From NCBI RefSeq assembly GCF_000003815.2, contig NC_049984.1, forward strand, positions 15,382,158 to 15,446,157: a DNA stretch of 64,000 nt, given 5' to 3'. Each line of letters starts with the position of its first letter. Positions within the stretch are counted from its first letter, which is position 1. A model generated the notes under the pieces. The model made no database searches, was not told the DNA's origin, and was given only the letters and a program-made list of their open reading frames with translations. This document shows, piece after piece, positions 1 to 64,000 of the stretch. Position numbers and translations under genes: made by a program. This DNA comes from Branchiostoma floridae. Lineage: Eukaryota; Chordata; Leptocardii; Amphioxiformes; Branchiostomatidae.

Positions 1-1106
1 CCCGATGTAAGTTGCATACGGAATTTATACGAAGTTAGGGTACATTCTCGTATTCTCGTAAGCAGAGAGGGAGGCAACCGTTAGAAATCCCAGTCGCTAT
101 ATACTTTCTGCACGTCTGAAACCTCTTCTTAGAAAATAACAAGAGCGCCCAACCTGAATGTAACAGCGGGTAAGAACAATCTATGCAACATCTACTAATC
201 TGACTCTTTTACCACAACCAAGCACAAAACTTTACTCCTACCTCAAGATCATGTTCCATGTACTGGAGCAAGAAGGCGAAGACGTCATGACTGGAGAAGA
301 AGAAGAAGAAGAGGACTCCAACGTCGCCTACTGAACCTGATCGGGAAACCTAAGACCTTTCTCTCCCCCTCTTTAAGTGGCTAGTCCAGCCGACGGCAGA
401 GTGTCTGATCTCCGTACGTGTCTTCCCGGAAATGTAATTTTTTCCAGGAAAGCTTCGCATCGGAGGCTGCCTTTTCGGGCTTTGGGCTGATATGGCGGCG
501 GGGTTTACTTTCTGTGATTGCCGAGAGCCAGTACAGCGTCAAATAGTATAGACAAGAAACCGTTGACGTCTGAGATATTCCTCTGTGACATTCTAGATCA
601 AACAGGTGTGGTCCACGAATACAAAGAATGCGTTTGTTTTATCGAAACTCCTTCAGCAAAGTACTTTGTGTACAATTATCTTCGCTACGTCTGGAAAATG
701 ATGGAAACCATGCTCTTTCGCTAGATGTTTGTAAAGGTCAAAGGTGCAGGAGCAAGTTGAGGAACAAGGCAGAAAGTTCAACATCTTCAGAAGTTTCTCA
801 ACACATACATGCAGCCTCTGAGTCTCCAGAACACACGGTCTCATTAGACAAAGTTAGAATCAGACACAGAAGCATAACTCTTTTGCTATAGGGATCGAAG
901 AAGCCATCTACATCAGAGCTTTACAACTACCTCTAAACAGAGACTGAGGACGCCATCGACTTTTGGCAACTTATGATCCACTGCTCACGGAGTCACGTGT
1001 GCTACTATGTAACGTGACGTCTCAAAAGCGGTGGATTTTTCATTCCTTAACAAGGATTGGATCGAAAATTTCGGTAAGTCCATTTTTGTGTGTGTTTGAA
1101 ATTACA
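1..1106. other. Non-coding stretch, no gene recognised
   Basis: I see no supported gene here. There is a short GAA-rich run near 296-318 and a few short open frames. One on the minus strand (653-844) has a loose C2H2-like pattern (CSC...LYKHLAKEH), which could be a decayed transposon or zinc-finger fragment. Confidence 0.4.
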
Positions 1107-1440
1107 TCATCATCATCATCGTTCCTCCTCGTGTGAGGTGGAGCAGACGAAGTTAGTCCTCCAGAACTGCTAGTCTTTCATCACAGAGAGTAGCTCTTGC
1201 CCTTCCAGCCCTGTTTTGACCTCAATGAGTTTCTTAAGAGTTGTGCTTGGGCGGCCGACCCTTCTCTTCGCGTCGGGGGACCACAACAAGAGTCTTCCAG
1301 CTGGTTCATTGCCACGAGCTACATGACCCGCAAGGCATAGTCGACGCTGCTTCACTTTTGTACAGACTTTTGGTAGTGCGCGGACGTGATCCATACAACT
1401 GTTTGTTTGTAGTGTGTTTCCACCATGGACAGTTGTAGAC
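1107..1440 (-). mobile_element. LINE 3' end fragment (RT C-terminus plus GAT tail)
   Basis: Read on the minus strand, 1170-1394 gives a peptide with QRRLCLAGHVAR, then AKRRVGRPSTTLKK, then a short helix-rich end. This is the pattern found after the reverse-transcriptase domain in many invertebrate LINEs. The minus-strand 3' end runs into a (GAT)n tract at 1107-1122, as expected for LINE clades that end in short simple repeats rather than poly(A). Only the last part of the element is present. Confidence 0.6.
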
Positions 1441-2780
1441 TACAGTTCAACTTTATCTTTATCCTTAATAATTACTGTTCAACTTTATCCAGAATGACGT
1501 CTACCAATATTGCAATACAGAAGAACTTTGAAGTTAACAAGGCAGAAAGTTATAATCGCATTATGAGAATCTAAGCTTCCAAATTTTACGGTTAACTAGG
1601 AATCTAGAAAGGAGCGTCGACAATTTGACAGGTCCACAAACAATAGATTGCATGATACTTCTTGCCCGGGACCATATGAAATCATTTTTGGTCAAACGTT
1701 TTGGCAAAACGTCGTAAGATGTTTGTCGACATGAATGACTGTCAAAACCAGTGAATCAAAGATACAACCATGTAGATTTACACATCATTTTTCTTTCCAC
1801 AAATGTAGGCTAATCCATGGACATAATCGATACAACATACCAGGTCCATAGTGATGATGCACTATCTGTCCTACTATCTAGTCAAATTGGGTTACGTAGT
1901 CTAGGAGAAGCTAAATTGATCGTATAGAATTTAGTGTCTAGCTAGCTGTTAAGCTCAAATACCCGTAGATGGCTTATGATTACCATTTCAGATAAACGAG
2001 AAGATGTGCACATGTATGACGTCGACACGTTGTCGTTGGACGTCCATTTCGTAACGTAACGTACGTTCCATTCGTATTAAAAGCTTTACAGATCATCGTT
2101 ATCTCCGTACGTTTATCATCACGAAAGGCGTCTCGCGTCTACGTTAAAAGATATACGGGATAACCTGAAGGTAGTTGAAAGTTTTGGAAGGCTTACTCCT
2201 GTGACGTCTGTCCCTGTTCAACACAGTTTTAAGATCACTTTCAATTCTGGGAAACGACCGTATGCTATCGCTTACGCCGGTGGGGTCACCTTCACGACTT
2301 CCCGCCCATGATGTAAACAGCACCAGAGGGGCTTGTCAGGGGATCATCGAAAAGTAAATGGTGGAGGTGGTGTTAGTTTAAATGGGTGCCAAACACCATC
2401 TCAAAGTATACTTGTGGCACGTGCATGCCCATCGATCAGAATGTAGCGCTGGTTTACGTTTATCCGTATGTCCATTGTTTTCTTAAAAAGCGTAGTTAAG
2501 GATATCAAGTCGTTGGACGGTATTTTCAAATTGCAAAATATGATAGTTCATCATCTGCTCTTTAGATTGTATTTTATTGGCTTGCCGTACAATTTCCAAG
2601 GGTAAGCAGCAGTGTTCTCCCAGAGGACGATTTATTTTTATCGGGAAACCCCTCAAAGCTGAGTTTCAAAGTCCAAGGCAATTGACAACGGTGATCTATG
2701 TGCGGGATATCTAGTCTTTATTGTACGTTTGTCACGGTAAAACGTTTTTTGTCAATTTCATCTATTCGGGGATATATATG
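1441..2780. other. Non-coding stretch, nothing recognised
   Basis: Unique-looking AT-rich sequence without a supported reading frame, RNA gene or clear repeat. Confidence 0.4.
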
Positions 2781-2991
2781 TACTGTAAATGCAGAAATTT
2801 TCGCGGTGGTTATATGTTCGCGGTTTTTGCGTTGCCAATTCACCGCGAACTTAAAACCACCGCGAACATTCTCCATTGCAGTAAGATACTACAGTGCATG
2901 GTGCTACAGCGGACTTAAAACCACCGCGAACAGTCTTTTTTTTCCGCTACCGCGAAATTGAATCCCCGCGAACTTAAATGCATTTACAGTA
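2781..2991. mobile_element. MITE, family TACTGTAAATGC
   Basis: Inverted ends: TACTGTAAATGCAG at the left and ATGCATTTACAGTA at the right, bounded by TA. The inside is rich in CCGCGAA/TTCGCGG. Other copies sit at 58260-58424 (cut by a gap) and 60989-61200 (complete). The TA boundaries suggest a Tc1/mariner-type target site. Confidence 0.7.
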
Positions 2992-3395
2992 CTAGTGGAC
3001 AATCGCGTTATTAAGTCTGTGATAATAATCAATGTCGCGATGAGGCGCCCCTAATCCGACATGGTATCTCACTAATCCCCCGCTTTATCAAAGACGTAAA
3101 TGAAAACGTTACGTAAGAAGATCAAAATCTCTTCAAGACCCTTTCAGGCATGATAGTAGATCATGATCTTCTGACCTTCACCAGAACAAGGTTGAGATTT
3201 GTCGTGGGCAAGGTCATTTGTGTTCAATAGTTGCTAAGTTTGTCTACTTATCTGAAAAATCGTTCGGGCGAGGATAAATTGTGAAATCAAAGTCCGGAAA
3301 GCTATACCCTGCTTGGATGTAACAAGAAGAGCGAACTGGAAGCAAAATAGGATGGATTTTAGTTTGCTCCTAAACCTATCGCCGATCTTGCTTGT

Positions 3396-3788
3396 GGAGG
3401 GGTCCAGGTCCAGAGGATCAGGTCCATGCACCGAATGGTCGATACTTAAAGCAATATATAATGGTCCATTTCGCTGGATAGAAATCTGTTTGGTGGTCAT
3501 ATAGTCACGCAAACAACGGTATAACTGCCCAGTTTGTTAAATCAAACCAAGTTTGACTGTAGAAACTTGGTAAATGACTCCTAGATCCTCTACTTTGCTC
3601 TTGTAATTTTCTTGAATCGCGATGGACAAGCACGTGAATTCCTGCTGCTGTAGTGCCGGCATAGTCTTTACTTCATTTCTAATCGGTCCAAATCCGGTCC
3701 ATTGATTTTTTTCAGGTCCGTTTTTGCCGGACCGGTCCAAAGAGAAAACCCGGTTCTGTACTGGTACATCGTACCGGTAACCACCCCC
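3396..3788 (-). mobile_element. MITE relic, family GTACCGGTAC
   Basis: Degenerate copy of the family described fully at 33075-33513. Shared marks are the GTCCAGAGGATCAGGTCC core, AAGTTTGACTGTAGAAACTT, the GGACCGGTCC stretch and a final GTACCGGTAACCACCCCC end. Confidence 0.55.
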
Positions 3789-4174
3789 TGGTCAGGAGCA
3801 AAGTCGTGGGACTGTCTTGAATGTACGTACTATTCGTGTACGTGTACCCATTTACTGGTTCCCAGAATTATAACCATCAAGACTGCATTTTCAGAGCGGC
3901 TCCAAGGAGTTTTGTACAATATGGCAAGCTGCCATAAGTTGTGTCAGTAACTCCGGGAATATCATGGACAACTATCCCATGGCGAAATGGGGAAGATTGA
4001 AGTAAGTGGACCGATTCTGGCTTTCAATTACGTACTAGTACACACACAAGCCGTAGAGTAGGCTATTACGTCATGACTCGTCATGGCAACAAAGTGCACA
4101 TACGTTTGTAACATGTGAAATGTGGAGACCGTTGCTTTCGGCACCTCCGGTTATACGTTACCAATGTAGTCGGT

Positions 4175-4530
4175 AGGGGTGGGTACCGGTACAGAAAATT
4201 CATGTAAAGGTACGGTCCAAGTCCAGAGGATCAGGTCCAGTCCATTTCGCAACAAATGATTCTTTTTGTTGGAGTATCCGACGTCCATTGGCGTTTTAAA
4301 ACCCTACCTTCATGTTAACAACACTTACTGTTTTAGACCAGTTTGACTGTAGAAACTTAGTAAAAATGGCTGTCAACTCTCCTATACTTTGCTCTTGTTT
4401 TTTTCCTGGACCGGTAAGCCCCAAGACACATGAAAGCCTGCCGATATAACAATATACATTTTCGAATCGGCCCACCATCCGGGCTACTGATTTTTTTCAG
4501 TACGTAATACCGGTTTTCTACCCACCTCGG
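4175..4530 (-). mobile_element. MITE, family GTACCGGTAC
   Basis: Begins AGGGGTGGGTACCGGTAC and contains the same GTCCAGAGGATCAGGTCC core as the other copies. The right end is eroded (GGTTTTCTACCCACCTC). Confidence 0.6.
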
Positions 4531-5714
4531 TGTGTCTTTCTGTCTGTATGTCTAACAGTTATAGCGTTCTCCATATGCTATATATAGGGCCGTATCACGA
4601 CAGTGTGACAGGAAGTGAAGGACAACATACTTAGGGGGATGACAGAAAATTCAGAGGTGATACAAAAGGTCATGTATCATCTACGTACATTAAATGACAG
4701 CTTACAGACATTCCAGGTCATGGGGGTCAATGGAAGAGCCCACTAATTATCGGGGAGGTATTGCTTTATGGTCTGTCAGTTTATCTGTGTCTTCACACTT
4801 ACACATTTCCCATATGTTAGATGATTTTGTCTTTTGGAGGAACAAGGTTGATTACATACAGGGTAGAGCCAGTAATCAAACAAAAAGAAAGAAAAGAAAG
4901 ATTAAGTGACTTAGCAAATTCTCCTGAAGGCAACCATCGATCGAAGCAAGAGACAGGATGTAATGAAGATACAGATTAACAGGGAGGCGGCGGTATCAAA
5001 TTTCTCTCTCCAGTTTACATGATTAATGCAGAAACTTGAAGCTCTCAAGGCGAAAGATCTTTCTTCAGCTTAACATTGGTGGTGTTGATTTGCCAACAAA
5101 AATTGATTTGCTGATCGGTAATAAAAGGCGGGGTCATGTGGCATATTGTTTGATCCAGTGCCCAGAGATCCTGGTTTACCTTAAGAAAAGCGCTTAACAA
5201 GATTTTGCTCACACTGCACGGTTGTCAAGATGGGTATCTGACTTCGGTTGGGAAGTAAAAGGGTTTACCGGTAGAAGAGGGTTGGGCCCTGTCTACCCGA
5301 TACCGTGTACGTAAACCTACACACAGCTTAAGGTCCATTGCAATTACATCCTCCAAAACTCATTATCTAAAATGTATACCTCCGAGACTCACATAAATAT
5401 CAACAATATATTTCCAACTGAAATCAACTAACACCCTACATCGTACAGATCTGATAATTGATAAGAGTTGAACGTATGGTCCTAAGTTGATATTTTTTTG
5501 GATGCAAGAATATTAATGTGAGAGAAAAAATCTCATTTCTGAATTTTTCGGCATCGTCGTATTGAAATTTCAAAACCAGACGCATACAACCAAGATATCA
5601 ACACTTGCTTCTAACTTATGTAAGTAGGTTGAATCTATTTGTGTCAACTCTATGTAGGTCCCTTCAAGCTTTTCTTTTCTAGTGTCAATAAAACACCCTT
5701 ATAAACAGCCAAAT
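4531..5714. other. Non-coding stretch, nothing recognised
   Basis: No supported reading frame, RNA gene or clear repeat. Confidence 0.35.
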
Positions 5715-5902
5715 GTGTCTGTAATGACTACTCAGGGGATTCGAAGAAAAAGGTCACATTAGACAGATGGTCACTTTAGACAGGATGTTTAATGCTTGAG
5801 TCATGACAAAGATAATCTAAGAGATCAACAATAAGTGGCCACGTTGGCCAGGTGGTCGTTTTGGAGATGTGGTCCCAAGAACAGGTTTGACTGTGTTACT
5901 GC
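5715..5902. mobile_element. Fragment of the ACAGTCAAACCTG MITE family
   Basis: Contains GTGGCCACGTTGGCCAGGTGGTCG and ends ACAGGTTTGACTGT, the terminal inverted repeat of the family seen in full at 47392-47881 and 56439-56921. The left end is eroded. Confidence 0.5.
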
Positions 5903-7373
5903 TTTATATAATAGTGTCCAGAATAGGCGGTTAACCCTAGACTTTGCCGTGATGTTATCTACAAAGAATTTTTTTTCATGATCGTACTGTATGTATCCCA
6001 CTGTTATTCTTAAGAATTTGTCTCTCATGCTAGAAGTCCAGGAAGATTTTCTTTAAAAACTCTCAAAAGATAAAAGATGTGATGAATGATTTAATTCCGG
6101 ATGGAGTATCAAGTCTTTCAGTCTTTCTAATCAGTGTGCGTCCAATGTCGATATTTCTAAAGGTATATTTAGTAGGAATGTAACGTTACATACCCTTCTG
6201 ATGGAGTGGAATGTCTATATCACACCCTGATTTCGAAGACTAGATAATGTATCCCAAATGACGCATGTTGTTGAAGTAGCCTCTTGACCGAAATATTCGT
6301 GTTTTTTTTTCCGCACGAACCTTTGAATTCCTTATGCTATGGTCCCATTTGCACCGGGAATGTAGCCCCGGTCGGCCTCTGAAGCCACAGCCTGTGGATT
6401 GTCGGATACAGCGGGGGTACCTCTCGGTATTTTAACGATTAGGTCACGGCGTCTTTTTGTTGTCGGGTCCCGGTATGATCTTAATTCCGACTTTTTAAAA
6501 ACTTTAGGAGCCCAGTCGTGCCCCAAAATAGCCCAGCAGCTGCAGGGTGTCCCCTGGGGTCACGTATGTGATAACGCCCAGCAAAAACAGTCCGTTAGCT
6601 ACCTGGAAAAGTCCACTTTTTCAAGATTGGAACATAGCATAAAAGAGATTCGTAATTTTTTCTCTCCCAACTTTTGAGATGATTTTCTCCTAAGCTTTGA
6701 GATGTGCAGCACGGCAACGGTGAGCATTATCTGGTGCGTCTAACGATTTCGTTCCCGACCTGACTGTACTGCGCAAACTCGCAGTAACCCGGAGGTTAAG
6801 CCCGTTACCGTGTGTTCTGGGAAAAGTCAGATACCATTCCACCATCCCTCCCCAGGGAAAAGAAACCACTCATTGTGTGAGAAAGTGGGCAGTCAATCTC
6901 CACCATAAGGTTACTGCACTCGTGAAAATCTTCAAACCATTTTTCCTTGACGATCTCAAGGAACCATTAAAAAGGTCTACAAAGAGGGCGCGATTCTGGA
7001 TAAGCCGGCTGATTTAGAGGGCGTAAAAAGGCCATTTTGGAACGCCCTAAGGCCTTGGCGACGGACTGTCTCTTAGTAGACGATTTTCCCAGACACACCC
7101 TCTAAACTCTGTTCTATCAGCGCACAAGCAACGCCATAAAAATACAGGGAATACTCTAACGTGGACAGGTCGTAACGATCACGGTGTTATATCATCGCTA
7201 TAAATGCTTAACAGGGGCTCAGGATGAATCGCTTTCGGTTCAAGAGTTCAAAACTTTGCCCAATTACCTCAAATTGGATAACTCTCCCATAATTTCGACT
7301 GACACGTCATAAAGAGTGGCCAAACGACGTACGTACGTACTAGCTAGGCAGACTGCGTGGTAGCTATCTTGAG
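5903..7373. other. Non-coding stretch with one dispersed repeat
   Basis: At 6440-6530 there is a segment (GGTCACGGCGTCTTTTTGTTG and what follows) that recurs in diverged form at 32035-32130. Nothing else is recognisable. Confidence 0.4.
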
Positions 7374-8012
7374 ATTTCCATACGCAAGGTTACAGTTATC
7401 TTTCAAGAAACTGGAGATATTTTGGAAGAGGTTCAAATGTTTGAATGTGCAATATGATCTTGACAATACAGACAATATGATCTTGTCTGTTCTGTAATAA
7501 GTCTATATGTAATGTGTAATAAGGCTATTACTCACGTGAGCAAGCATTCTTTCTCAGCCATGGTTCTAAGGGTGGTATCTCACTGCACTTGGGGCACCAG
7601 TTCGGCACTGCGGGGCTCGTTCGCTGCGGCACTGTTGTGTTACTTTCGCCGATATAATTTTTTTTCTATATATTATTCAGATATTACGTAATACGCAAAA
7701 GTTTGACTAAGAAGACAACAAATTACACAAAACGTACAAAAATTAGTTCTTTATCTCTGAATTCGAAATTCGTTGAGTAATCTTTGGAACCCCGCAGTGC
7801 CGCACCGGTGCCCTAAGTGCACTGAGATACCACCTGGATGAGAAAGAATGCTTGTTCACGTGAGTATAGCCACCACTAGCAGACGTATTACATACCAGAC
7901 AAGATCATATTGTCTGGGGCTTCAAGACCATATTGCACATTCAAACATTTGAATCTCTTCCAAAATATCATCCAGTTTCTTGAATAATAACTGTAACATT
8001 TCGTATGGAAAT
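7374..8012. repeat. Long imperfect palindrome (fold-back element)
   Basis: Left arm 7374 to about 7622 and right arm about 7789-8012 are inverted copies of each other, leaving a spacer near 165 bp. The outer ends match (ATTTCCATACG against CGTATGGAAAT). The inner part of each arm holds the pair GGTGGTATCTCACTGCACTT / AAGTGCACTGAGATACCACC followed by GGCACTGCGGGG. No transposase frame is visible. It may be a fold-back transposon or one inverted-end element nested inside another. Confidence 0.8.
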
Positions 8013-9689
8013 AGCAACACCTTAAGTTAACAGTGATATATGTGCAACACACCAGACGTGATTCCAAGAATTTGAGCAGTGATATCTTTGGTAACGTTAT
8101 CTTATCCACGCTTGAGGAAGAAACCATTTATTTATTAATTATTCTAATGCGTTCCATGGTCCCAGTCCAATTGTATCTTATATGACAGACGGCCGCTTTT
8201 GTACTTTTTTCCTGGTACAAAATACTTGATACTTCCGGACATTCCACAAGAGAGCTAGAAGAATGAGGAAATATCGTACTTTACCTTGTAAACATTGAAA
8301 GCGCTTAAACGAAATGTTCACGGTGGATCAAATTTGGCAATTTTTTGTGCAGCATAACACGCAAATTCAAAAAGGTGTAGATCAAATCTATTTCCTTTAT
8401 CCACTCATTTGTAAAAGCATTACGCAGTTTGTTTTTTCAATTTGCGTCTTTTACAGTTTATTGGGTGACGTGTGTTTTTGTGCGTAGACATTTGTCCTTC
8501 TGGATTCCTTGAAAGTCAGTCTGTCGGCCAACTGAGTTATCCTACTAGCAGAATGGATAATGCAAGAATATGACTTGTCCGTTATTTCCCCCTTGCAATA
8601 GGACGACGCTCTCGCAGCGCTCTCTCCGTGACCTATGAAACAAACGCGAGACTTAGCTGAAGACACATGAGAGACTTGATGTTTTTGGATATGGCACATG
8701 AGTTTGTTTAATGATCTTTTTATTGACATGTTGTATGTGTGTATGTTGCAAACTGCATGTGTCCAAGTATTATGTGTATTACTCCTAGAAGACTAGTTGT
8801 TTCAATGATATGTTAACAACTAAAGGAGTCAATGAACAACAAACAAACAATAAACAATAAACCTAAAATTTGACAGCTCGCTAAGCGAATTTCAAAGAAA
8901 AGAAACGAATCTTTTTACGCTTTGTGGTTTTTTTTTAGTGTTTTCAGTCTCACTTATTTATTTTCAGCATTGTTTTAACTATAGTTTAGCATTGTGCTTT
9001 CTTTTTGATTTTGTATGATGTACCCAGTATGAAATCGAAGGTTACGCACATCCGTTTTAGGTCGTAGTGAGAGCGCAGCGCGATCGCCGTCCAGTGGAAA
9101 GGGGGGCTTATACAACGTACCGTTTTCTTCAAATGATTGTAAACTTCCAGACTTAAAAGAATGCCAAATGTTCAGAGGATTGCAAATTTTAAGGCTTAAA
9201 AGAATGCCATTATTCTATACCCCGATTGTTTCTGATTTACTACTAAGCTACAGTGGTGTCGCATATATGAATTAATGAATTCCAATGGATCAATTTATTT
9301 TCATTTCTTGTTTCATTCATCGCTATTCCATTCCTCTTGCCTAATTCCAAAATAAATTTTCTTTTCTAACTGAGCATTCTTTTCTCAATCTAGTATTAAG
9401 TCTACTTTGAATCGGAAGTGTGTCTGGTCCAAGTATTTAGATCGTCAGTAAATTGGCAATTCTACATATAAATTCATTCACAAAATGTATTGGAATTCTT
9501 AGGACGTACAAGTGCATGTAGACATGATCTCCACAAGCTGCTAATTATAAAGAACTGATTGAGTTTGAAATTAACTATGAATATTTCATATTTCTGATCC
9601 ACGGCGTAGACATTAAGAATTACAGACTACCTCTTTAATTACCGGATGGAAAAATCGAATCTTACCGATTGTTGGTCTCCTCCTGGTGG
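8013..9689. other. Non-coding stretch, nothing recognised
   Basis: AT-rich sequence without a supported gene or clear repeat. Confidence 0.35.
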
Positions 9690-9905
9690 GTAGCGTGCGT
9701 AGTCCAGTGGTTAGCGGTCCTGCCTCTGGAACTAGAAGTCGTGAGTTCGATTCCGGCTGCTGTGTCGCTCACCCGACATGCACGCTAGCGGAAAGGGTTA
9801 CAGTCCTAGAAACGGGTCGTTAAGCCGTGGTCCACTGTTCACCGACCGTACTTATTAAAAAGAGCTAGGAGGAATTTCCCCGACCTAGTAAATGCTGTAC
9901 ATAGC
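9690..9905 (+). mobile_element. tRNA-derived SINE
   Basis: Box A-like TAGTCCAGTGG (9700-9710) and box B GAGTTCGATTCC (9743-9754) are spaced as in a tRNA promoter. The segment does not fold into a complete tRNA with matching acceptor stem, and it continues into an unrelated body of about 140 bp, so it is a SINE rather than a tRNA gene. Confidence 0.65.
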
Positions 9906-11599
9906 GTCTGTCTTCTCTGTCTCGACTAGCTATAGTGCTGGAAGCTTCTAGACTAGCTCTTCAGTGAGCTAAACTAGATCGAACTCACTTGATCAAACAC
10001 CCTCATCACTTTCCCCCCTCTATATTGACCGCTACTCGTCTTGGCCAACGCCGCCGCTGACACACATGTGGAGCACTGGGCTCATCTGTAGGCTGAGCCT
10101 GGTTTGGTTGATGAGGTGTCTCCGAAGCGCGTTTCGTGTTCTGACCGCTAATTCGTTATAATGTCTAGTACAGGAAATCCTGGCTTTGACTCCGACGTCA
10201 TCACCTTATAGACGTCACAACACCTGAACTTGACGTCTTGATGGGATAAACGAGCCGTCGCGACGCAGAGAAAATCCCGGAAGCCAAACGACCACTACGA
10301 TAGCTCTTAAATATGGAGGAGTCAAGTTTGAGTGGCCTGTTGGATAGTCATTGATTTTGAGAGAAGGTCCATCAACAGTCAACCTGCCCGCAGTGCTTGA
10401 ACAAAACACGTGCGTATGCTGTGAAAGCTCTTGGGCTGAAGATTCGCGGAATATTGTTGTCTCTGTATCAGTGTTGGAGTCTCAAAGTCGATGGTGACGC
10501 ACTGGCTACGTGGATCGACCGCCAGGAAAAATACGAACTTCTTTTTTGTTTGCATAAAGGACTGTGTGTAACGCTTGCGTCATAAAAAGTTTCGTGGCAG
10601 GTTGATAACGTTACCGTCTCCAAAGTGCTCTTCGTGTAATTCGTAATTGCCTTGTTCATAGTGCAGGGCGTTCAGGCTTTGGCTTAGACATTACCTACCC
10701 CCTAAAGGGAAGGGATGAGGTTGACCGGGGGACACCGGAAAGTTTCTCAGCTTCGATATCTACTCTTTTGGCGACGCCTCAATTGGCTACGCCTCAGGGG
10801 CGAGCCAAATGGTATATATTAGGTTCAGTCTGCAAAAATTCTAGGAATTGCACAGGCACGTTTCCACAGACATGATAGGCATGTTTCCACAGGCATGTTA
10901 GCCTCGATGAATGTCAAATGTAATTTGGGTCATGTCCCAGAAAGCTGGGATCAGGGGGATAGTTGGGTCAACTCAGGTCAACTGATAGGGATAGCCATTT
11001 ACCACAGGTAGACAGGAAATGTTACTTAAAAAGTCTTATTTTAGATATAGACGCAGCCCAGGTTAGGGGCAAATGTGCGATGACTTCGAGATCACCTTGT
11101 CATGACCCTGTATTGCACGCCCATTGCTCGTGATACCCGGGAAATTGGGCGGAACGGAAAACTGTAAAAAAAAAATAATGTTCTTTAAAATACCTTTTGA
11201 TATTTTACTATCATGTACTGGTAATGGGGTAAGAAAATGGTGGCCCACTGCTAACGTGTGACAGCAAGTTTCGCCTTTAAACTTTAACGAATAATATGTG
11301 TGAGTCGCTTTTATCGAACTTAGCATTGGCGACGTTTTAGGATTGTCGAGTGTCTTATGACGTTGACGTTTCTCGTCAAAATCGTCAGGTGCTCGTTCTG
11401 TCGTTTAATGTGGTGATATGGAGAGAGTTTATGGGTTACATGCATTATGCCAGTTAATTATATCAAACATGTCGTAAAGTTTTGCGCTTACCAATTACCA
11501 TCTTTGCAATGTCCGAAAATGTTTTGCCATCACAGTACAAAAGCGCCCCCTATTGATAGTAAAGAAAACTGCAGTGATATCATCACTTCACAAACCAAG
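9906..11599. other. Intergenic region upstream of EMC4
   Basis: No supported gene. The last 100 bp should contain the EMC4 promoter and 5' UTR. I see no TATA box near the start codon, which fits a housekeeping promoter. Confidence 0.4.
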
Positions 11600-11608
11600 A
11601 TGGCGGCC
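11590..11608 (+). promoter_or_regulatory. Possible YY1-type element over the EMC4 start codon
   Basis: The start codon of EMC4 lies inside CAAGATGGCGGCC, which matches the known YY1 site AANATGGCGGC found at the start codon of many TATA-less housekeeping genes. The function is inferred from the motif only. Confidence 0.45.
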
Positions 11609-14600
11609 GTACAGAACAGGGGCCGGCGACACAAGTGGGCGATAGACTTCAGTCACAGGTACTGTTGGACTTATCTGTGAGGTTTTTCAAATATAAATGT
11701 TTCTATAGAACACCAAGAACAATCTGAAGTGTGTTTGGGCGCTGAAATGACGGACGTTGTTGATGAAATTCTCATTTTTGTGCAGCGTCATGGGGGAGGG
11801 GGGGCAGATTATCGTATTTTTTGGTGATATCAAAATGTACATGAAAAACCTCCGCTTTCTTACTTTCCAGTCTTGAAAACCTGCTAGAAATTATCAAAAA
11901 CTGTACATAGAAGATGATGTGCCATTTGCTTAATGTTCAACCAATGAAATAATGAAGCAGTGATCAACTGAAAAGGAAAATTACATATTTTTGTATTTTA
12001 ACCTAGTGCAAGGGGACAACTCGGCACCAAGCCTCAAAGCTGACATAGATCAGCAAGCAGTGGTGAGAAATAAAACAGTGTTTAATAATCAGACTGAGAC
12101 TGAGTGTTTACCATGCCCATCCTACAGGAGAGGTGATCGACAGATCCAGCCGACCTCTGACCTCCCGTCACCTGTCGGGTACACGGACAAAACTGTGACG
12201 GACGTGTCGGCCAGGGACAAGGACTCCAGTCTGGTGGCTAAGGTCAGGACTGTTATAATTGGTTGACAGAAAATGTGTCTGGAACTATATAGTCTTTACC
12301 TAACATTAGTAACAACTAATTTGATATTAAATTGGTTGTTATCTTCTATATTGTCTATTTTTACTGTCAGATCTAACCATATCTACTTTCTGGATACATA
12401 CGTCTAGCCCTTCCTGATAGTGATAAATTATTCAGTCTTTAAACTGAAAAGATCAGTTCTGTGTTCAATTTGTGCTTTGTATTGTAGGTATTCATGCATC
12501 TTCACTGTAATTGGCACCTCAAACACATCATGTTACTACACAACGTAATACATGTACAATGTATCTTAATACAAAGGTACTAGTAGTATGTACATGTAGC
12601 GCATAGAGACAATGGGAAAGGCGGGCAAAAGACAATACAGATCTAGACAAAAAAATTTTGCTGTGGTTCTAAGTTTGTGGTAAAGCAGTGAAAACTGCAA
12701 CATAAAACTACTGCAAACATTTCTGCATTGGCAGTACTGTCTACATGTATGCATGCAAATTGGCACATATGTGTAGTATGGCATTGAGCAGTACTAGTAG
12801 TATCCATTGTTTGATTATACTGTTGCTGGGTTCCCTGACACAGGGGTAGGCAGCAGTCGACTAGTCTTCACACAGCGCTTCCATGCAGCTCTGTCCAGTG
12901 GATCCACCCTTGTTAGACTGCACACATTCAGAGCCTTGGATGTTGCCTTGTGTCCCTTAAAAATTGAAACAGTCACATTCATAATGTACACGTTTGTATT
13001 TCATCCACACATGAGAGCCTTGAATGTTGCCTTGGGTCCCCTGAAACAGTTTCATCCATGTTTGTATTTTCTCCACAGAGAGCCTTGAATGTGGCCTTGG
13101 GTCCCCTGAAACAGTTTCATCCATGTTTGTATTTTCTCCACAGAGAGCCTGGGATGTGGCCTTGGGTCCCCTGAAACAGTTTCATCCATGTTTGTATTTT
13201 CTCCACAGAGAGCCTTGAATGTGGCCTTGGGTCCCCTGAAACAGTTTCATCCATGTTTGTATTTTCTCCACAGAGAGCCTGGGATGTGGCCTTGGGTCCC
13301 CTGAAACAGTTTCATCCATGTTTGTATTTTCTCCACAGAGAGCCTGGGATGTGGCCCTGGGTCCCCTGAAACAGTTACCCATGAACCTGTTCATCATGTA
13401 CATGTCTGGAAACTCCATCTCCATCTTCCCCATCATGATGGTTGGGATGATGTTCATACGTCCTGTCCAGGCCTTCCTCTCTGTCAAGAGCAGTAAGTCC
13501 TACTTCTTATTCAGGGCTCGAAATATCTTTTTCTGCATACCTGCACTGGTGCAGGTAACATTGGAAATTACCTGCACCAGACAAATTTTATATGCACCAC
13601 TCTGAATTTAGGAAGTATGGATCATACTAAAATTGTTTAGAAACCATTGCTATTTTTTCTTTTATAATCTATATAGGTGGTAACTGTTATAAGTCAATGC
13701 TGCTAATATAATAATCTCTTCTCTTCCTCATTCTTCCCTCTTGTGCATAAACCTACCAGAATTACCCCTCATTCTGCTACTTTGATTGACAATATTTATA
13801 CAAACACACTTGACTCAAACGTAAAGGCTGGAATCATGGTCACAGACATTTCCGATCACTTCCCAATTTTCTTGATATCTGGATCAGAGGAAAATGGAAA
13901 TGAACCTTTGAAAAATGTTAATTGTTATTCCTATCGTCAGATAAACGAGACGAACAAAGAAAAATTCATTGACTCCCTAACAAACACATCTTGGGATCCC
14001 GTCTTGGTAGAAACAGACACAGAATTGGCTTACGATAAATTTCTTAATACTTTCACTTTACTCTTTGACGAATCATTTCCAATGAAAACAGCAAAAATCG
14101 GCCAACGTTCCCACAGAAAACCTTGGTTGACCCGTGGCCTGCTCAAATCAATTAAGAAGAAAAACAAACTCTATATGAAATACGTCAAAAACCAAACCCC
14201 CCTGAGCGAAAGTACATACAAAGAATACAAAAATAAACTAACTCATTTATTAAGAATTGCTAAAAAGAATTATTACCACGGAAAATTTACGGAAGCGTCG
14301 AAAAATGTTAAGCAAACTTGGAATTTAATTAACAACTTATTAAATCGCTGTGATAAATCTAAAGCAGCTCCACACAAAATACAAACCGGTGCCCGTACTA
14401 TCACAGATAAAAATAAGATGTGCGAAGAATTTAATGATTTTTTTGTTAATGTCGGCCCTACCCTAGAGAGCAAAATACCCATCGTAGCGAAAGATCCCCT
14501 CGATTTCATCAAAACTCATCTGAATAGGCAACTAACGTCATTTGAACCCCCGTCCACTGCTGAAATTTTAGATATAGTACGAAACCTGAAAGATTCCGCT

Positions 14601-17600
14601 GCTGGACACGATGGAATCAGCGCAAAAATACTCAAAATATCCCTACCTTATATTATTTGTCCTCTTATACATATCCTAACATTATCCATTCAGAGCGGTG
14701 TGGTCCCTAAATCAACCAAAATTGCCAAAGTGATTCCTATATTTAAAAGTAATGATTCTACCTCGGTAAGTAATTACCGCCCTATTTCAGTTCTACCGTG
14801 CATCTCCAAAATTCTCGAAAAATTAATATACAATCGTCTTTTAAAGCATTTAGATCAAAATGACATTCTATACAAACATCAATATGGTTTCAGAAGGGGA
14901 TACTCTACTTCCATGGCACTTATTCAATTAATCGAGAAAATTACTACAGCTATCGACAACAATGAATTCACCATAGGGATATTTTTAGATCTAAGCAAAG
15001 CTTTCGACACGGTAAACCATTCTATTCTTCTCAAAAAGCTAAATAAATATGGCATTAATGACACAGCACTCAAGTGGTTTAAGAGCTATCTATCAGATAG
15101 AAAACAATACGTCACCCTCAATGGCTATACATCTTCATGCAAACTGATAAATTGTGGAGTTCCCCAGGGTTCAATTCTGGGACCCTTATTGTTTTTAATA
15201 TATGTTAACGATCTTGCTGAAGCATCCAAAATTTTCTGTTTTATCCTATTTGCTGACGATACAAATCTCTTCCTCTCACATGCAGACTATGATTCGTTAA
15301 TACGTCTAACCAATCAGGAATTAGAAAAAGTCATCACATGGTTCGAAACCAACAAGCTATCAGTTAATATCAAAAAGACGTACTATCTTATCTTTTGTAG
15401 TAAAAACAAGACATATAATAAGAAAAATGCCAATATCTTCCTAAAGAACCTTCCTCTATCCCAAGAATGCCAGGCTAAATTTCTAGGAGTACTCATTGAC
15501 GATCGACTAACATGGAAGCCCCACATTGCTATGATATTAAATAAAATTTCAAAAACTATCGGGATCATAGGGAAAATTAGACATCTTTTATCCCAGAGAA
15601 CCTGTATAACAATATATAACAGTCTAATCTATCCATATCTCATGTATTGTAATATTGTTTGGGGAAACGCCTACAAAACTACTCTACACCCTTTATTAAT
15701 TCTACAGAAAAAATTTCTACGCATTGCGACATGTTCGAGTTTCTATACTCACTCTTCACCACTATTTGAGAAACTTAGAATTTTGAATATCTATGACGTC
15801 AACAGATTTCAACTTGCTCTTTTTACAGCCCAACACATAAACCATACTCTCCCCGATACCTTTGACAGCTTTCTTAATTTTCGCTCGCAGTTTCACAATT
15901 ATCAAACTCGCCAAAGCACAAATCTACACATCCCCCTATTCAGAACCTCTCTTGCCCAAATGTCTGTCAAATACAAGTGTGTTAAAATATGGAATGATCT
16001 TCCCCCCTCCCTTAAGAATCTAACTTCCTCTCTCCCGACTTTTAAACGTAATCTGAAAATCCATCTGTTAATCCATCCGAGCCCCCTGTAGTAGCCACAT
16101 TCTTTTTCTTTTTAAAACATATTATCTTAATTCATTCCGTTATTTGACTATCCTTATTGCATTATTATCATTTTTTAAGTATTATGTTGATTTATTATTT
16201 ATTGTTAAGCCAAACCATTAATTACTTGTTTATCCTTATTACATCATTACCATTTTCGTTGTATTACGTTACTTTATCATTCATTGTTAATTCATACCAT
16301 TAATTACTTGTTTATCCTCATTGTATCATTATCATTCTATGCATTACTTTACTTTATTATTATATATGATAATCAACTTTGTTTAGTTTAAAGGAGGAGG
16401 GCTAAGTATAAGCTTCTCAAGCTTTTTTCCTCCTCCTGCACCTGTTTTATCCATTGTTTTCGTTTTTTGATTTCTTGTTATATTTTGTGTGCGAATAAAT
16501 AAACAAAAAAAAAAAAAAAAAAAAAAATAATATTTCCTATACATCTACTTCAAAGGACATTGTATAAAACCCAGTACATGGACCAGTGCAGGTTAGGTGC
16601 AGGTAGACACTTAGAAATACCTGCACTAACCTGTTATTCCTTACTTACCAGTCCAACAAGAAAAAAACGGTACTAAGTATGTTACAATTTCAAACTTTAT
16701 ATCCATACACAAAATAAAGCGCTGACCAACAAGCTTTTGATCAGTCCTCTGATCCTTCTCAAGTTGAAATGACCCAAAGCTGAAATCACACATCCAGTGT
16801 GAGTGGATCAAACCTTAAAGCCTGCTCTTATACTTACTGTATGAAAGATTAGGAGGCATGCAGTTTATGGCCTCTGCAAGGAAAAAACAAACATACTATT
16901 AGATAAATCTTGTATCCCTTCTCAGTCTCACTCCCCTTTGTCCCACTATTTTATCTTATAAATGAGTACTACTGTACTAGTAATGGTTTTCCATTTTGTG
17001 CTGATGTCCTTCCCCTTTTGAAGTATTTCCCTATAATGAATCAAAATGGAGTGAAATTTCACCTGGGTTCTCCTTTGAGCACTGATTGAAAACAGGATGT
17101 AATCTGTTTATTCTGATGGGATTAACATGCCCAGCAGGTGTGCAGGAGATGAACAGTACACCTTTTAGTGGTGTCCTTTATCTTAAGCACCTGTGGCTCG
17201 TCACGTAGGACTAGGGGTGGATACCGGCTCTCTGTAATCTCTAAGCAGATCCTACGGTAGCATGAGATAGTATCAAAAGCTGGCAAAGAAGTGTTGCCAG
17301 CCTTAGAGTGTGCACTGGCTACCCAATGCACACTCTTAGGCTGGCCCAAAACCTGAGTCCAAAAATAATCAAAGTACAAAAATATGCATTTCTAGTCAGT
17401 TTCTTATTTTGTTATCTGGCCAAAAAGTTTGAATAAAGTGAAACTGATTGCCTCAATCAAACTATATTGGTAAAAGTTCTGTAATAACTGTTGGTTCACT
17501 TTTAAATTTAAGTCAATGAAAAATTTTCTTTGGAAGAAATATATAGTCTTTAAAGGCTTATACTTTATAGTCCTGCGTATCAGTCTTATTTCTCTATGTG

Positions 17601-20600
17601 TAATATTGGTTTAATAAAACTCAACTAGACAGGATCAGATTCAGGTCCAGACCTAAACCTAAACCTCTGGACCTAAACCTGGACGTCGACCTGATTAAAC
17701 TGAACTGATATCCACCCCTACAAATGACACAAGGCTAAAAATTCATCTAACCTGAAACTGATGTGTGCATAGTGACTTTCCCAAGGCAACAACATTAGGA
17801 CCTGCTAGTGTTTGAACCCAGAACCATAAGTCTGAATTAGTCAACAGCCCAAACCACAAGACTGTCAATACATGTATTTGACCTCGCATCAGGAAAATAA
17901 TTTCATAATTGAGGAAAATGAGGTATTCACTACATATTTTATGGTCACAATGAAGCATTATAGAGATTTCGCACGAAATGTCACCATCACAAACCACGCA
18001 CTGCAATTATATCATCATTTACAGTATTTTGTTTGTTTCCATTCCTCCAGCTTTCAAGAACTTTGAAGGCACCCAGGCCCTGGCACAGAAAAGCGTGTAC
18101 CTGGTGTCTAACCTCTTAGCGTTAGGCCTGGCCCTGTACAAGTGTCAGGCCATGGGTCTCCTCCCAACTCACTCCTCCGACTGGCTGGCTTTCATGGATC
18201 CACAACAGGTAAGACCTAAGGAAAAGTTGTGTTCAGGGTTGGACAAGTCCACTGGCCTGATTGTCCCGGGCAAGTAAAAGTGCCAATCAAGTAAGCTCAT
18301 GGCCAACCGGGTAAGCTCATGGCACTTGCCCGATCGAGCTAGACAGATTTTACATGAGTGACATTTTGATCTGCTTGTTACTTTGCACAATCATGGCATC
18401 AAGCATTAGTTGACACAGTAAAATAGAGCCAATAAAAAACGAATTCCATTGCTGGAAGTGAGAATACCAAGAAAAATGTCATTTAGATTTTGGGCAAGTG
18501 AATTCATCTAGTTAGTTCGGACAAATAAATTTTCTATGTGCTTGCCTGATAGGACAAGTGGATTTTAGAAAACGTGTCCAACCCTGTGTTTCCTGACTGA
18601 CCCTAGCAAAGACCTAGTTGTTCCCATTCAAACATGGTCAACATGAAAAGAAAACAACACCGAAAATGGAAAATATGTCATGTGGTAGCCTTGACTGTAT
18701 TTGTACTGTAGAAGTGACACTAGTGAAGTAGCCATAAGTTAGCATAAGTGTAGTTGCCAACATGGTACATGACGCACATGTACATTGTATTTGAAAGAGA
18801 CACTAGGCTACCACACAATTGTAAAATTCTGCATTTCTTGTTTATGGGAACAAAAGACTTGTTTGTTAGCTGTGATACATTTGTACCATGTTTTCTCCCT
18901 TCAGTCAGTCCTTGTTACTATATGCTAAGTAAAAAAAGTAAAACTTACGACATTCAATTTAAAGGCACTTTTGTTTTCATCTCTCTTCCTTCTTCTGCAC
19001 TCATGCATTAGATTTGTAGTGTACACAGGATGCTATCCATAAAATTTACATGTTAACCAAATCACTTGCATCACACCATTAGGGATGTGTACCGGTACAG
19101 TGTACCGATACAGTACCGGTACAATCAATTAGGTACAGATACAAAAATACCGAACCCTGGTGTACCGGTACTGGACCTGTATCTAATTAGTGCAAGCCAG
19201 GCAGGATAACAGGTCAGGGGATGGCCACTTTGACAGATAAAATTACTGTGAAATCACCATAGCAGTCTCTGAGCCCCAGTGAGGGAAAAGCAACAAGGGT
19301 CAAATTTTTGTTGCATCATGTGTCTACCATAATAAACACGTTTTTATTGGTTCAAACATGCTTCTACCCTTTTTAATACATTGTTTTGCCATTATAACAT
19401 AATATAACATAATATTATGATATAATATTCAATGCCATGCATTTAGGTCCGGACTCATTAGGTCCGGACCTGTACCTAAACCTCTGGATTCGAATCCAGA
19501 CCTGTACCTAAACGTGGGTTTAGGTACGCATCCCTACACACCATATCCTTGGGAGTTTATATGGAAATTTTAAGTTTAAAAAAATTGACATTTTGCTAAG
19601 CCTCAGTAGGAGGCAAGCTTCCCTGGTAAGCACTTTGATGTCATGCTATTTGTTTTGAAATCTAGACGAAGACTTATACGATTCCTCAGGTGCCACACAG
19701 GGTGCCCAAAGTAGTGTGTTTAATTTCAAAGCAAATATGAACTCTTAAGTTACAAAGTGCTAGCAGGGGATTATAGATACTAATAGGACAGGTATACAGT
19801 GTATAAACCAGTATATATGTTCACCTGTGTTTTGTCAGTACATGTAGATTATACCAAGCTAAATTTTATTTGTGCGTCGGCGTACATACTAGAGTATAGC
19901 TTACCAGTTAAAGCATCGGACTCAATATATACCATGCCAGGGCTCGAAATACTGGGTGCATGTGCAGGTGCACCCAAAATTGGAGATGTGCACCCAATCT
20001 TTTTCTGTGGGTGCACAGGGGGCACCCAAATATTTTCTTAGGTTTGTGTATGTAAAGATATCAAAGTATAGAAGTATACATCATATTCTTGACATCTAAG
20101 TATTAGAAAGATAATAAAAATGTCTATCATGGTACTTGTTTAAGAATTTGATAGCTTGTAACTAAGTTTTATCACTAGGTTATTACTTCGTGCACCCAAA
20201 AATTGCACCCAATTTCTTAAGCTGGGTGCACCAGTGCACCTAATCCCAAAAATGAAATTCGAGCCCTGCCATGCCCAGAGGTTGTGCCCTTGGGAAAGAC
20301 TTTTCCTGAGGTGGAGTGACGCCCACCGAATCTCTTGGCTTATTTGTCTAAAGTGTGCCAAAAACACACACGAACTTGGCTTGCCAATATGCCAACATCT
20401 GTACATTCCCCACTAAAAGTCATTTAGCCTCTTAGGTCCTGCATTGTACATAATTTGCAAAGCTTTTAACATGTCAAATTTTGTCACTAGAAGGAAAAAA
20501 AAAAATTGGTGCTCGCATTCTTTGTGTGGGAAAGAATGTTTATCTTTGCACAATGAGAAGACAGTATTTTAACGATATAAGAGGCAAGAGGATAGATAAA

Positions 20601-20774
20601 GTTTTTTTATGATTGGACAACTTGGGAGATTCTTTACTGGTAATACAGGTACTAGTAGAGCATAATATGCAAAATATGTGTTTTTGCTTGGTGATATGCT
20701 GTAAAATGCTATGAAATGTCATCTTTATTTTGCAGAGAGTGGAATATTCCATGGGAGGCATGGTGGTGACATAG
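11600..20774 (+). CDS. EMC4: ER membrane protein complex subunit 4 (EMC4), five exons
   Basis: EMC4 is part of the ER membrane complex, which inserts and stabilises transmembrane proteins in the endoplasmic reticulum. Coding exons joined by phase and homology: 11600-11658, 12128-12242, 13339-13492, 18051-18208, 20736-20774, giving 174 residues (human 183). The N-terminus [11 protein letters not shown] matches human NRGRRFKWAIE. Exon 2 supplies PVGYTDK. Exon 3 supplies [20 protein letters not shown] and the first membrane segment. Exon 4 has the second membrane segment and [17 protein letters not shown]. The last exon encodes only [12 protein letters not shown]. The start is set by the conserved N-terminus. 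All introns are GT-AG. Exon 3 is preceded by a minisatellite made of copies of its own acceptor and first codons. Intron 3 (4.6 kb) holds a LINE in the same orientation, and intron 4 three MITEs. Confidence 0.93.
12930..13338 (+). repeat. 65-bp minisatellite copying the EMC4 exon 3 acceptor
   Basis: The unit joins about 28 bp of intron end (…TTTTCTCCACAG) to the first 36 bp of exon 3 (AGAGCC…CTGAAACAG). Exon-like parts begin at 13079, 13144, 13209 and 13274, exactly 65 bp apart, and the true exon begins at 13339. Two older, eroded copies begin at 13014 and 12930. Copies alternate between TTGAAT and TGGGAT at one site, suggesting a 130-bp dimer spread as a block. Since 65 is not a multiple of three, using the nearest decoy acceptor would shift the frame. 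Confidence 0.93.
13515..13615. mobile_element. Left part of a GGCTCGAAAT-type MITE, split by a LINE
   Basis: GGGCTCGAAATA followed by repeated TGCAGGT/ACCTGCACC blocks resembles the family at 19938-20268 in style. Similar GTGCAGGT blocks resume at about 16560-16645, after the LINE, suggesting the LINE landed inside this element. Confidence 0.45.
13730..16527 (+). mobile_element. 5'-truncated CR1/Jockey-type non-LTR retrotransposon
   Basis: The element has an open frame (13743-16091), a 3' UTR of about 410 bp with roughly 85-bp internal repeats (TTAATTACTTGTTTATCCT occurs twice), and a poly(A) tail at 16505-16527. It begins inside the endonuclease domain, so most of the 5' half is missing; the exact left edge is uncertain. 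It lies in the sense direction in EMC4 intron 3. I could not find a convincing target-site duplication. Confidence 0.85.
13743..16091 (+). CDS. Reverse transcriptase of a CR1/Jockey-like LINE (N-terminally truncated)
   Basis: The 782 codons are free of stops. Residues near 15-45 (LIDNIYTN … SDHFPIF) are the end of an APE-type endonuclease, including the SDHxP signature. The RT domain follows: [42 protein letters not shown] (motif A, catalytic Asp), [20 protein letters not shown] (motif B), FADDTNLF (motif C, the FADD form of YADD) and [12 protein letters not shown]. The C-terminus has [14 protein letters not shown], usual for this superfamily. The catalytic residues are intact, so the insertion is probably recent, but without the start of the endonuclease and any 5' promoter it is probably not mobile by itself. 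The first Met is only the first in the open stretch, not a natural start. Confidence 0.85.
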   Translation: MHKPTRITPHSATLIDNIYTNTLDSNVKAGIMVTDISDHFPIFLISGSEENGNEPLKNVNCYSYRQINETNKEKFIDSLTNTSWDPVLVETDTELAYDKFLNTFTLLFDESFPMKTAKIGQRSHRKPWLTRGLLKSIKKKNKLYMKYVKNQTPLSESTYKEYKNKLTHLLRIAKKNYYHGKFTEASKNVKQTWNLINNLLNRCDKSKAAPHKIQTGARTITDKNKMCEEFNDFFVNVGPTLESKIPIVAKDPLDFIKTHLNRQLTSFEPPSTAEILDIVRNLKDSAAGHDGISAKILKISLPYIICPLIHILTLSIQSGVVPKSTKIAKVIPIFKSNDSTSVSNYRPISVLPCISKILEKLIYNRLLKHLDQNDILYKHQYGFRRGYSTSMALIQLIEKITTAIDNNEFTIGIFLDLSKAFDTVNHSILLKKLNKYGINDTALKWFKSYLSDRKQYVTLNGYTSSCKLINCGVPQGSILGPLLFLIYVNDLAEASKIFCFILFADDTNLFLSHADYDSLIRLTNQELEKVITWFETNKLSVNIKKTYYLIFCSKNKTYNKKNANIFLKNLPLSQECQAKFLGVLIDDRLTWKPHIAMILNKISKTIGIIGKIRHLLSQRTCITIYNSLIYPYLMYCNIVWGNAYKTTLHPLLILQKKFLRIATCSSFYTHSSPLFEKLRILNIYDVNRFQLALFTAQHINHTLPDTFDSFLNFRSQFHNYQTRQSTNLHIPLFRTSLAQMSVKYKCVKIWNDLPPSLKNLTSSLPTFKRNLKIHLLIHPSPL
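16560..18050. other. Rest of EMC4 intron 3
   Basis: Right part of the MITE split by the LINE (16560-16645). A fragment at 17210-17330 (CCTACGGTAGCATGAGATAG…AGCTGGCAAAG) is related to the long-TIR element at 58643-59693. A GTACCGGTAC-family scrap lies at 17636-17720. No coding sequence seen. Confidence 0.5.
18234..18586. mobile_element. MITE with CAGGGTTGGACA ends
   Basis: Starts CAGGGTTGGACAAGTCCAC and ends GTGTCCAACCCTG, an inverted pair. GGGCAAGT/ACTTGCCC blocks recur inside. It begins 26 bp after the donor of EMC4 exon 4. CAGGG ends suggest a hAT-like origin, but I see no clear 8-bp target duplication. Confidence 0.7.
19081..19535. mobile_element. MITE, family GTACCGGTAC
   Basis: Begins AGGGATGTGTACCGGTAC and ends GGTACGCATCCCT, an inverted pair. 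The inside has GGTCCGGACC and ACCTAAACCTCTGGA blocks, as in the other copies. Lies in EMC4 intron 4. Confidence 0.65.
19938..20268 (+). mobile_element. MITE with CAGGGCTCGAAAT ends
   Basis: Inverted ends (CAGGGCTCGAAAT and AATTCGAGCCCTG), many GGGTGCAC/GTGCACCC blocks, and a direct repeat CCATGC on both sides (19932-19937 and 20269-20274). A nearly identical copy lies in the other orientation at 43343-43676. Confidence 0.8.
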
Positions 20775-21567
20775 AAGAAGAGTACAAGAGCCTTTCGATT
20801 ATGTCTACTTTAAACTACATGTTCCTTGTAATCAGTTTACCACACAGTACTAGTTTCTGTACACTACAGCATATGGCATCAGATACATGTACACGTCATT
20901 TTAGGCCTGTATTTTTTTTTTTAGTCATCTATTATGATCTAAATGTTGTATGTGAGGTTACGCTGCAATATTTTCCTTTGATTGACGTGAAGTGAATACA
21001 ATCCAACTGTGATTGCACAAAGATTGAAACATGTAATAAGTAATGTATGATGATTTATTTATGGAACAGAACATAAACATATACTACCATTGCTTCGATA
21101 AATATATGTGTATGCTGGTTTCGTTAATGTAACCTTTGCTTCAGAGATGTGTATCTCCTAAGAGAAATTCTATGTGGATATGCATGGGTAACATAATGAC
21201 ACCCTAAACCATTCTGTCCTAGTTCTGTCAGTTATTATTTAGGAGTGTCCCACTAATGTAAAAATACTGTAAATGTATACATCTGCAAAAGGGTTTTAGA
21301 AATGAATCAGAGATTAGTGCTTGGGAGATATTCATTAAAAGGCCTGTTTTCAGATGGTATAGATAAAAGGCAATTTGCACATTTTGGAGTCCAAATCAAT
21401 TATAATTGTAACTGGTCTGGGAGTTGAGGTGTGTTTTTGCCTGAGACTGTTATCTTTGTATTCTTTTTCTCATTTGCTCATTGATAAATACAACTTGCTG
21501 ATATGACCCCATATCTTGGTCGTCAAAGCCAAGTCAAGAAAGAGAAGGAGAGAGATAAAAAGAGAGT
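20775..21567. other. 3' flank of EMC4
   Basis: Holds the EMC4 3' UTR (end not determined) and AT-rich sequence with nothing else recognised. Confidence 0.4.
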
Positions 21568-21991
21568 AGGACTGGGTGTACCGGTACAAAACCGGTTTTT
21601 CTTATTGAACCGGTCCGGAAAAAACGGACAAGAAAAATTCGGTGGACCGGATGTTGGACCTATTGGAAAATGAACAGATGATATGATCTGGAATTCACAC
21701 GTTTAAGGGCTTACCTGTTCAAGAAAATAATGAGCGAAGTAGAGTAGAACCTATCGTCATTTCTACCAAGTTTTACTGTCAATTGTACAGAACTGAACTT
21801 GTACGGGTTTAAAACGCCAGTGGGAGTCGAATACTCCACAAAACAGCCTTCTTTGTAGCGAAAAAGACCATTGTTTTGAGTATCGTCCATTCATATGTTT
21901 TCACATAATGAATCAGGTTGGGAGCTGGACCTGATCCTCTGGACCAGAACCGTACCTGAACCTGAATTTCCTGTACCGGTACCCACCCCTA
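21568..21991. mobile_element. MITE, family GTACCGGTAC
   Basis: Begins GGACTGGGTGTACCGGTAC and ends GTACCGGTACCCACCCCT. Shares GGTGGACCGGATGTTGGACC and GACCTGATCCTCTGGACC with the copies at 27584 and 33075. Confidence 0.75.
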
Positions 21992-22324
21992 ATGGAGAGA
22001 GAGGGCTTTCAGATTCTCCTTGCTACTCATCCATTGAATAGAAGATACACAATGTTTGACACATCCCTTCTCAACTTTTCTCATAGTAGACCAAAGTTTC
22101 AAAATCTCTCAAACCTTCAACCTTTTCTTACCATCTCCCATATGTTTCTGCATATTGCCGTGGCAACACCACTACGTTGGCTGCAGGTAGTAAATAACCT
22201 GAGAGATTACTCCTATGTTGTTGAGTACCACCTGCTGTCGGCTTTGTAGTGAGCCTGCCGGGGTGTCAGAATGCTCAGAAATCAAAGTAGACAGCGGATT
22301 GGCTGAGGATTCATGGTGCGAAAC

Positions 22325-22338
22325 GTCACCATGGCAAC
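22325..22338 (+). promoter_or_regulatory. RFX X-box in front of the GPCR gene
   Basis: GTCACCATGGCAAC is a perfect match to the 14-bp X-box consensus GTHNYYATRRNAAC bound by RFX/DAF-19 factors, which drive genes of ciliated cells. It stands 23 bp before a TATA-like TATATAAT (22362-22369) and 141 bp before the start codon. Position and perfect match support a real site; regulation is inferred. Confidence 0.6.
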
Positions 22339-22361
22339 CCTCATTTCATATCATCAACAGA

Positions 22362-22369
22362 TATATAAT
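22362..22369 (+). promoter_or_regulatory. TATA box of the GPCR gene
   Basis: TATATAAT, which would place the transcription start near 22390-22395 and leave a 5' UTR of about 85-90 bp before the ATG at 22480. Confidence 0.5.
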
Positions 22370-22479
22370 GAAGGTCGTTCCAGGTAGTTCAGACCGCTTG
22401 GTTGCGCAGTTCAGGCAGTTTGAGAGCATCACATCCTCCGAGTCTCTAGTCGCCACCATCGTTTGCCTTCGGTCTGACC

Positions 22480-25400
22480 ATGTCAGGTGATATAGAACAG
22501 GTTATCAATGCCTCCATCAATGGATCCGTCAACGGTACTGATGTGGACGAGTATGCCGCAGATGTGACCGGGCTACCGGCGGAGGTGTTGGTCGCTGCGG
22601 TGTTCCTGGGGCTCGCCGCCGCCGTGGGCACCCTCAACAACCTGCTGGTCATCATCGCCTTCCTCAGCAGCTTCAAGGTAACATCGCATTGCCGGTGAAC
22701 TATTGAAAACGTTTACTATGTCGTTTACGACAAAAGACCAGTTTCTTACAGTTCACTGAAGTGTCACTGACGAAAGATAGTGGATACTAGCTGAAGCGTC
22801 TGACCGTTTCCAAAATCATATCCAGTTGCTTGAGTAACTGCTTTTTGGCATATCTTATTACCTGGATGTCGAATCTTCATCGACGTTTATGATGTCGTTC
22901 ATGTGTGTACTTTGCTTGTGTTAAATGGTAGAATGAAGTAGACGAGGATCCACAGTGGTGAGGGAAGATAGACGTTAATTGTGTGTGGCGTAACTGGTAG
23001 AGTGTTAGGCTCAGACCTAGAGGTCCCGAGTTCGATACCCGACGTTGTGCTCATGGGAAAGGCACTATACACGATTTTCCTCACTTCACCCAGGTGTAAA
23101 ATGTGTACCTGATTTCGGTCAGAGAGGCAAAATACCACCTTTATCTTGTACGTTGGGTTTTAAACTTCCGAGTGACTGTGCACCAAAAAGGCAGAAAAGA
23201 CTTTCATTAATACTTTCCAGTAAAATACCGCGCCCCGTCCAATTTCTGACGGGGCAGATTTTTAACGAAAAATACGACTGACAGACAACTGGGGCGATTT
23301 TGTCGTTCGGCGAGATCCGGCCGATCTACAAATTTGGCCGGCGTTCGCTCTAATTCTGACGCCGACTTAATAAAAGCTGACGACATCAACTCATCTGGTT
23401 AATGGAGGAGCCTCCAGAATCAAAGTGTCCTACGAAGTTAGCAACATCTAACAACATTATGATTCAAGCAATCCTAACAATGCCCAATGCAAGGTGTAAC
23501 ATGGCCATTGCATTTTCTATGAAATCAAGATATGTTCATCGTTTGTCTTAGGTCCTTTTTGGTAGTTGGTTCTAAAATCCTGAATCTACAAATCGGCATC
23601 GTTGGTTTGGCCTGCTTTGTGGTATTCCTACAGCAAAATATGTAAGCGTCTTTGGCCAAAATACNNNNNNNNNNNNNNNNNNNNNNNNNNNNNNNNNNNN
23701 NNNNNNNNNNNNNNNNNNNNNNNNNNNNNNNNNNNNNNNNNNNNNNNNNNNNNNNNNNNNNNNNNNNNNNNNNNNNNNNNNNNNNNNNNNNNNNNNNNNN
23801 NNNNNNNNNNNNNNNNNNNNNNNNNNNNNNNNNNNNNNNNNNNNNNNNNNNACCTCTTTAGCCATCATTCAAACACAGTGGCATAGAACACATCTAAACA
23901 GCTGGCCCCTAACCACTGGAGTACGCACAAAAACAATTGCCGGCTAGACCATATGAATGTAAACATTACTTGCTTGCAAATGTTACCTCGTTAGTTATCT
24001 CTCATCCTACAGATTCGCACCTCATCGAATGCCCTGATCTTCAACCTGAGCCTTGCTGATTTCCTGCTGTCCGGCCTGGTCCAGTCGTTCACGGTGTTCT
24101 CTCTGGTGACGGGGACGTGGCCGTACTCCGCGCACCTCTGCAGGTTTGTTTTTGTTCAAGAACACATGACAAAGACAATGTAGCGCTGCACTCAAGTTAT
24201 AACAACTTATTTTAACAGCACCACATAACAAAATACAAATAAATAAAGGACTAAGTTAATAAACCTCTGCAGGTTCCTAGCGGCCCTATCGTACATGTGT
24301 CAGGTGGTGATGGCCTCCTCGTGCGCGCTCATCGCCATCAACAGGTACATCTTCATCGTCAGGAGCCTGACCTGCTACAAGACCATCTTCACTCCCCTCA
24401 ACACCACCACAGTAAAATATAATGGAAATCCGTCTTTCCTATGTACCGTTATCCTTGAAAGAAAGAGTTTAACAAAGACGCCTGTGCAATTCCAGAGCAA
24501 GCTGCTAGGGGGCTCAAACATATATCACTAGTCTCTTACATCACAAGCTATCTACCACCAAAAATTCAAGACCATACTATGTCCAGGTCAAACGATATAG
24601 CGCGCAAATTAAAAGTCAAAACTTATTAATTATGCAAATTAGGCCCTTATTTCCATAATGTTAATCTTTCAGGGTTCTTCTCTTTCTTGCAAATACTACA
24701 TGTCGGAATAGTCGTCAAAAGAAACGGAGCTAGTTTATAGACTTTCCTCATTGATTATGCAAATTAGATTCAAACATCCATAATCAATATTCAAATAGAT
24801 GAAGTATCACTGAAGCTATCTACATACAACAAATCATGACGATCCGTCAACCCTATAATACCGTATATTTGCTGTTCCCCAGGAATGGCGGTGGCTACCT
24901 GGGCCGTGGGGAGCCTGATGATCCTCCCGCCGCTGGTAGGGTGGAGCAGCTTCGGCTGGAACACGGACTGCGAGATCGAGAACGTCAACCCCGAGACGTA
25001 CGGCTACGTCTCCTTCTGTCTCATCTTCGTCTTGGTATCTCTGGCCATCACCGGTTTCGTGTATCAAAGAATCTACAGCCACGTCAAGGCTTCGGGCGAG
25101 CGGAGCAACCCAAACGTCCCCCGAAAAGTCATCGCTCGGAGGACTATCCAAAAGACCAAAAACCTTTTCATCATTTGCTGTGTCTTTTGTGTGTTGTGGC
25201 TTCCGGGAGCGCTTGTGTTTTTGATTGATTATAACGCTTCGTTTACGCCGAAGACAGTCCACTTTGTTCTGTGGATACTGTATAACTCTAACCAGGCCAT
25301 AAACCCAGTCCTGTACGCCTTCAAAATCAAAGATTTTCGTACAACAATTCTACGTCCCTTCAGGTATCGCAAGAACATACAACAAGTCCCCTTGGAATTA

Positions 25401-25679
25401 TCATTTTTCAGCAGGCCAAACGACGGTCCTTCTGGCCGCCCAGTGTCAAAACCAGAGTCGATAGAAATGAAGCAATCTCAGAAATCTAAGACGACTGTGT
25501 TGGTGGTTCCGGTAGAAAGCGCATTATGTCCCTGTAGCAGGTCCGAGTACATGTGTGGTCACAGAAAGAGCAGAATAAAACTCTCCCTCTCTCTCCTTCT
25601 CTCTCTATCCACTGCCTCTCAAAAAAATCAAGTTCAGGTACAATACTGTTCAAGTCAAAGTTCAATACACTATCTGTAA
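22480..25679 (+). CDS. Orphan class A (rhodopsin-family) GPCR, four exons
   Basis: Exons: 22480-22677, 24013-24143, 24273-24411, and about 24883-25679, roughly 420 residues. TM1 (LNNLLVI) ends exon 1. TM2 NLSLADFLLSG and the TM3 cysteine (HLCRF) follow, then NRY at the end of TM3. TM4 GMAVATWAVGSL leads to loop 2 with GWSSFGWNTDC, the disulfide partner. TM6 has CVLWLP, and TM7 has NSNQAINPVLYAF with helix 8 FKIKDFR. Asn stands where opsins have the retinal lysine, so it is not a light sensor. NRY and overall shape are closest to melatonin-type receptors, but the ligand is unknown. The tail is Ser- and Cys-rich (CPCS). Exons 3 and 4 do not join in frame with a GT-AG intron; they are one base out. 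A possible AATAAA polyadenylation signal is at 25819. An X-box and a TATA box precede the gene. Confidence 0.82.
22743..22850. repeat. Half of the GTTGCTTGAGTAA palindromic element
   Basis: GTGTCACTGACGAAAGATAGTGGAT…CCGTTTCCAAAATCATATCC…TTGCTTGAGTAA matches the right arm of the element at 34883-35236. Lies in GPCR intron 1. Confidence 0.6.
22985..23180 (+). mobile_element. tRNA-derived SINE
   Basis: Box A region (TAACTGGTAGAG) and box B GAGTTCGATACC (23028-23039), followed by a body with GGGAAAGGCACTATACACG and TTTTCCTCACTTCACCCAG. Related body sequence occurs in the SINEs at 51840 and 52198-52690. Confidence 0.65.
23665..23851. other. Assembly gap (187 N) in GPCR intron 1
   Basis: Run of N. 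Both flanking exons of the GPCR are outside it. Confidence 0.99.
24132..24274 (+). repeat. 13-bp direct repeat across both splice sites of GPCR intron 2
   Basis: ACCTCTGCAGGTT occurs across the donor (exon 2 end, splice after CAG at 24143) and again across the acceptor (splice after CAG at 24272). The 129-bp intron is therefore bounded by a duplicated AG|GT site. Confidence 0.8.
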
Positions 25680-27048
25680 GATGATTGTCATCTGTCACCT
25701 TCCTCAGGGCAATACTAACAGCCACGCATTTCACTGCAGCCATAGGTGTCGCTGCTTACAGATGCGGTACCAAACGTAATGTAGTTAATGCGGTTTTTAC
25801 AATGCCGAACCAAACGTAAATAAATGTATCATTTGTGCACTTAGTTGTGACACAGAATCTTCTTATTCTGTATGTTGGTGAAATGAACCACCCAGTATCA
25901 ACATTGCTGGTTAGAAATGTAGGAACAAACTACGAGTTATTAACAGACGAAGCGTAATGTGAAAGGACTGATTTCACCTTTGCCGTATGACATCCGGTTG
26001 GGTTGAGCTTAGGTAAAGACTGCAGTTTACATCCGACACGCGTGGGGGCGCAAGTATACAGGATATAAAGATGAACCTAGTTTTCTGTTTGTGTATTGTA
26101 TGTGGGCTGTCTAGTGTGATGTTTCCCCTGCAAGAGAAATACACACTTGCCAACTGGACAGCACTTAACACAAAACGATTCTAAAACGGATCTTGTGTAG
26201 CTGTATGATTGCATGTACTGTTGAGTGTTTTTAGTTCTACATGTATATTATCTATTCAAACTATGTCCTCCTTTATATTCTATATAATGGCTATAGTAAA
26301 TCTTGAGCATTAAAATGAAATATGCATGAAAATCAATTCATCGACGAGATTAAACTCCTTCTTACAGTTATCAGCTACCAATGTATGGTTTTAAGCCCTC
26401 TATATTTTTCCAATCTTCTGATCAGAATTTCAATCACCTTTTGCCCACAATATATAGTAAAGTTTAGATTTAGACAATTAGCATAAGTACCTTAGACTAG
26501 AATACACACATATATACGTGCATTACCATATTGTCATTGTCCTTATTTCATAATATATGTTCTTTCTTCCAATAAACGTATTATGATAATCGTCTATTAC
26601 CCTCGCCTTGCTCGTCTATTACCTCACCCCTTTTATCATGAAATTAATTGGACAGTGAACAACAGTCAAATCTGATGCTTCCGCTTCGGTATCGCACGGA
26701 AGTAGATGTTCGGCTTTGGCATCCGTTCTCGCCTATTGTCGGATACCTTCGGTACCCGCACATACAACGCGTTTCAAACACCCCGACATCTTCAGCCTGT
26801 GGGTAAAACGGAAATGTGGTTTTAAATTTCACCACTAGGGATGGTGACTGTCCTTTGTGCTGAAATCATTGATATTGGACCTGTGAAGCGAGATTAGGTA
26901 ACACTGACTTCCTTTTATCTAATGACATCCTCGGGAGACCCCAAAACTAATACGCGAGGGCGAAAATTTAAAATTCACTCAAAATATATGCTGCCTAACG
27001 TTAACCATAGGATTAAAAATCCAGACATTAAAGACACACACATTACAA
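25680..27048. other. Intergenic, 3' of the GPCR gene
   Basis: Putative 3' UTR of the GPCR, then AT-rich sequence without a supported gene. Confidence 0.4.
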
Positions 27049-27480
27049 CAATACCGTGCTAATGTACAAGGTCCTAAACAACAAACTACCACGCGCCATT
27101 TGTGTTTGTGTACTGCACGGTAGGTTTTGGTTGTCTCAAAACGTAAATGAGATACTTTCAGAAGCTCGATAGCCTACCGATAGCCTACCGTGAACCAAAT
27201 GTCTGGAACCACCTACCGCCAGACACACACATACAGCTCCAAACCTTAATGGACTCTTGAAGTGACCAAAACGAAATGACCGAAACGAATGGACTATGAA
27301 CCCTTAGCTTTCGCTCTACTACATGTTTTTGTACCATGTGTATGTGTGTAATGATATATGTATTGATAGATTTATTAGGACTCGATGAAATCTTATATTT
27401 TATCTGACCCTAACCTCCCTCATGGCCTTCAGGCCGATTTGAGCTTCCCATGAATAAATAAAGTTCAAATAAACAAATTA
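27049..27480 (+). mobile_element. LINE 3' end relic
   Basis: A decayed frame reads PNVWNHLPPDTHIQLQTLMDS, matching the VWN-LP C-terminal pattern of CR1/Jockey-type LINEs (compare [13 protein letters not shown] in the element at 13743). It is followed by a 3' end with GAATAAATAAAGTTCAAAT. Confidence 0.5.
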
Positions 27481-27583
27481 TTGCATTTAAATGTAAATAA
27501 TTGGCTGAATCTTTATCAGTTGTTTCAACACTCTACAATGATGTCGAATAATCAAATCCAGATAAATAAAATGTGTATCAATT

Positions 27584-27998
27584 AGGGGTGGTTCCGGTAC
27601 AAAACCGTTTTTCTTGTTGGACCGGTCTGGAAAAACCGGACCTGAAAAGAAAACAGTGGACCAGATGTTTGACGGACTAGAAAATTAGCAGATTATATGA
27701 TCAGGCATTCACGTGTTTTGGGCTTACATGCTCCCGTTCTACAAGAGCGAAGTAGAGGAGATTTGATTTTCACCAAGCTTTCACTGTCAAACTTGGTCTA
27801 AAACAGAGGCAGTTATTGTTGTTTACACGAATATAGGATTTTAAAACACCAATACATACATACAAAACGCCAATGGACGTCGGATACTCCACCTAATAGA
27901 ATTAGAATTATTTTTAGTATGATAACTTCACAGATCCCCTGGACCTGGATCTATGGACCATACCCGTACCTGAACATTTTGTACCGGTACCCACCCCT
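27584..27998. mobile_element. MITE, family GTACCGGTAC
   Basis: Begins AGGGGTGGTTCCGGTAC, ends GTACCGGTACCCACCCCT, with the family's GGACCTGGATCTATGGACC-type core. Confidence 0.75.
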
Positions 27999-28033
27999 AG
28001 TAACAATGCTGAAACCTTCACCCTGTAAATATA

Positions 28034-28460
28034 GAATACAACACGGTGTATTCCATATCACCCGAGGTATACCAGCCCGACCGCGGATAGGATCGCCCGA
28101 AGGCCGGAGGGTGATCCGACCAGCGGAAGGGCTGGGACCGACTAATTTTATCTATGTCATACCCACCTGAGAAAACCCATGTTTTGATGCGAAATGCACC
28201 AGAAGTTGAACAAATTTGGTGCCCTCGAACAAAAAGTGTTACAATAGCAATGCTCCAACGTATTCGAATTGCCAGCCGTGTCGCACTTGGCCCGCTCGAA
28301 ATGGTTCGATTTACTCGAAGGAAGCCTGTGTGATACAAACTTCGAGCCTGTGTGATACGGAAAGTTATCACACGGTCCGGAACACCCGTATCGTACGTTT
28401 TCGCGTCACAGGTATGACATAAGGAGATACACAATACACAATACTGGCATACGTAACACA
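28034..28460. mobile_element. Element with ATACAACACGGTGTATTCC end
   Basis: Starts ATACAACACGGTGTATTCC. The segments TATGTCATACCCACCTGA and ACAGGTATGACATAA are inverted. TTTTGATGCGAAATGCACCAGAAGTTGA recurs at 41036-41065. Related copies: 40912-41092 and 43008-43075. A long minus-strand open frame here is a by-product of the repeat. Confidence 0.65.
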
Positions 28461-29060
28461 CAACAATCAGTTTAATCACCTCTAAGCCCTTGCTTTGCGA
28501 TTACCTAAGGTCCATTTTCTGGACACAAAAACAAGCTTTGTTGTATGTAAAGGTGACCTATTATATGGGCAGTTTGTGGAGTCGTATTATAGACGACACC
28601 GTCACGACAAGAAGTAAAAGTCTTAGAAGTCGACATCAAAAGTAAGTGGACAATTTCCGTTGTTGAAGCCCAACGGGAATGACCAGTATACACCCCGCAC
28701 ACGTAATTTAAATCATTCAAAGGGATACTTAAGTCCGGACGTTATTTTCCAATAGATTATGTTTCAATGAATTCCTGTCCCGGCATTTTTCCTTCCCGGC
28801 ATATTTTCCTTTCCCGTCGTATTCCCAGATAAAAAAAATCGCGCCTCGACGTCCCCCCCCCACACTCACCCCCCCCCCCCCAAAAAAAAACTTTCGCCAA
28901 GGCCCTAGAGACGCCGGTGAAGGAGGCAAATGTCTAGGTGGGATCAAAGGACATGTCAAAAACGCCACCTGAATAATAGATCAACATAATGTTTTCATAA
29001 TCACCACGCTGCGCATGTACAACCACGTGCACAGCTTGTATCTATTATACCGATTAAGCC
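28461..29060. other. Intergenic, upstream of the peptide gene
   Basis: No supported gene. C-rich and A-rich runs at 28852-28890. Confidence 0.4.
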
Positions 29061-29104
29061 TATATAAGAGGCGGAGTTACTTATTAGCCTATAGCTATAT
29101 AAAA
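29061..29104 (+). promoter_or_regulatory. TATA boxes of the peptide-precursor gene
   Basis: Two TATA motifs, TATATAAG at 29061 and TATATAAAA at 29096-29104. The second would set the transcription start near 29125-29130, just before a short non-coding exon that ends at the strong donor CAG|GTGAGT (29164/29165). Confidence 0.55.
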
Positions 29105-29124
29105 CGATCGTACACCATAGCGGG

Positions 29125-32100
29125 AAAGAACATTTACCTGTCGACGGCGCTGTACATCCAACAGGTGAGTTATCATCTACTATGGGGCATGAGTGTGGAA
29201 TATGTATAATAACTATATGAGGAAGGAAAGAATTGACTTTCTTTTGGTTCTGGGTAAGGGTATCTGTATCCTTTAATATCTATAGCCGATATATAACCGA
29301 TTTTCGACGTAACACACCAGCTTTTGTATCTGTATCTATACATTACAGTATAACTGTCCTTCGGCGTAACACACCAGCTTCTGCATCTGTATTATTTGTA
29401 TCTATACATGACTCTATAGCTGTTCTTCGACGTAAGACATTCTGTTTCTGTATCTGTATCTATATACATGACCGTATAGCTGGCCTTCGGTGTAACACAC
29501 CAGCTTCTGTATCTGTATCTATACATGGCGGTATAACTGTCCTTTGACGTTACACACCAGCTTCTGTATCTGTATTATTTGTATCTATACATGCCTCTAT
29601 AGCTGTTCTTCGACGTAAGACATTCTGTTTCCGTATCTGTATCTATATACATGACCGTATAGCTGGCCTTCGGCGTAACACACCAGCTTCGCAGGCATAC
29701 GACGCGGCAACAGCTAGTTACATTTCAATGAACGACCTGTTACATCAGAAAGCACATCTGACTGAAAGCGTTGTTTTAAGCTATCTAGTAAGGATGCTCC
29801 TACCTTCATTGATGGCAACGAGTTCCACTCAGTACAAATGTTTGGCCGGGGACGTATTAATCCTTGGTTGATAAGTTTGGTAGTTGAACGCATGACTGAG
29901 CTGGTATTCAGTTGTAGATACCTAGTAGTTGGTACAATGGTACAATATCTACCGGGTTTTATTAGTCATTTTGCACATCATACATAGGCTGGACATTTCA
30001 TTTCTTCGCGTGCCATCTACTGCAGGTATATTGTCATTTTGGTGACCCCTGTCACAGTTCTTCGTACTGAATCTGACAGGTGAAGGTAGTATCATAGCCT
30101 TTTTCAGCCTGTAGGGGCAGTGGGTTGTTTTCCACTGTGTCTAGGTCATGAGAATATTGGAAGGCGGAGCCCAAACCTTTCCTTTTACCGCGTTTTACCT
30201 CCACAACCGAAGTATGGTATTCTTTTTTTGCACGCCTGCGCGAAGTGACGAGAATCGTCGTGTAAAAGGCAACCCCCGGCCAGGGCTAATCTCCAACCAG
30301 ATCCACGGTGCGTAATGTATAGTATTAAACTTACCGTGCCCGTTTGACTCCCTTTGGTCGGCTATACTCCCTGGCCAGCTTTGATACTATCTTATGGCAC
30401 CATAGAATCGCTTGGAGATTAAGCCAGGGCCACAACATCGACGAGAGGTACAATGTGGGAACTGGTATCAGTGTGCCAAATGAAAGAAAGACTTTGGTCT
30501 AACCTTCATAAACGTAAGACTCGAAAACGAATTAAACACCAAACTTAGTCTTATATAATTGTAATATTGCACATTCATGCCCTATCGGGCTAAGTACAGA
30601 AAATACATATAGATATACTACAAAAGGTAATAATCTAAAACATGGATACTAAAACTATTCTAATACATTTGTTCGGCTTCTTCTCGTTTCTAAATAATGT
30701 TCAATATGCATTGTATGTAGCTTGAGATGTGTTTGTAAAATATATATATATAGATTTTTTCACTTTCCCTTAGAATCAAAAGAGAAACTTGTACAATCAT
30801 TGTTTATAATAGTCGGCTAGATCTAAGGCAAGGTGTTTTTTTTAGATTTAAGTATTTTCATTCCCCGTGTCTCTATCGAATGTTGGGAAATATAGGAATG
30901 ATTTCACAGTCATTTTGACTCTTTATGCTACGGTGTCACAACTGGGAAAAGGGGCTCCGCCAAGGCCTACTACATGGGCTATTTTTGGTCACTTTAGGGT
31001 CTCACCCTACGTGGCCCCGTAGGTTATTCTGTGGTTACAGGCTATTTTGGGGCCTAGCTGGGCCCGGCCTAGCCTTGAACTTACTGATAAAATCAACCAG
31101 GGACCCGGCGAAAAATACACCGTAACCTAATAGTGAAAACACAGAGGGGCACCCCCGCCGTCTCCGGCAGTACTAGAATACCGGGGCATATTTGTGGGTT
31201 CAGAGCTCGGTCGGGGCTACACCCCCTAAGGCTTAGGTCACAAGGCTTAGGTTAGTTATTTCCAAAACGGGGCCGGCCGGGCAGCTTTCGGGAGCGAAAA
31301 GAATGATATATTAAAGACATCAAAATACACAAAATGTCAAAATAAGATACATGGGCATGATATGTGTATATTTCTAGGTATACAATTTGATTTCTCGTTT
31401 CTTAAAGCATCCCGGCCGGGCCCCGGTTTGGAAATGTGACCTAAGCCTTAGGCCGACAGTCGCGCGGTGCAAATGTGCAAATGTGACCACAGCATAACAT
31501 GGGATGGGTACAGAGCTGTCCGATACAATGTATTTTCTTCTGTGAGTGCAGCACGACCTGAATGCTTCTGCATTTTTCTCGATGTCACTTACCTTTGGAG
31601 CATCGGTCTCTGGTCAGGTATTTCATGTACCGGTGACTCCAGAGGCCAATTAGTAGCTTGAGTGCTGGTCTTTTAATATAGGCAATAGAGTCTGTCGAGA
31701 ATAGCGTACACCTACAATACGGTGTTGTGTAAAATTTGACACGATCGTTAATACAAACACATGGGAGACACACGTAGTCGCACTGAATAGAGTCCGTGCA
31801 GGGCGATCCTGAAAAAAAAAACACACAGGGAAACTGGCAACGCCCAACCGTACATTCAAGAGGGCCGGTAACTCTTAACGAAGAATCAAGTTGTTTTTGA
31901 ACGATTTGGGTGACGATTCATTATACTTTACGGTGTGTCTGACAAGCGCTAATGTCACAAATTTGTCCCGGTCGACTGCCGGACACCGCGCGAGAGGATA
32001 TCCGTGTTTTTTGTTTGTTTTTTGTTTTCTCACGGGTAGGTCGCGGCGTCTATTTGTTGACCCGGCTTGATTTTAACTCCGGGCCAGAGTTCCCGGCCAT

Positions 32101-34180
32101 TCCCAAAATTTGCTCGGTAGCCGCATAGTGTCCTAATACCCCCCTCACATGTAGCGAAAATCGATCGGACGACGAGTCTGCGAGCTCTAAAATTACGAGG
32201 AGACATGACCATGACGGGAAGGGGGGGAACCATGGCCATTTCTTCGTCGGCATCATGGTCATGCCTCCTCGTAATTGAGAGCTCGCAGTCTCGTCGTCCG
32301 ATCGATTTTCGCTACATGTGAGGGAGTATTAGGGGGTATGTAGGGATCGCGTCTGAAAGTGCAGGAAAAAAAAAACAGCCCGTAAACTATCATAAGGGCC
32401 CCTTTTTCTAAATGGTCCGTAGCATAAGAGGGTAGAAGGCCTTAAAGACACGTTTGACTGTTTAAGCAAGGATCAAATGTTCAACTACATTTGACGACTA
32501 ATAAATACAACGCACTTGAAAAGATTTGTAAATTTGTTCACACAAGTTTCAAAATGAGAGAAGAGACTATGTACGCTCGTAGATTTTAGATGATATAAGA
32601 TGTTTCACGTATACTTAAGTTATCCAACCCAATGGCAATACATTTAGCCCATGCTGGGCAGGAATATGCAATAAAGATCATTGTCATTGTCATTGTTAAC
32701 ATGAGAGTTTGATTCATTGCTCTCTTCGTCTGTTGTCACTTCAGTGAAATGAAGACGACGTTCGCCACCGCTGTAGTGTTGCTGACTGTCCTGGTGATGG
32801 CGACGGCAGTCCCGGTACCGGGCCTGGAGAAGAGGGGCCTGCGAAACCTCTGGAGAGTGAGAGGAGGCGTCAACCAGATGATACGCTATAGGCTTTACCT
32901 GCTCAAGTAAGGAAACCACTATCATCATTGTACAATAGGGGTACGGCGTACCGGTACAAAACTTGTTTTCTTCTGTCAATCAATTTTGGCTGTTAATTGG
33001 ACGGTTAATGCCCCTTAAGGACTGCAAAAATTATAGCTGGTCGGGTAAGACGGTTGCTTGGGCAAGGGTCTTAACTAGGCTGGGTATCGGTACGGTGTAC
33101 CGGTACAAAACCGTTTTTTTTTTTCTTATTGGACCGGTCCAGAAAAAACGGACCTGAAAAAATTCGGTGGACCGGATGTTGAACCTATTGGAAAATGAAC
33201 AGACTATATGATCAGGCATTCACACGTTTCGGGGCTTACCGCCCGAGGAAAATGAAGAGCGAAGTAGAGTATAGTCTATAGTCATTTCTGCCAAACTTTA
33301 CAGTCAATAGCGCAGAGGTAGTTAGCCTTGTAGAATTTTAAAACACCAGTGAGAGTCGAATACTCTGTCTTTGTTGCGAAATAGACCATTGCTTTGAGTA
33401 TCCTCCATTCACAAGTTCTCACATACTGAATTAGATCCAGGTTCAGGTCCGGACCTGGCCCTGATCCTCTGGACCTGAACCGGACCTGAATTTTCTGTAC
33501 CGGTACCCACCCCTAGTCTTAACTATGTAAAATGAATTCGAACGGGACTGTTCAAAGTGTCCTCTGACGACAGGTGGTTGCTCGGACTTACTGCAATTCA
33601 TTTTACTCATGATACATGTATATAAATGTATGAACAGATACATACGTCTTAAATTCAGATGCATCGCAAATGGCGATTTTACAATTGGTAACGTAGTCCG
33701 TTACATTCGTTTTTACATCAGCTAAAGACCCATTCACAATTACGTCTGTTTGTTGTAATAATGTATCATTGCCGACACGCTGTGTCCTTGGCAATATTAA
33801 GTTGACAGATGGGAAAGGCCACGATATTCCAACCTCTAATCTTCCTAAATCACCAGGCAGTGCGATCAGTAGGATAATCATGTAATTTGGTGGGTGTTTG
33901 ACTGTAGGGACAAATTACTCGGTAATATACACCCTAGAACATAAAAGACCTGTAATGCTAAGATGCACTTTTTTCCTCTTTCAAATTGACATATAAATTA
34001 TATACATTAAGATGTTTCATGTATTTCCTTTGTTTATATCGTTTCAGGGTCGTCAAGGTTCCTAGAGCTTCACCAAGGAGGAAGGGGAAGAGATCAGACG
34101 AAGACGAAGAGAGTCTTCTTGCCTGGGGGCTACCGCTAGACGTGGACTACTCGGGTCAGCTGCCGGAGAGTCTATCCTGA
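29125..34180 (+). CDS. Secreted, dibasic-processed peptide precursor (unrecognised family)
   Basis: Proposed exons: non-coding about 29125-29164, then 32745-32906 (ATG at 32749) and 34048-34180. The frame joins across GT-AG to give 96 residues. Residues 1-20 are a good signal peptide, with a hydrophobic core AVVLLTVLVM and an A-T-A cleavage site. LEKR (26-29) gives a dibasic cut. Residues 30-62 are strongly basic with Trp and Tyr (RNLWRVRGG, MIRYRLYLL). RRKGKR (63-68) gives a second cut. Residues 69-96 are acidic (SDEDEES…). There is no cysteine and no amidation glycine directly before the second site. This is the layout of a neuropeptide or peptide-hormone precursor, or of a cationic host-defence peptide with an acidic pro-piece. 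I do not recognise the family. No obvious polyadenylation signal was found. Confidence 0.6.
29263..29692 (+). repeat. Tandem array, about 60-bp units in a 183-bp higher-order unit
   Basis: Seven units of the type TCTGTATCTATACATG…CTTCGGCGTAACACACCAG. Three-unit blocks repeat with a 183-bp step (GTATTATTTGTATC at 29389 and 29572). A single unit is found again at 62790-62850. The array begins about 100 bp after the donor of the peptide gene's first exon. Confidence 0.85.
30277..30431. mobile_element. Short inverted-end element related to the 58643-59693 family
   Basis: Ends GGCCAGGGCTAATCTCCAA and TTGGAGATTAAGCCAGGGCC are inverted. The inside has GGTCGGCTATACTCC…GCCAGCTTTGATACTATC, matching the long terminal repeat of the 58643 element. 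Confidence 0.6.
31225..31457. mobile_element. Inverted-end element
   Basis: Left GGCTTAGGTCACAAGGCTTAGG…GGGGCCGGCCGGG and right CCCGGCCGGGCCCC…GTGACCTAAGCCTTAGG form an imperfect inverted pair. GC-rich arms around an AT-rich centre. Confidence 0.55.
32132..32333. repeat. Near-perfect hairpin, about 82-bp arms
   Basis: Arms 32132-32214 and 32252-32333 are inverted copies with very few mismatches (CACATGTAGCGAAAATCGAT / ATCGATTTTCGCTACATGTG), leaving a loop of about 37 bp. It lies in intron 1 of the peptide gene. It could be a young fold-back MITE or a source of a hairpin RNA. Confidence 0.85.
33075..33513. mobile_element. MITE, family GTACCGGTAC (best copy)
   Basis: Left end GGCTGGGTATCGGTACGGTG…, right end GTACCGGTACCCACCCCT. 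Inside are GGACCGGTCC, GGTGGACCGGATGTTG, ACACCAGTGAGAGTCGAATACTC and GACCTGATCCTCTGGACC-type blocks. A short piece of another copy precedes it at 32935-32985. It lies in intron 2 of the peptide gene. Confidence 0.75.
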
Positions 34181-34882
34181 CGGGACGACGTGTGAAGTTA
34201 TCAGACATACCGCGAAATAAGCTCAGTATATTTGTGTTAATGTGATCGGGAAATTTGCTGTTCATTCCGTGAACATTGTCGTTTTAGCCTGTATTCCGAC
34301 ACAGTCACCATTGGAATGACGGTTAACCAAAGAGGTTAAAAATTCCTTGTGGTAAGCAACAAAGACGAGATTCAAATACGGATCCATACAGGATTGAAAA
34401 ATGTAAAATCAACACGTTCACCGTTCAGAGTACGCCTGCGCAGTGACAGGAATTGTGGGTAAAGGTCAAGGTCAAAGAGAAGTCAAAGGTTAAGGTCACC
34501 GACTTCAAACGCGGTTTGTCTCGACCATCGTTTCAAATTGCATAACAATGTCCAGACGTGATTTGTTTATGTCTAAGGGGCTTTAACCTTTGACATATTA
34601 CCCAGAATTCCTACCCATACACATGTGTACTTGGAACAGTGAACGTTTTTATTAGGAAGTGTGTCCTAGAAACTACAAATGTAATAATCATACAAATCAC
34701 CCGTGGGTGCTTCTGCTACATCATGTGTAATGTAGCTAGTTGTAAAACTATATTTACAGATCAGTAAATACAATTCACAAATCAGTACAATCTTTGTTTC
34801 ATTAATTTTATTTTATCGTCATACATCACAGTACGTAGATGAAGATTAGGCATCCAGGTAAAAAGATGCCCATATTAGCCGT
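34181..34882. other. 3' flank of the peptide gene
   Basis: Contains a dispersed repeat at 34452-34612 with inverted AAAGGTTAAGGTC / TAACCTTTGAC blocks. A related segment lies at 60740-60830. Confidence 0.45.
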
Positions 34883-35236
34883 TACTCAAGCAACTGGATA
34901 TGATTTTGGAAACGGTCAGACGTTTCAAGTAGCATCCACAATCTTTCGTCAGTGACACTGAGAAGATCTGTTGTTGAGTAGGTTTTATAACTGTGAACTG
35001 ATATGTAAAGTAGGTGATGATAAATTGTAGATGGTCCAATAGGAAACAAAAGACTTTTTTTGCTCCTCATATCTAAAATTTATCCTCATCTAGCACGTTC
35101 TTTACACATCAAAATTCAAAGTTAGAGTATAAGACATTCTATTCAACTCATCTGCTCAGTGTCACTGACGAAAGGTAGTGAATGCTATACCTGAAACGTC
35201 TTGCCGTTTCCAAATTCATGTTAAGTTGCTTGAGTA
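34883..35236. mobile_element. Palindromic element with TACTCAAGCAACTGGAT ends
   Basis: The left arm (TACTCAAGCAACTGGATATG…CTTTCGTCAGTGACACTGAG) and the right arm (CTCAGTGTCACTGACGAAAG…GTTGCTTGAGTA) are inverted over about 85 bp. A half copy lies at 22743-22850. Confidence 0.75.
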
Positions 35237-36237
35237 AAGGCTATTTGACTTACATCACAGTTCTTTGATTCGTGCAAAGCGGTTGTAGGTCCATGTCGCA
35301 TATTGAAACCATTAGTATCTACACTGTTGGCTATAATTGTAAAGAAGTCACAAGATGTAATATACGTCTTCGTTGCAAGGATGGGGCAAGTTTTGAGTAT
35401 CTTATCCTTTCGTATTAAAGGAAGTCTTACGTATTGTTTCGTAAGAAGGTAAGAATAAAAGAAAGAAGATACAATTCATTTATTTGACATAACCAGTTTT
35501 TCGTTAGTTTTGTATGACTTTGGTCATGCATGGATGGTAGCCAATATAACACCATGCTATTGAAAACTACGGTACTACAAACTACTGGCTGGGTCGTACA
35601 GAATACTAATAAACTAACGATAAAAGATAACTGATAAAGATCTATCAAAAATTGTGACCATAGTTTGTTCAAAACATAAGATATCAATACATGAAGTTCC
35701 GTGGTAGCAGCAAGGAAAACCACGGGGGGGGGGGGCTGGGCAAATTCTTATCATTGCATATTTCCAGCTTTTGTCACACCCCACCAACACACCAAGTTCG
35801 AAACCAATCCATCCAGCCATTGTTCACAGACAGACACACACACAAACATACACATACAAACGCTAGTGAACATAACCCCAATGGATATTTCATGGTAAGC
35901 TAATAACAAGATAACACTCTCGCGCAACATTTGTAGGACTTGTTACTCCTGTATGACCATGAGCAAAATTGAGCAAACAGAACTACAAAGAAATTCATGC
36001 ACACAACTACAATTACAACATAGAAACTTAAGTATACGAAAGAAATCTTAAACAGTCTACCAAAGCAATGTAGAGAACATCTGTAATGTTATGTTGCAGT
36101 CAGGGCGTAGGTTTTCTTACTACAAAGACAAAAGGCAAAGCAACTTTATGTACTTGCCTATTTTCTAAACCAATATCCAAGACCCCTTTCAACAGAAAAT
36201 GCCAATTTGTGTCAGTGAAAGATTGTATTAGAAATGA
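35237..36237. other. Intergenic
   Basis: No supported gene. G-run at 35725-35736 and a CA-rich stretch near 35825-35860. Confidence 0.4.
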
Positions 36238-36383
36238 CTATATATTAGTCTGGCCGAGTGGGTACCATCCGGATAGTACTTCGCTCCTATGTTCGCTTCT
36301 TCACAGAGAAGCGACTGTATATAGTGTATAATGAACGTCGGAGCGAACTACTTTCCGGATGGTACCCAGGCTAACTATATATT
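36238..36383. repeat. Short hairpin element
   Basis: GGGTACCATCCGGATAGTAC…GCTCC and GGAGCGAACTACTTTCCGG… form an inverted pair of about 45 bp, with flanking ATATATTAG/CTAACTATATAT also inverted. Probably a small MITE. Confidence 0.7.
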
Positions 36384-36505
36384 GGGACTGCTCAAGTTTA
36401 TTCAGGATAGAAATTCTGTCGGATTTAAAATTAGTGATTAGAACTGCCGATAGATATCACGATCAGGATCATCTTCGTTTTAGGGTGGTCTGAAATCCCT
36501 CTCTA

Positions 36506-37045
36506 CGAGGGGCATTCAATAAGTAATGCCCCTGACCCACTTCCAGTTGTCTGATCTAGATGAAATTTTGCATGTGTAATGAGTCATATCTCTATGGCTT
36601 ATGTTGCAAAAGACAGCTCTGAACTAATTGTGGTTACTGATTTACTGGTGTTTGAACTGAGTCAGGTGTGAAAGGGACCAGGTGTGAAATGGAGGAAGTT
36701 GAGTGTCGCGCAGTGATCCGGTTTTTGTATTTGAAAGGACGCACACCAAAGGGGACTTTTGATGAAATGAAAAAAACGCTGGCATCCTGAATTCAAACAA
36801 GGTCGGAAGTCTGTGGAAACAGCTCCCAGACCTGGTCGTCCCTCTTCTGCCATTGATGAGGCATCTGTCGGAGGACCAACCTGGGATGTCCTACAAAATC
36901 GGTGTCCAGAGCTGCATCAAACGATGGTAGAAATGCAAAACTCTGGGTGGTTCCTATGAAGAGAAAGACTAATAACTGTGCCAAGTTTCATTAATCTCCT
37001 GCTATGGGAAATGGGTCAGGGACATTACTTATTGAATGCCCCTCG
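36506..37045 (+). mobile_element. Internally deleted mariner transposon with transposase remnant
   Basis: The 540-bp element has 34-bp terminal inverted repeats (CGAGGGGCATTCAATAAGTA…), one mismatch apart, and TA on both sides (36504-36505, 37046-37047). Inside, 36689-36780 reads MEEVECRAVIRFLYLKGRTP and on to FDEMKKTL, the N-terminal DNA-binding end of a mariner transposase. After a deletion and frameshift, about 36806-36870 reads APRPGRPSSAIDEASV, the PRPGRP linker. The catalytic domain is missing, so it is non-autonomous. Confidence 0.88.
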
Positions 37046-37635
37046 TACCATTCGGTTAGCCTTGGGCAAAAACAAGAATCAAATGTTTCGGCTATTGATA
37101 TTGTCTTGCGCGCAAACATCTGCTTGGAAATTATATAGTCAGGATCGTTCGGTGTTTATACTTTGATTACAGACCGGCAACTTCAAAGTGTCAATTTTCT
37201 TAACTACAGTAACTGCGCGATAGTTTCGTTCTTTAATCTTCAGAAATCATCAGATTGTGATCAGTGTGATTTGTAGCATGGTGGGCGGTTGATTATACAG
37301 GAAAATAAGGTCATAGCGAGTAAATTTCATGGATGACATCCTTTGAAGGCTGCACAATGAGATAGGGCGAAAAAAACAAGATGTATATATAAAAAAACAT
37401 AAACGTTGTAGCAGGAATTGAAGTGAAAAAATATGACATCACAATTAACCAACAAGGCATTCATTTCTGTATTCAAGAAGTGCACTAGTGTGGTAGACGT
37501 CATCACTAACCACGTTGTCAACTTCACTCATGGCTTCCATACTGGTGCCTCTCTTACAATTCTGCAGCAAGTTTCACTTCTGCAACTTACGAGTACAATC
37601 AAGGCTACATCTTTAGTGTCAATTCTACATACAAT
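37046..37635. other. Intergenic
   Basis: Nothing recognised. Confidence 0.35.
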
Positions 37636-37850
37636 TATAAGAGGGTCAGTATGGGGGGTCCTGACAACGATTTACGCTGAATTCAGGAGAACCCCCTACG
37701 TATTACGCTAAATCAAGGAAGGCAATTACGTTAAATTTCGTCACCTCGCTACGATTTACGTAGACAAGATGGTTTTCCCTACGAACTTACGGGAAATAAA
37801 ATAGGCTGCCTACGCCTTACGGAAAAGAGCATGCAGACCCAATTATAAGG
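37636..37850. mobile_element. Small inverted-end element with six TTACG motifs
   Basis: Bounded by AATTATAAGAGGGTC and GACCCAATTATAA. The inside carries TTACG about every 25-35 bp (GATTTACGCTG, GTATTACGCTA, AATTACGTTA, GATTTACGTAG, AACTTACGGGA, GCCTTACGGAA). Confidence 0.55.
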
Positions 37851-38203
37851 TTACAACAAGCCTATTTAACGTTACCCAAATCATTTGGGTCTTTCTGAAC
37901 ATCCATGAACAAGAAAAAAAAACTTGTTTTTTAAAGATGAATGAGCATTGTCCATAAAATTTACTTGCTGTGGTCTAACTGATCAGGTCACTGAACTTTC
38001 GCCCCAAAACATAAACTACCTGGTATAACTATTATAAGTTAATGCTTAGATAAACTTGATGCACGTCTTTCATTTGTCAAATTGATGTATCAAACTTTTT
38101 GATTTAATAACCATATCATATGTCTGCGGCAGTCGTAATAAGATGATTGATAATTGTACGACCCCCCCCCCACTCCGCGCAAATTATAAGTAACGGCTTA
38201 TAA

Positions 38204-38570
38204 GGCCACACCAATTTAATTTCTTGGTTCACGGATTTTTTCATAAAAGATATGGAGCGAGAGGGCGAAATGAAAATAAAAATAAAAATTGTAAAATGGT
38301 TGGGGTAAAGGTAACGGCTAATCCAAAACATAAAGAAAAAAAGTTTTCAGCTTGAAAAAAGTACAAAAACACTATAATTGTACAGTAACAGCACCTGTAC
38401 CCACACTTTAAGGAGCTTATAATATAAAGGCCAATTTGCTACACCAGACAGTTGGTGAATGGTTTCATTAATGGTGAAAATTTGCTGAGTGGTGATTTTT
38501 ATTTTTATTTTATTTTCCAAAAAATAGGAGCGAGCGAATCCGTGAACCAAGGAATTAAATTGGTGCGGCC
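38204..38570. mobile_element. MITE with GGCCACACCAATTTAATT ends
   Basis: Left end GGCCACACCAATTTAATT…GGTTCACGGATT is the inverse of right AATCCGTGAACC…AATTAAATTGGTGCGGCC. AT-rich inside (AAATAAAAATAAA). Confidence 0.75.
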
Positions 38571-38595
38571 TAATGCCGATAAATTATACCTTACG

Positions 38596-38842
38596 CGTCT
38601 TTAATTTTTGTTATGTTGATGTCGCTAGGCATGGTATAACAACAAGCCGTGGGATGGTAATGGTTAGAAATGATTAGGTACACGTCTTTGATTTTTTCTT
38701 CTGTTGATGTTCTAGGCACGTGATTACAACAAGCCGTGGGATGGTAATACTGAAAAATGATTGGGTACACGTCTTTGATTTTTCTTCTGTTGATGTTCTG
38801 AGCATGTGATCACAACAAGCCGTGGGATAGTAATATTGGGGA
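38596..38842 (+). repeat. Three tandem copies of an 80-odd-bp unit
   Basis: Each copy has ACACGTCTTTGATTTTT…TTGATGTTCTAGGCA…ACAACAAGCCGTGGGATGGT. Confidence 0.8.
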
Positions 38843-38889
38843 ATGAACAGGCATTTAATGTCTTATCATATATCATTAAAAGCACAGTA

Positions 38890-39063
38890 CAGTGGAAGCC
38901 GCTTAATTGCACACCCAATTTGCCAGCAAATTCCGTGCAATTATCCGGCGTTTGCGATAATGCGAAGTTACCCAGTTGGACCGCACCGCCACGGGATTTG
39001 GGGATTCCGTGCAATTGACCGAAGTGTGCGTTTATCCGATGTGCAATTAACTGGCTTCCACTG
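38890..39063. mobile_element. pogo/Tigger-like MITE
   Basis: Ends CAGTGGAAGCCGCTTAATTG and CAATTAACTGGCTTCCACTG, with TA on both sides. 174 bp, no coding content. Confidence 0.75.
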
Positions 39064-39837
39064 TATCGTGAAATTTGAATATTGTTAACAAGTACGGTAA
39101 ACCAAATTGACTGTTACTCGGTGCTTGACTTTCAGTTTTCTTTTGCGAGTCTTACGTTGTGCGTAACGCTAGTTCACTTTTATCCGCGGGGTAACCAATA
39201 TCCGTTGTTTTCAAAACGTGCTATTTTATATACAGGGATATCAAGTCGACGGAGGATGGTTTTGAAGTCAATATTTTGAAAATATTGCACTTGCTTGAAA
39301 CTACGTTCGTTGAATTGATATTCATAAATACCTTGTTAAATACAATGGATATAGGTTACCCTGCAGTCTAAGGCGAACTAGCGTTAACGTTACATGTAAC
39401 GTTAAAAGTGACTTTAACTTTTTTCTATTTAATATCAAAGTTTGCTTCCAAGTGATTTTAAGGCAGGGACAAGATAATATGGTTTTATCAATTCAAAGTA
39501 CAATTCTATAGCTAAGATTTCCACAGTGAGAGGTACCATCCGTAAAAAATATTGATAAAAACTTTAATTTCATTTCGTTTAATTTTCTTGCCTTGTACTT
39601 TATTCTTGCTATTATTAAAGAATTTTTCATGACTGAAAAGAAAGCGCTACCCGTTTCCACAACACCTATACCTAGTGCGACATTCGGCCATCCGCCGATT
39701 CGCAGGATCTGGATTCCACCGGTCCCGTGACCTCCCCGTGACCCCGAGGTGTGCCCGGCTTCCGGGTTCACAGCTTTTCTCCTTAGTTTTTGACTCTCCA
39801 ACACTTTCTCTTCCTCAAGACGTAGCCCAGCGCCACC
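39064..39837. other. VAC14 upstream region
   Basis: No gene. The proximal 100 bp contain an ETS-like CTTCCGG (39758) and no TATA box, consistent with a housekeeping promoter. The palindrome AACGTTACATGTAACGTT is at 39386. Confidence 0.4.
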
Positions 39838-42800
39838 ATGTCTTCGTCTGAGAAGGAGTTCTCGCCGTTGAGTCTGTCAACAGTGCGGGCTCTGAACGAC
39901 AAGCTATACGAAAAGAGGAAAGTCGCCGCGCTGGAGATAGAGAAGTGAGTGGGAGGGGGGCGAGAACGATTTTGCGCAGAACTCATGATCAGCTCAGCTG
40001 ACTGATGTTGTTGCGTCGCGTATTTAGAGTTTTTCACGACGATCTTTAAGAACGTCTTTACACAACAAGATTGTCTGTTTAACGTGTAGCATCGTTAGAT
40101 AATTCCTTTAAGTTGGTAGTTGAACACACTTGCATCATCAACCACACTTATACTTATAGATCATTTGATGTTGGGTAACGTAACGTTATTCATTGAAACA
40201 ACATGGTACATTCCTCTACACTATGTAGATTTGAAATTCTTTGCTGGCAAAATATTCTATTTTATTATCAAGTGTCAAAAGTTTGACTGACACTTAGACT
40301 GGTCCGAAATCATACTGAGTTTGGCGACTTTCATCAAATGTGTTATGGTGTGCAGAAAACATCTAATTTTTTTCTCTGTTAGTGTTACTGTGCTGTGTAC
40401 GTGCAGTGCACAGTTTGCAAAGTCAATGGTCAAGTATCACTTCTAAATGGACTTCAAATTCCAATCAACTATTGATATTTGCGTAACCCAGAAGGGAAAT
40501 GCTACGTAAGGCTTTTGGTGTCTTTGAACTTGAACTTGTTCAAGGAGAATTATTTTTTCAAGAAACTCATTCCAGCTGTGGCATTGGTCAACAGAAATGG
40601 CCATGGGATGTTACATACCATGAATATATAAGTTATGTTATATGATATTATATTTTATCATATTGTAATTGCATTGTATAAGTATAATAATAAGTTATAG
40701 TATACAATATGTAATAGTATAACAGATCATCTGAAGGATTGCATCATCTACCAGTAGCTACTATATTTTTAGAAATTGGCATCAAGGTATGTTGGGAGGG
40801 TTCAGAAATCAACTTCAAAAATGGGCCTCCTAGTGGCTTCCTACGGTAATGCAGCAGAAGCTCTGGTTTTGATATCACATGTTCTAGAGATGTTAAAGTG
40901 ATCAATATAGAATACAACACGGTGAATTCCTTATCACCGAAGGTACAAGCCTGACCTGGTAGGGCTGGGACTGAGGGTGATGCGGAATACACCGTGTTGT
41001 ATTTTATTTATGTCATACCCACCTTAGAATACACATATTTTGATGCGAAATGCACCAGAAGTTGAGAAAATGTTGTGTCCTTGAACAAAAGATCTTCTTC
41101 TGTCTCAGAAAAAGAAGTCAATCCCAATAAGTTACAGTTTAGCGTTAGACTGTAGACAAGAGTACATAGTTGCTTGTCTATCATTTTTTGTCACTTGGAA
41201 AAATAGCCCTCAGGCAAGAACTTGCAATAAACTTATTGTCATTATATCCTGATTTTGAAGTAGTAGATAGCTCTTGATCTGAAAGTATGTGAGTCACTAT
41301 GAGTTATAATGTTACTTCCAGAATGGTGAAGGAGTTCTCCACAGCGAACAATAGTTCCCAGATCCAGCAGCTGATCCGAGTGCTGACGGATGAGTTTGCC
41401 GTTTCCAACAATCCCCACAGCAGGAAGGGGGGGCTCATTGGACTGGCTGCCTGTGCCATCGCTCTGGGAAAGGTAAGATTTTTAGTGCTTGTGCCACAGG
41501 CTTTTATTAGGTAGGATTTTATCATGGGGGTGCAAATTTCTTGGTGAGTCGCAGTAAGTGATGATATAGGCACGACCATTGTGGGGGGGGGGGGGTTCGA
41601 GAATTTTAAGATAAAATTGTGCATTCTAACTCTAAGGTATCCTGAGGGCCAAAATTACTGTCAGAGAGGTCACAGTAGAGCCCTGGTCAATCAGAGTATC
41701 ATGCTTGTCAGAAGATCTGCTCCCCAGTGTAAGGGCGTCTAGTGCGTCCAATTTCTTGTTATTTTAAGAAAAGCGCGTCCAAATGACACCTGGACGCATG
41801 CCTGGCTAAATACATGTTGTGCCACCAATGACACTAGTAAGATAAACAGTTCCTGATTACAAGCAATCATAGTTTATTAATTGAGGTTTAATGAGGTGAG
41901 TATGGTGTCATAACGCCTGGTCCTTTGCTATAACCACCAAATAAAACCACTGAGTGAGTGAAGCGAACAAGGTGTTTTTACGAGTGTATATCCCTCACTC
42001 TGATTGGTTGATTTTCCTGTGTATCGCTCCTTCTGATTGGGTCAGGTGTTAAAATTTTTTAACACCTGGAACACTTTTTAACATTTGGCTGGCTGGAACT
42101 CTGTGTGTTACAGAAACATAACCTACATGAAATGGGGCCTTCTGATTGGTCAACATCGCCTGGCCATCTGATAATCATTAAATGAACAAAAGTACAGATG
42201 TTTGTATGAAATATTCATATTTTTGATGTTGTCGAACATTGAATCAAATCATACTTCCATTTTTTTTATTCCTAACAAAATAATAATAAGTTAGTCCTGT
42301 TAATTTCTACCTGTGATGTCAGTAGTAAACACGGCAGCCAGTTCGTAAGCTGGCACCGCAGCTCACAAAAAAATGTTTTTTTTGAGAAGCAAACAGTGCA
42401 TAATCATGGTAAAGTACATATAAGATTTTACATATATTCTGATTGCATAGAAATGTCCTTTTTAGCTTCCCCAATCGATGCTGTTTGCGAGTTGTGGTAC
42501 CTGGTTTTGAAACCAGCTGACATTTTCACTTTGAGTATGAGGTCGAATTAGGATTACTTGGAGGCTGGAATAAAAAAACTGGATGTCTGACTTGCGTCTG
42601 ACTTACGTCATCAGCGCATGTTATGATCATCAACATCATCATTGGTCGACATGCTTACACACGACAGGGTTATACTGCTCCTCACAGGGTGACATACCCT
42701 TTATCATCTAAGAAATTCATTTTGTCTTCATGGAATGGAAAATATTAATAGAGTTAAACAGTCTCAATGACGAGGACCANNNNNNNNNNNNNNNNNNNNN

Positions 42801-45800
42801 NNNNNNNNNNNNNNNNNNNNNNNNNNNNNNNNNNNNNNNNNNNNNNNNNNNNNNNNNNNNNNNNNNNNNNNNNNNNNNNAAGAAAATGCACATACACCGT
42901 TTCTGCCTATGAATTCAAATTACCAGGTTACCTCAAATTGATCCATAGGAACTGCATTGATGCTACCAATTAAAAAGAATATGTGTCATGTATAAAATGC
43001 ATGTAAAATACAACACGGTGTATTCCATATCCAACCCATGGGAGGGCCAGGACCGAGGGTGATACGGAACTTGCAAGAAAAGAGCAAAAGATATGACATC
43101 AATGTGCATCATGTCAACAACTTTATTCGTCAATTCTAACAAGAAGGACCGATGCTGTACTAGTTTGATTCGAGAACTGTTGTTTGAATTTTTGACAGAA
43201 GCACAAGCAAGTCCAAATTGTTTGAATCAAACTATTGAGCCCGGGCCGTACCGTAAAATTTGGACCAGTCAGAACACTTACATCGAACGTAAATACAGCC
43301 CAGGTATGATACAAACAAAATTACTGACCCTGCAATGCAAATCAGGGCTTGAAATTAATTTTTGGGATTAGGTGCACTCTGGTGCACCCAGCTTAAGAAA
43401 TTGGGTGCACCAAACAATTGTTGGGTGCACCACTTAACTAAGTTACAAGCTATCAAATTCTTAAACAAGTACCATGATAGACATTTTTATTATCTTCCTA
43501 ACACTTAGATGTCAAGAATATGATGTACATGTATACTAGTATACTTTGATATCTTTACATACACAAACCTAAGAAAATATTTGGGTGCACCCTGTGCACC
43601 CACAGAAAAAGATTGGGTGCACATCTCCAATTTTGGGTGCACCTTGGTGCACATGCACCCAGTATTTCGAGCCCTGCAAATGCAACAAATTGAATCTAAT
43701 TGACTAACTGGGTCATGTTGCCCATTGAAACTGTGTCACGGTTATAAACATGACATACGCTACAAGTATTGATGAAGATAGGAGAAATGGCCAATTAAAA
43801 ATTTAAAGGCCGGTCATGTGATCATGTTTACCTATACTCGGACTACGTAAAGTGGATTACTTCTTGAATACTAAATTAGATTTGCTTGGGTGTAAGACTA
43901 AGACTGGTGAAAAGAAAAATTATAATGAAGAGGCCACATGACATGAAAATTGGAGGTATAATCACTTATGATTGATTGACAGAGATGCCTGCTACTCACA
44001 TAATTCCTGCTTTTATGTGGATGCCTGTTACTTTTTAATAGGTTGTTATGGAACACTTTTAGGACATAAAGTTTGGCGCCTGTTTGTCTAGGTCTTGACC
44101 GGCATTTCAGCATTTATTGCAACTGTGCTGCATAACCTACTGGTAACTGTACAGTAACTTGTTTCTCAAATCACACTAGACTACAGAATAAAACTTACCA
44201 GAATCATATAGACTGCTTGTAAATTGGTCGCTCTTTAAACTCATTGATATAATAATAATAATTATGATTTGTTTATTGATTGTTATTCCAACACAATCTC
44301 TAAATGCAGACTGCCATAGGGTGCTGAATTGAGTATTTAGCCTTTAGGCATTACAAACTTACACATGCATCAAGAACTTAACATAGCAAAGACATGAAAT
44401 TAATATATTACAGGTAGAACATGTACAATCACACTCACACAAACTAAATACTCCTCAGGGGTATACAAGTATGTATAGGGCTATAGTTGTAGGACCTGGT
44501 GTATGTTTGAAATCTTCATCTATGGTCCAGAAGACATTTGACATTATCCAAATGTTGACATTATCCAAATACTCATTTAGGAGTCAATAAACTCACATTA
44601 CCTTGACTTACCCCATCATCGTATGACTCATGCCATGATGTATCTTTTTTATTTCCTTAATACTCAATTATCACCACGTAACAAGATCTGAAGGGCACTT
44701 CAAGGTTACAGGTTCCATGACTAGATCGGGAACAGCATCTCCTATTAAGGAAGATATCCTTAAAGTCAGAAACATTATTGTTGAGTCATAGCACATACTG
44801 ATCACTTTAAAGGCAACTAAAGAAATATTAGGGCAATAAGAGTCAAATATTCTGGATAATGTAATCTGTAATATTGACATCTACAGTGTACAAAATACTT
44901 TTCTGAGCAAGGTTGCACAGTGTGCAACCTGGGGCAAAAACTAGGTTGCACATCTGAATTTCAAGTTGCACCACCTACAATTTGCTAATTTCTCAAAAAA
45001 AAGTACAATACCTGCATACATACCTAACCTTTTATTATCATGTTATTTTACTACTTCAAGTTCGTCACAACAAAATCAAGTTCTGAGGCTCAAAAATTAA
45101 GTTGCACCCTGTGCAACCTGAGTTCAGAAGTAAGTTGCACCAAGCAAAAAGTGGTTGCAATGTGCAAGTGTGCAAGTGGTATTTTGCACGCTGCATCTAC
45201 TACACCCCATGTACTACATGTACACTACATGTACTATGCACATTTGTTCATCAAACATTTACATCTGATCAGTATTCCATACTTTAAAATGTAAGTATGG
45301 AATGTGGTTAAAAATGGATCAGAAAAAAGCAACACGTTTGATTTTTTTTGGGGGGGGGGGGGTCCAATATTTAAGGAATCCTCCTGTGTCCATTTTAACT
45401 CCTCATTAGTATGAAATAATGATGTTAAAATGTTGGAATATAGTGCAGTAGATGTCAATATTATACAGATTGTCTTATTCAGCAAATTTCCACTTAAAAC
45501 ACTCTAATATTGCTTACATTGCCATTAAAGGGTTCATTGACCATCTTGCTCACATGCACAATTTAAGTGTTTTGCCTGCATAAGCAATTATTTTACGAGG
45601 CCATTATTTTAAGAGGTCATAAAGTTAATGCTAAGTGTACTCTGACTCAGTCTGAGGCATCATAATATAGATCATTAGACATAAGATGTCTTAACCTCTG
45701 TACAATTTGTATGTTTGGCTAGATGTTAGGTGCATGTTGCACAGAATTCCTTTAATTAGTAAGATAAGACTTATACTTTACCATAAAATGCTAGTCTTCC

Positions 45801-48800
45801 TGGGTTCAGATTACAAACATGTACATGTATCACATATGCACATGCCAATTTATGGGAATAATAGACCAAATTGTACAGCAAAAATGGCTTTTTGACCTGT
45901 GATTGATTAGATATTTCCATAATTAAGGGCACATCTTTGAAGACAGGTACATTGTGGTTTATGCCTCATACAATACTATACACTGTACATCAATGGCTTG
46001 ATGTGTATATGCTTTGACTCCTGTTCTTCCTTTAGCCTGTTACATGTCTATCCTAATCACTAGTTTTAAGCAAAGCACCTTTGAATACCCCGGGGAAACT
46101 TTAAGGATATTCTCTGTCACCTAAATGATCATTGATGAGTTTTTCACCGGTCGGATCACCATTTCTGCTGTAGCGTGAGGCAAGCCTGCTTTCTTTGCTG
46201 TGATCTTATCTTGGCCTGTCCAGGGCAAGAACATGATTATCCTTTATCTAAATTATCGTCCAGTCACGGCCTTTTGCTTCTGACATCTTCAAGCACGATT
46301 CCAAATCTTAAGAGGAAGAAAAAGTAAAAAACATTATTTTGCCAGTTCTTTTTAGAAAAATTTTCATTGCATTTCAAATAATACTTATATCAATGAAAGA
46401 GATGGAAAGACAAAAACTGTCACAAATTTAAACCAACAGAATTCAAAGATAGATAATAGATATTGCAATCGAAAATATGTATTAGGTAGAAAGACAAACT
46501 TAAAAAATGTCAATAAATGGTCATCTCAAAAACATCAAAAAAGAAAAACAGGAAAAACAAATGGTAGCCAAATTGTCAGGATTAATCTTAACTAAATAGC
46601 AGAAAGGAACCCCAAACAAAAAAACAGAATACTCTACTCAAAATAACAAAGCAAAATAAGACAAAACCACATGTGCCAATTCTATACTGGTCTTTGTGTT
46701 GGATGAAAAAAAAATCCTTTTAACCTGTCCTTGGTGCTGAATTAACAGCCATTGATAACAAACAAAGACCTATATTTCTTGGGTCATGATTTTATCTCTG
46801 AATGTACAGGGAAAAACAGGATTACCTTTAACTAGATAAGTTTGCTGTCAAGTGGGTTACATTTAGTGTAAATAATAAATAATGGAAGAATTTCAACATT
46901 AGAATGCTGATAAAGTCTTGTCTTGTTGCTTTATGTTTTGGTTAACCTGTCCTTGGTGATGAATGAGTATTATCATATAGCCAGGCGCCGCGGACCAATC
47001 AGAAGGCCCCGTTCCACGTTGGTTATGACGCCGTAACACGTAGATTCAGGCCAGGCAGGTGGGTATCGCTCCCCTGATTGGTCAGAATGAATCGACACCG
47101 GCACCGGTGTCGATTTGCATCGACACCGGCACTAGTGTCGATGCAAATATTCATATCTATATTTGATAACCACAGGAGTCCAGCATGTACCTGGACCAGC
47201 TGATCGATCCTGTCCTGGCGTGTTTCTCGGACCCCGACAGTCGTGTTCGCTACTACGCCTGCGAAGCCCTGTACAACATCGTCAAGGTGGCCAGAGGGGC
47301 TGTACTGGGCAGGTTCAATGATATCTTTGATGGGCTGAGCAAGGTAATTATATGTAGTGAATATTCCATGACACTCCTTGTTACTTGGAAGTACTGTCAA
47401 ACCTGCCCAAGACGACCACCCGGGGGACCGGAAAAAAAGCGGTCGATTTGGACAGGTGGTCGCTGAGAAGAGTATCGACTCAAAACATGCCCGATGCAAA
47501 GTATAAATGGTTTCCGTTGTGCTTAATGGCAAATAGAAAGCACACTGCACGCACGCAAAGAAGCGAGGTCTTTAATGTCAAATACAACACGCCCACTGTA
47601 AACTGTAAACTTAACCCCCAAATCCGACGCAAACTGGCCGATTTCGGCACAAAATCGCACTAGTTATCATCAAAAATCGATGAAAACCTCAATTTTGAAA
47701 ATGATGCGGTCGTTATGGGTCCCAATTTGGGCCGGTCGCGGTCGCGTTGGCCAGGTGGTCATTGAGAAAAGGTCGCTTAATGCTTACGTCAATGGGAAAA
47801 AAAATCGGGACCGAGAAAAAGCGGTCGAAATGGCCTGGTGGTCGCTGAGAAGAGGTGGTCGCTCGGGCAGGTTTGACTGTATTGAGCAGCTCATTTTACT
47901 CTATTCTAATGTGTTAAGATCACTTGATATATTTTTCTTAATATATAGGAATGTAATGTGAATCTTGCATCATTGAAATTTTACAGATGAAAGTGCTGAA
48001 ATTTGATTTCTTTTGTGTTGACACAAACGTGGCAAACAAAAGTAAAATATGTTTTTTACTGTTTTTAGTCATAATTCCATACAATATTTTTCCCCATAAA
48101 GCTTGCTGCAGATCCAGATCCAAATGTCAAGAATGGCTCGGAACTTCTAGATCGACTTCTCAAGGTATTACTCAACTCTTAACGTACATTATTCCAACCT
48201 TATATATTACACAATTTTAGTTGAAATATATGGCCACTAGAAAGTAGCCATACAGTATACCAAGTTTTTTTAGAAATGTTAAATACATTTTGTATCTTGA
48301 TTTTGATAAAGGGTAAGCGAATATCTAGTACCTATTAGTAAGTAACTGAACCGAATGAAAAGTGCACTTATTGTGAACAGGATTTTTGTGTTCTGTAATA
48401 CCAGTACTCAATAAATCACTAAATGACTCAAACTTGACTAAAAATGGCTACATTTTTATTTTCTATTATCCAAGTGTGTATACCTGTTGCTGACATCAAG
48501 TTGTTCACATGTGTTTTGGGTGTTTGCAGGACATTGTTTCTGAAAGCACCTCGTTTGACCTGGCCAGTTTCATGCCCCTGCTGAGAGAGAGAATCTACAC
48601 TAAGAACCAGTTTGCCAGGCAGTTTCTGGTGTCTTGGGTAAGTATAATACCAATTATTGATTGTAGAATAGAGGAATGTCATATGAGGTAATTCTCTGTC
48701 AGGTAGTGAACATGTTGAAACCTTCCTTTGTTTATATGAATGAATGACTTTTATTGCATGTTAATCCTCTTACAAGCTACATGTAAGTACAGGTCATAAT

Positions 48801-51800
48801 GATAAAGCAAAACCGTGGTATAAGAATTTGTAGACTAATTGTTAGATATGAATCCTCATTAGTACTGTAACTTTATGGCATTCAGCACACTACATACAGT
48901 AGCAAAGGAATAGATGCCTCTGTTTACAAAAAGCTGTTTTATCAGCTTCATTCTGCAACTACCATGATTTATTTGGTTTTGATAATTTTTGGCCTTTTCT
49001 AACGTAAGGATGGATGTAACTTTAACATCTGTAATGTAACATTAAAGGAAATGCAGTAACTGTGTGGAGTAGGTAGGACTAGAGACAACCTACTGAAATG
49101 GGGACGGGTGAACTCAGCTGAGTGTCGTTGTGGCCACCCAACCCAAACCATGGGACACATTACAAAGGACTGTGTATTAGGCCCCAACATCTCCAACCAG
49201 TACCTACTAGAAGCTAACGAGAAGGCCGTGGCCTGGCTGCAGTACTGGCACGGAACGATATGATGATGACTGTGAATTATCCTAAAATATTTGCAATGAT
49301 TTTGTTTTCTCAGTGACCGCACCAGGAAATCATGACACTGCAAATAAAGATGTGTTTTGTCTTCCACTCTTTGTAACCCAACATTGTTTCCACAGTAACC
49401 TCACAGCAAAAGCCTCCTTTCCCCTCCTAATGCAAAATCATGTTCCGGAATATATATACTTGATAATTGCAGCACCTATCCTAACATATTGGATACTTCC
49501 CCCTACAGGTGACAGTGTTAGACTCAGTGCCAGATATCAACATGCTGGTGTACCTCCCCGAGTTCCTGGATGGACTCTTCCACATCCTGGCAGATCCCAG
49601 TAGGGAGGTTAGAAGAATGTAAGTACATGTACAAGCTGTGACAGAGAATTCATCTCCTTCATTAAAGTACTGAAGAGGGATGTCCCTCTGGCTCAACTGG
49701 TAGCGGCCTCATAATTGAGCTCTTGGTTCCAATTAGTTGGTACAGTCAAACCTGTATTAGCGGTCACCATTGCATAGCGACCACCTGGCCATTGCGGTCA
49801 CTTTTTGTTGGTCCCCTGGATTTTTCCCATTAACTTAAGCATTAGGACATAGTCTATTGTGGCCACCTGTCCAACGCGGCCACTGCCACACGATATCTGA
49901 TCCTGTCAATACAAAAACAATGCCTATTGCGACCATACAACAGCCGTATGTCACCCTGCACCCAGTTTAAAATCGTTGTTTGTGAGGATTTGGAGTTCCT
50001 GACAGGGTCATTTTGGGGGTAGCAGAAAGACAAGTTAAGTACATTAGATCGCAAGTCTTTGTCGGTTACTTTACCAATGTTCTACATGGCATGCAATAGC
50101 AATCATTTTCACGCATTTTTGGTAGATTTGACTTTGGCAGGGTCAGCTGAATTTTGAGAGGATCGAAAAAATGTTATATTTGGTGAGAAAGATAAGTGGG
50201 TGCTGAAATCATGTGTAACTTATTGCTCGTGGTCAATTGATCAACATTTTCTCTATAGTGGCTACATTTCTCCAGTCCCTTGAGTGGCCGCTATAGACAA
50301 GTTTGACTGTAACTGAAACCCTGGTTCAATCCGAAGAAGGGTATCTTTGTTGGGGCTGCACCTATTTTTCTGAAGGGACATAAAATGGGTGTCCTATGTT
50401 TGAGGAGGTGCCTTGAGCATGTTAAAGGGGAGGGCCCAGCAACCCCTCACTGTAAAAATATACCCTTCTACTGAGACAGCAAGAAAAAATTGCCACCCTG
50501 CATGTATGTGCCACAAGGCACTACAAGGTACTACAAGGATCCAAACAAGTTAACAGTATTGAAGAGACCAGGAAAATGGTTATTTGTTTGATGTTGTTCC
50601 CGGAAATTGTTGATGGTATATCGGCTTTAGAAAAAAAGTGTGTGTGATATACCTTACTCTTTGAGGGCAACAGTTTGTCCAAATTTACTTACTAGTAGGA
50701 AGACGTAGCCGCCTGTGAAGACTTCTTCAATTTGTTGAATTGTAATTTGTGTAATGTGCCCTAGTCATACATGTACATGTAAGGTTCTCAAAAGTGTGTG
50801 CCCTTTGAAGTGACCCAGATACTCAAAGTACTTGTAATTTTCATTTATGGTACAGATTATGTACATTGTAAAACCACCTGGTGCCAAGGGGCCTGGACGG
50901 CTTCGACAGTTTGATAACCACTACGGCTTCAAAAGGGTTGGGTAAAAAAAAGCTTCCCCTCAAACTTTACCCAGGCAAAAATGTCAATATGGAACTCCTA
51001 CAGACTTGATACACACTCAAATATACCAGCCCCTAAATTATATACCTAGATGGTGTATTGTTTTCCTTGTCTGCTGTGAGCTTCCTGCCTTTCTATCTTT
51101 ATCTCATTGCTGTATATGTTACACCTCAGGTGTGAGTCAGCTCTGGGAGAGTTCCTGAAGGGGATCAAGAAAAGTCCCAGCAGTGCCAATTTCAGCAACA
51201 TGGTCAACATCCTCATAGTGCACTGTCAGGCTCAAGGTGTGTCAGTGTGTGTGCAAATGTTTGTGTGTCTGTGTGTGACTGTGTGTGTGTGACTGTGTGT
51301 GTGTGTGCTGTGTGTGTATGTGACTGTGTGTGTGTGTGACTGTGTGTGTGTTACTACATGTATGTGTGTATGTCTCACTGTGTGTGTGCGTGTGTCCCTG
51401 TGTGTGCGCGTGTGTGTCACTGTGACTGTCTGTGTGTCACTGTGTGTGTGTGTGTGTGTGTGTCACAGTGTGTGTGTGTGTGTCACTGTGCGTGTGATTG
51501 TTGATGTACTTGCACAACACATTTCCTTCACTTCTACTTGCCAAAACCTGAAGAATATTTGGTGTCTTCACCAAACTTCATTGTTTATGATAACATATAC
51601 CTTCCCAGATGAGTTGCTGCAGCTGACTGCCATCATGTGGCTGAAGGAGTTTATCCTGCTGTCAGGACGGGCCATGCTTCCGTTTGCCGCCGGAATCCTG
51701 ACTGCTGTCTTACCCTGTGTGGCGTACGAGGACCACAGGAGAAAGAATATCCTTTAAACAAGAAGAAAGCTAAGATTGTACTGTTGTCTTATATATGCTT

Positions 51801-54800
51801 GTGATTCTATCATTATGTCAAGGTTAATGACATGATGTCATGTGGCCTAACGGCAAGGTGTTCGGCCCATAACCCAGAAGCCCTTGGTTCAAATCCGTTG
51901 ATATGCCACCGACCTTGTACCCTTGGAAAAGGCATTTTACATTTGACTTTTCTCACTTAACTCATTGCACATTGTAAATGCAGGAGTACCTAGGTTTGGT
52001 TAGGTCTTTCCCAAGGATAGGACTTTATTGGAGGTCTTGTGTTTGAGGAAAGTTCCATACTTCAAGCACATAAAAGAACTCACCACACTTACCAAAAGAA
52101 TAGGGTTCCTTCTTGGTGTGAGTGGATCAATTAGTACATGGGATTGACTAAAATGACTCCTTTTCTGTTTTTCTAAAGCTGACTTGTACATCCTAATTTA
52201 TTTATTTATTTATTTATTGATCTTTATAGGGTAGTCCCTTCAGTTAACGTAGTAACTGATTTCCAAGGGAGCCCTATATACATGTTCGCACAACGACGGG
52301 TTATACCGCCCCTTACGGGGTGACACACCCGTCCGGGTGAATGATGTAGATCACCATGTGGCTGATACGAGACAGAGGTCGCCAGGCCTCCATCCGGGTG
52401 ATTTGAAGTGAATCACCAACTTCCGACAGAAGGATTTGCACCAACGCACACCGCACCATCGCACGTGTGGGGGTTCTTTAACGTGCATGGGGTATGGCTC
52501 TCCCCAGACACGGGACCTCCATTTAACGTCCTATCCGAGGGACGACTCATTTTTCACTTGAGTAAAGTGAGGAAAGTCGTGTCAAGTGCCTTTCCCAAGG
52601 GCACAAGACCGGCAACACGGCAGGCGGATTCGAACCGGCGACCTCTCGGTCACTGGCCGAATACACTACCACTGTGCTACGCGGCCCCACAGTGCTATGC
52701 TGACCTAATCTAAACATTTATGCCATAAATACAGTAGATTTATGTTGTGTTCTTGAGGGAAGTGTCTATGGCACTATTTGGTAAGGTTGTTCAATGTCAT
52801 GACCTTGACCTTGCACACATATCAAGGACACAGCCATCGCCGTGAACAACAGCCTGCTGCGGCTGATCACCACGGAGGACGACCTGTCTGTGCCCACCAG
52901 TCCTGTGGAGGGGGAGGATAAGGACCAGGACAAGGAGAAGGAGAGGGAAAAGGGGTCAGTTAGGATTGGAAAACAATCTATGATGCGAAATTCTTGCAAA
53001 AGGCTTGCCCCAGCACTGGGCCATCCTATACAATTGTACTGGTAATGCATGTTCACGGTGATTTACTTTCTTGGTAGCGGGAAAATGGAGTGTTTGCTGT
53101 GGACTTTTTGTGGTATGCAGTAGCAACCACATAGTTTTATAATAGAATAATGTTTGCATTATTTTTGAGTTCCTGGTGAAGCAGCCACCGCAAACATGAA
53201 ACCACAGTGAACAGTCCTGCATTTACAGTGTCAGACTGAGTACATTTGAATTTTACAACAAAATGTGACGCGTTTTAGAAAAAAATATATAAGACAAATT
53301 AATGTTCAACACTAATAGCTATATGGTCAAGAGAAGTTGGCAACATTCAGTTGAAATTCATTATAAAGCTGTCCCCCTCCTATATTATATTATATAATTA
53401 TTATATACTGCCATGTGTACTACAAAGAAAGGGGTGTTGTGCTTGTGTGGTTAGCAGTCAAGCAATTGAAACTATTGTGTTTTCTATCTTAAAATTCTTA
53501 CGTTAGACTTGCAAACTGAGTGATAGTCTTTTTTGTTCATTGCATTGATGATGATATATTCCAGGTTGATCATAAATGCCAAACTCTTTTGATTTCTTTC
53601 CATCTAGGTTCCTATCTGCCTTCTCTTACAAGTATGCCTTGAAGTTCATTATTCTTTGAAGCTTTATTTGATTTTTGCATTCATCTTTTTGCATTTCTTA
53701 CTTTTCCACTTTTGCTTGAAATTGTTATTCACTTGTTATTCACTTTTGTTAATCACTATCATCCTTTGTAGACAATGTACATTTTTATAATCATTAATAA
53801 TTATTATTATTCTGGGGGAATTTTTGTCAAAAAGAGCTGAAAAGAAAGTTTATCTGCCAATGTATTGGTACATCAGGCATTAGCAGCATTGTANNNNNNN
53901 NNNNNNNNNNNNNNNNNNNNNNNNNNNNNNNNNNNNNNNNNNNNNNNNNNNNNNNNNNNNNNNNNNNNNNNNNNNNNNNNNNNNNNNNNNNNNNNNNNNN
54001 NNNNNNNNNNNNNNNNNNNNNNNNNNNNNNNNNNNNNNNNNNNNNNNNNNNNNNNNNNNNNNNNNNNNNNNNNNNNNNNNNNNNNNNNNNNNNNNNNNNN
54101 NNNNNNNNNNNNNNNNNNNNNNNNNNNNNNNNNNNNNNNNNNNNNNNNNNNNNNNNNNNNNNNNNNNNNNNNNNNNNNNNNNNNNNNNNNNNNNNNNNNN
54201 NNNNNNNNNNNNNNNNNNNNNNNNNNNNNNNNNNNNNNNNNNNNNNNNNNNNNNNNNNNNNNNNNNNNNNNNNNNNNNNNNNNNNNNNNNTCATGATGTT
54301 TGCATTAAAATGACTGGAGTATACTGTAGTATAGATGATGAGGGTGGATATAAAGTTTTTTTACGGAAATACTGTATTGGTGTAAGGGACCGTACGATAT
54401 TTATTGGGGGGGGAGGGCTGGTGCGTTGGAAGTCCGATCAAAAAAATTTTTCATGGCCCTCCCCCCCATCTGAAAAAAAATTAACATGACCCTCCCCCTC
54501 CACCTCAAAAAAATCAACATGGCCCTCCCCCCGACAGGCATCATTAAAAGGGTAGAAAAACAACCGATAGACGTCAGGGCACAAGGGCGCCCGGCGTCCA
54601 ACTGGTACAGCTAGTGTTCTTGCCAGGATTTTTTTCACAGCGTCAGGGCAGGGGTCCGGGGGCTTGCTCCCCCGGGAAAATTTGGATTTTCAAATCCTCT
54701 AAAACAGAATTTCCTGCAATTTGAGAGGAAAATTATGCCCTTGAGATTGGATGCCGTTTGCCTTTTTCACGCCCGTTCCTTAGTAATCGACGTCCGCCCT

Positions 54801-57715
54801 CTCCCCAAAAATACGTCATGATAACTTTATTATTAAAGCACGGGGAATCAGCCGTCCGTGATCTGGCCCGGGTATTATTTGTCCAGTCATGTCTATATGA
54901 AAATTTTGGGTTATTGATGCTTCCAAACAGGGCTCTAGCCAGTGAGTTTGTCAGCCCATGAAAAAATCCTGCCAATTTTTTTCCGGCATTGAATAAAAAA
55001 ATGTCTACCTCGTGCGATCGATGTTGCGCCCTCCCGCATCAAATACTAGTAGTTTTTCCAGAGGATAGAATAACGGCGCCATCACAGCTTGTGTTTTTTT
55101 TTTAATTTTTGCCCTATGATTTTACTCAAATTAATTAAATTGGTCGGGTTTTACACGGGCGGGCCGCGCCGTCATTTTCCACGAGCGTGCGTTTGTCTCC
55201 TGCGACCTCAGGTAACCCCATTTTCGGCATGAAATATTTGCCGGCTGGATTTCTTTTTTACATAGACCAAGAACGTTATACATTATACGAAGGAGGGCGA
55301 TCTGCTGCGTCTTTGGCATTGATCAGTGCCGGTGTAGCCTTCAAGGAGTAGCCAGAAAAGACGTCCGAACGTGCTGGGCGCTGCGATCGACCATCCGTCT
55401 GGGGAGGGGGGCGTGCCGCGCCATGTGCCACTGAGTGCACAGCCGACTCGATCGACGCTTGACAACAATGTTGCGGCCCCTTTTCCGCTGCAAATTTTAC
55501 CCTTTTGAAACAAAAGAAATGTTGTAAATAAAAAATAAAGTTTATAGTTTTGGATTCTTTGGATGCGACGTGGGGTGTGTCGCACATGGGTTCGCAAGTT
55601 GTAAAACGTGCCGCGCTCCGCCCCATGCCCCAGACAACCGGGATGACCGGGAAGTGAACAATTTGAAGAGTCTTTGAAATATAAATTGTAAAGGTAGTAT
55701 TCGTTCTTATAAAGATGGATTTTTAAAAAGATTCCTGATACATTTTGTACACTGGTGGTACAGGTCAGCCTTTCTTTCAAATTTTTGAAAAAATCTCAGC
55801 GCGAGCAGGAGTGCGTCTTTCCAGAAGTTCGAAGACGAAATGACGTATGCCTGGCAGGAACGCTGGTCCGGGGCAGTGCCACTTTTGGGGGGACATAGGG
55901 GGACACACCCCCCGGAAGGTTCTTGCATTTTAGGCTATACAGGAGGCTTATTTTATCAGTTTTAGGGCCATGTCAAGATATCGAAACTAAAAATAGTATG
56001 AACTATTCTTTTAAAAAAATTAACATGGCCCTCCCCCTATCTAAAAAAAAATTAACATGGCCCTCCCCCCACCTCAAAAAAAATTAACATGGCCCTCCCC
56101 CCCTAACGCACCAGCCCTCCCCCCCTGATAAATATCGTACAGTCCCTAACAGTTAAACAATTTGAAAGTAGCCGGTGAGGCTTTGGGACTGGTGAGGTGA
56201 GGTATTAGGTTACTTAGATATGAGTCTTTGATAAACTCCTTGTTAAGAATGCTTTCTGGAACCTTTTTGAAACCATACAATATGCTCACTTCTAAATCCA
56301 GTATTTCTTACACATTGGTGTTATTTCAAGATCAACGTGTGTTTTTTCCACAGATCTTCCGGCATGTTGACGAACTGTTCCCCGTTCTGCTGAAGACTCT
56401 ATCAGACAAGGCTGATGAAGTAAGGTTTCACTAGTAACTACAGTCAAACCTGTCCGAGCGACCACCTCTTCTCAGCGACCACCTGGCCATTTCGACCGCT
56501 TTTTCTCGGTCCCGATTTATTTTCCCATTGACGTAAGCATTAAGCGACCTTTTCTCAACGACCACCTGGCCAACGCGACCGGCCCAAATTGGGACCTATA
56601 ACGACCGCATCATTTTCAAGATTGAGGTTTTCATCAATTTTTTATGATAATTAGCGCGATTTTGTGCCAAAATCGGCCAGTTTGCGTCGGATTTTTTGGT
56701 TAAATTTACAGTTTACACAGTGCGTGTTGTATTTGACATTAAAGACCTCGCTTCTTTGCGTGCGTGCAGTGTGCTTGCTATTGGCCATTAAACACAACGG
56801 CAACCATTTATACTTTGCATCGTGCATGTCTTGAGTCGATACTCTTCTCAGCGACCACCTGTCCAACTCGACCGTTTTTTTCTGGTCCCCCGGGTGGTCG
56901 TCTTGGGCAGGTTTGACTGTATCATCTTCAAGCAACGTTTCCAGTAAACAATCCTTAGGGTGTTATTTGAGGAATATGGTTTTCCTTATAGGACTTACAG
57001 TTTTGTAACTCTGATCTTCACAATTGCTAGTGTCTTTAAGATGACTGATGTCCTCATGTTTCTCATCTCAATCAACCAATCAATCAATCAACCAATCAAT
57101 CAATCGACCAATCAATTAACCAATCAATCACTCACTCGATCAATCAATCAATCAATAGTTCCCTTGCATCATGAGTTGATGCGTGGCGGCTACAGACAGT
57201 TCATCTCAATGCTGGGTTCAAAATGTTTTGTAGAAATGCTTCTAACGATAGCTAAGTTCTAACAATTCCAAAACAATCATTTACATTATCTTGAACTCTA
57301 ACTATCATATTAAAGAAAACTTGGTTTTTGAGGCAACTAATTACTGATGCAGACCTTTTTCCTCAAAGGTTATCCTACTTGACCTTGAAGTTCTAGCAGA
57401 GATTGCATCATCACCAGCTGGACAGAGGGCACGACCTGCCGGGGAGAAGAGCAGCTCCAGCCAAAATCTGGCAACAGGTCCGTTGTTCATCTTTTCTGAT
57501 CAAAACAGTTGAAGGAAAAGACCATACATGTTGCACATCTAGGTCAAAATACAAAAAATAAAATTTCTGTTACAGTACCAAGGTCACATACCAGGGAGCC
57601 CAAAATTGACCTTGACCATTGTCTTCCCAACACCTACCCACATTCCAAATATCATCGTAATCCTCACAGAGGTTCTTGAGTTATGCTGACTGCAAAAATC
57701 CGTAAACACAAAGAA

Positions 57716-57746
<31 letters not shown>

Positions 57747-60700
57747 GATATACCCAAAACTTTATCTCAATTTTTCATGAAGATAAAAATACGCTCAGTA
57801 GATTCTGGTACCATCTTAAACCATAAGCATGTTGTATATCAATGCAACTGGGAACTGTGTAATCAAGACAAATTTGTTTTACGTAGTGTACAAAAGTCAT
57901 TTACAAGGACCAGACGTGCAGAAATCATAAATACCTGCAAAGCTCTTAAACAAATCTTACCTGGTTAGTACAATAACTTGCATATTCTTGTGGGATTGTG
58001 AGACTTGTGTCAGCCAATAGACTGGTCATAACTGCCCATCACACTTAGCAGTTCAATCAATGATAGTATGGCATTAGCAGTTCAGCCAATTAGAGAGTCT
58101 GGTATGTGTTCAAATGTTGTCAATTTTTTTTTTTTTTTTAAATTTTATTTTGCATTGCTNNNNNNNNNNNNNNNNNNNNNNNNNNNNNNNNNNNNNNNNN
58201 NNNNNNNNNNNNNNNNNNNNNNNNNNNNNNNNNNNNNNNNNNNNNNNNNNNNNNNNNNNATTATGTTCGCGGTTTTCGCGGCAGCCGCTTCACCGCGAAT
58301 TTAAAACCACCGCGAAAATTTTTCCATAACAGTAAGAAATTACAGTGCATGGTCCTACCGCAAAAAGTCCATTTTCCCGCTACCACGAAATTAAATCCCC
58401 GTGAACTTAAATGCATTTACAGTATACTGCTGCTGGGATCCTTAACATGGGTAGGCAGCAGTCTTGCAAAGCTCAGTTCAATAGTGGAAACGCAAGGGAA
58501 ACACCAAAGAAATACACTCAGCTTAAATGGAGATATCCCCTGTGTGCATCTTGTCTTTTTTCCCTAGTCAGAGGGTTTCTAATGTTTGCTTTGGAGGATA
58601 CATATCCGAAAGGTTTCTTTATCACCAATTAGAGACTGTGATTAGTCTCAAAGCAGACCCTACGGTGCCTTAGAGATAGTATCAAAGCTGGCAAAGGAGT
58701 ATAGCCGGCACCCGGGTCTGCCTCCAGTCAGCGAGAAAAGACGCTACTAACATCCAAATGTTGTCTAATCAAACTGTGCTTGCCGAGTAGGTGTTAATTA
58801 CCCTCCGCCCGGGATGGCTCGTGCGCCCCTGCTCAGCCATGCACCGTCTCACGGGAAGTCACGTCACGGGTTCACCTACGGTGACCGTTACGGGCAGATT
58901 TGAAAATGCCGGCAACGATGGAGGCAAGAGTGCGAGGTGTTTTCCACCATGTCTGGGGATTCGAGGCGAAGAAAACACAACTCGGTGCCATTTTGGCCAG
59001 TCTGAGAGGCGAGGACGTCTTTGTCGGCATTGCCACCGATCAGGGGAAATCCATATGCTACCATAGAAAGCCATAGCTGCTAGGCGGGAGCAAACATCTG
59101 GTCCTTGACACAGTTTTTGCCGGAGGAAATTACAAAATTGCAGAACAAATTAGGAATAAACTTTTTGGAGACAAAATAAAATGGCAGCATGCTTGGCTTG
59201 TTGTGGTTTTCTCTACCACATCCAAACATAACAGAGAGGATTACGATCAGGCGGCAGGTTTTTAAACCTCATAACATTAGTATGATGTTGTTATATACAT
59301 GTATCTACATTGAAAATTGTTGTTTGTTTAGCATTATTTTCAGACTTTAACTCGAATTTAAATTGAATATTTCATGTATTGTGGCGCTAGTTCTGTAACA
59401 GTTACGTTGTGATGCTGTCAGATTTATCAATCCGGTGCCATTTGGCGCGAACCTCCCACTGGGACGTGCACGCGGGTCACTAACTTCATCCAGTGTAAGT
59501 CGCTCGTAAAGTCATTAGCACATGGCTACAGGGTGGAGCAGCAACACCATTGTTGAATAGAAACGCTCCACCCTGTTTCAGTGCAGGCAGACCTCCGGTG
59601 CCCCTTTGGCCGGCTATCTCCCTTTGGTCGGCTATACTCCTTTGCCAGCTTTGAGACTATCTCTAAGGCACCGTAGGGTCTGCTTGGAGACTAGACTGTG
59701 ATTCCAATGTGTTTCTTATGAGTTTCATGGTAATTAACCGACGAGTGCCTTTACCTAGGAGAGCATAGCAGACAGTAGCAGGTCCTTGTGTTTCTGTGGG
59801 TGGAGCAATTGGTCATGGCTATTTGTTATGTTTTCCCTAGGTTTCACATGTGTATCCTTCAGTCATACATTGGAATCACACAACAGAAAGGTGTCCCCGT
59901 ATGTGTCTACTGTATGACTGTGGCACTGTGCTTTACACCATGCTTTCATGCGACTCTGTCTGGCAGTTTCACCCTTAGTAGACTGCACAATTTGATGTCC
60001 AGCCATGTCTGTTGGTAAAACTTGACTGAGACAATGCTCCATGCCCTAATATCTTCCCTCTAACTTACAGACAGCTGTGCCTGTTGCTGAATGCGGAGGC
60101 TATATTCTGTACCAATGTTACCCCTGTACCCAACAGACAGCTTTGCCTGTTGCTGAATGCGGAGGCTATATTCTGTACCCTGATGTTACCCCTGTACCTT
60201 ACAGACAGCTGTGCCTGTTGCTGAATGCGGAGGCTATATTCTGTACCCTGATGTTACCCCTGTACCTTACAGACAGCTGTGCCTGTTGCTGAATACGGAG
60301 GCTATATTCTGTACCCTGATGTTACCCCTGTACCTTACAGACAGCTGTGCCTGTTGCTGAATGCGGAGGCTATATTCTGTACCCTCATGTTACCCCTGTA
60401 CCTTACAGACAGCTGTGCCTGTTGCTGAATGCGGAGGCTATATTCTGTACCCTGATGTTACCCTGTACCTTACAGACAGCTGTGCCTGTTGCTGAATGCG
60501 GAGGCTATATTCCGAGCCCTAGCTGAGATCCTGCTGGAAGAAGAAGACCTGCGATTCGCTGCCATCATGGTGCAGACCCTCAACTCCATCCTGCTCACCT
60601 CCACAGAGCTGTTTGAGCTGAGAACACAACTCAAGGACCTCAAAACAAAGGTAACAGCAGACAGCATATCATATAGTTAAGTATGTTCCGAGTATGCATG

Positions 60701-63547
60701 TGTATAGGAATTGTTGGCAATATGTTAAAGGTAACAAAGCAGACAGTTCTCATCTTGACCTTTGTCTCAATTTGCATAACGATATTTAGAGGTGATTTGT
60801 TCATGTTTCAGGGAACTTCACCTTTGACACCAATTTTATCTTTAGAAGAATGATTAGCTCATTTTCCTATCAAATTGTTATGGAAAATTTCTTCACTAGC
60901 AATAGCTGAAAATGACACCATATTTTCTCTGGTTTAGTATAATTGGCAAGCGTAACAAATGCTATCGGTAACATTTCTTTCAACAGTTTACTGTAAATGC
61001 ATTTAAGTTCGTTCGGATTTAATTTCGCGGAAGCAGGAAAAAGGACTTTTCACGGTGGTTTTAATTTCGCGGTAGCACCATGCACTGTAGTCTCTTACTA
61101 CCATGAAAAAATGTTTGCGGTGGTTTTAAATTCGTGGTAAAGTGGCCACCGCGAAAAATGCGAACATTAATCCACCGCGAATATTTCTGCATTTACAGTA
61201 CTAAAACCTTTTTCTTCCAAGTGATTTACAGTTTTGGCTACATTGCTTATATTGTAGGTACATCATTATGATAGTTTATTGACAGTATTGAATAAGTGGG
61301 CAGCTTACTTATGTTTCGATTCCTACTGAAAAATGATTTAATGGTGAAATGTTTTGTCTACAGGAGAGTTGTGACCTGTTCTGCTGCCTGTACCAGTCGT
61401 GGTGCCACAATCCCGTGGCTACGGTGTCCCTCTGTCTGCTCACTCAGAACTACAGACACTCCTGCGACCTACTGCAGCTCTTGTATCCTTCTCACAATAG
61501 AGCCATTATTGTAATATCAGCTGCCATCTTGGTGTCCCTATTCGCATATCAGTGAAGCGTATTCGTGCAAACATTTTCAGAATTGTTAAAATCTTCTCTG
61601 ACCCTCTCAAATAACAGTTATTGAATGTCTATAGCTCAAAATAGAGAATTCCAGTTCTTAAAGTTGCCAACAAAAGTAACACTATGAAAATGCTTTGCAG
61701 GCTCGAGATACGATCCATTGAAATGGAAATAGGTGCTTCATTGAAATGGAAAGTGACTGAAAATGTACTTTATTGTTCTCCATACTTATAAACATTACAG
61801 TGGACAAGACTGCAAGATTGTACTTGTTCAAATACCTGGAAACATTCATTGGTAATATTGCTTGCTCAAATGACAGTATGACATAGAGAAGTTATACGTC
61901 TTGCCATCTACATTTTGTAAGAAGCGTACACAATGTTTTCAGGAATACCGGTATCTCCTGAAAATGTCCAAAAGACGAATATGAATGCATGTACAAATAC
62001 AAAATGTGTTATTTTACATGCATAAAAACTAAAAATGATTCCTTTACGTGAGACCAGTGGTGACCTGGAGGTGACAGTGGAGTTCCTGACAGAGATAGAC
62101 AAGTTGGTACAGCTGATAGAGTCTCCCATCTTTACATGTAAGTCAACACTCATCACTAAATATTATGGTTAACAGTAAAAGAAGTAACACATGTACATTC
62201 AGGTGCAGACACTATAGGAGGTAGGACACTACAGAGAGTACAGACACTATAGGCCGTACAGACATTATAGGGGGTACGGACACTACAGGGGGTATGGATA
62301 CTTCAGGGGGTACGGACACTACAAGGGGTATGGATACTTCGGGGGTATGGAAACCACAGGGTAGAGTCACCATAGAGGGTACAGAAACCACATCAGATAG
62401 ACAAAACATGGGATATGGACACTTGGAGACTAAAGGCATAATATTTCCCGGTCATATAGGAAAACAATGTCATTGGCTACTACATGTACATGCATGGATG
62501 AGAGTTACAAAGTCTGTTTTACCATACAGTATTGATACAAAAACAAGAAAGGCAGCAAGAACTTTACAGGCTCACGTCAATGATTACTTTGAAGATGGGT
62601 GCTGCACTTTTTTTCAGACCTCAGACTACAGTTACTGGATGCCCAACAGAATGCTTACCTGATCAAAGCCTTGTACGGACTCCTCATGCTGTTACCACAG
62701 AGCAGAGCATTCGACACTCTCAGACACAGACTGGACTGTCTACCAGCATCACATCTTATTCCACAGCACCAAAGGTACAAATGTAACTACAATCTGTATC
62801 TGTATCTATATAGTCGGTATAACCGCCCTTTGGCGAAACACACCAGTCAATGTGATAAGAATATGGAGCGACAAGATATGATTATGACCTGGTGAGCCAG
62901 TGTACTGGTTAATAACTTCCCATGCAGGACTGATCCCATGGCAACATAAATGCCTTATGATATAAACTCTGCTATTACAGGCTCAGATGAACATCTTGCT
63001 TATGAATGAACTTGCCTCATTAATCGCAGGCCCATCAGTGCTTTGATTGAAATTTTGATCATACAGCAAACAAACAGCGTGCAACACAGCATGCACAAAC
63101 ATCTGTTTATTTTTGCATTATCTAGTATATATAATGATGATAGTTTCTTCGAATGTTTGGTTGGTATTCGGTGATGCCGTGCTTGCTCTCTACAGACAGA
63201 AGTGACAGATCTTTGATTTCGTACCTGATAAACAAGTCTTGATGCTGAAAGATTTCAGTACACACACTAGGCTGGAATACGGATGACATGCAAGTCCAAC
63301 TACAGAGCAGTAGTTATTGTCAAGTCTGACAACCAATAAGTTTTATCAATGTGGCCTAAAACGATTTTTTCTCCCCACCCCCAGTGTCCAGGCCCCACCC
63401 CCGGAGCAGCGGGAACACGTGGCCAGAATTAACTTCCACCAGCTGATACAGCACTTCCAGCACGTCCAAGCCAAACACAGGACAGCGAAGCAGCGCGTCC
63501 GGCCCAGACACACCGAGGACAGCACACAGAGGCTGGAAGTGCCATGA
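39838..63547 (+). CDS. VAC14: VAC14, scaffold of the PIKfyve-FIG4 complex
   Basis: VAC14 holds the kinase PIKfyve and phosphatase FIG4 together on endosomes and lysosomes to control PI(3,5)P2. Exons seen: 39838-39944, 41322-41472, 47176-47343, 48102-48164, 48530-48637, 49509-49618, 51130-51236, 51609-51746, 52819-52954, 56354-56419, 57369-57477, 60476-60650, 61364-61482, 62058-62137, 62618-62774, 63385-63547, all phase-compatible where adjacent. Matches to human run throughout: [87 protein letters not shown]. The first part is HEAT repeats; the last third is the FIG4-binding domain. About 650 residues are visible against 782 in human. The parts matching human LDGIVQVLN…KTPRK and FYKFMINLL…PFIIR are absent and probably lie in the gaps at 53894 and 58160. 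Start: GCCACCATG, conserved. Two introns are U12-type. Confidence 0.94.
40912..41092. mobile_element. Element with ATACAACACGGTG ends
   Basis: ATACAACACGGTGAATTCC and GGAATACACCGTGTTGTAT are inverted, followed by the TTTTGATGCGAAATGCACC segment shared with 28034-28460. In VAC14 intron 1. Confidence 0.65.
41473..43007. other. VAC14 intron 2, first part
   Basis: A G-run at 41582-41595. A repeat at 41930-42240 includes GGGGCCTTCTGATTGGTCA, which recurs inverted at 46983-47010 near the other end of the same intron. Assembly gap at 42780-42879. Confidence 0.45.
42780..42879. other. Assembly gap (100 N)
   Basis: Run of exactly 100 N, a common placeholder for a gap of unknown size. In VAC14 intron 2. 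Confidence 0.99.
43008..43075. mobile_element. Short ATACAACACGGTG element
   Basis: AATACAACACGGTGTATTCC followed by a short, truncated inside (GGGCCAGGACCGAGGGTGATACGG). Confidence 0.5.
43343..43676 (-). mobile_element. MITE with CAGGGCTTGAAAT ends
   Basis: Inverted copy of the element at 19938-20268, including the shared centre (TAAGAAAATATTTGGGTGCAC and the flanking AT-rich part). A 5-6-bp direct repeat (CAAAT) flanks it. Confidence 0.8.
43677..44904. other. VAC14 intron 2, middle part
   Basis: AT-rich, no supported gene or clear repeat. Confidence 0.35.
44905..45190. mobile_element. Diverged GTTGCACAGTGTGCAACC element
   Basis: Repeated GGTTGCAC / GTGCAACC blocks near both ends and an AT-rich centre. 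The layout resembles the GGGTGCAC elements at 19938 and 43343, but the sequence differs. Confidence 0.5.
45191..47175. other. VAC14 intron 2, last part
   Basis: T/G homopolymers at 45340-45362. 46980-47150 is a repeat with CACCGGCACCGGTGTCGAT and its inverse. It ends only about 35 bp before the exon 3 acceptor. Confidence 0.4.
47392..47881 (-). mobile_element. MITE, family ACAGTCAAACCTG (complete)
   Basis: Ends TACTGTCAAACCTGCCC and GGGCAGGTTTGACTGTA are inverted and bounded by TA. It is a near-identical inverse of 56439-56921 over its whole length, including the part that looks like a frame. In VAC14 intron 3, 48 bp after the exon 3 donor. Confidence 0.85.
49053..49275 (+). mobile_element. 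LINE 3' end fragment with GAT tail
   Basis: One frame reads [20 protein letters not shown], then MGHITKDC and on to WLQYWHGTI, then stop. The C-x-C-G…QT-x2-HI-x3-C pattern is typical of the C-terminus of many invertebrate LINE reverse transcriptases. A short (GAT)n follows the stop. In VAC14 intron 5. Confidence 0.65.
49743..50311. mobile_element. Diverged ACAGTCAAACCTG-family element
   Basis: Starts ACAGTCAAACCTGTATTAGC and ends ACAAGTTTGACTGTAA. The inside has GCGACCACCTGGCC, as in the full copies, but otherwise differs. In VAC14 intron 6. Confidence 0.7.
50312..51129. other. Rest of VAC14 intron 6
   Basis: Nothing recognised. Confidence 0.35.
51237..51495 (+). repeat. (TG)n microsatellite starting at a splice donor
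   Basis: Impure TG repeats fill the first 250 bp of VAC14 intron 7; the donor itself (CAAG|GTGTGT) is the first unit. Open frames on both strands here encode only VC or HT repeats and are not genes. Confidence 0.9.
51840..51990 (+). mobile_element. tRNA-derived SINE
   Basis: Box A-like GGCCTAACGGCAAGG and box B GGTTCAAATCC (51885-51896), followed by CCTTGGAAAAGGCATTTTACA and TTTTCTCACTT, shared with the other SINEs. Inside the AT-AC intron. Confidence 0.6.
52198..52690 (-). mobile_element. Full-length tRNA-derived SINE
   Basis: On the minus strand the head (about 52690-52615) has a tRNA-like region with box B GGTTCGAATCC. It is followed by the GGCACTTGACACGACTTTCC segment and a long body with CACGTTAAAGAACCCCCAC. 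The tail is (TAAA)n, seen as TTTATTTATTTATT at 52198. A piece of the same body occurs at 42650-42700. Confidence 0.75.
52955..53893. other. VAC14 intron after exon 9
   Basis: Contains an eroded TACTGTAAATGC-family piece (about 53050-53230). I found no exon for the missing VAC14 segment. Confidence 0.45.
53894..54290. other. Assembly gap (397 N), probably hides a VAC14 exon
   Basis: Lies between the exon ending 52954 and the one at 56354. The human segment between these exons (LDGIVQVLN…KTPRK, about 50 residues, plus a linker) is found nowhere else in the interval. Confidence 0.8.
54385..56147. mobile_element. 1.76-kb inverted-end element with CCCTCCCC tandem blocks
   Basis: Ends AGGGACCGTACGATATTTAT and ATAAATATCGTACAGTCCCT are inverted and followed by GGGGGG…AGGGCTGGTGCG and its inverse. 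Next to each end are two or three copies of AAATTAACATGGCCCTCCCC, in the same orientation at both ends. The centre (54600-55950) has no recognisable transposase; a 165-codon minus-strand frame resembles nothing I know. Confidence 0.75.
56439..56921 (+). mobile_element. MITE, family ACAGTCAAACCTG (complete)
   Basis: Inverted ends ACAGTCAAACCTGTCCGAGC and GGGCAGGTTTGACTGT, TA-bounded. It starts 20 bp after a VAC14 exon donor (56419). Near-identical to 47392-47881 in the opposite direction. Confidence 0.85.
57060..57160. repeat. (CAAT)n simple repeat
   Basis: Impure CAATCAAT/CCAATCAA units in a VAC14 intron. Confidence 0.85.
57717..57742. repeat. (CA)n microsatellite
   Basis: About 13 CA units at the end of a dispersed repeat that begins near 57560. 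Confidence 0.85.
58160..58259. other. Assembly gap (100 N), probably hides a VAC14 exon
   Basis: Placeholder gap between exons 57369-57477 and 60476-60650. The human segment FYKFMINLL…PFIIR should lie between them and is not in the visible sequence. Confidence 0.75.
58260..58424. mobile_element. MITE, family TACTGTAAATGC (left end in gap)
   Basis: GTTCGCGGTTTTCGCGG … AATGCATTTACAGTA matches 2781-2991; the left end is lost in the N run. Confidence 0.7.
58426..58560. repeat. Dispersed repeat with GCAAAGCTCAGTTCAAT
   Basis: GGGTAGGCAGCAGTCTTGCAAAGCTCAGTTCAAT followed by GGGAAACACCAAAGAAA-type sequence. Related segments at 12829-12890 and 63900-64000. Confidence 0.55.
58643..59693. mobile_element. 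Non-autonomous transposon with long TIRs and 9-bp target duplication
   Basis: About 70-bp inverted ends (TAGTCTCAAAGCAGACCCTA … AAAGGAGTATAGCC and its inverse) and a 9-bp direct repeat GACTGTGAT on both sides (58634-58642, 59694-59702). Long TIRs with 9-bp duplications are typical of Mutator-like elements. No transposase is seen. Diverged relatives at 17210-17330 and 30277-30431. Confidence 0.85.
60071..60475 (+). repeat. 68-bp minisatellite copying a VAC14 exon acceptor
   Basis: Each unit has CCTTACAG plus the first 35 bases of the exon (ACAGCTGTGCCTGTTGCTG…), then TGTACCCTGATGTTACCCC. Decoy acceptors end at 60070, 60136, 60204, 60272, 60340 and 60408; the true one ends at 60475. Steps are 66, 68, 68, 68, 68 and 67 bp. 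The decoys leave the exon sequence after GCTATATTC. Confidence 0.94.
60989..61200. mobile_element. MITE, family TACTGTAAATGC (complete)
   Basis: TA-bounded, ends TACTGTAAATGC and GCATTTACAGTA, inside rich in CCGCGAA. In the VAC14 intron before exon 61364. Confidence 0.75.
61483..62057 (+). other. U12-type GT-AG intron of VAC14
   Basis: The donor GTATCCTTC differs from the U12 consensus at the last base only. TTCCTTTAC (62039-62047) fits the branch consensus with one change and puts the branch A 11 nt before the AG. The splice joins TT|T into Phe and gives [12 protein letters not shown], matching human QKFGDLEVTVDF. Confidence 0.82.
62138..62617. repeat. VAC14 intron with imperfect short tandem repeats
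   Basis: 62210-62400 holds imperfect repeats of about 20 bp of the type GGGGGTACGGACACTACAG. The long open frames here are due to the repeats. Confidence 0.65.
62775..63384. other. Last VAC14 intron
   Basis: Includes one unit (62790-62850) of the TCTGTATCTATA…AACACACCAG repeat that forms the array at 29263. Nothing else recognised. Confidence 0.45.
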
Positions 63548-63645
63548 ACAGCACTCATAGGACAGCATGCACAGACTGGAAATGCCATGAACAGCACTGA
63601 AAGGACAGCGCACACAGACTAGAAAATTGTGATGAGTGAAAACAG
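63516..63645 (+). repeat. 43-bp tandem repeat over the VAC14 stop codon
   Basis: Unit 1 (63516-63558) contains the last ten codons and stop (AGGACAGCACACAG…GTGCCATGA). Unit 2 is 63559-63601 (keeps GCCATGA) and unit 3 starts at 63602 and decays. A second, 33-bp repeat (ATGAAAACAGCACAAAT) follows at 63650-63708 in the 3' UTR. Confidence 0.88.
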
Positions 63646-63708
63646 TGAAATGAAAACAGCACAAATTCATGAAAGCAGCAACAATGAAAACAGCACAAAT
63701 CTATGAAA

Positions 63709-64000
63709 GGGGAGTCAAAAAGTAGCAGGTATCCACCCTATATTCTAGCAATGGTCCCCCGATTGCTTCCACATTTGTACATTGCGTCTCCTGTCCCCAT
63801 TGAAATGTTTTACATGATCCTATATTATTTCAGGAATCAAATATGTCTTAGTAGCATTGTAGCTTTCGTAAAATTTTCGAATCCCTGCATTCATGCTGTT
63901 TCGAGGACTGAGTGGCTTGGAGCCAATCAGCCTTGCAAAGCTCAGTTCAATTAAGTCGAAACTTAGGAGAAACACTGGAGAAACACACCCAGCAGAGATA
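63709..64000. other. 3' flank of VAC14
   Basis: 3' UTR or intergenic sequence; the last 100 bp carry the GCAAAGCTCAGTTCAAT dispersed repeat. Confidence 0.4.

Follow-up and report, generated by a model that had tools for sequence, protein, structure and literature searches.

Tandemly duplicated splice borders in EMC4, VAC14 and other lancelet genes and their probable origin in undirected local duplication

Introduction

In amphioxus, tandem repeats that copy intron–exon borders, named mirages, have been published for Adh3, the globins, troponin C, and PGBD5 (PMC3087553; PMC3902484). In the account given for Adh3 and the globin genes BflGb6 and BflGb9, minisatellite-like border copies affect acceptors as well as donors, the units measure 10–160 bp, many copies retain AG/GT, and the repeats were suggested to be a source of new introns; the data described there suggest regular splicing, and one mirage of the globin study is noted there as misassembled in the draft genome (PMC3087553). 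For lancelet PGBD5, repeats of 60 and 108 bp were reported to overlap splice sites, with troponin C and Adh also cited; the copy number differs between two versions, and re-examined and new reads confirmed the sequence (PMC3902484). Introns of amphioxus VCBP3 are described as holding complete or partial exons that resemble their neighbours, some with splice sites (PMC2632668). In potato, an RdRp gene was reported to have gained an intron via tandem duplication across an intron–exon boundary (PMC4974935).

The mirage phenomenon is therefore already known in amphioxus, and EMC4, VAC14, a kinesin, two TCP1-family genes, and an SNF-family transporter are further genes with it. Similar to the Adh3 and globin mirages, the EMC4 and VAC14 units contain both intron and exon sequence across the border, stand in tandem, and retain AG in copies; unlike in that paper, other genes are concerned here, and the cases are counted against a random-placement control. 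The PGBD5 repeats likewise lie on splice sites, but they involve a pair of exons in a single gene and are called imperfect (PMC3902484). The potato duplication also spans an intron's 3′ end together with the beginning of an exon, and differs in that a new intron was detected there (PMC4974935). The VCBP3 exon copies are likewise intronic; however, the description of them does not present them as border minisatellites (PMC2632668).

Results

Border arrays in EMC4 and VAC14

The window analysed is a 64,000-nucleotide stretch of the Branchiostoma floridae genome. On its forward strand, an EMC4 acceptor mirage extends from 12992 to 13376 (65-bp unit × 5.9, 95% matches; TRF, and copies read in register). 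Its unit consists of about 27 bp of intron end including AG, followed by about 38 bp of exon start. The exon with the duplicated acceptor lies at 13339–13492 on the same strand (PF06417, E=1.1e-22; EMC4 chains in PDB, best E=7e-21), and the true acceptor is taken as the last copy, contiguous with the exon body, where a tandem copy of the border matches at 39/40 bases. Four of the six upstream copies keep AG, with an acceptor score of 6.3 that equals the score of the true site; in these four, identity is 100% over the intron part and 92–97% over the exon part. Degenerate copies at the 5′ edge of the array (12930–13014, forward strand; repeat-family search and register reading) have lost AG, which is absent ahead of the exon-like part both at 12930 and at 13014. 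The copies vary in an ordered way, TTGAATG alternating with TGGGATG.

The VAC14 acceptor mirage (60056–60512, forward strand; 68-bp unit × 6.8, 95% matches; TRF, and copies read in register) is built alike, about 31 bp of intron end being followed by about 37 bp of exon start. The exon concerned lies at 60476–60650 on the forward strand (PF11916, E=2.3e-17); a search of PDB for VAC14 gave no match. The true acceptor is again taken as the last copy, AG is retained in all six upstream copies, and a tandem copy at border 60476 matches at 36/40 bases. Each of these two acceptor arrays matched a single place in the genome in a search that leaves aside simple words and those that are very common, and an origin from dispersed repeats was rejected for both.

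A further array in VAC14 does not concern splicing. The stretch 63386–63548 (forward strand), open in frame to a TGA and with an approximate acceptor position, had no Pfam match of its own; from its place and order, we take it to be the last VAC14 coding exon. A 43-bp array (63516–63625, forward strand; × 2.6, 83% matches; TRF and repeat-family search) covers the stop codon and the 3′ flank, and the stop end at 63545 has a tandem copy matching at 34/40 bases; this array marks the coding end and no splice border. Strict splice-site cut-offs yielded one candidate for extra VAC14 exons, and the listing was redone with looser ones.

The first-pass annotation had counted two borders and one exon end turned into minisatellites, and one more intron with a duplicated AG|GT border. 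The first three correspond to 13339, 60476, and the stop end at 63545. The fourth was not confirmed: the array perhaps meant, 38592–38846 (TRF; 87-bp unit × 2.9, with AG|GT words), precedes the first VAC14 coding exon by about 1 kb, is touched by no mapped exon, and exon prediction gives none nearby. Tandem copies within 320 bp were sought at 44 exon ends of 22 exons (EMC4, VAC14, and a 7tm receptor), several of which are placed only approximately; apart from 13339, 60476, and 63545, the remaining 41 ends reached a tandem similarity of at most 23/40.

Chance overlap within the window

Two of the 11 TRF arrays of the window (unit of at least 20 bp) overlap one of 40 mapped splice borders. Placing whole arrays at random gives 1.09 expected overlaps (P=0.295). 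Placing one unit length gives 0.25 (P=0.023), an expectation that is too low since some VAC14 exons could not be mapped, and a P value that is post hoc since the window was chosen for these arrays. Within the three gene spans only, two of eight arrays overlap a border, against 1.44 expected by whole array (P=0.44) and 0.31 by unit (P=0.036, equally post hoc). The two unit-based values are a nominal excess that speaks against a neutral reading.

Further cases in the genome

Border copies recur elsewhere in the genome. In a TCP1-family gene (L026), an array of 78- and 112-bp units covers an acceptor; in a kinesin (L031), a 151-bp unit × 2.7 does so; and a second TCP1-family gene (L025) has a donor copy 134 bp downstream. 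In the SNF-family transporter (L053), a donor copy lies 168 bp downstream; this case was found via a profile table, then read, and stands outside the sample count given below. The exon share of the unit varies widely, from about 38/65 in EMC4 and about 37/68 in VAC14 to 92/151 in L031; in L026 it is 6 bp. For six families, the profile tables (60, 134, 14, 142, 103, and 118 rows; 571 in all) were scanned by eye for adjacent rows with a common start or end, and among the matches listed at least two places with duplicated rows were seen, in the kinesin (C2:31967610-31968130) and in SNF (C7:214065-214349); the tables hold the best-scored candidates (e.g., for p450 the best 92 of 1138), and short exon pieces would escape them.

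Border rate in a genome sample

The rate was estimated from a sample of the same 513-Mb genome with 123 profile-anchored exons, 233 mapped borders, and 89 kb. The exons are those of the 194 TCP1 and kinesin rows that lie in compact genes; two kinesin rows, being decoy copies, were excluded from the exon count, and 4 acceptors and 9 donors under the score cut-off were removed. A few multi-stop spans (e.g., L042, L043, and L044) fuse two exons, leaving inner borders unmapped. A tandem copy (28/40 identical bases) is present at 3 of the 233 borders, two acceptors and one donor (1.3%, 95% interval 0.3–3.7%), as opposed to 3.2% of grid positions outside exons (168 of 5308). Kinesin L031, which is among the three loci, had been fetched after the profile table had revealed its duplication; subtracting it leaves 2/223 borders and 2/6 events at threshold 30, with the expectation not recomputed. 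Mirages thus recur in the genome, at about 1% of borders.

The first-pass annotation had stated that chance seldom centres a minisatellite on a splice site, and had proposed comparing tandem copies at borders with those at randomly shifted positions, where a large excess at borders would support its claim. When borders and other positions were compared in this small sample, no excess was detected with TRF arrays, 40-base windows, or events, even though the unit null of the window alone gave P=0.023. The sampled genes are dense in exons, and of six TRF arrays two lie at borders, where 1.30 are expected with units placed at random (P=0.385) and 2.91 with whole arrays, so that such a position is not rare by chance. 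Events on a border number 5/14 at threshold 28/40 (expected 3.94 by unit, P=0.356, and 7.23 by array), 3/8 at 30/40 (2.12 by unit, P=0.354, and 4.72 by array), and 3/8 at 32/40 (2.16 by unit, P=0.365, and 4.35 by array). The ratio of observed to expected border events is 1.4, with a 95% interval of 0.3–4.1, so a moderate, even about four-fold, excess is compatible with a sample of this size. At each threshold the count lies slightly above the unit expectation, which points away from a neutral reading.

In 20 random 10-kb stretches, 72 exons predicted ab initio had a tandem copy at 4/144 borders, compared with 1146/15829 other positions; with a predictor that placed 56 of 102 training exons exactly at score 8 in two-fold testing, these stretches give weak support to the absence of a border excess. 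One of their 31 TRF arrays (L002 3224-3304) overlaps a predicted border, that of a weak exon lying mostly inside the array.

Predicted coding consequences of decoy copies

Most decoy acceptors score like the true acceptor. Every AG decoy tested would lead to a premature stop: four in EMC4 (of six upstream copies), six in VAC14 (of six), two in the kinesin (of two), and in L026 the single upstream copy in which an AG was seen. The stops are met either inside the copies themselves or in an out-of-frame reading of the true exon; a distant stop, past the end of the mapped exon, also follows the true sites of the kinesin and L026. Within the EMC4 and VAC14 arrays no GT scores above 0.5, a low cut-off, and so no cassette exon is evident there. 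One copy in kinesin L031 could make an in-frame 99-nt cassette exon with a weak GT at its end, and the two donors of SNF L053 are 168 nt (56 codons) apart with an open frame between them.

Discussion

The lancelet mirages are probably local tandem duplications that happened to span an intron–exon border and later grew into minisatellites, undirected and tolerated as the exon-joined copy stays intact. They would arise from the undirected local duplication and unequal exchange that also produce the other intronic and intergenic arrays of the genome, reaching borders about as often as other intron sequence and not aimed at splice sites. Whenever a duplicated stretch contains a single border, one intact border would stay joined to the exon body (in the last copy at acceptors, in the first at donors), which may be why such arrays survive: the gene should keep its function if the spliceosome passes over the detached copies or if their products are destroyed by the cell. 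The very variable offset of the border within the unit fits undirected placement.

The main alternative is a border-directed process, in which paused transcription, R-loops, or chromatin would make borders duplicate more than other intron DNA. The post hoc unit null of the window, counts a little over the unit expectation at each threshold, and the nine gene families with border repeats (Adh3, globin, troponin C, and PGBD5 from the papers; EMC4, VAC14, kinesin, TCP1, and SNF here) favour it. However, the sampled borders are not enriched, the border may stand anywhere in the unit, and acceptors and donors are both affected. Since TRF arrays, 40-base windows, and events agree in giving no excess in this small sample, border-targeting was rejected as the reading, and we regard it as unlikely. 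Of the proposal that border duplication is a common genome-wide process, the further cases (L025, L026, L031, and L053) bear out the recurrence; the preference for borders is not borne out.

It is somewhat less likely still that the decoys are functional, serving as alternative exons or, as acceptors, reducing output through nonsense-mediated decay. Signals as strong as the true site at most decoys, the possible kinesin cassette with its weak GT, and the open frame to the SNF donor copy would suit such a role. Against it stand the stop that ends every AG decoy tested, the absence from the EMC4 and VAC14 arrays of any GT scoring over 0.5, and the regular splicing suggested by the Adh3 and globin data as described (PMC3087553).

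An assembly artefact, with copy numbers raised where reads from two haplotypes were collapsed or mis-joined, is very improbable, for despite the misassembled globin-paper mirage (PMC3087553) and the differing PGBD5 versions (PMC3902484), the EMC4 copies differ in an ordered way with degenerate edge copies, and the reads re-examined and newly obtained for PGBD5 upheld its sequence (PMC3902484).

Undirected duplication in exon-dense genes suffices for the sampled cases, so the arrays need not be aimed at borders, and the count corrects the intuition that they must be; the mirages at amphioxus Adh that the first-pass annotation had mentioned are in print, for Adh3 (PMC3087553). If about 1% of borders carry copies, the genome is rich in tandem decoys, of acceptors and donors alike, whose local signals are similar, and both the choice among near-equal splice sites and how often a duplicated border gives rise to a new intron or exon become testable questions. 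We propose tentatively that about one in a hundred splice borders bears near-perfect decoy sites beside the true one as a product of undirected duplication, that these may form a natural experiment on a spliceosome choosing the exon-joined copy, and that a few copies, such as the kinesin cassette and the SNF exon extension, might already be able to serve as in-frame alternative exons.

Arrays over exon borders in the window

Two tandem arrays in the window are built on intron-exon borders, with units of 65 bp (12992-13376, 5.9 copies; TRF) and 68 bp (60056-60512, 6.8 copies; TRF). The first lies over the acceptor of an EMC4 exon (Pfam and PDB), the second over that of a VAC14 exon (Pfam). In both, each copy consists of the intron end and the first ~37-38 exon bases, and only the last copy continues into the remaining exon. 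Two variants alternate among the EMC4 copies, and those at the 5' edge are degenerate and lack AG, as expected from growth by block duplication with old edges. A 43-bp unit is repeated 2.6 times over the VAC14 stop codon (63516-63625; TRF). In EMC4, VAC14, and a 7tm receptor, 22 exons were tested at both ends, several of these ends being approximate, and no other duplicated splice border emerged in the window. The VAC14 set is incomplete, some exons not having been found, and its members outside the Pfam matches are putative VAC14 exons; the sequence is interrupted by gaps at 53894-54290 and 58160-58259. The array at 38592-38846, upstream of VAC14, is at most a candidate border. By eye, its three copies have a common short open frame, with ~10 residues nearly alike, and it may represent an exon border, old or untranslated, from a transcript outside the mapped set.

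Other features of the window were also recorded. The 7tm_1 receptor gene has several exons at 22465-25330, with a PF00001 match at 24840-25679 and the other exons assigned by coding score and position. The EMC4 intron holds a 794-codon open frame (13707-16091), a putative LINE-type reverse transcriptase, and less than 60 bp separates it from an 82-bp tandem array downstream (16149-16361; TRF). Two arrays 1.5 kb apart (54440-54532 and 56013-56102) have nearly the same 32-33-bp unit, A-rich and then CATGGCCCTCCCCC. The 183-bp unit at 29303-29690 fits a ~60-bp period too (TRF), so the array apparently has a higher-order structure, with three diverged sub-units per unit.

Recurrence and placement of duplicated borders

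Such structures, termed “mirages,” are described in the amphioxus literature for the globins BflGb6 and BflGb9 and for Adh3 (PMC3087553), and the same phenomenon for PGBD5 and troponin C (PMC3902484); VCBP3 introns are likewise stated to contain partial exons with splice sites (PMC2632668). No genome-wide count was found in the open-licence literature searched, though one may exist. Within the 513-Mb genome holding the window, exons were located by Pfam profiles (60 rows for TCP1 chaperonins, 134 for kinesins), and the compact genes among them were taken as 31 stretches totalling 89,251 bp, with 123 exons, 119 acceptors, and 114 donors mapped. Six TRF arrays with units of at least 20 bp occur in them, two of which cover an acceptor (the TCP1-family stretch L026 and the kinesin L031), and comparing windows of 40 bases, a more sensitive approach, additionally revealed a donor copy in L025, also TCP1-family. 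Duplicated borders thus number 3/233 (95% interval 0.3-3.7%), or 2/223 excluding L031, which was fetched after its profile table had displayed the duplication. Outside this count, an SNF-family gene (L053, 134-420), spotted in the profile table and then read, carries a second copy of an exon end with its donor, 168 bp downstream of the first; ~90 bases are nearly identical, and the frame between the two donors is open. A random stretch (L020) carries long satellites with units of ~203-215 bp (1-1756 and 6402-9988). The two intron-exon border arrays noticed in the first-pass annotation are real, recurrent, and of an already named kind, with further cases elsewhere in the same genome.

The annotation had also held that such arrays are rarely centred on splice sites by chance; targeting of borders is not supported by the sample. 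In the same stretches, with 28 of 40 bases identical, a tandem copy is present at 168 of 5308 non-exonic positions (3.2%) versus 3 of 233 borders (1.3%); the counts are 206 and 4 at 26/40, and 150 and 2 at 30/40. This comparison is biased towards introns because every array copy counts, so random placement of one unit per event is the fairer test. By this test, 3 of 8 events fall at borders at threshold 30 (2.12 expected, P=0.354), 5 of 14 at threshold 28 (3.94, P=0.356), and 3 of 8 at threshold 32 (2.16, P=0.365), while placement of whole arrays gives expectations above the observed numbers (4.72 at threshold 30). In the window alone, which was picked for containing these arrays, 2 of 11 lie at borders, versus 1.09 expected under array placement (P=0.295) and 0.25 under unit placement (P=0.023). 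No border excess was detected across the 31 stretches and 233 borders; with an observed/expected ratio of 1.4 (interval 0.3-4.1), a moderate excess is possible and a strong one unlikely.

Decoy acceptors and candidate exons

Detached copies are mostly not weak acceptors, as scored with a matrix built on 102 exons from the same genome. In EMC4, four decoys have exactly the score of the true acceptor (6.3). The true VAC14 acceptor scores 1.17, which ranks at the 8th percentile among the training sites; five of its six decoys lie above it and one below (0.53). Decoys reach 4.86 and 5.05 versus 5.65 in kinesin L031, and 2.24 versus 3.9 in L026. Splicing to any AG-bearing decoy tested (4 EMC4, 6 VAC14, 2 kinesin, and 1 L026) would run into a stop codon, either within the copies or, after a shift of frame, within the true exon. 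The spliceosome might therefore favour the copy adjoining the exon body, for instance via exon definition; alternatively, aberrant products may be made and then destroyed. For Adh3 and the globins, data are reported to suggest regular splicing (PMC3087553).

It is proposed that an undirected duplication of a stretch holding one border would keep an intact border on the exon body and could therefore be neutral. Intron gain out of such a border duplication is described for potato (PMC4974935). Judged from sequence, one of the kinesin copies might serve as an in-frame cassette exon of 99 nt that ends at a weak donor, and predicted use of the downstream donor in the SNF gene would add 56 codons in open frame. 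The kinesin cassette and the SNF exon extension are candidates for exon birth.
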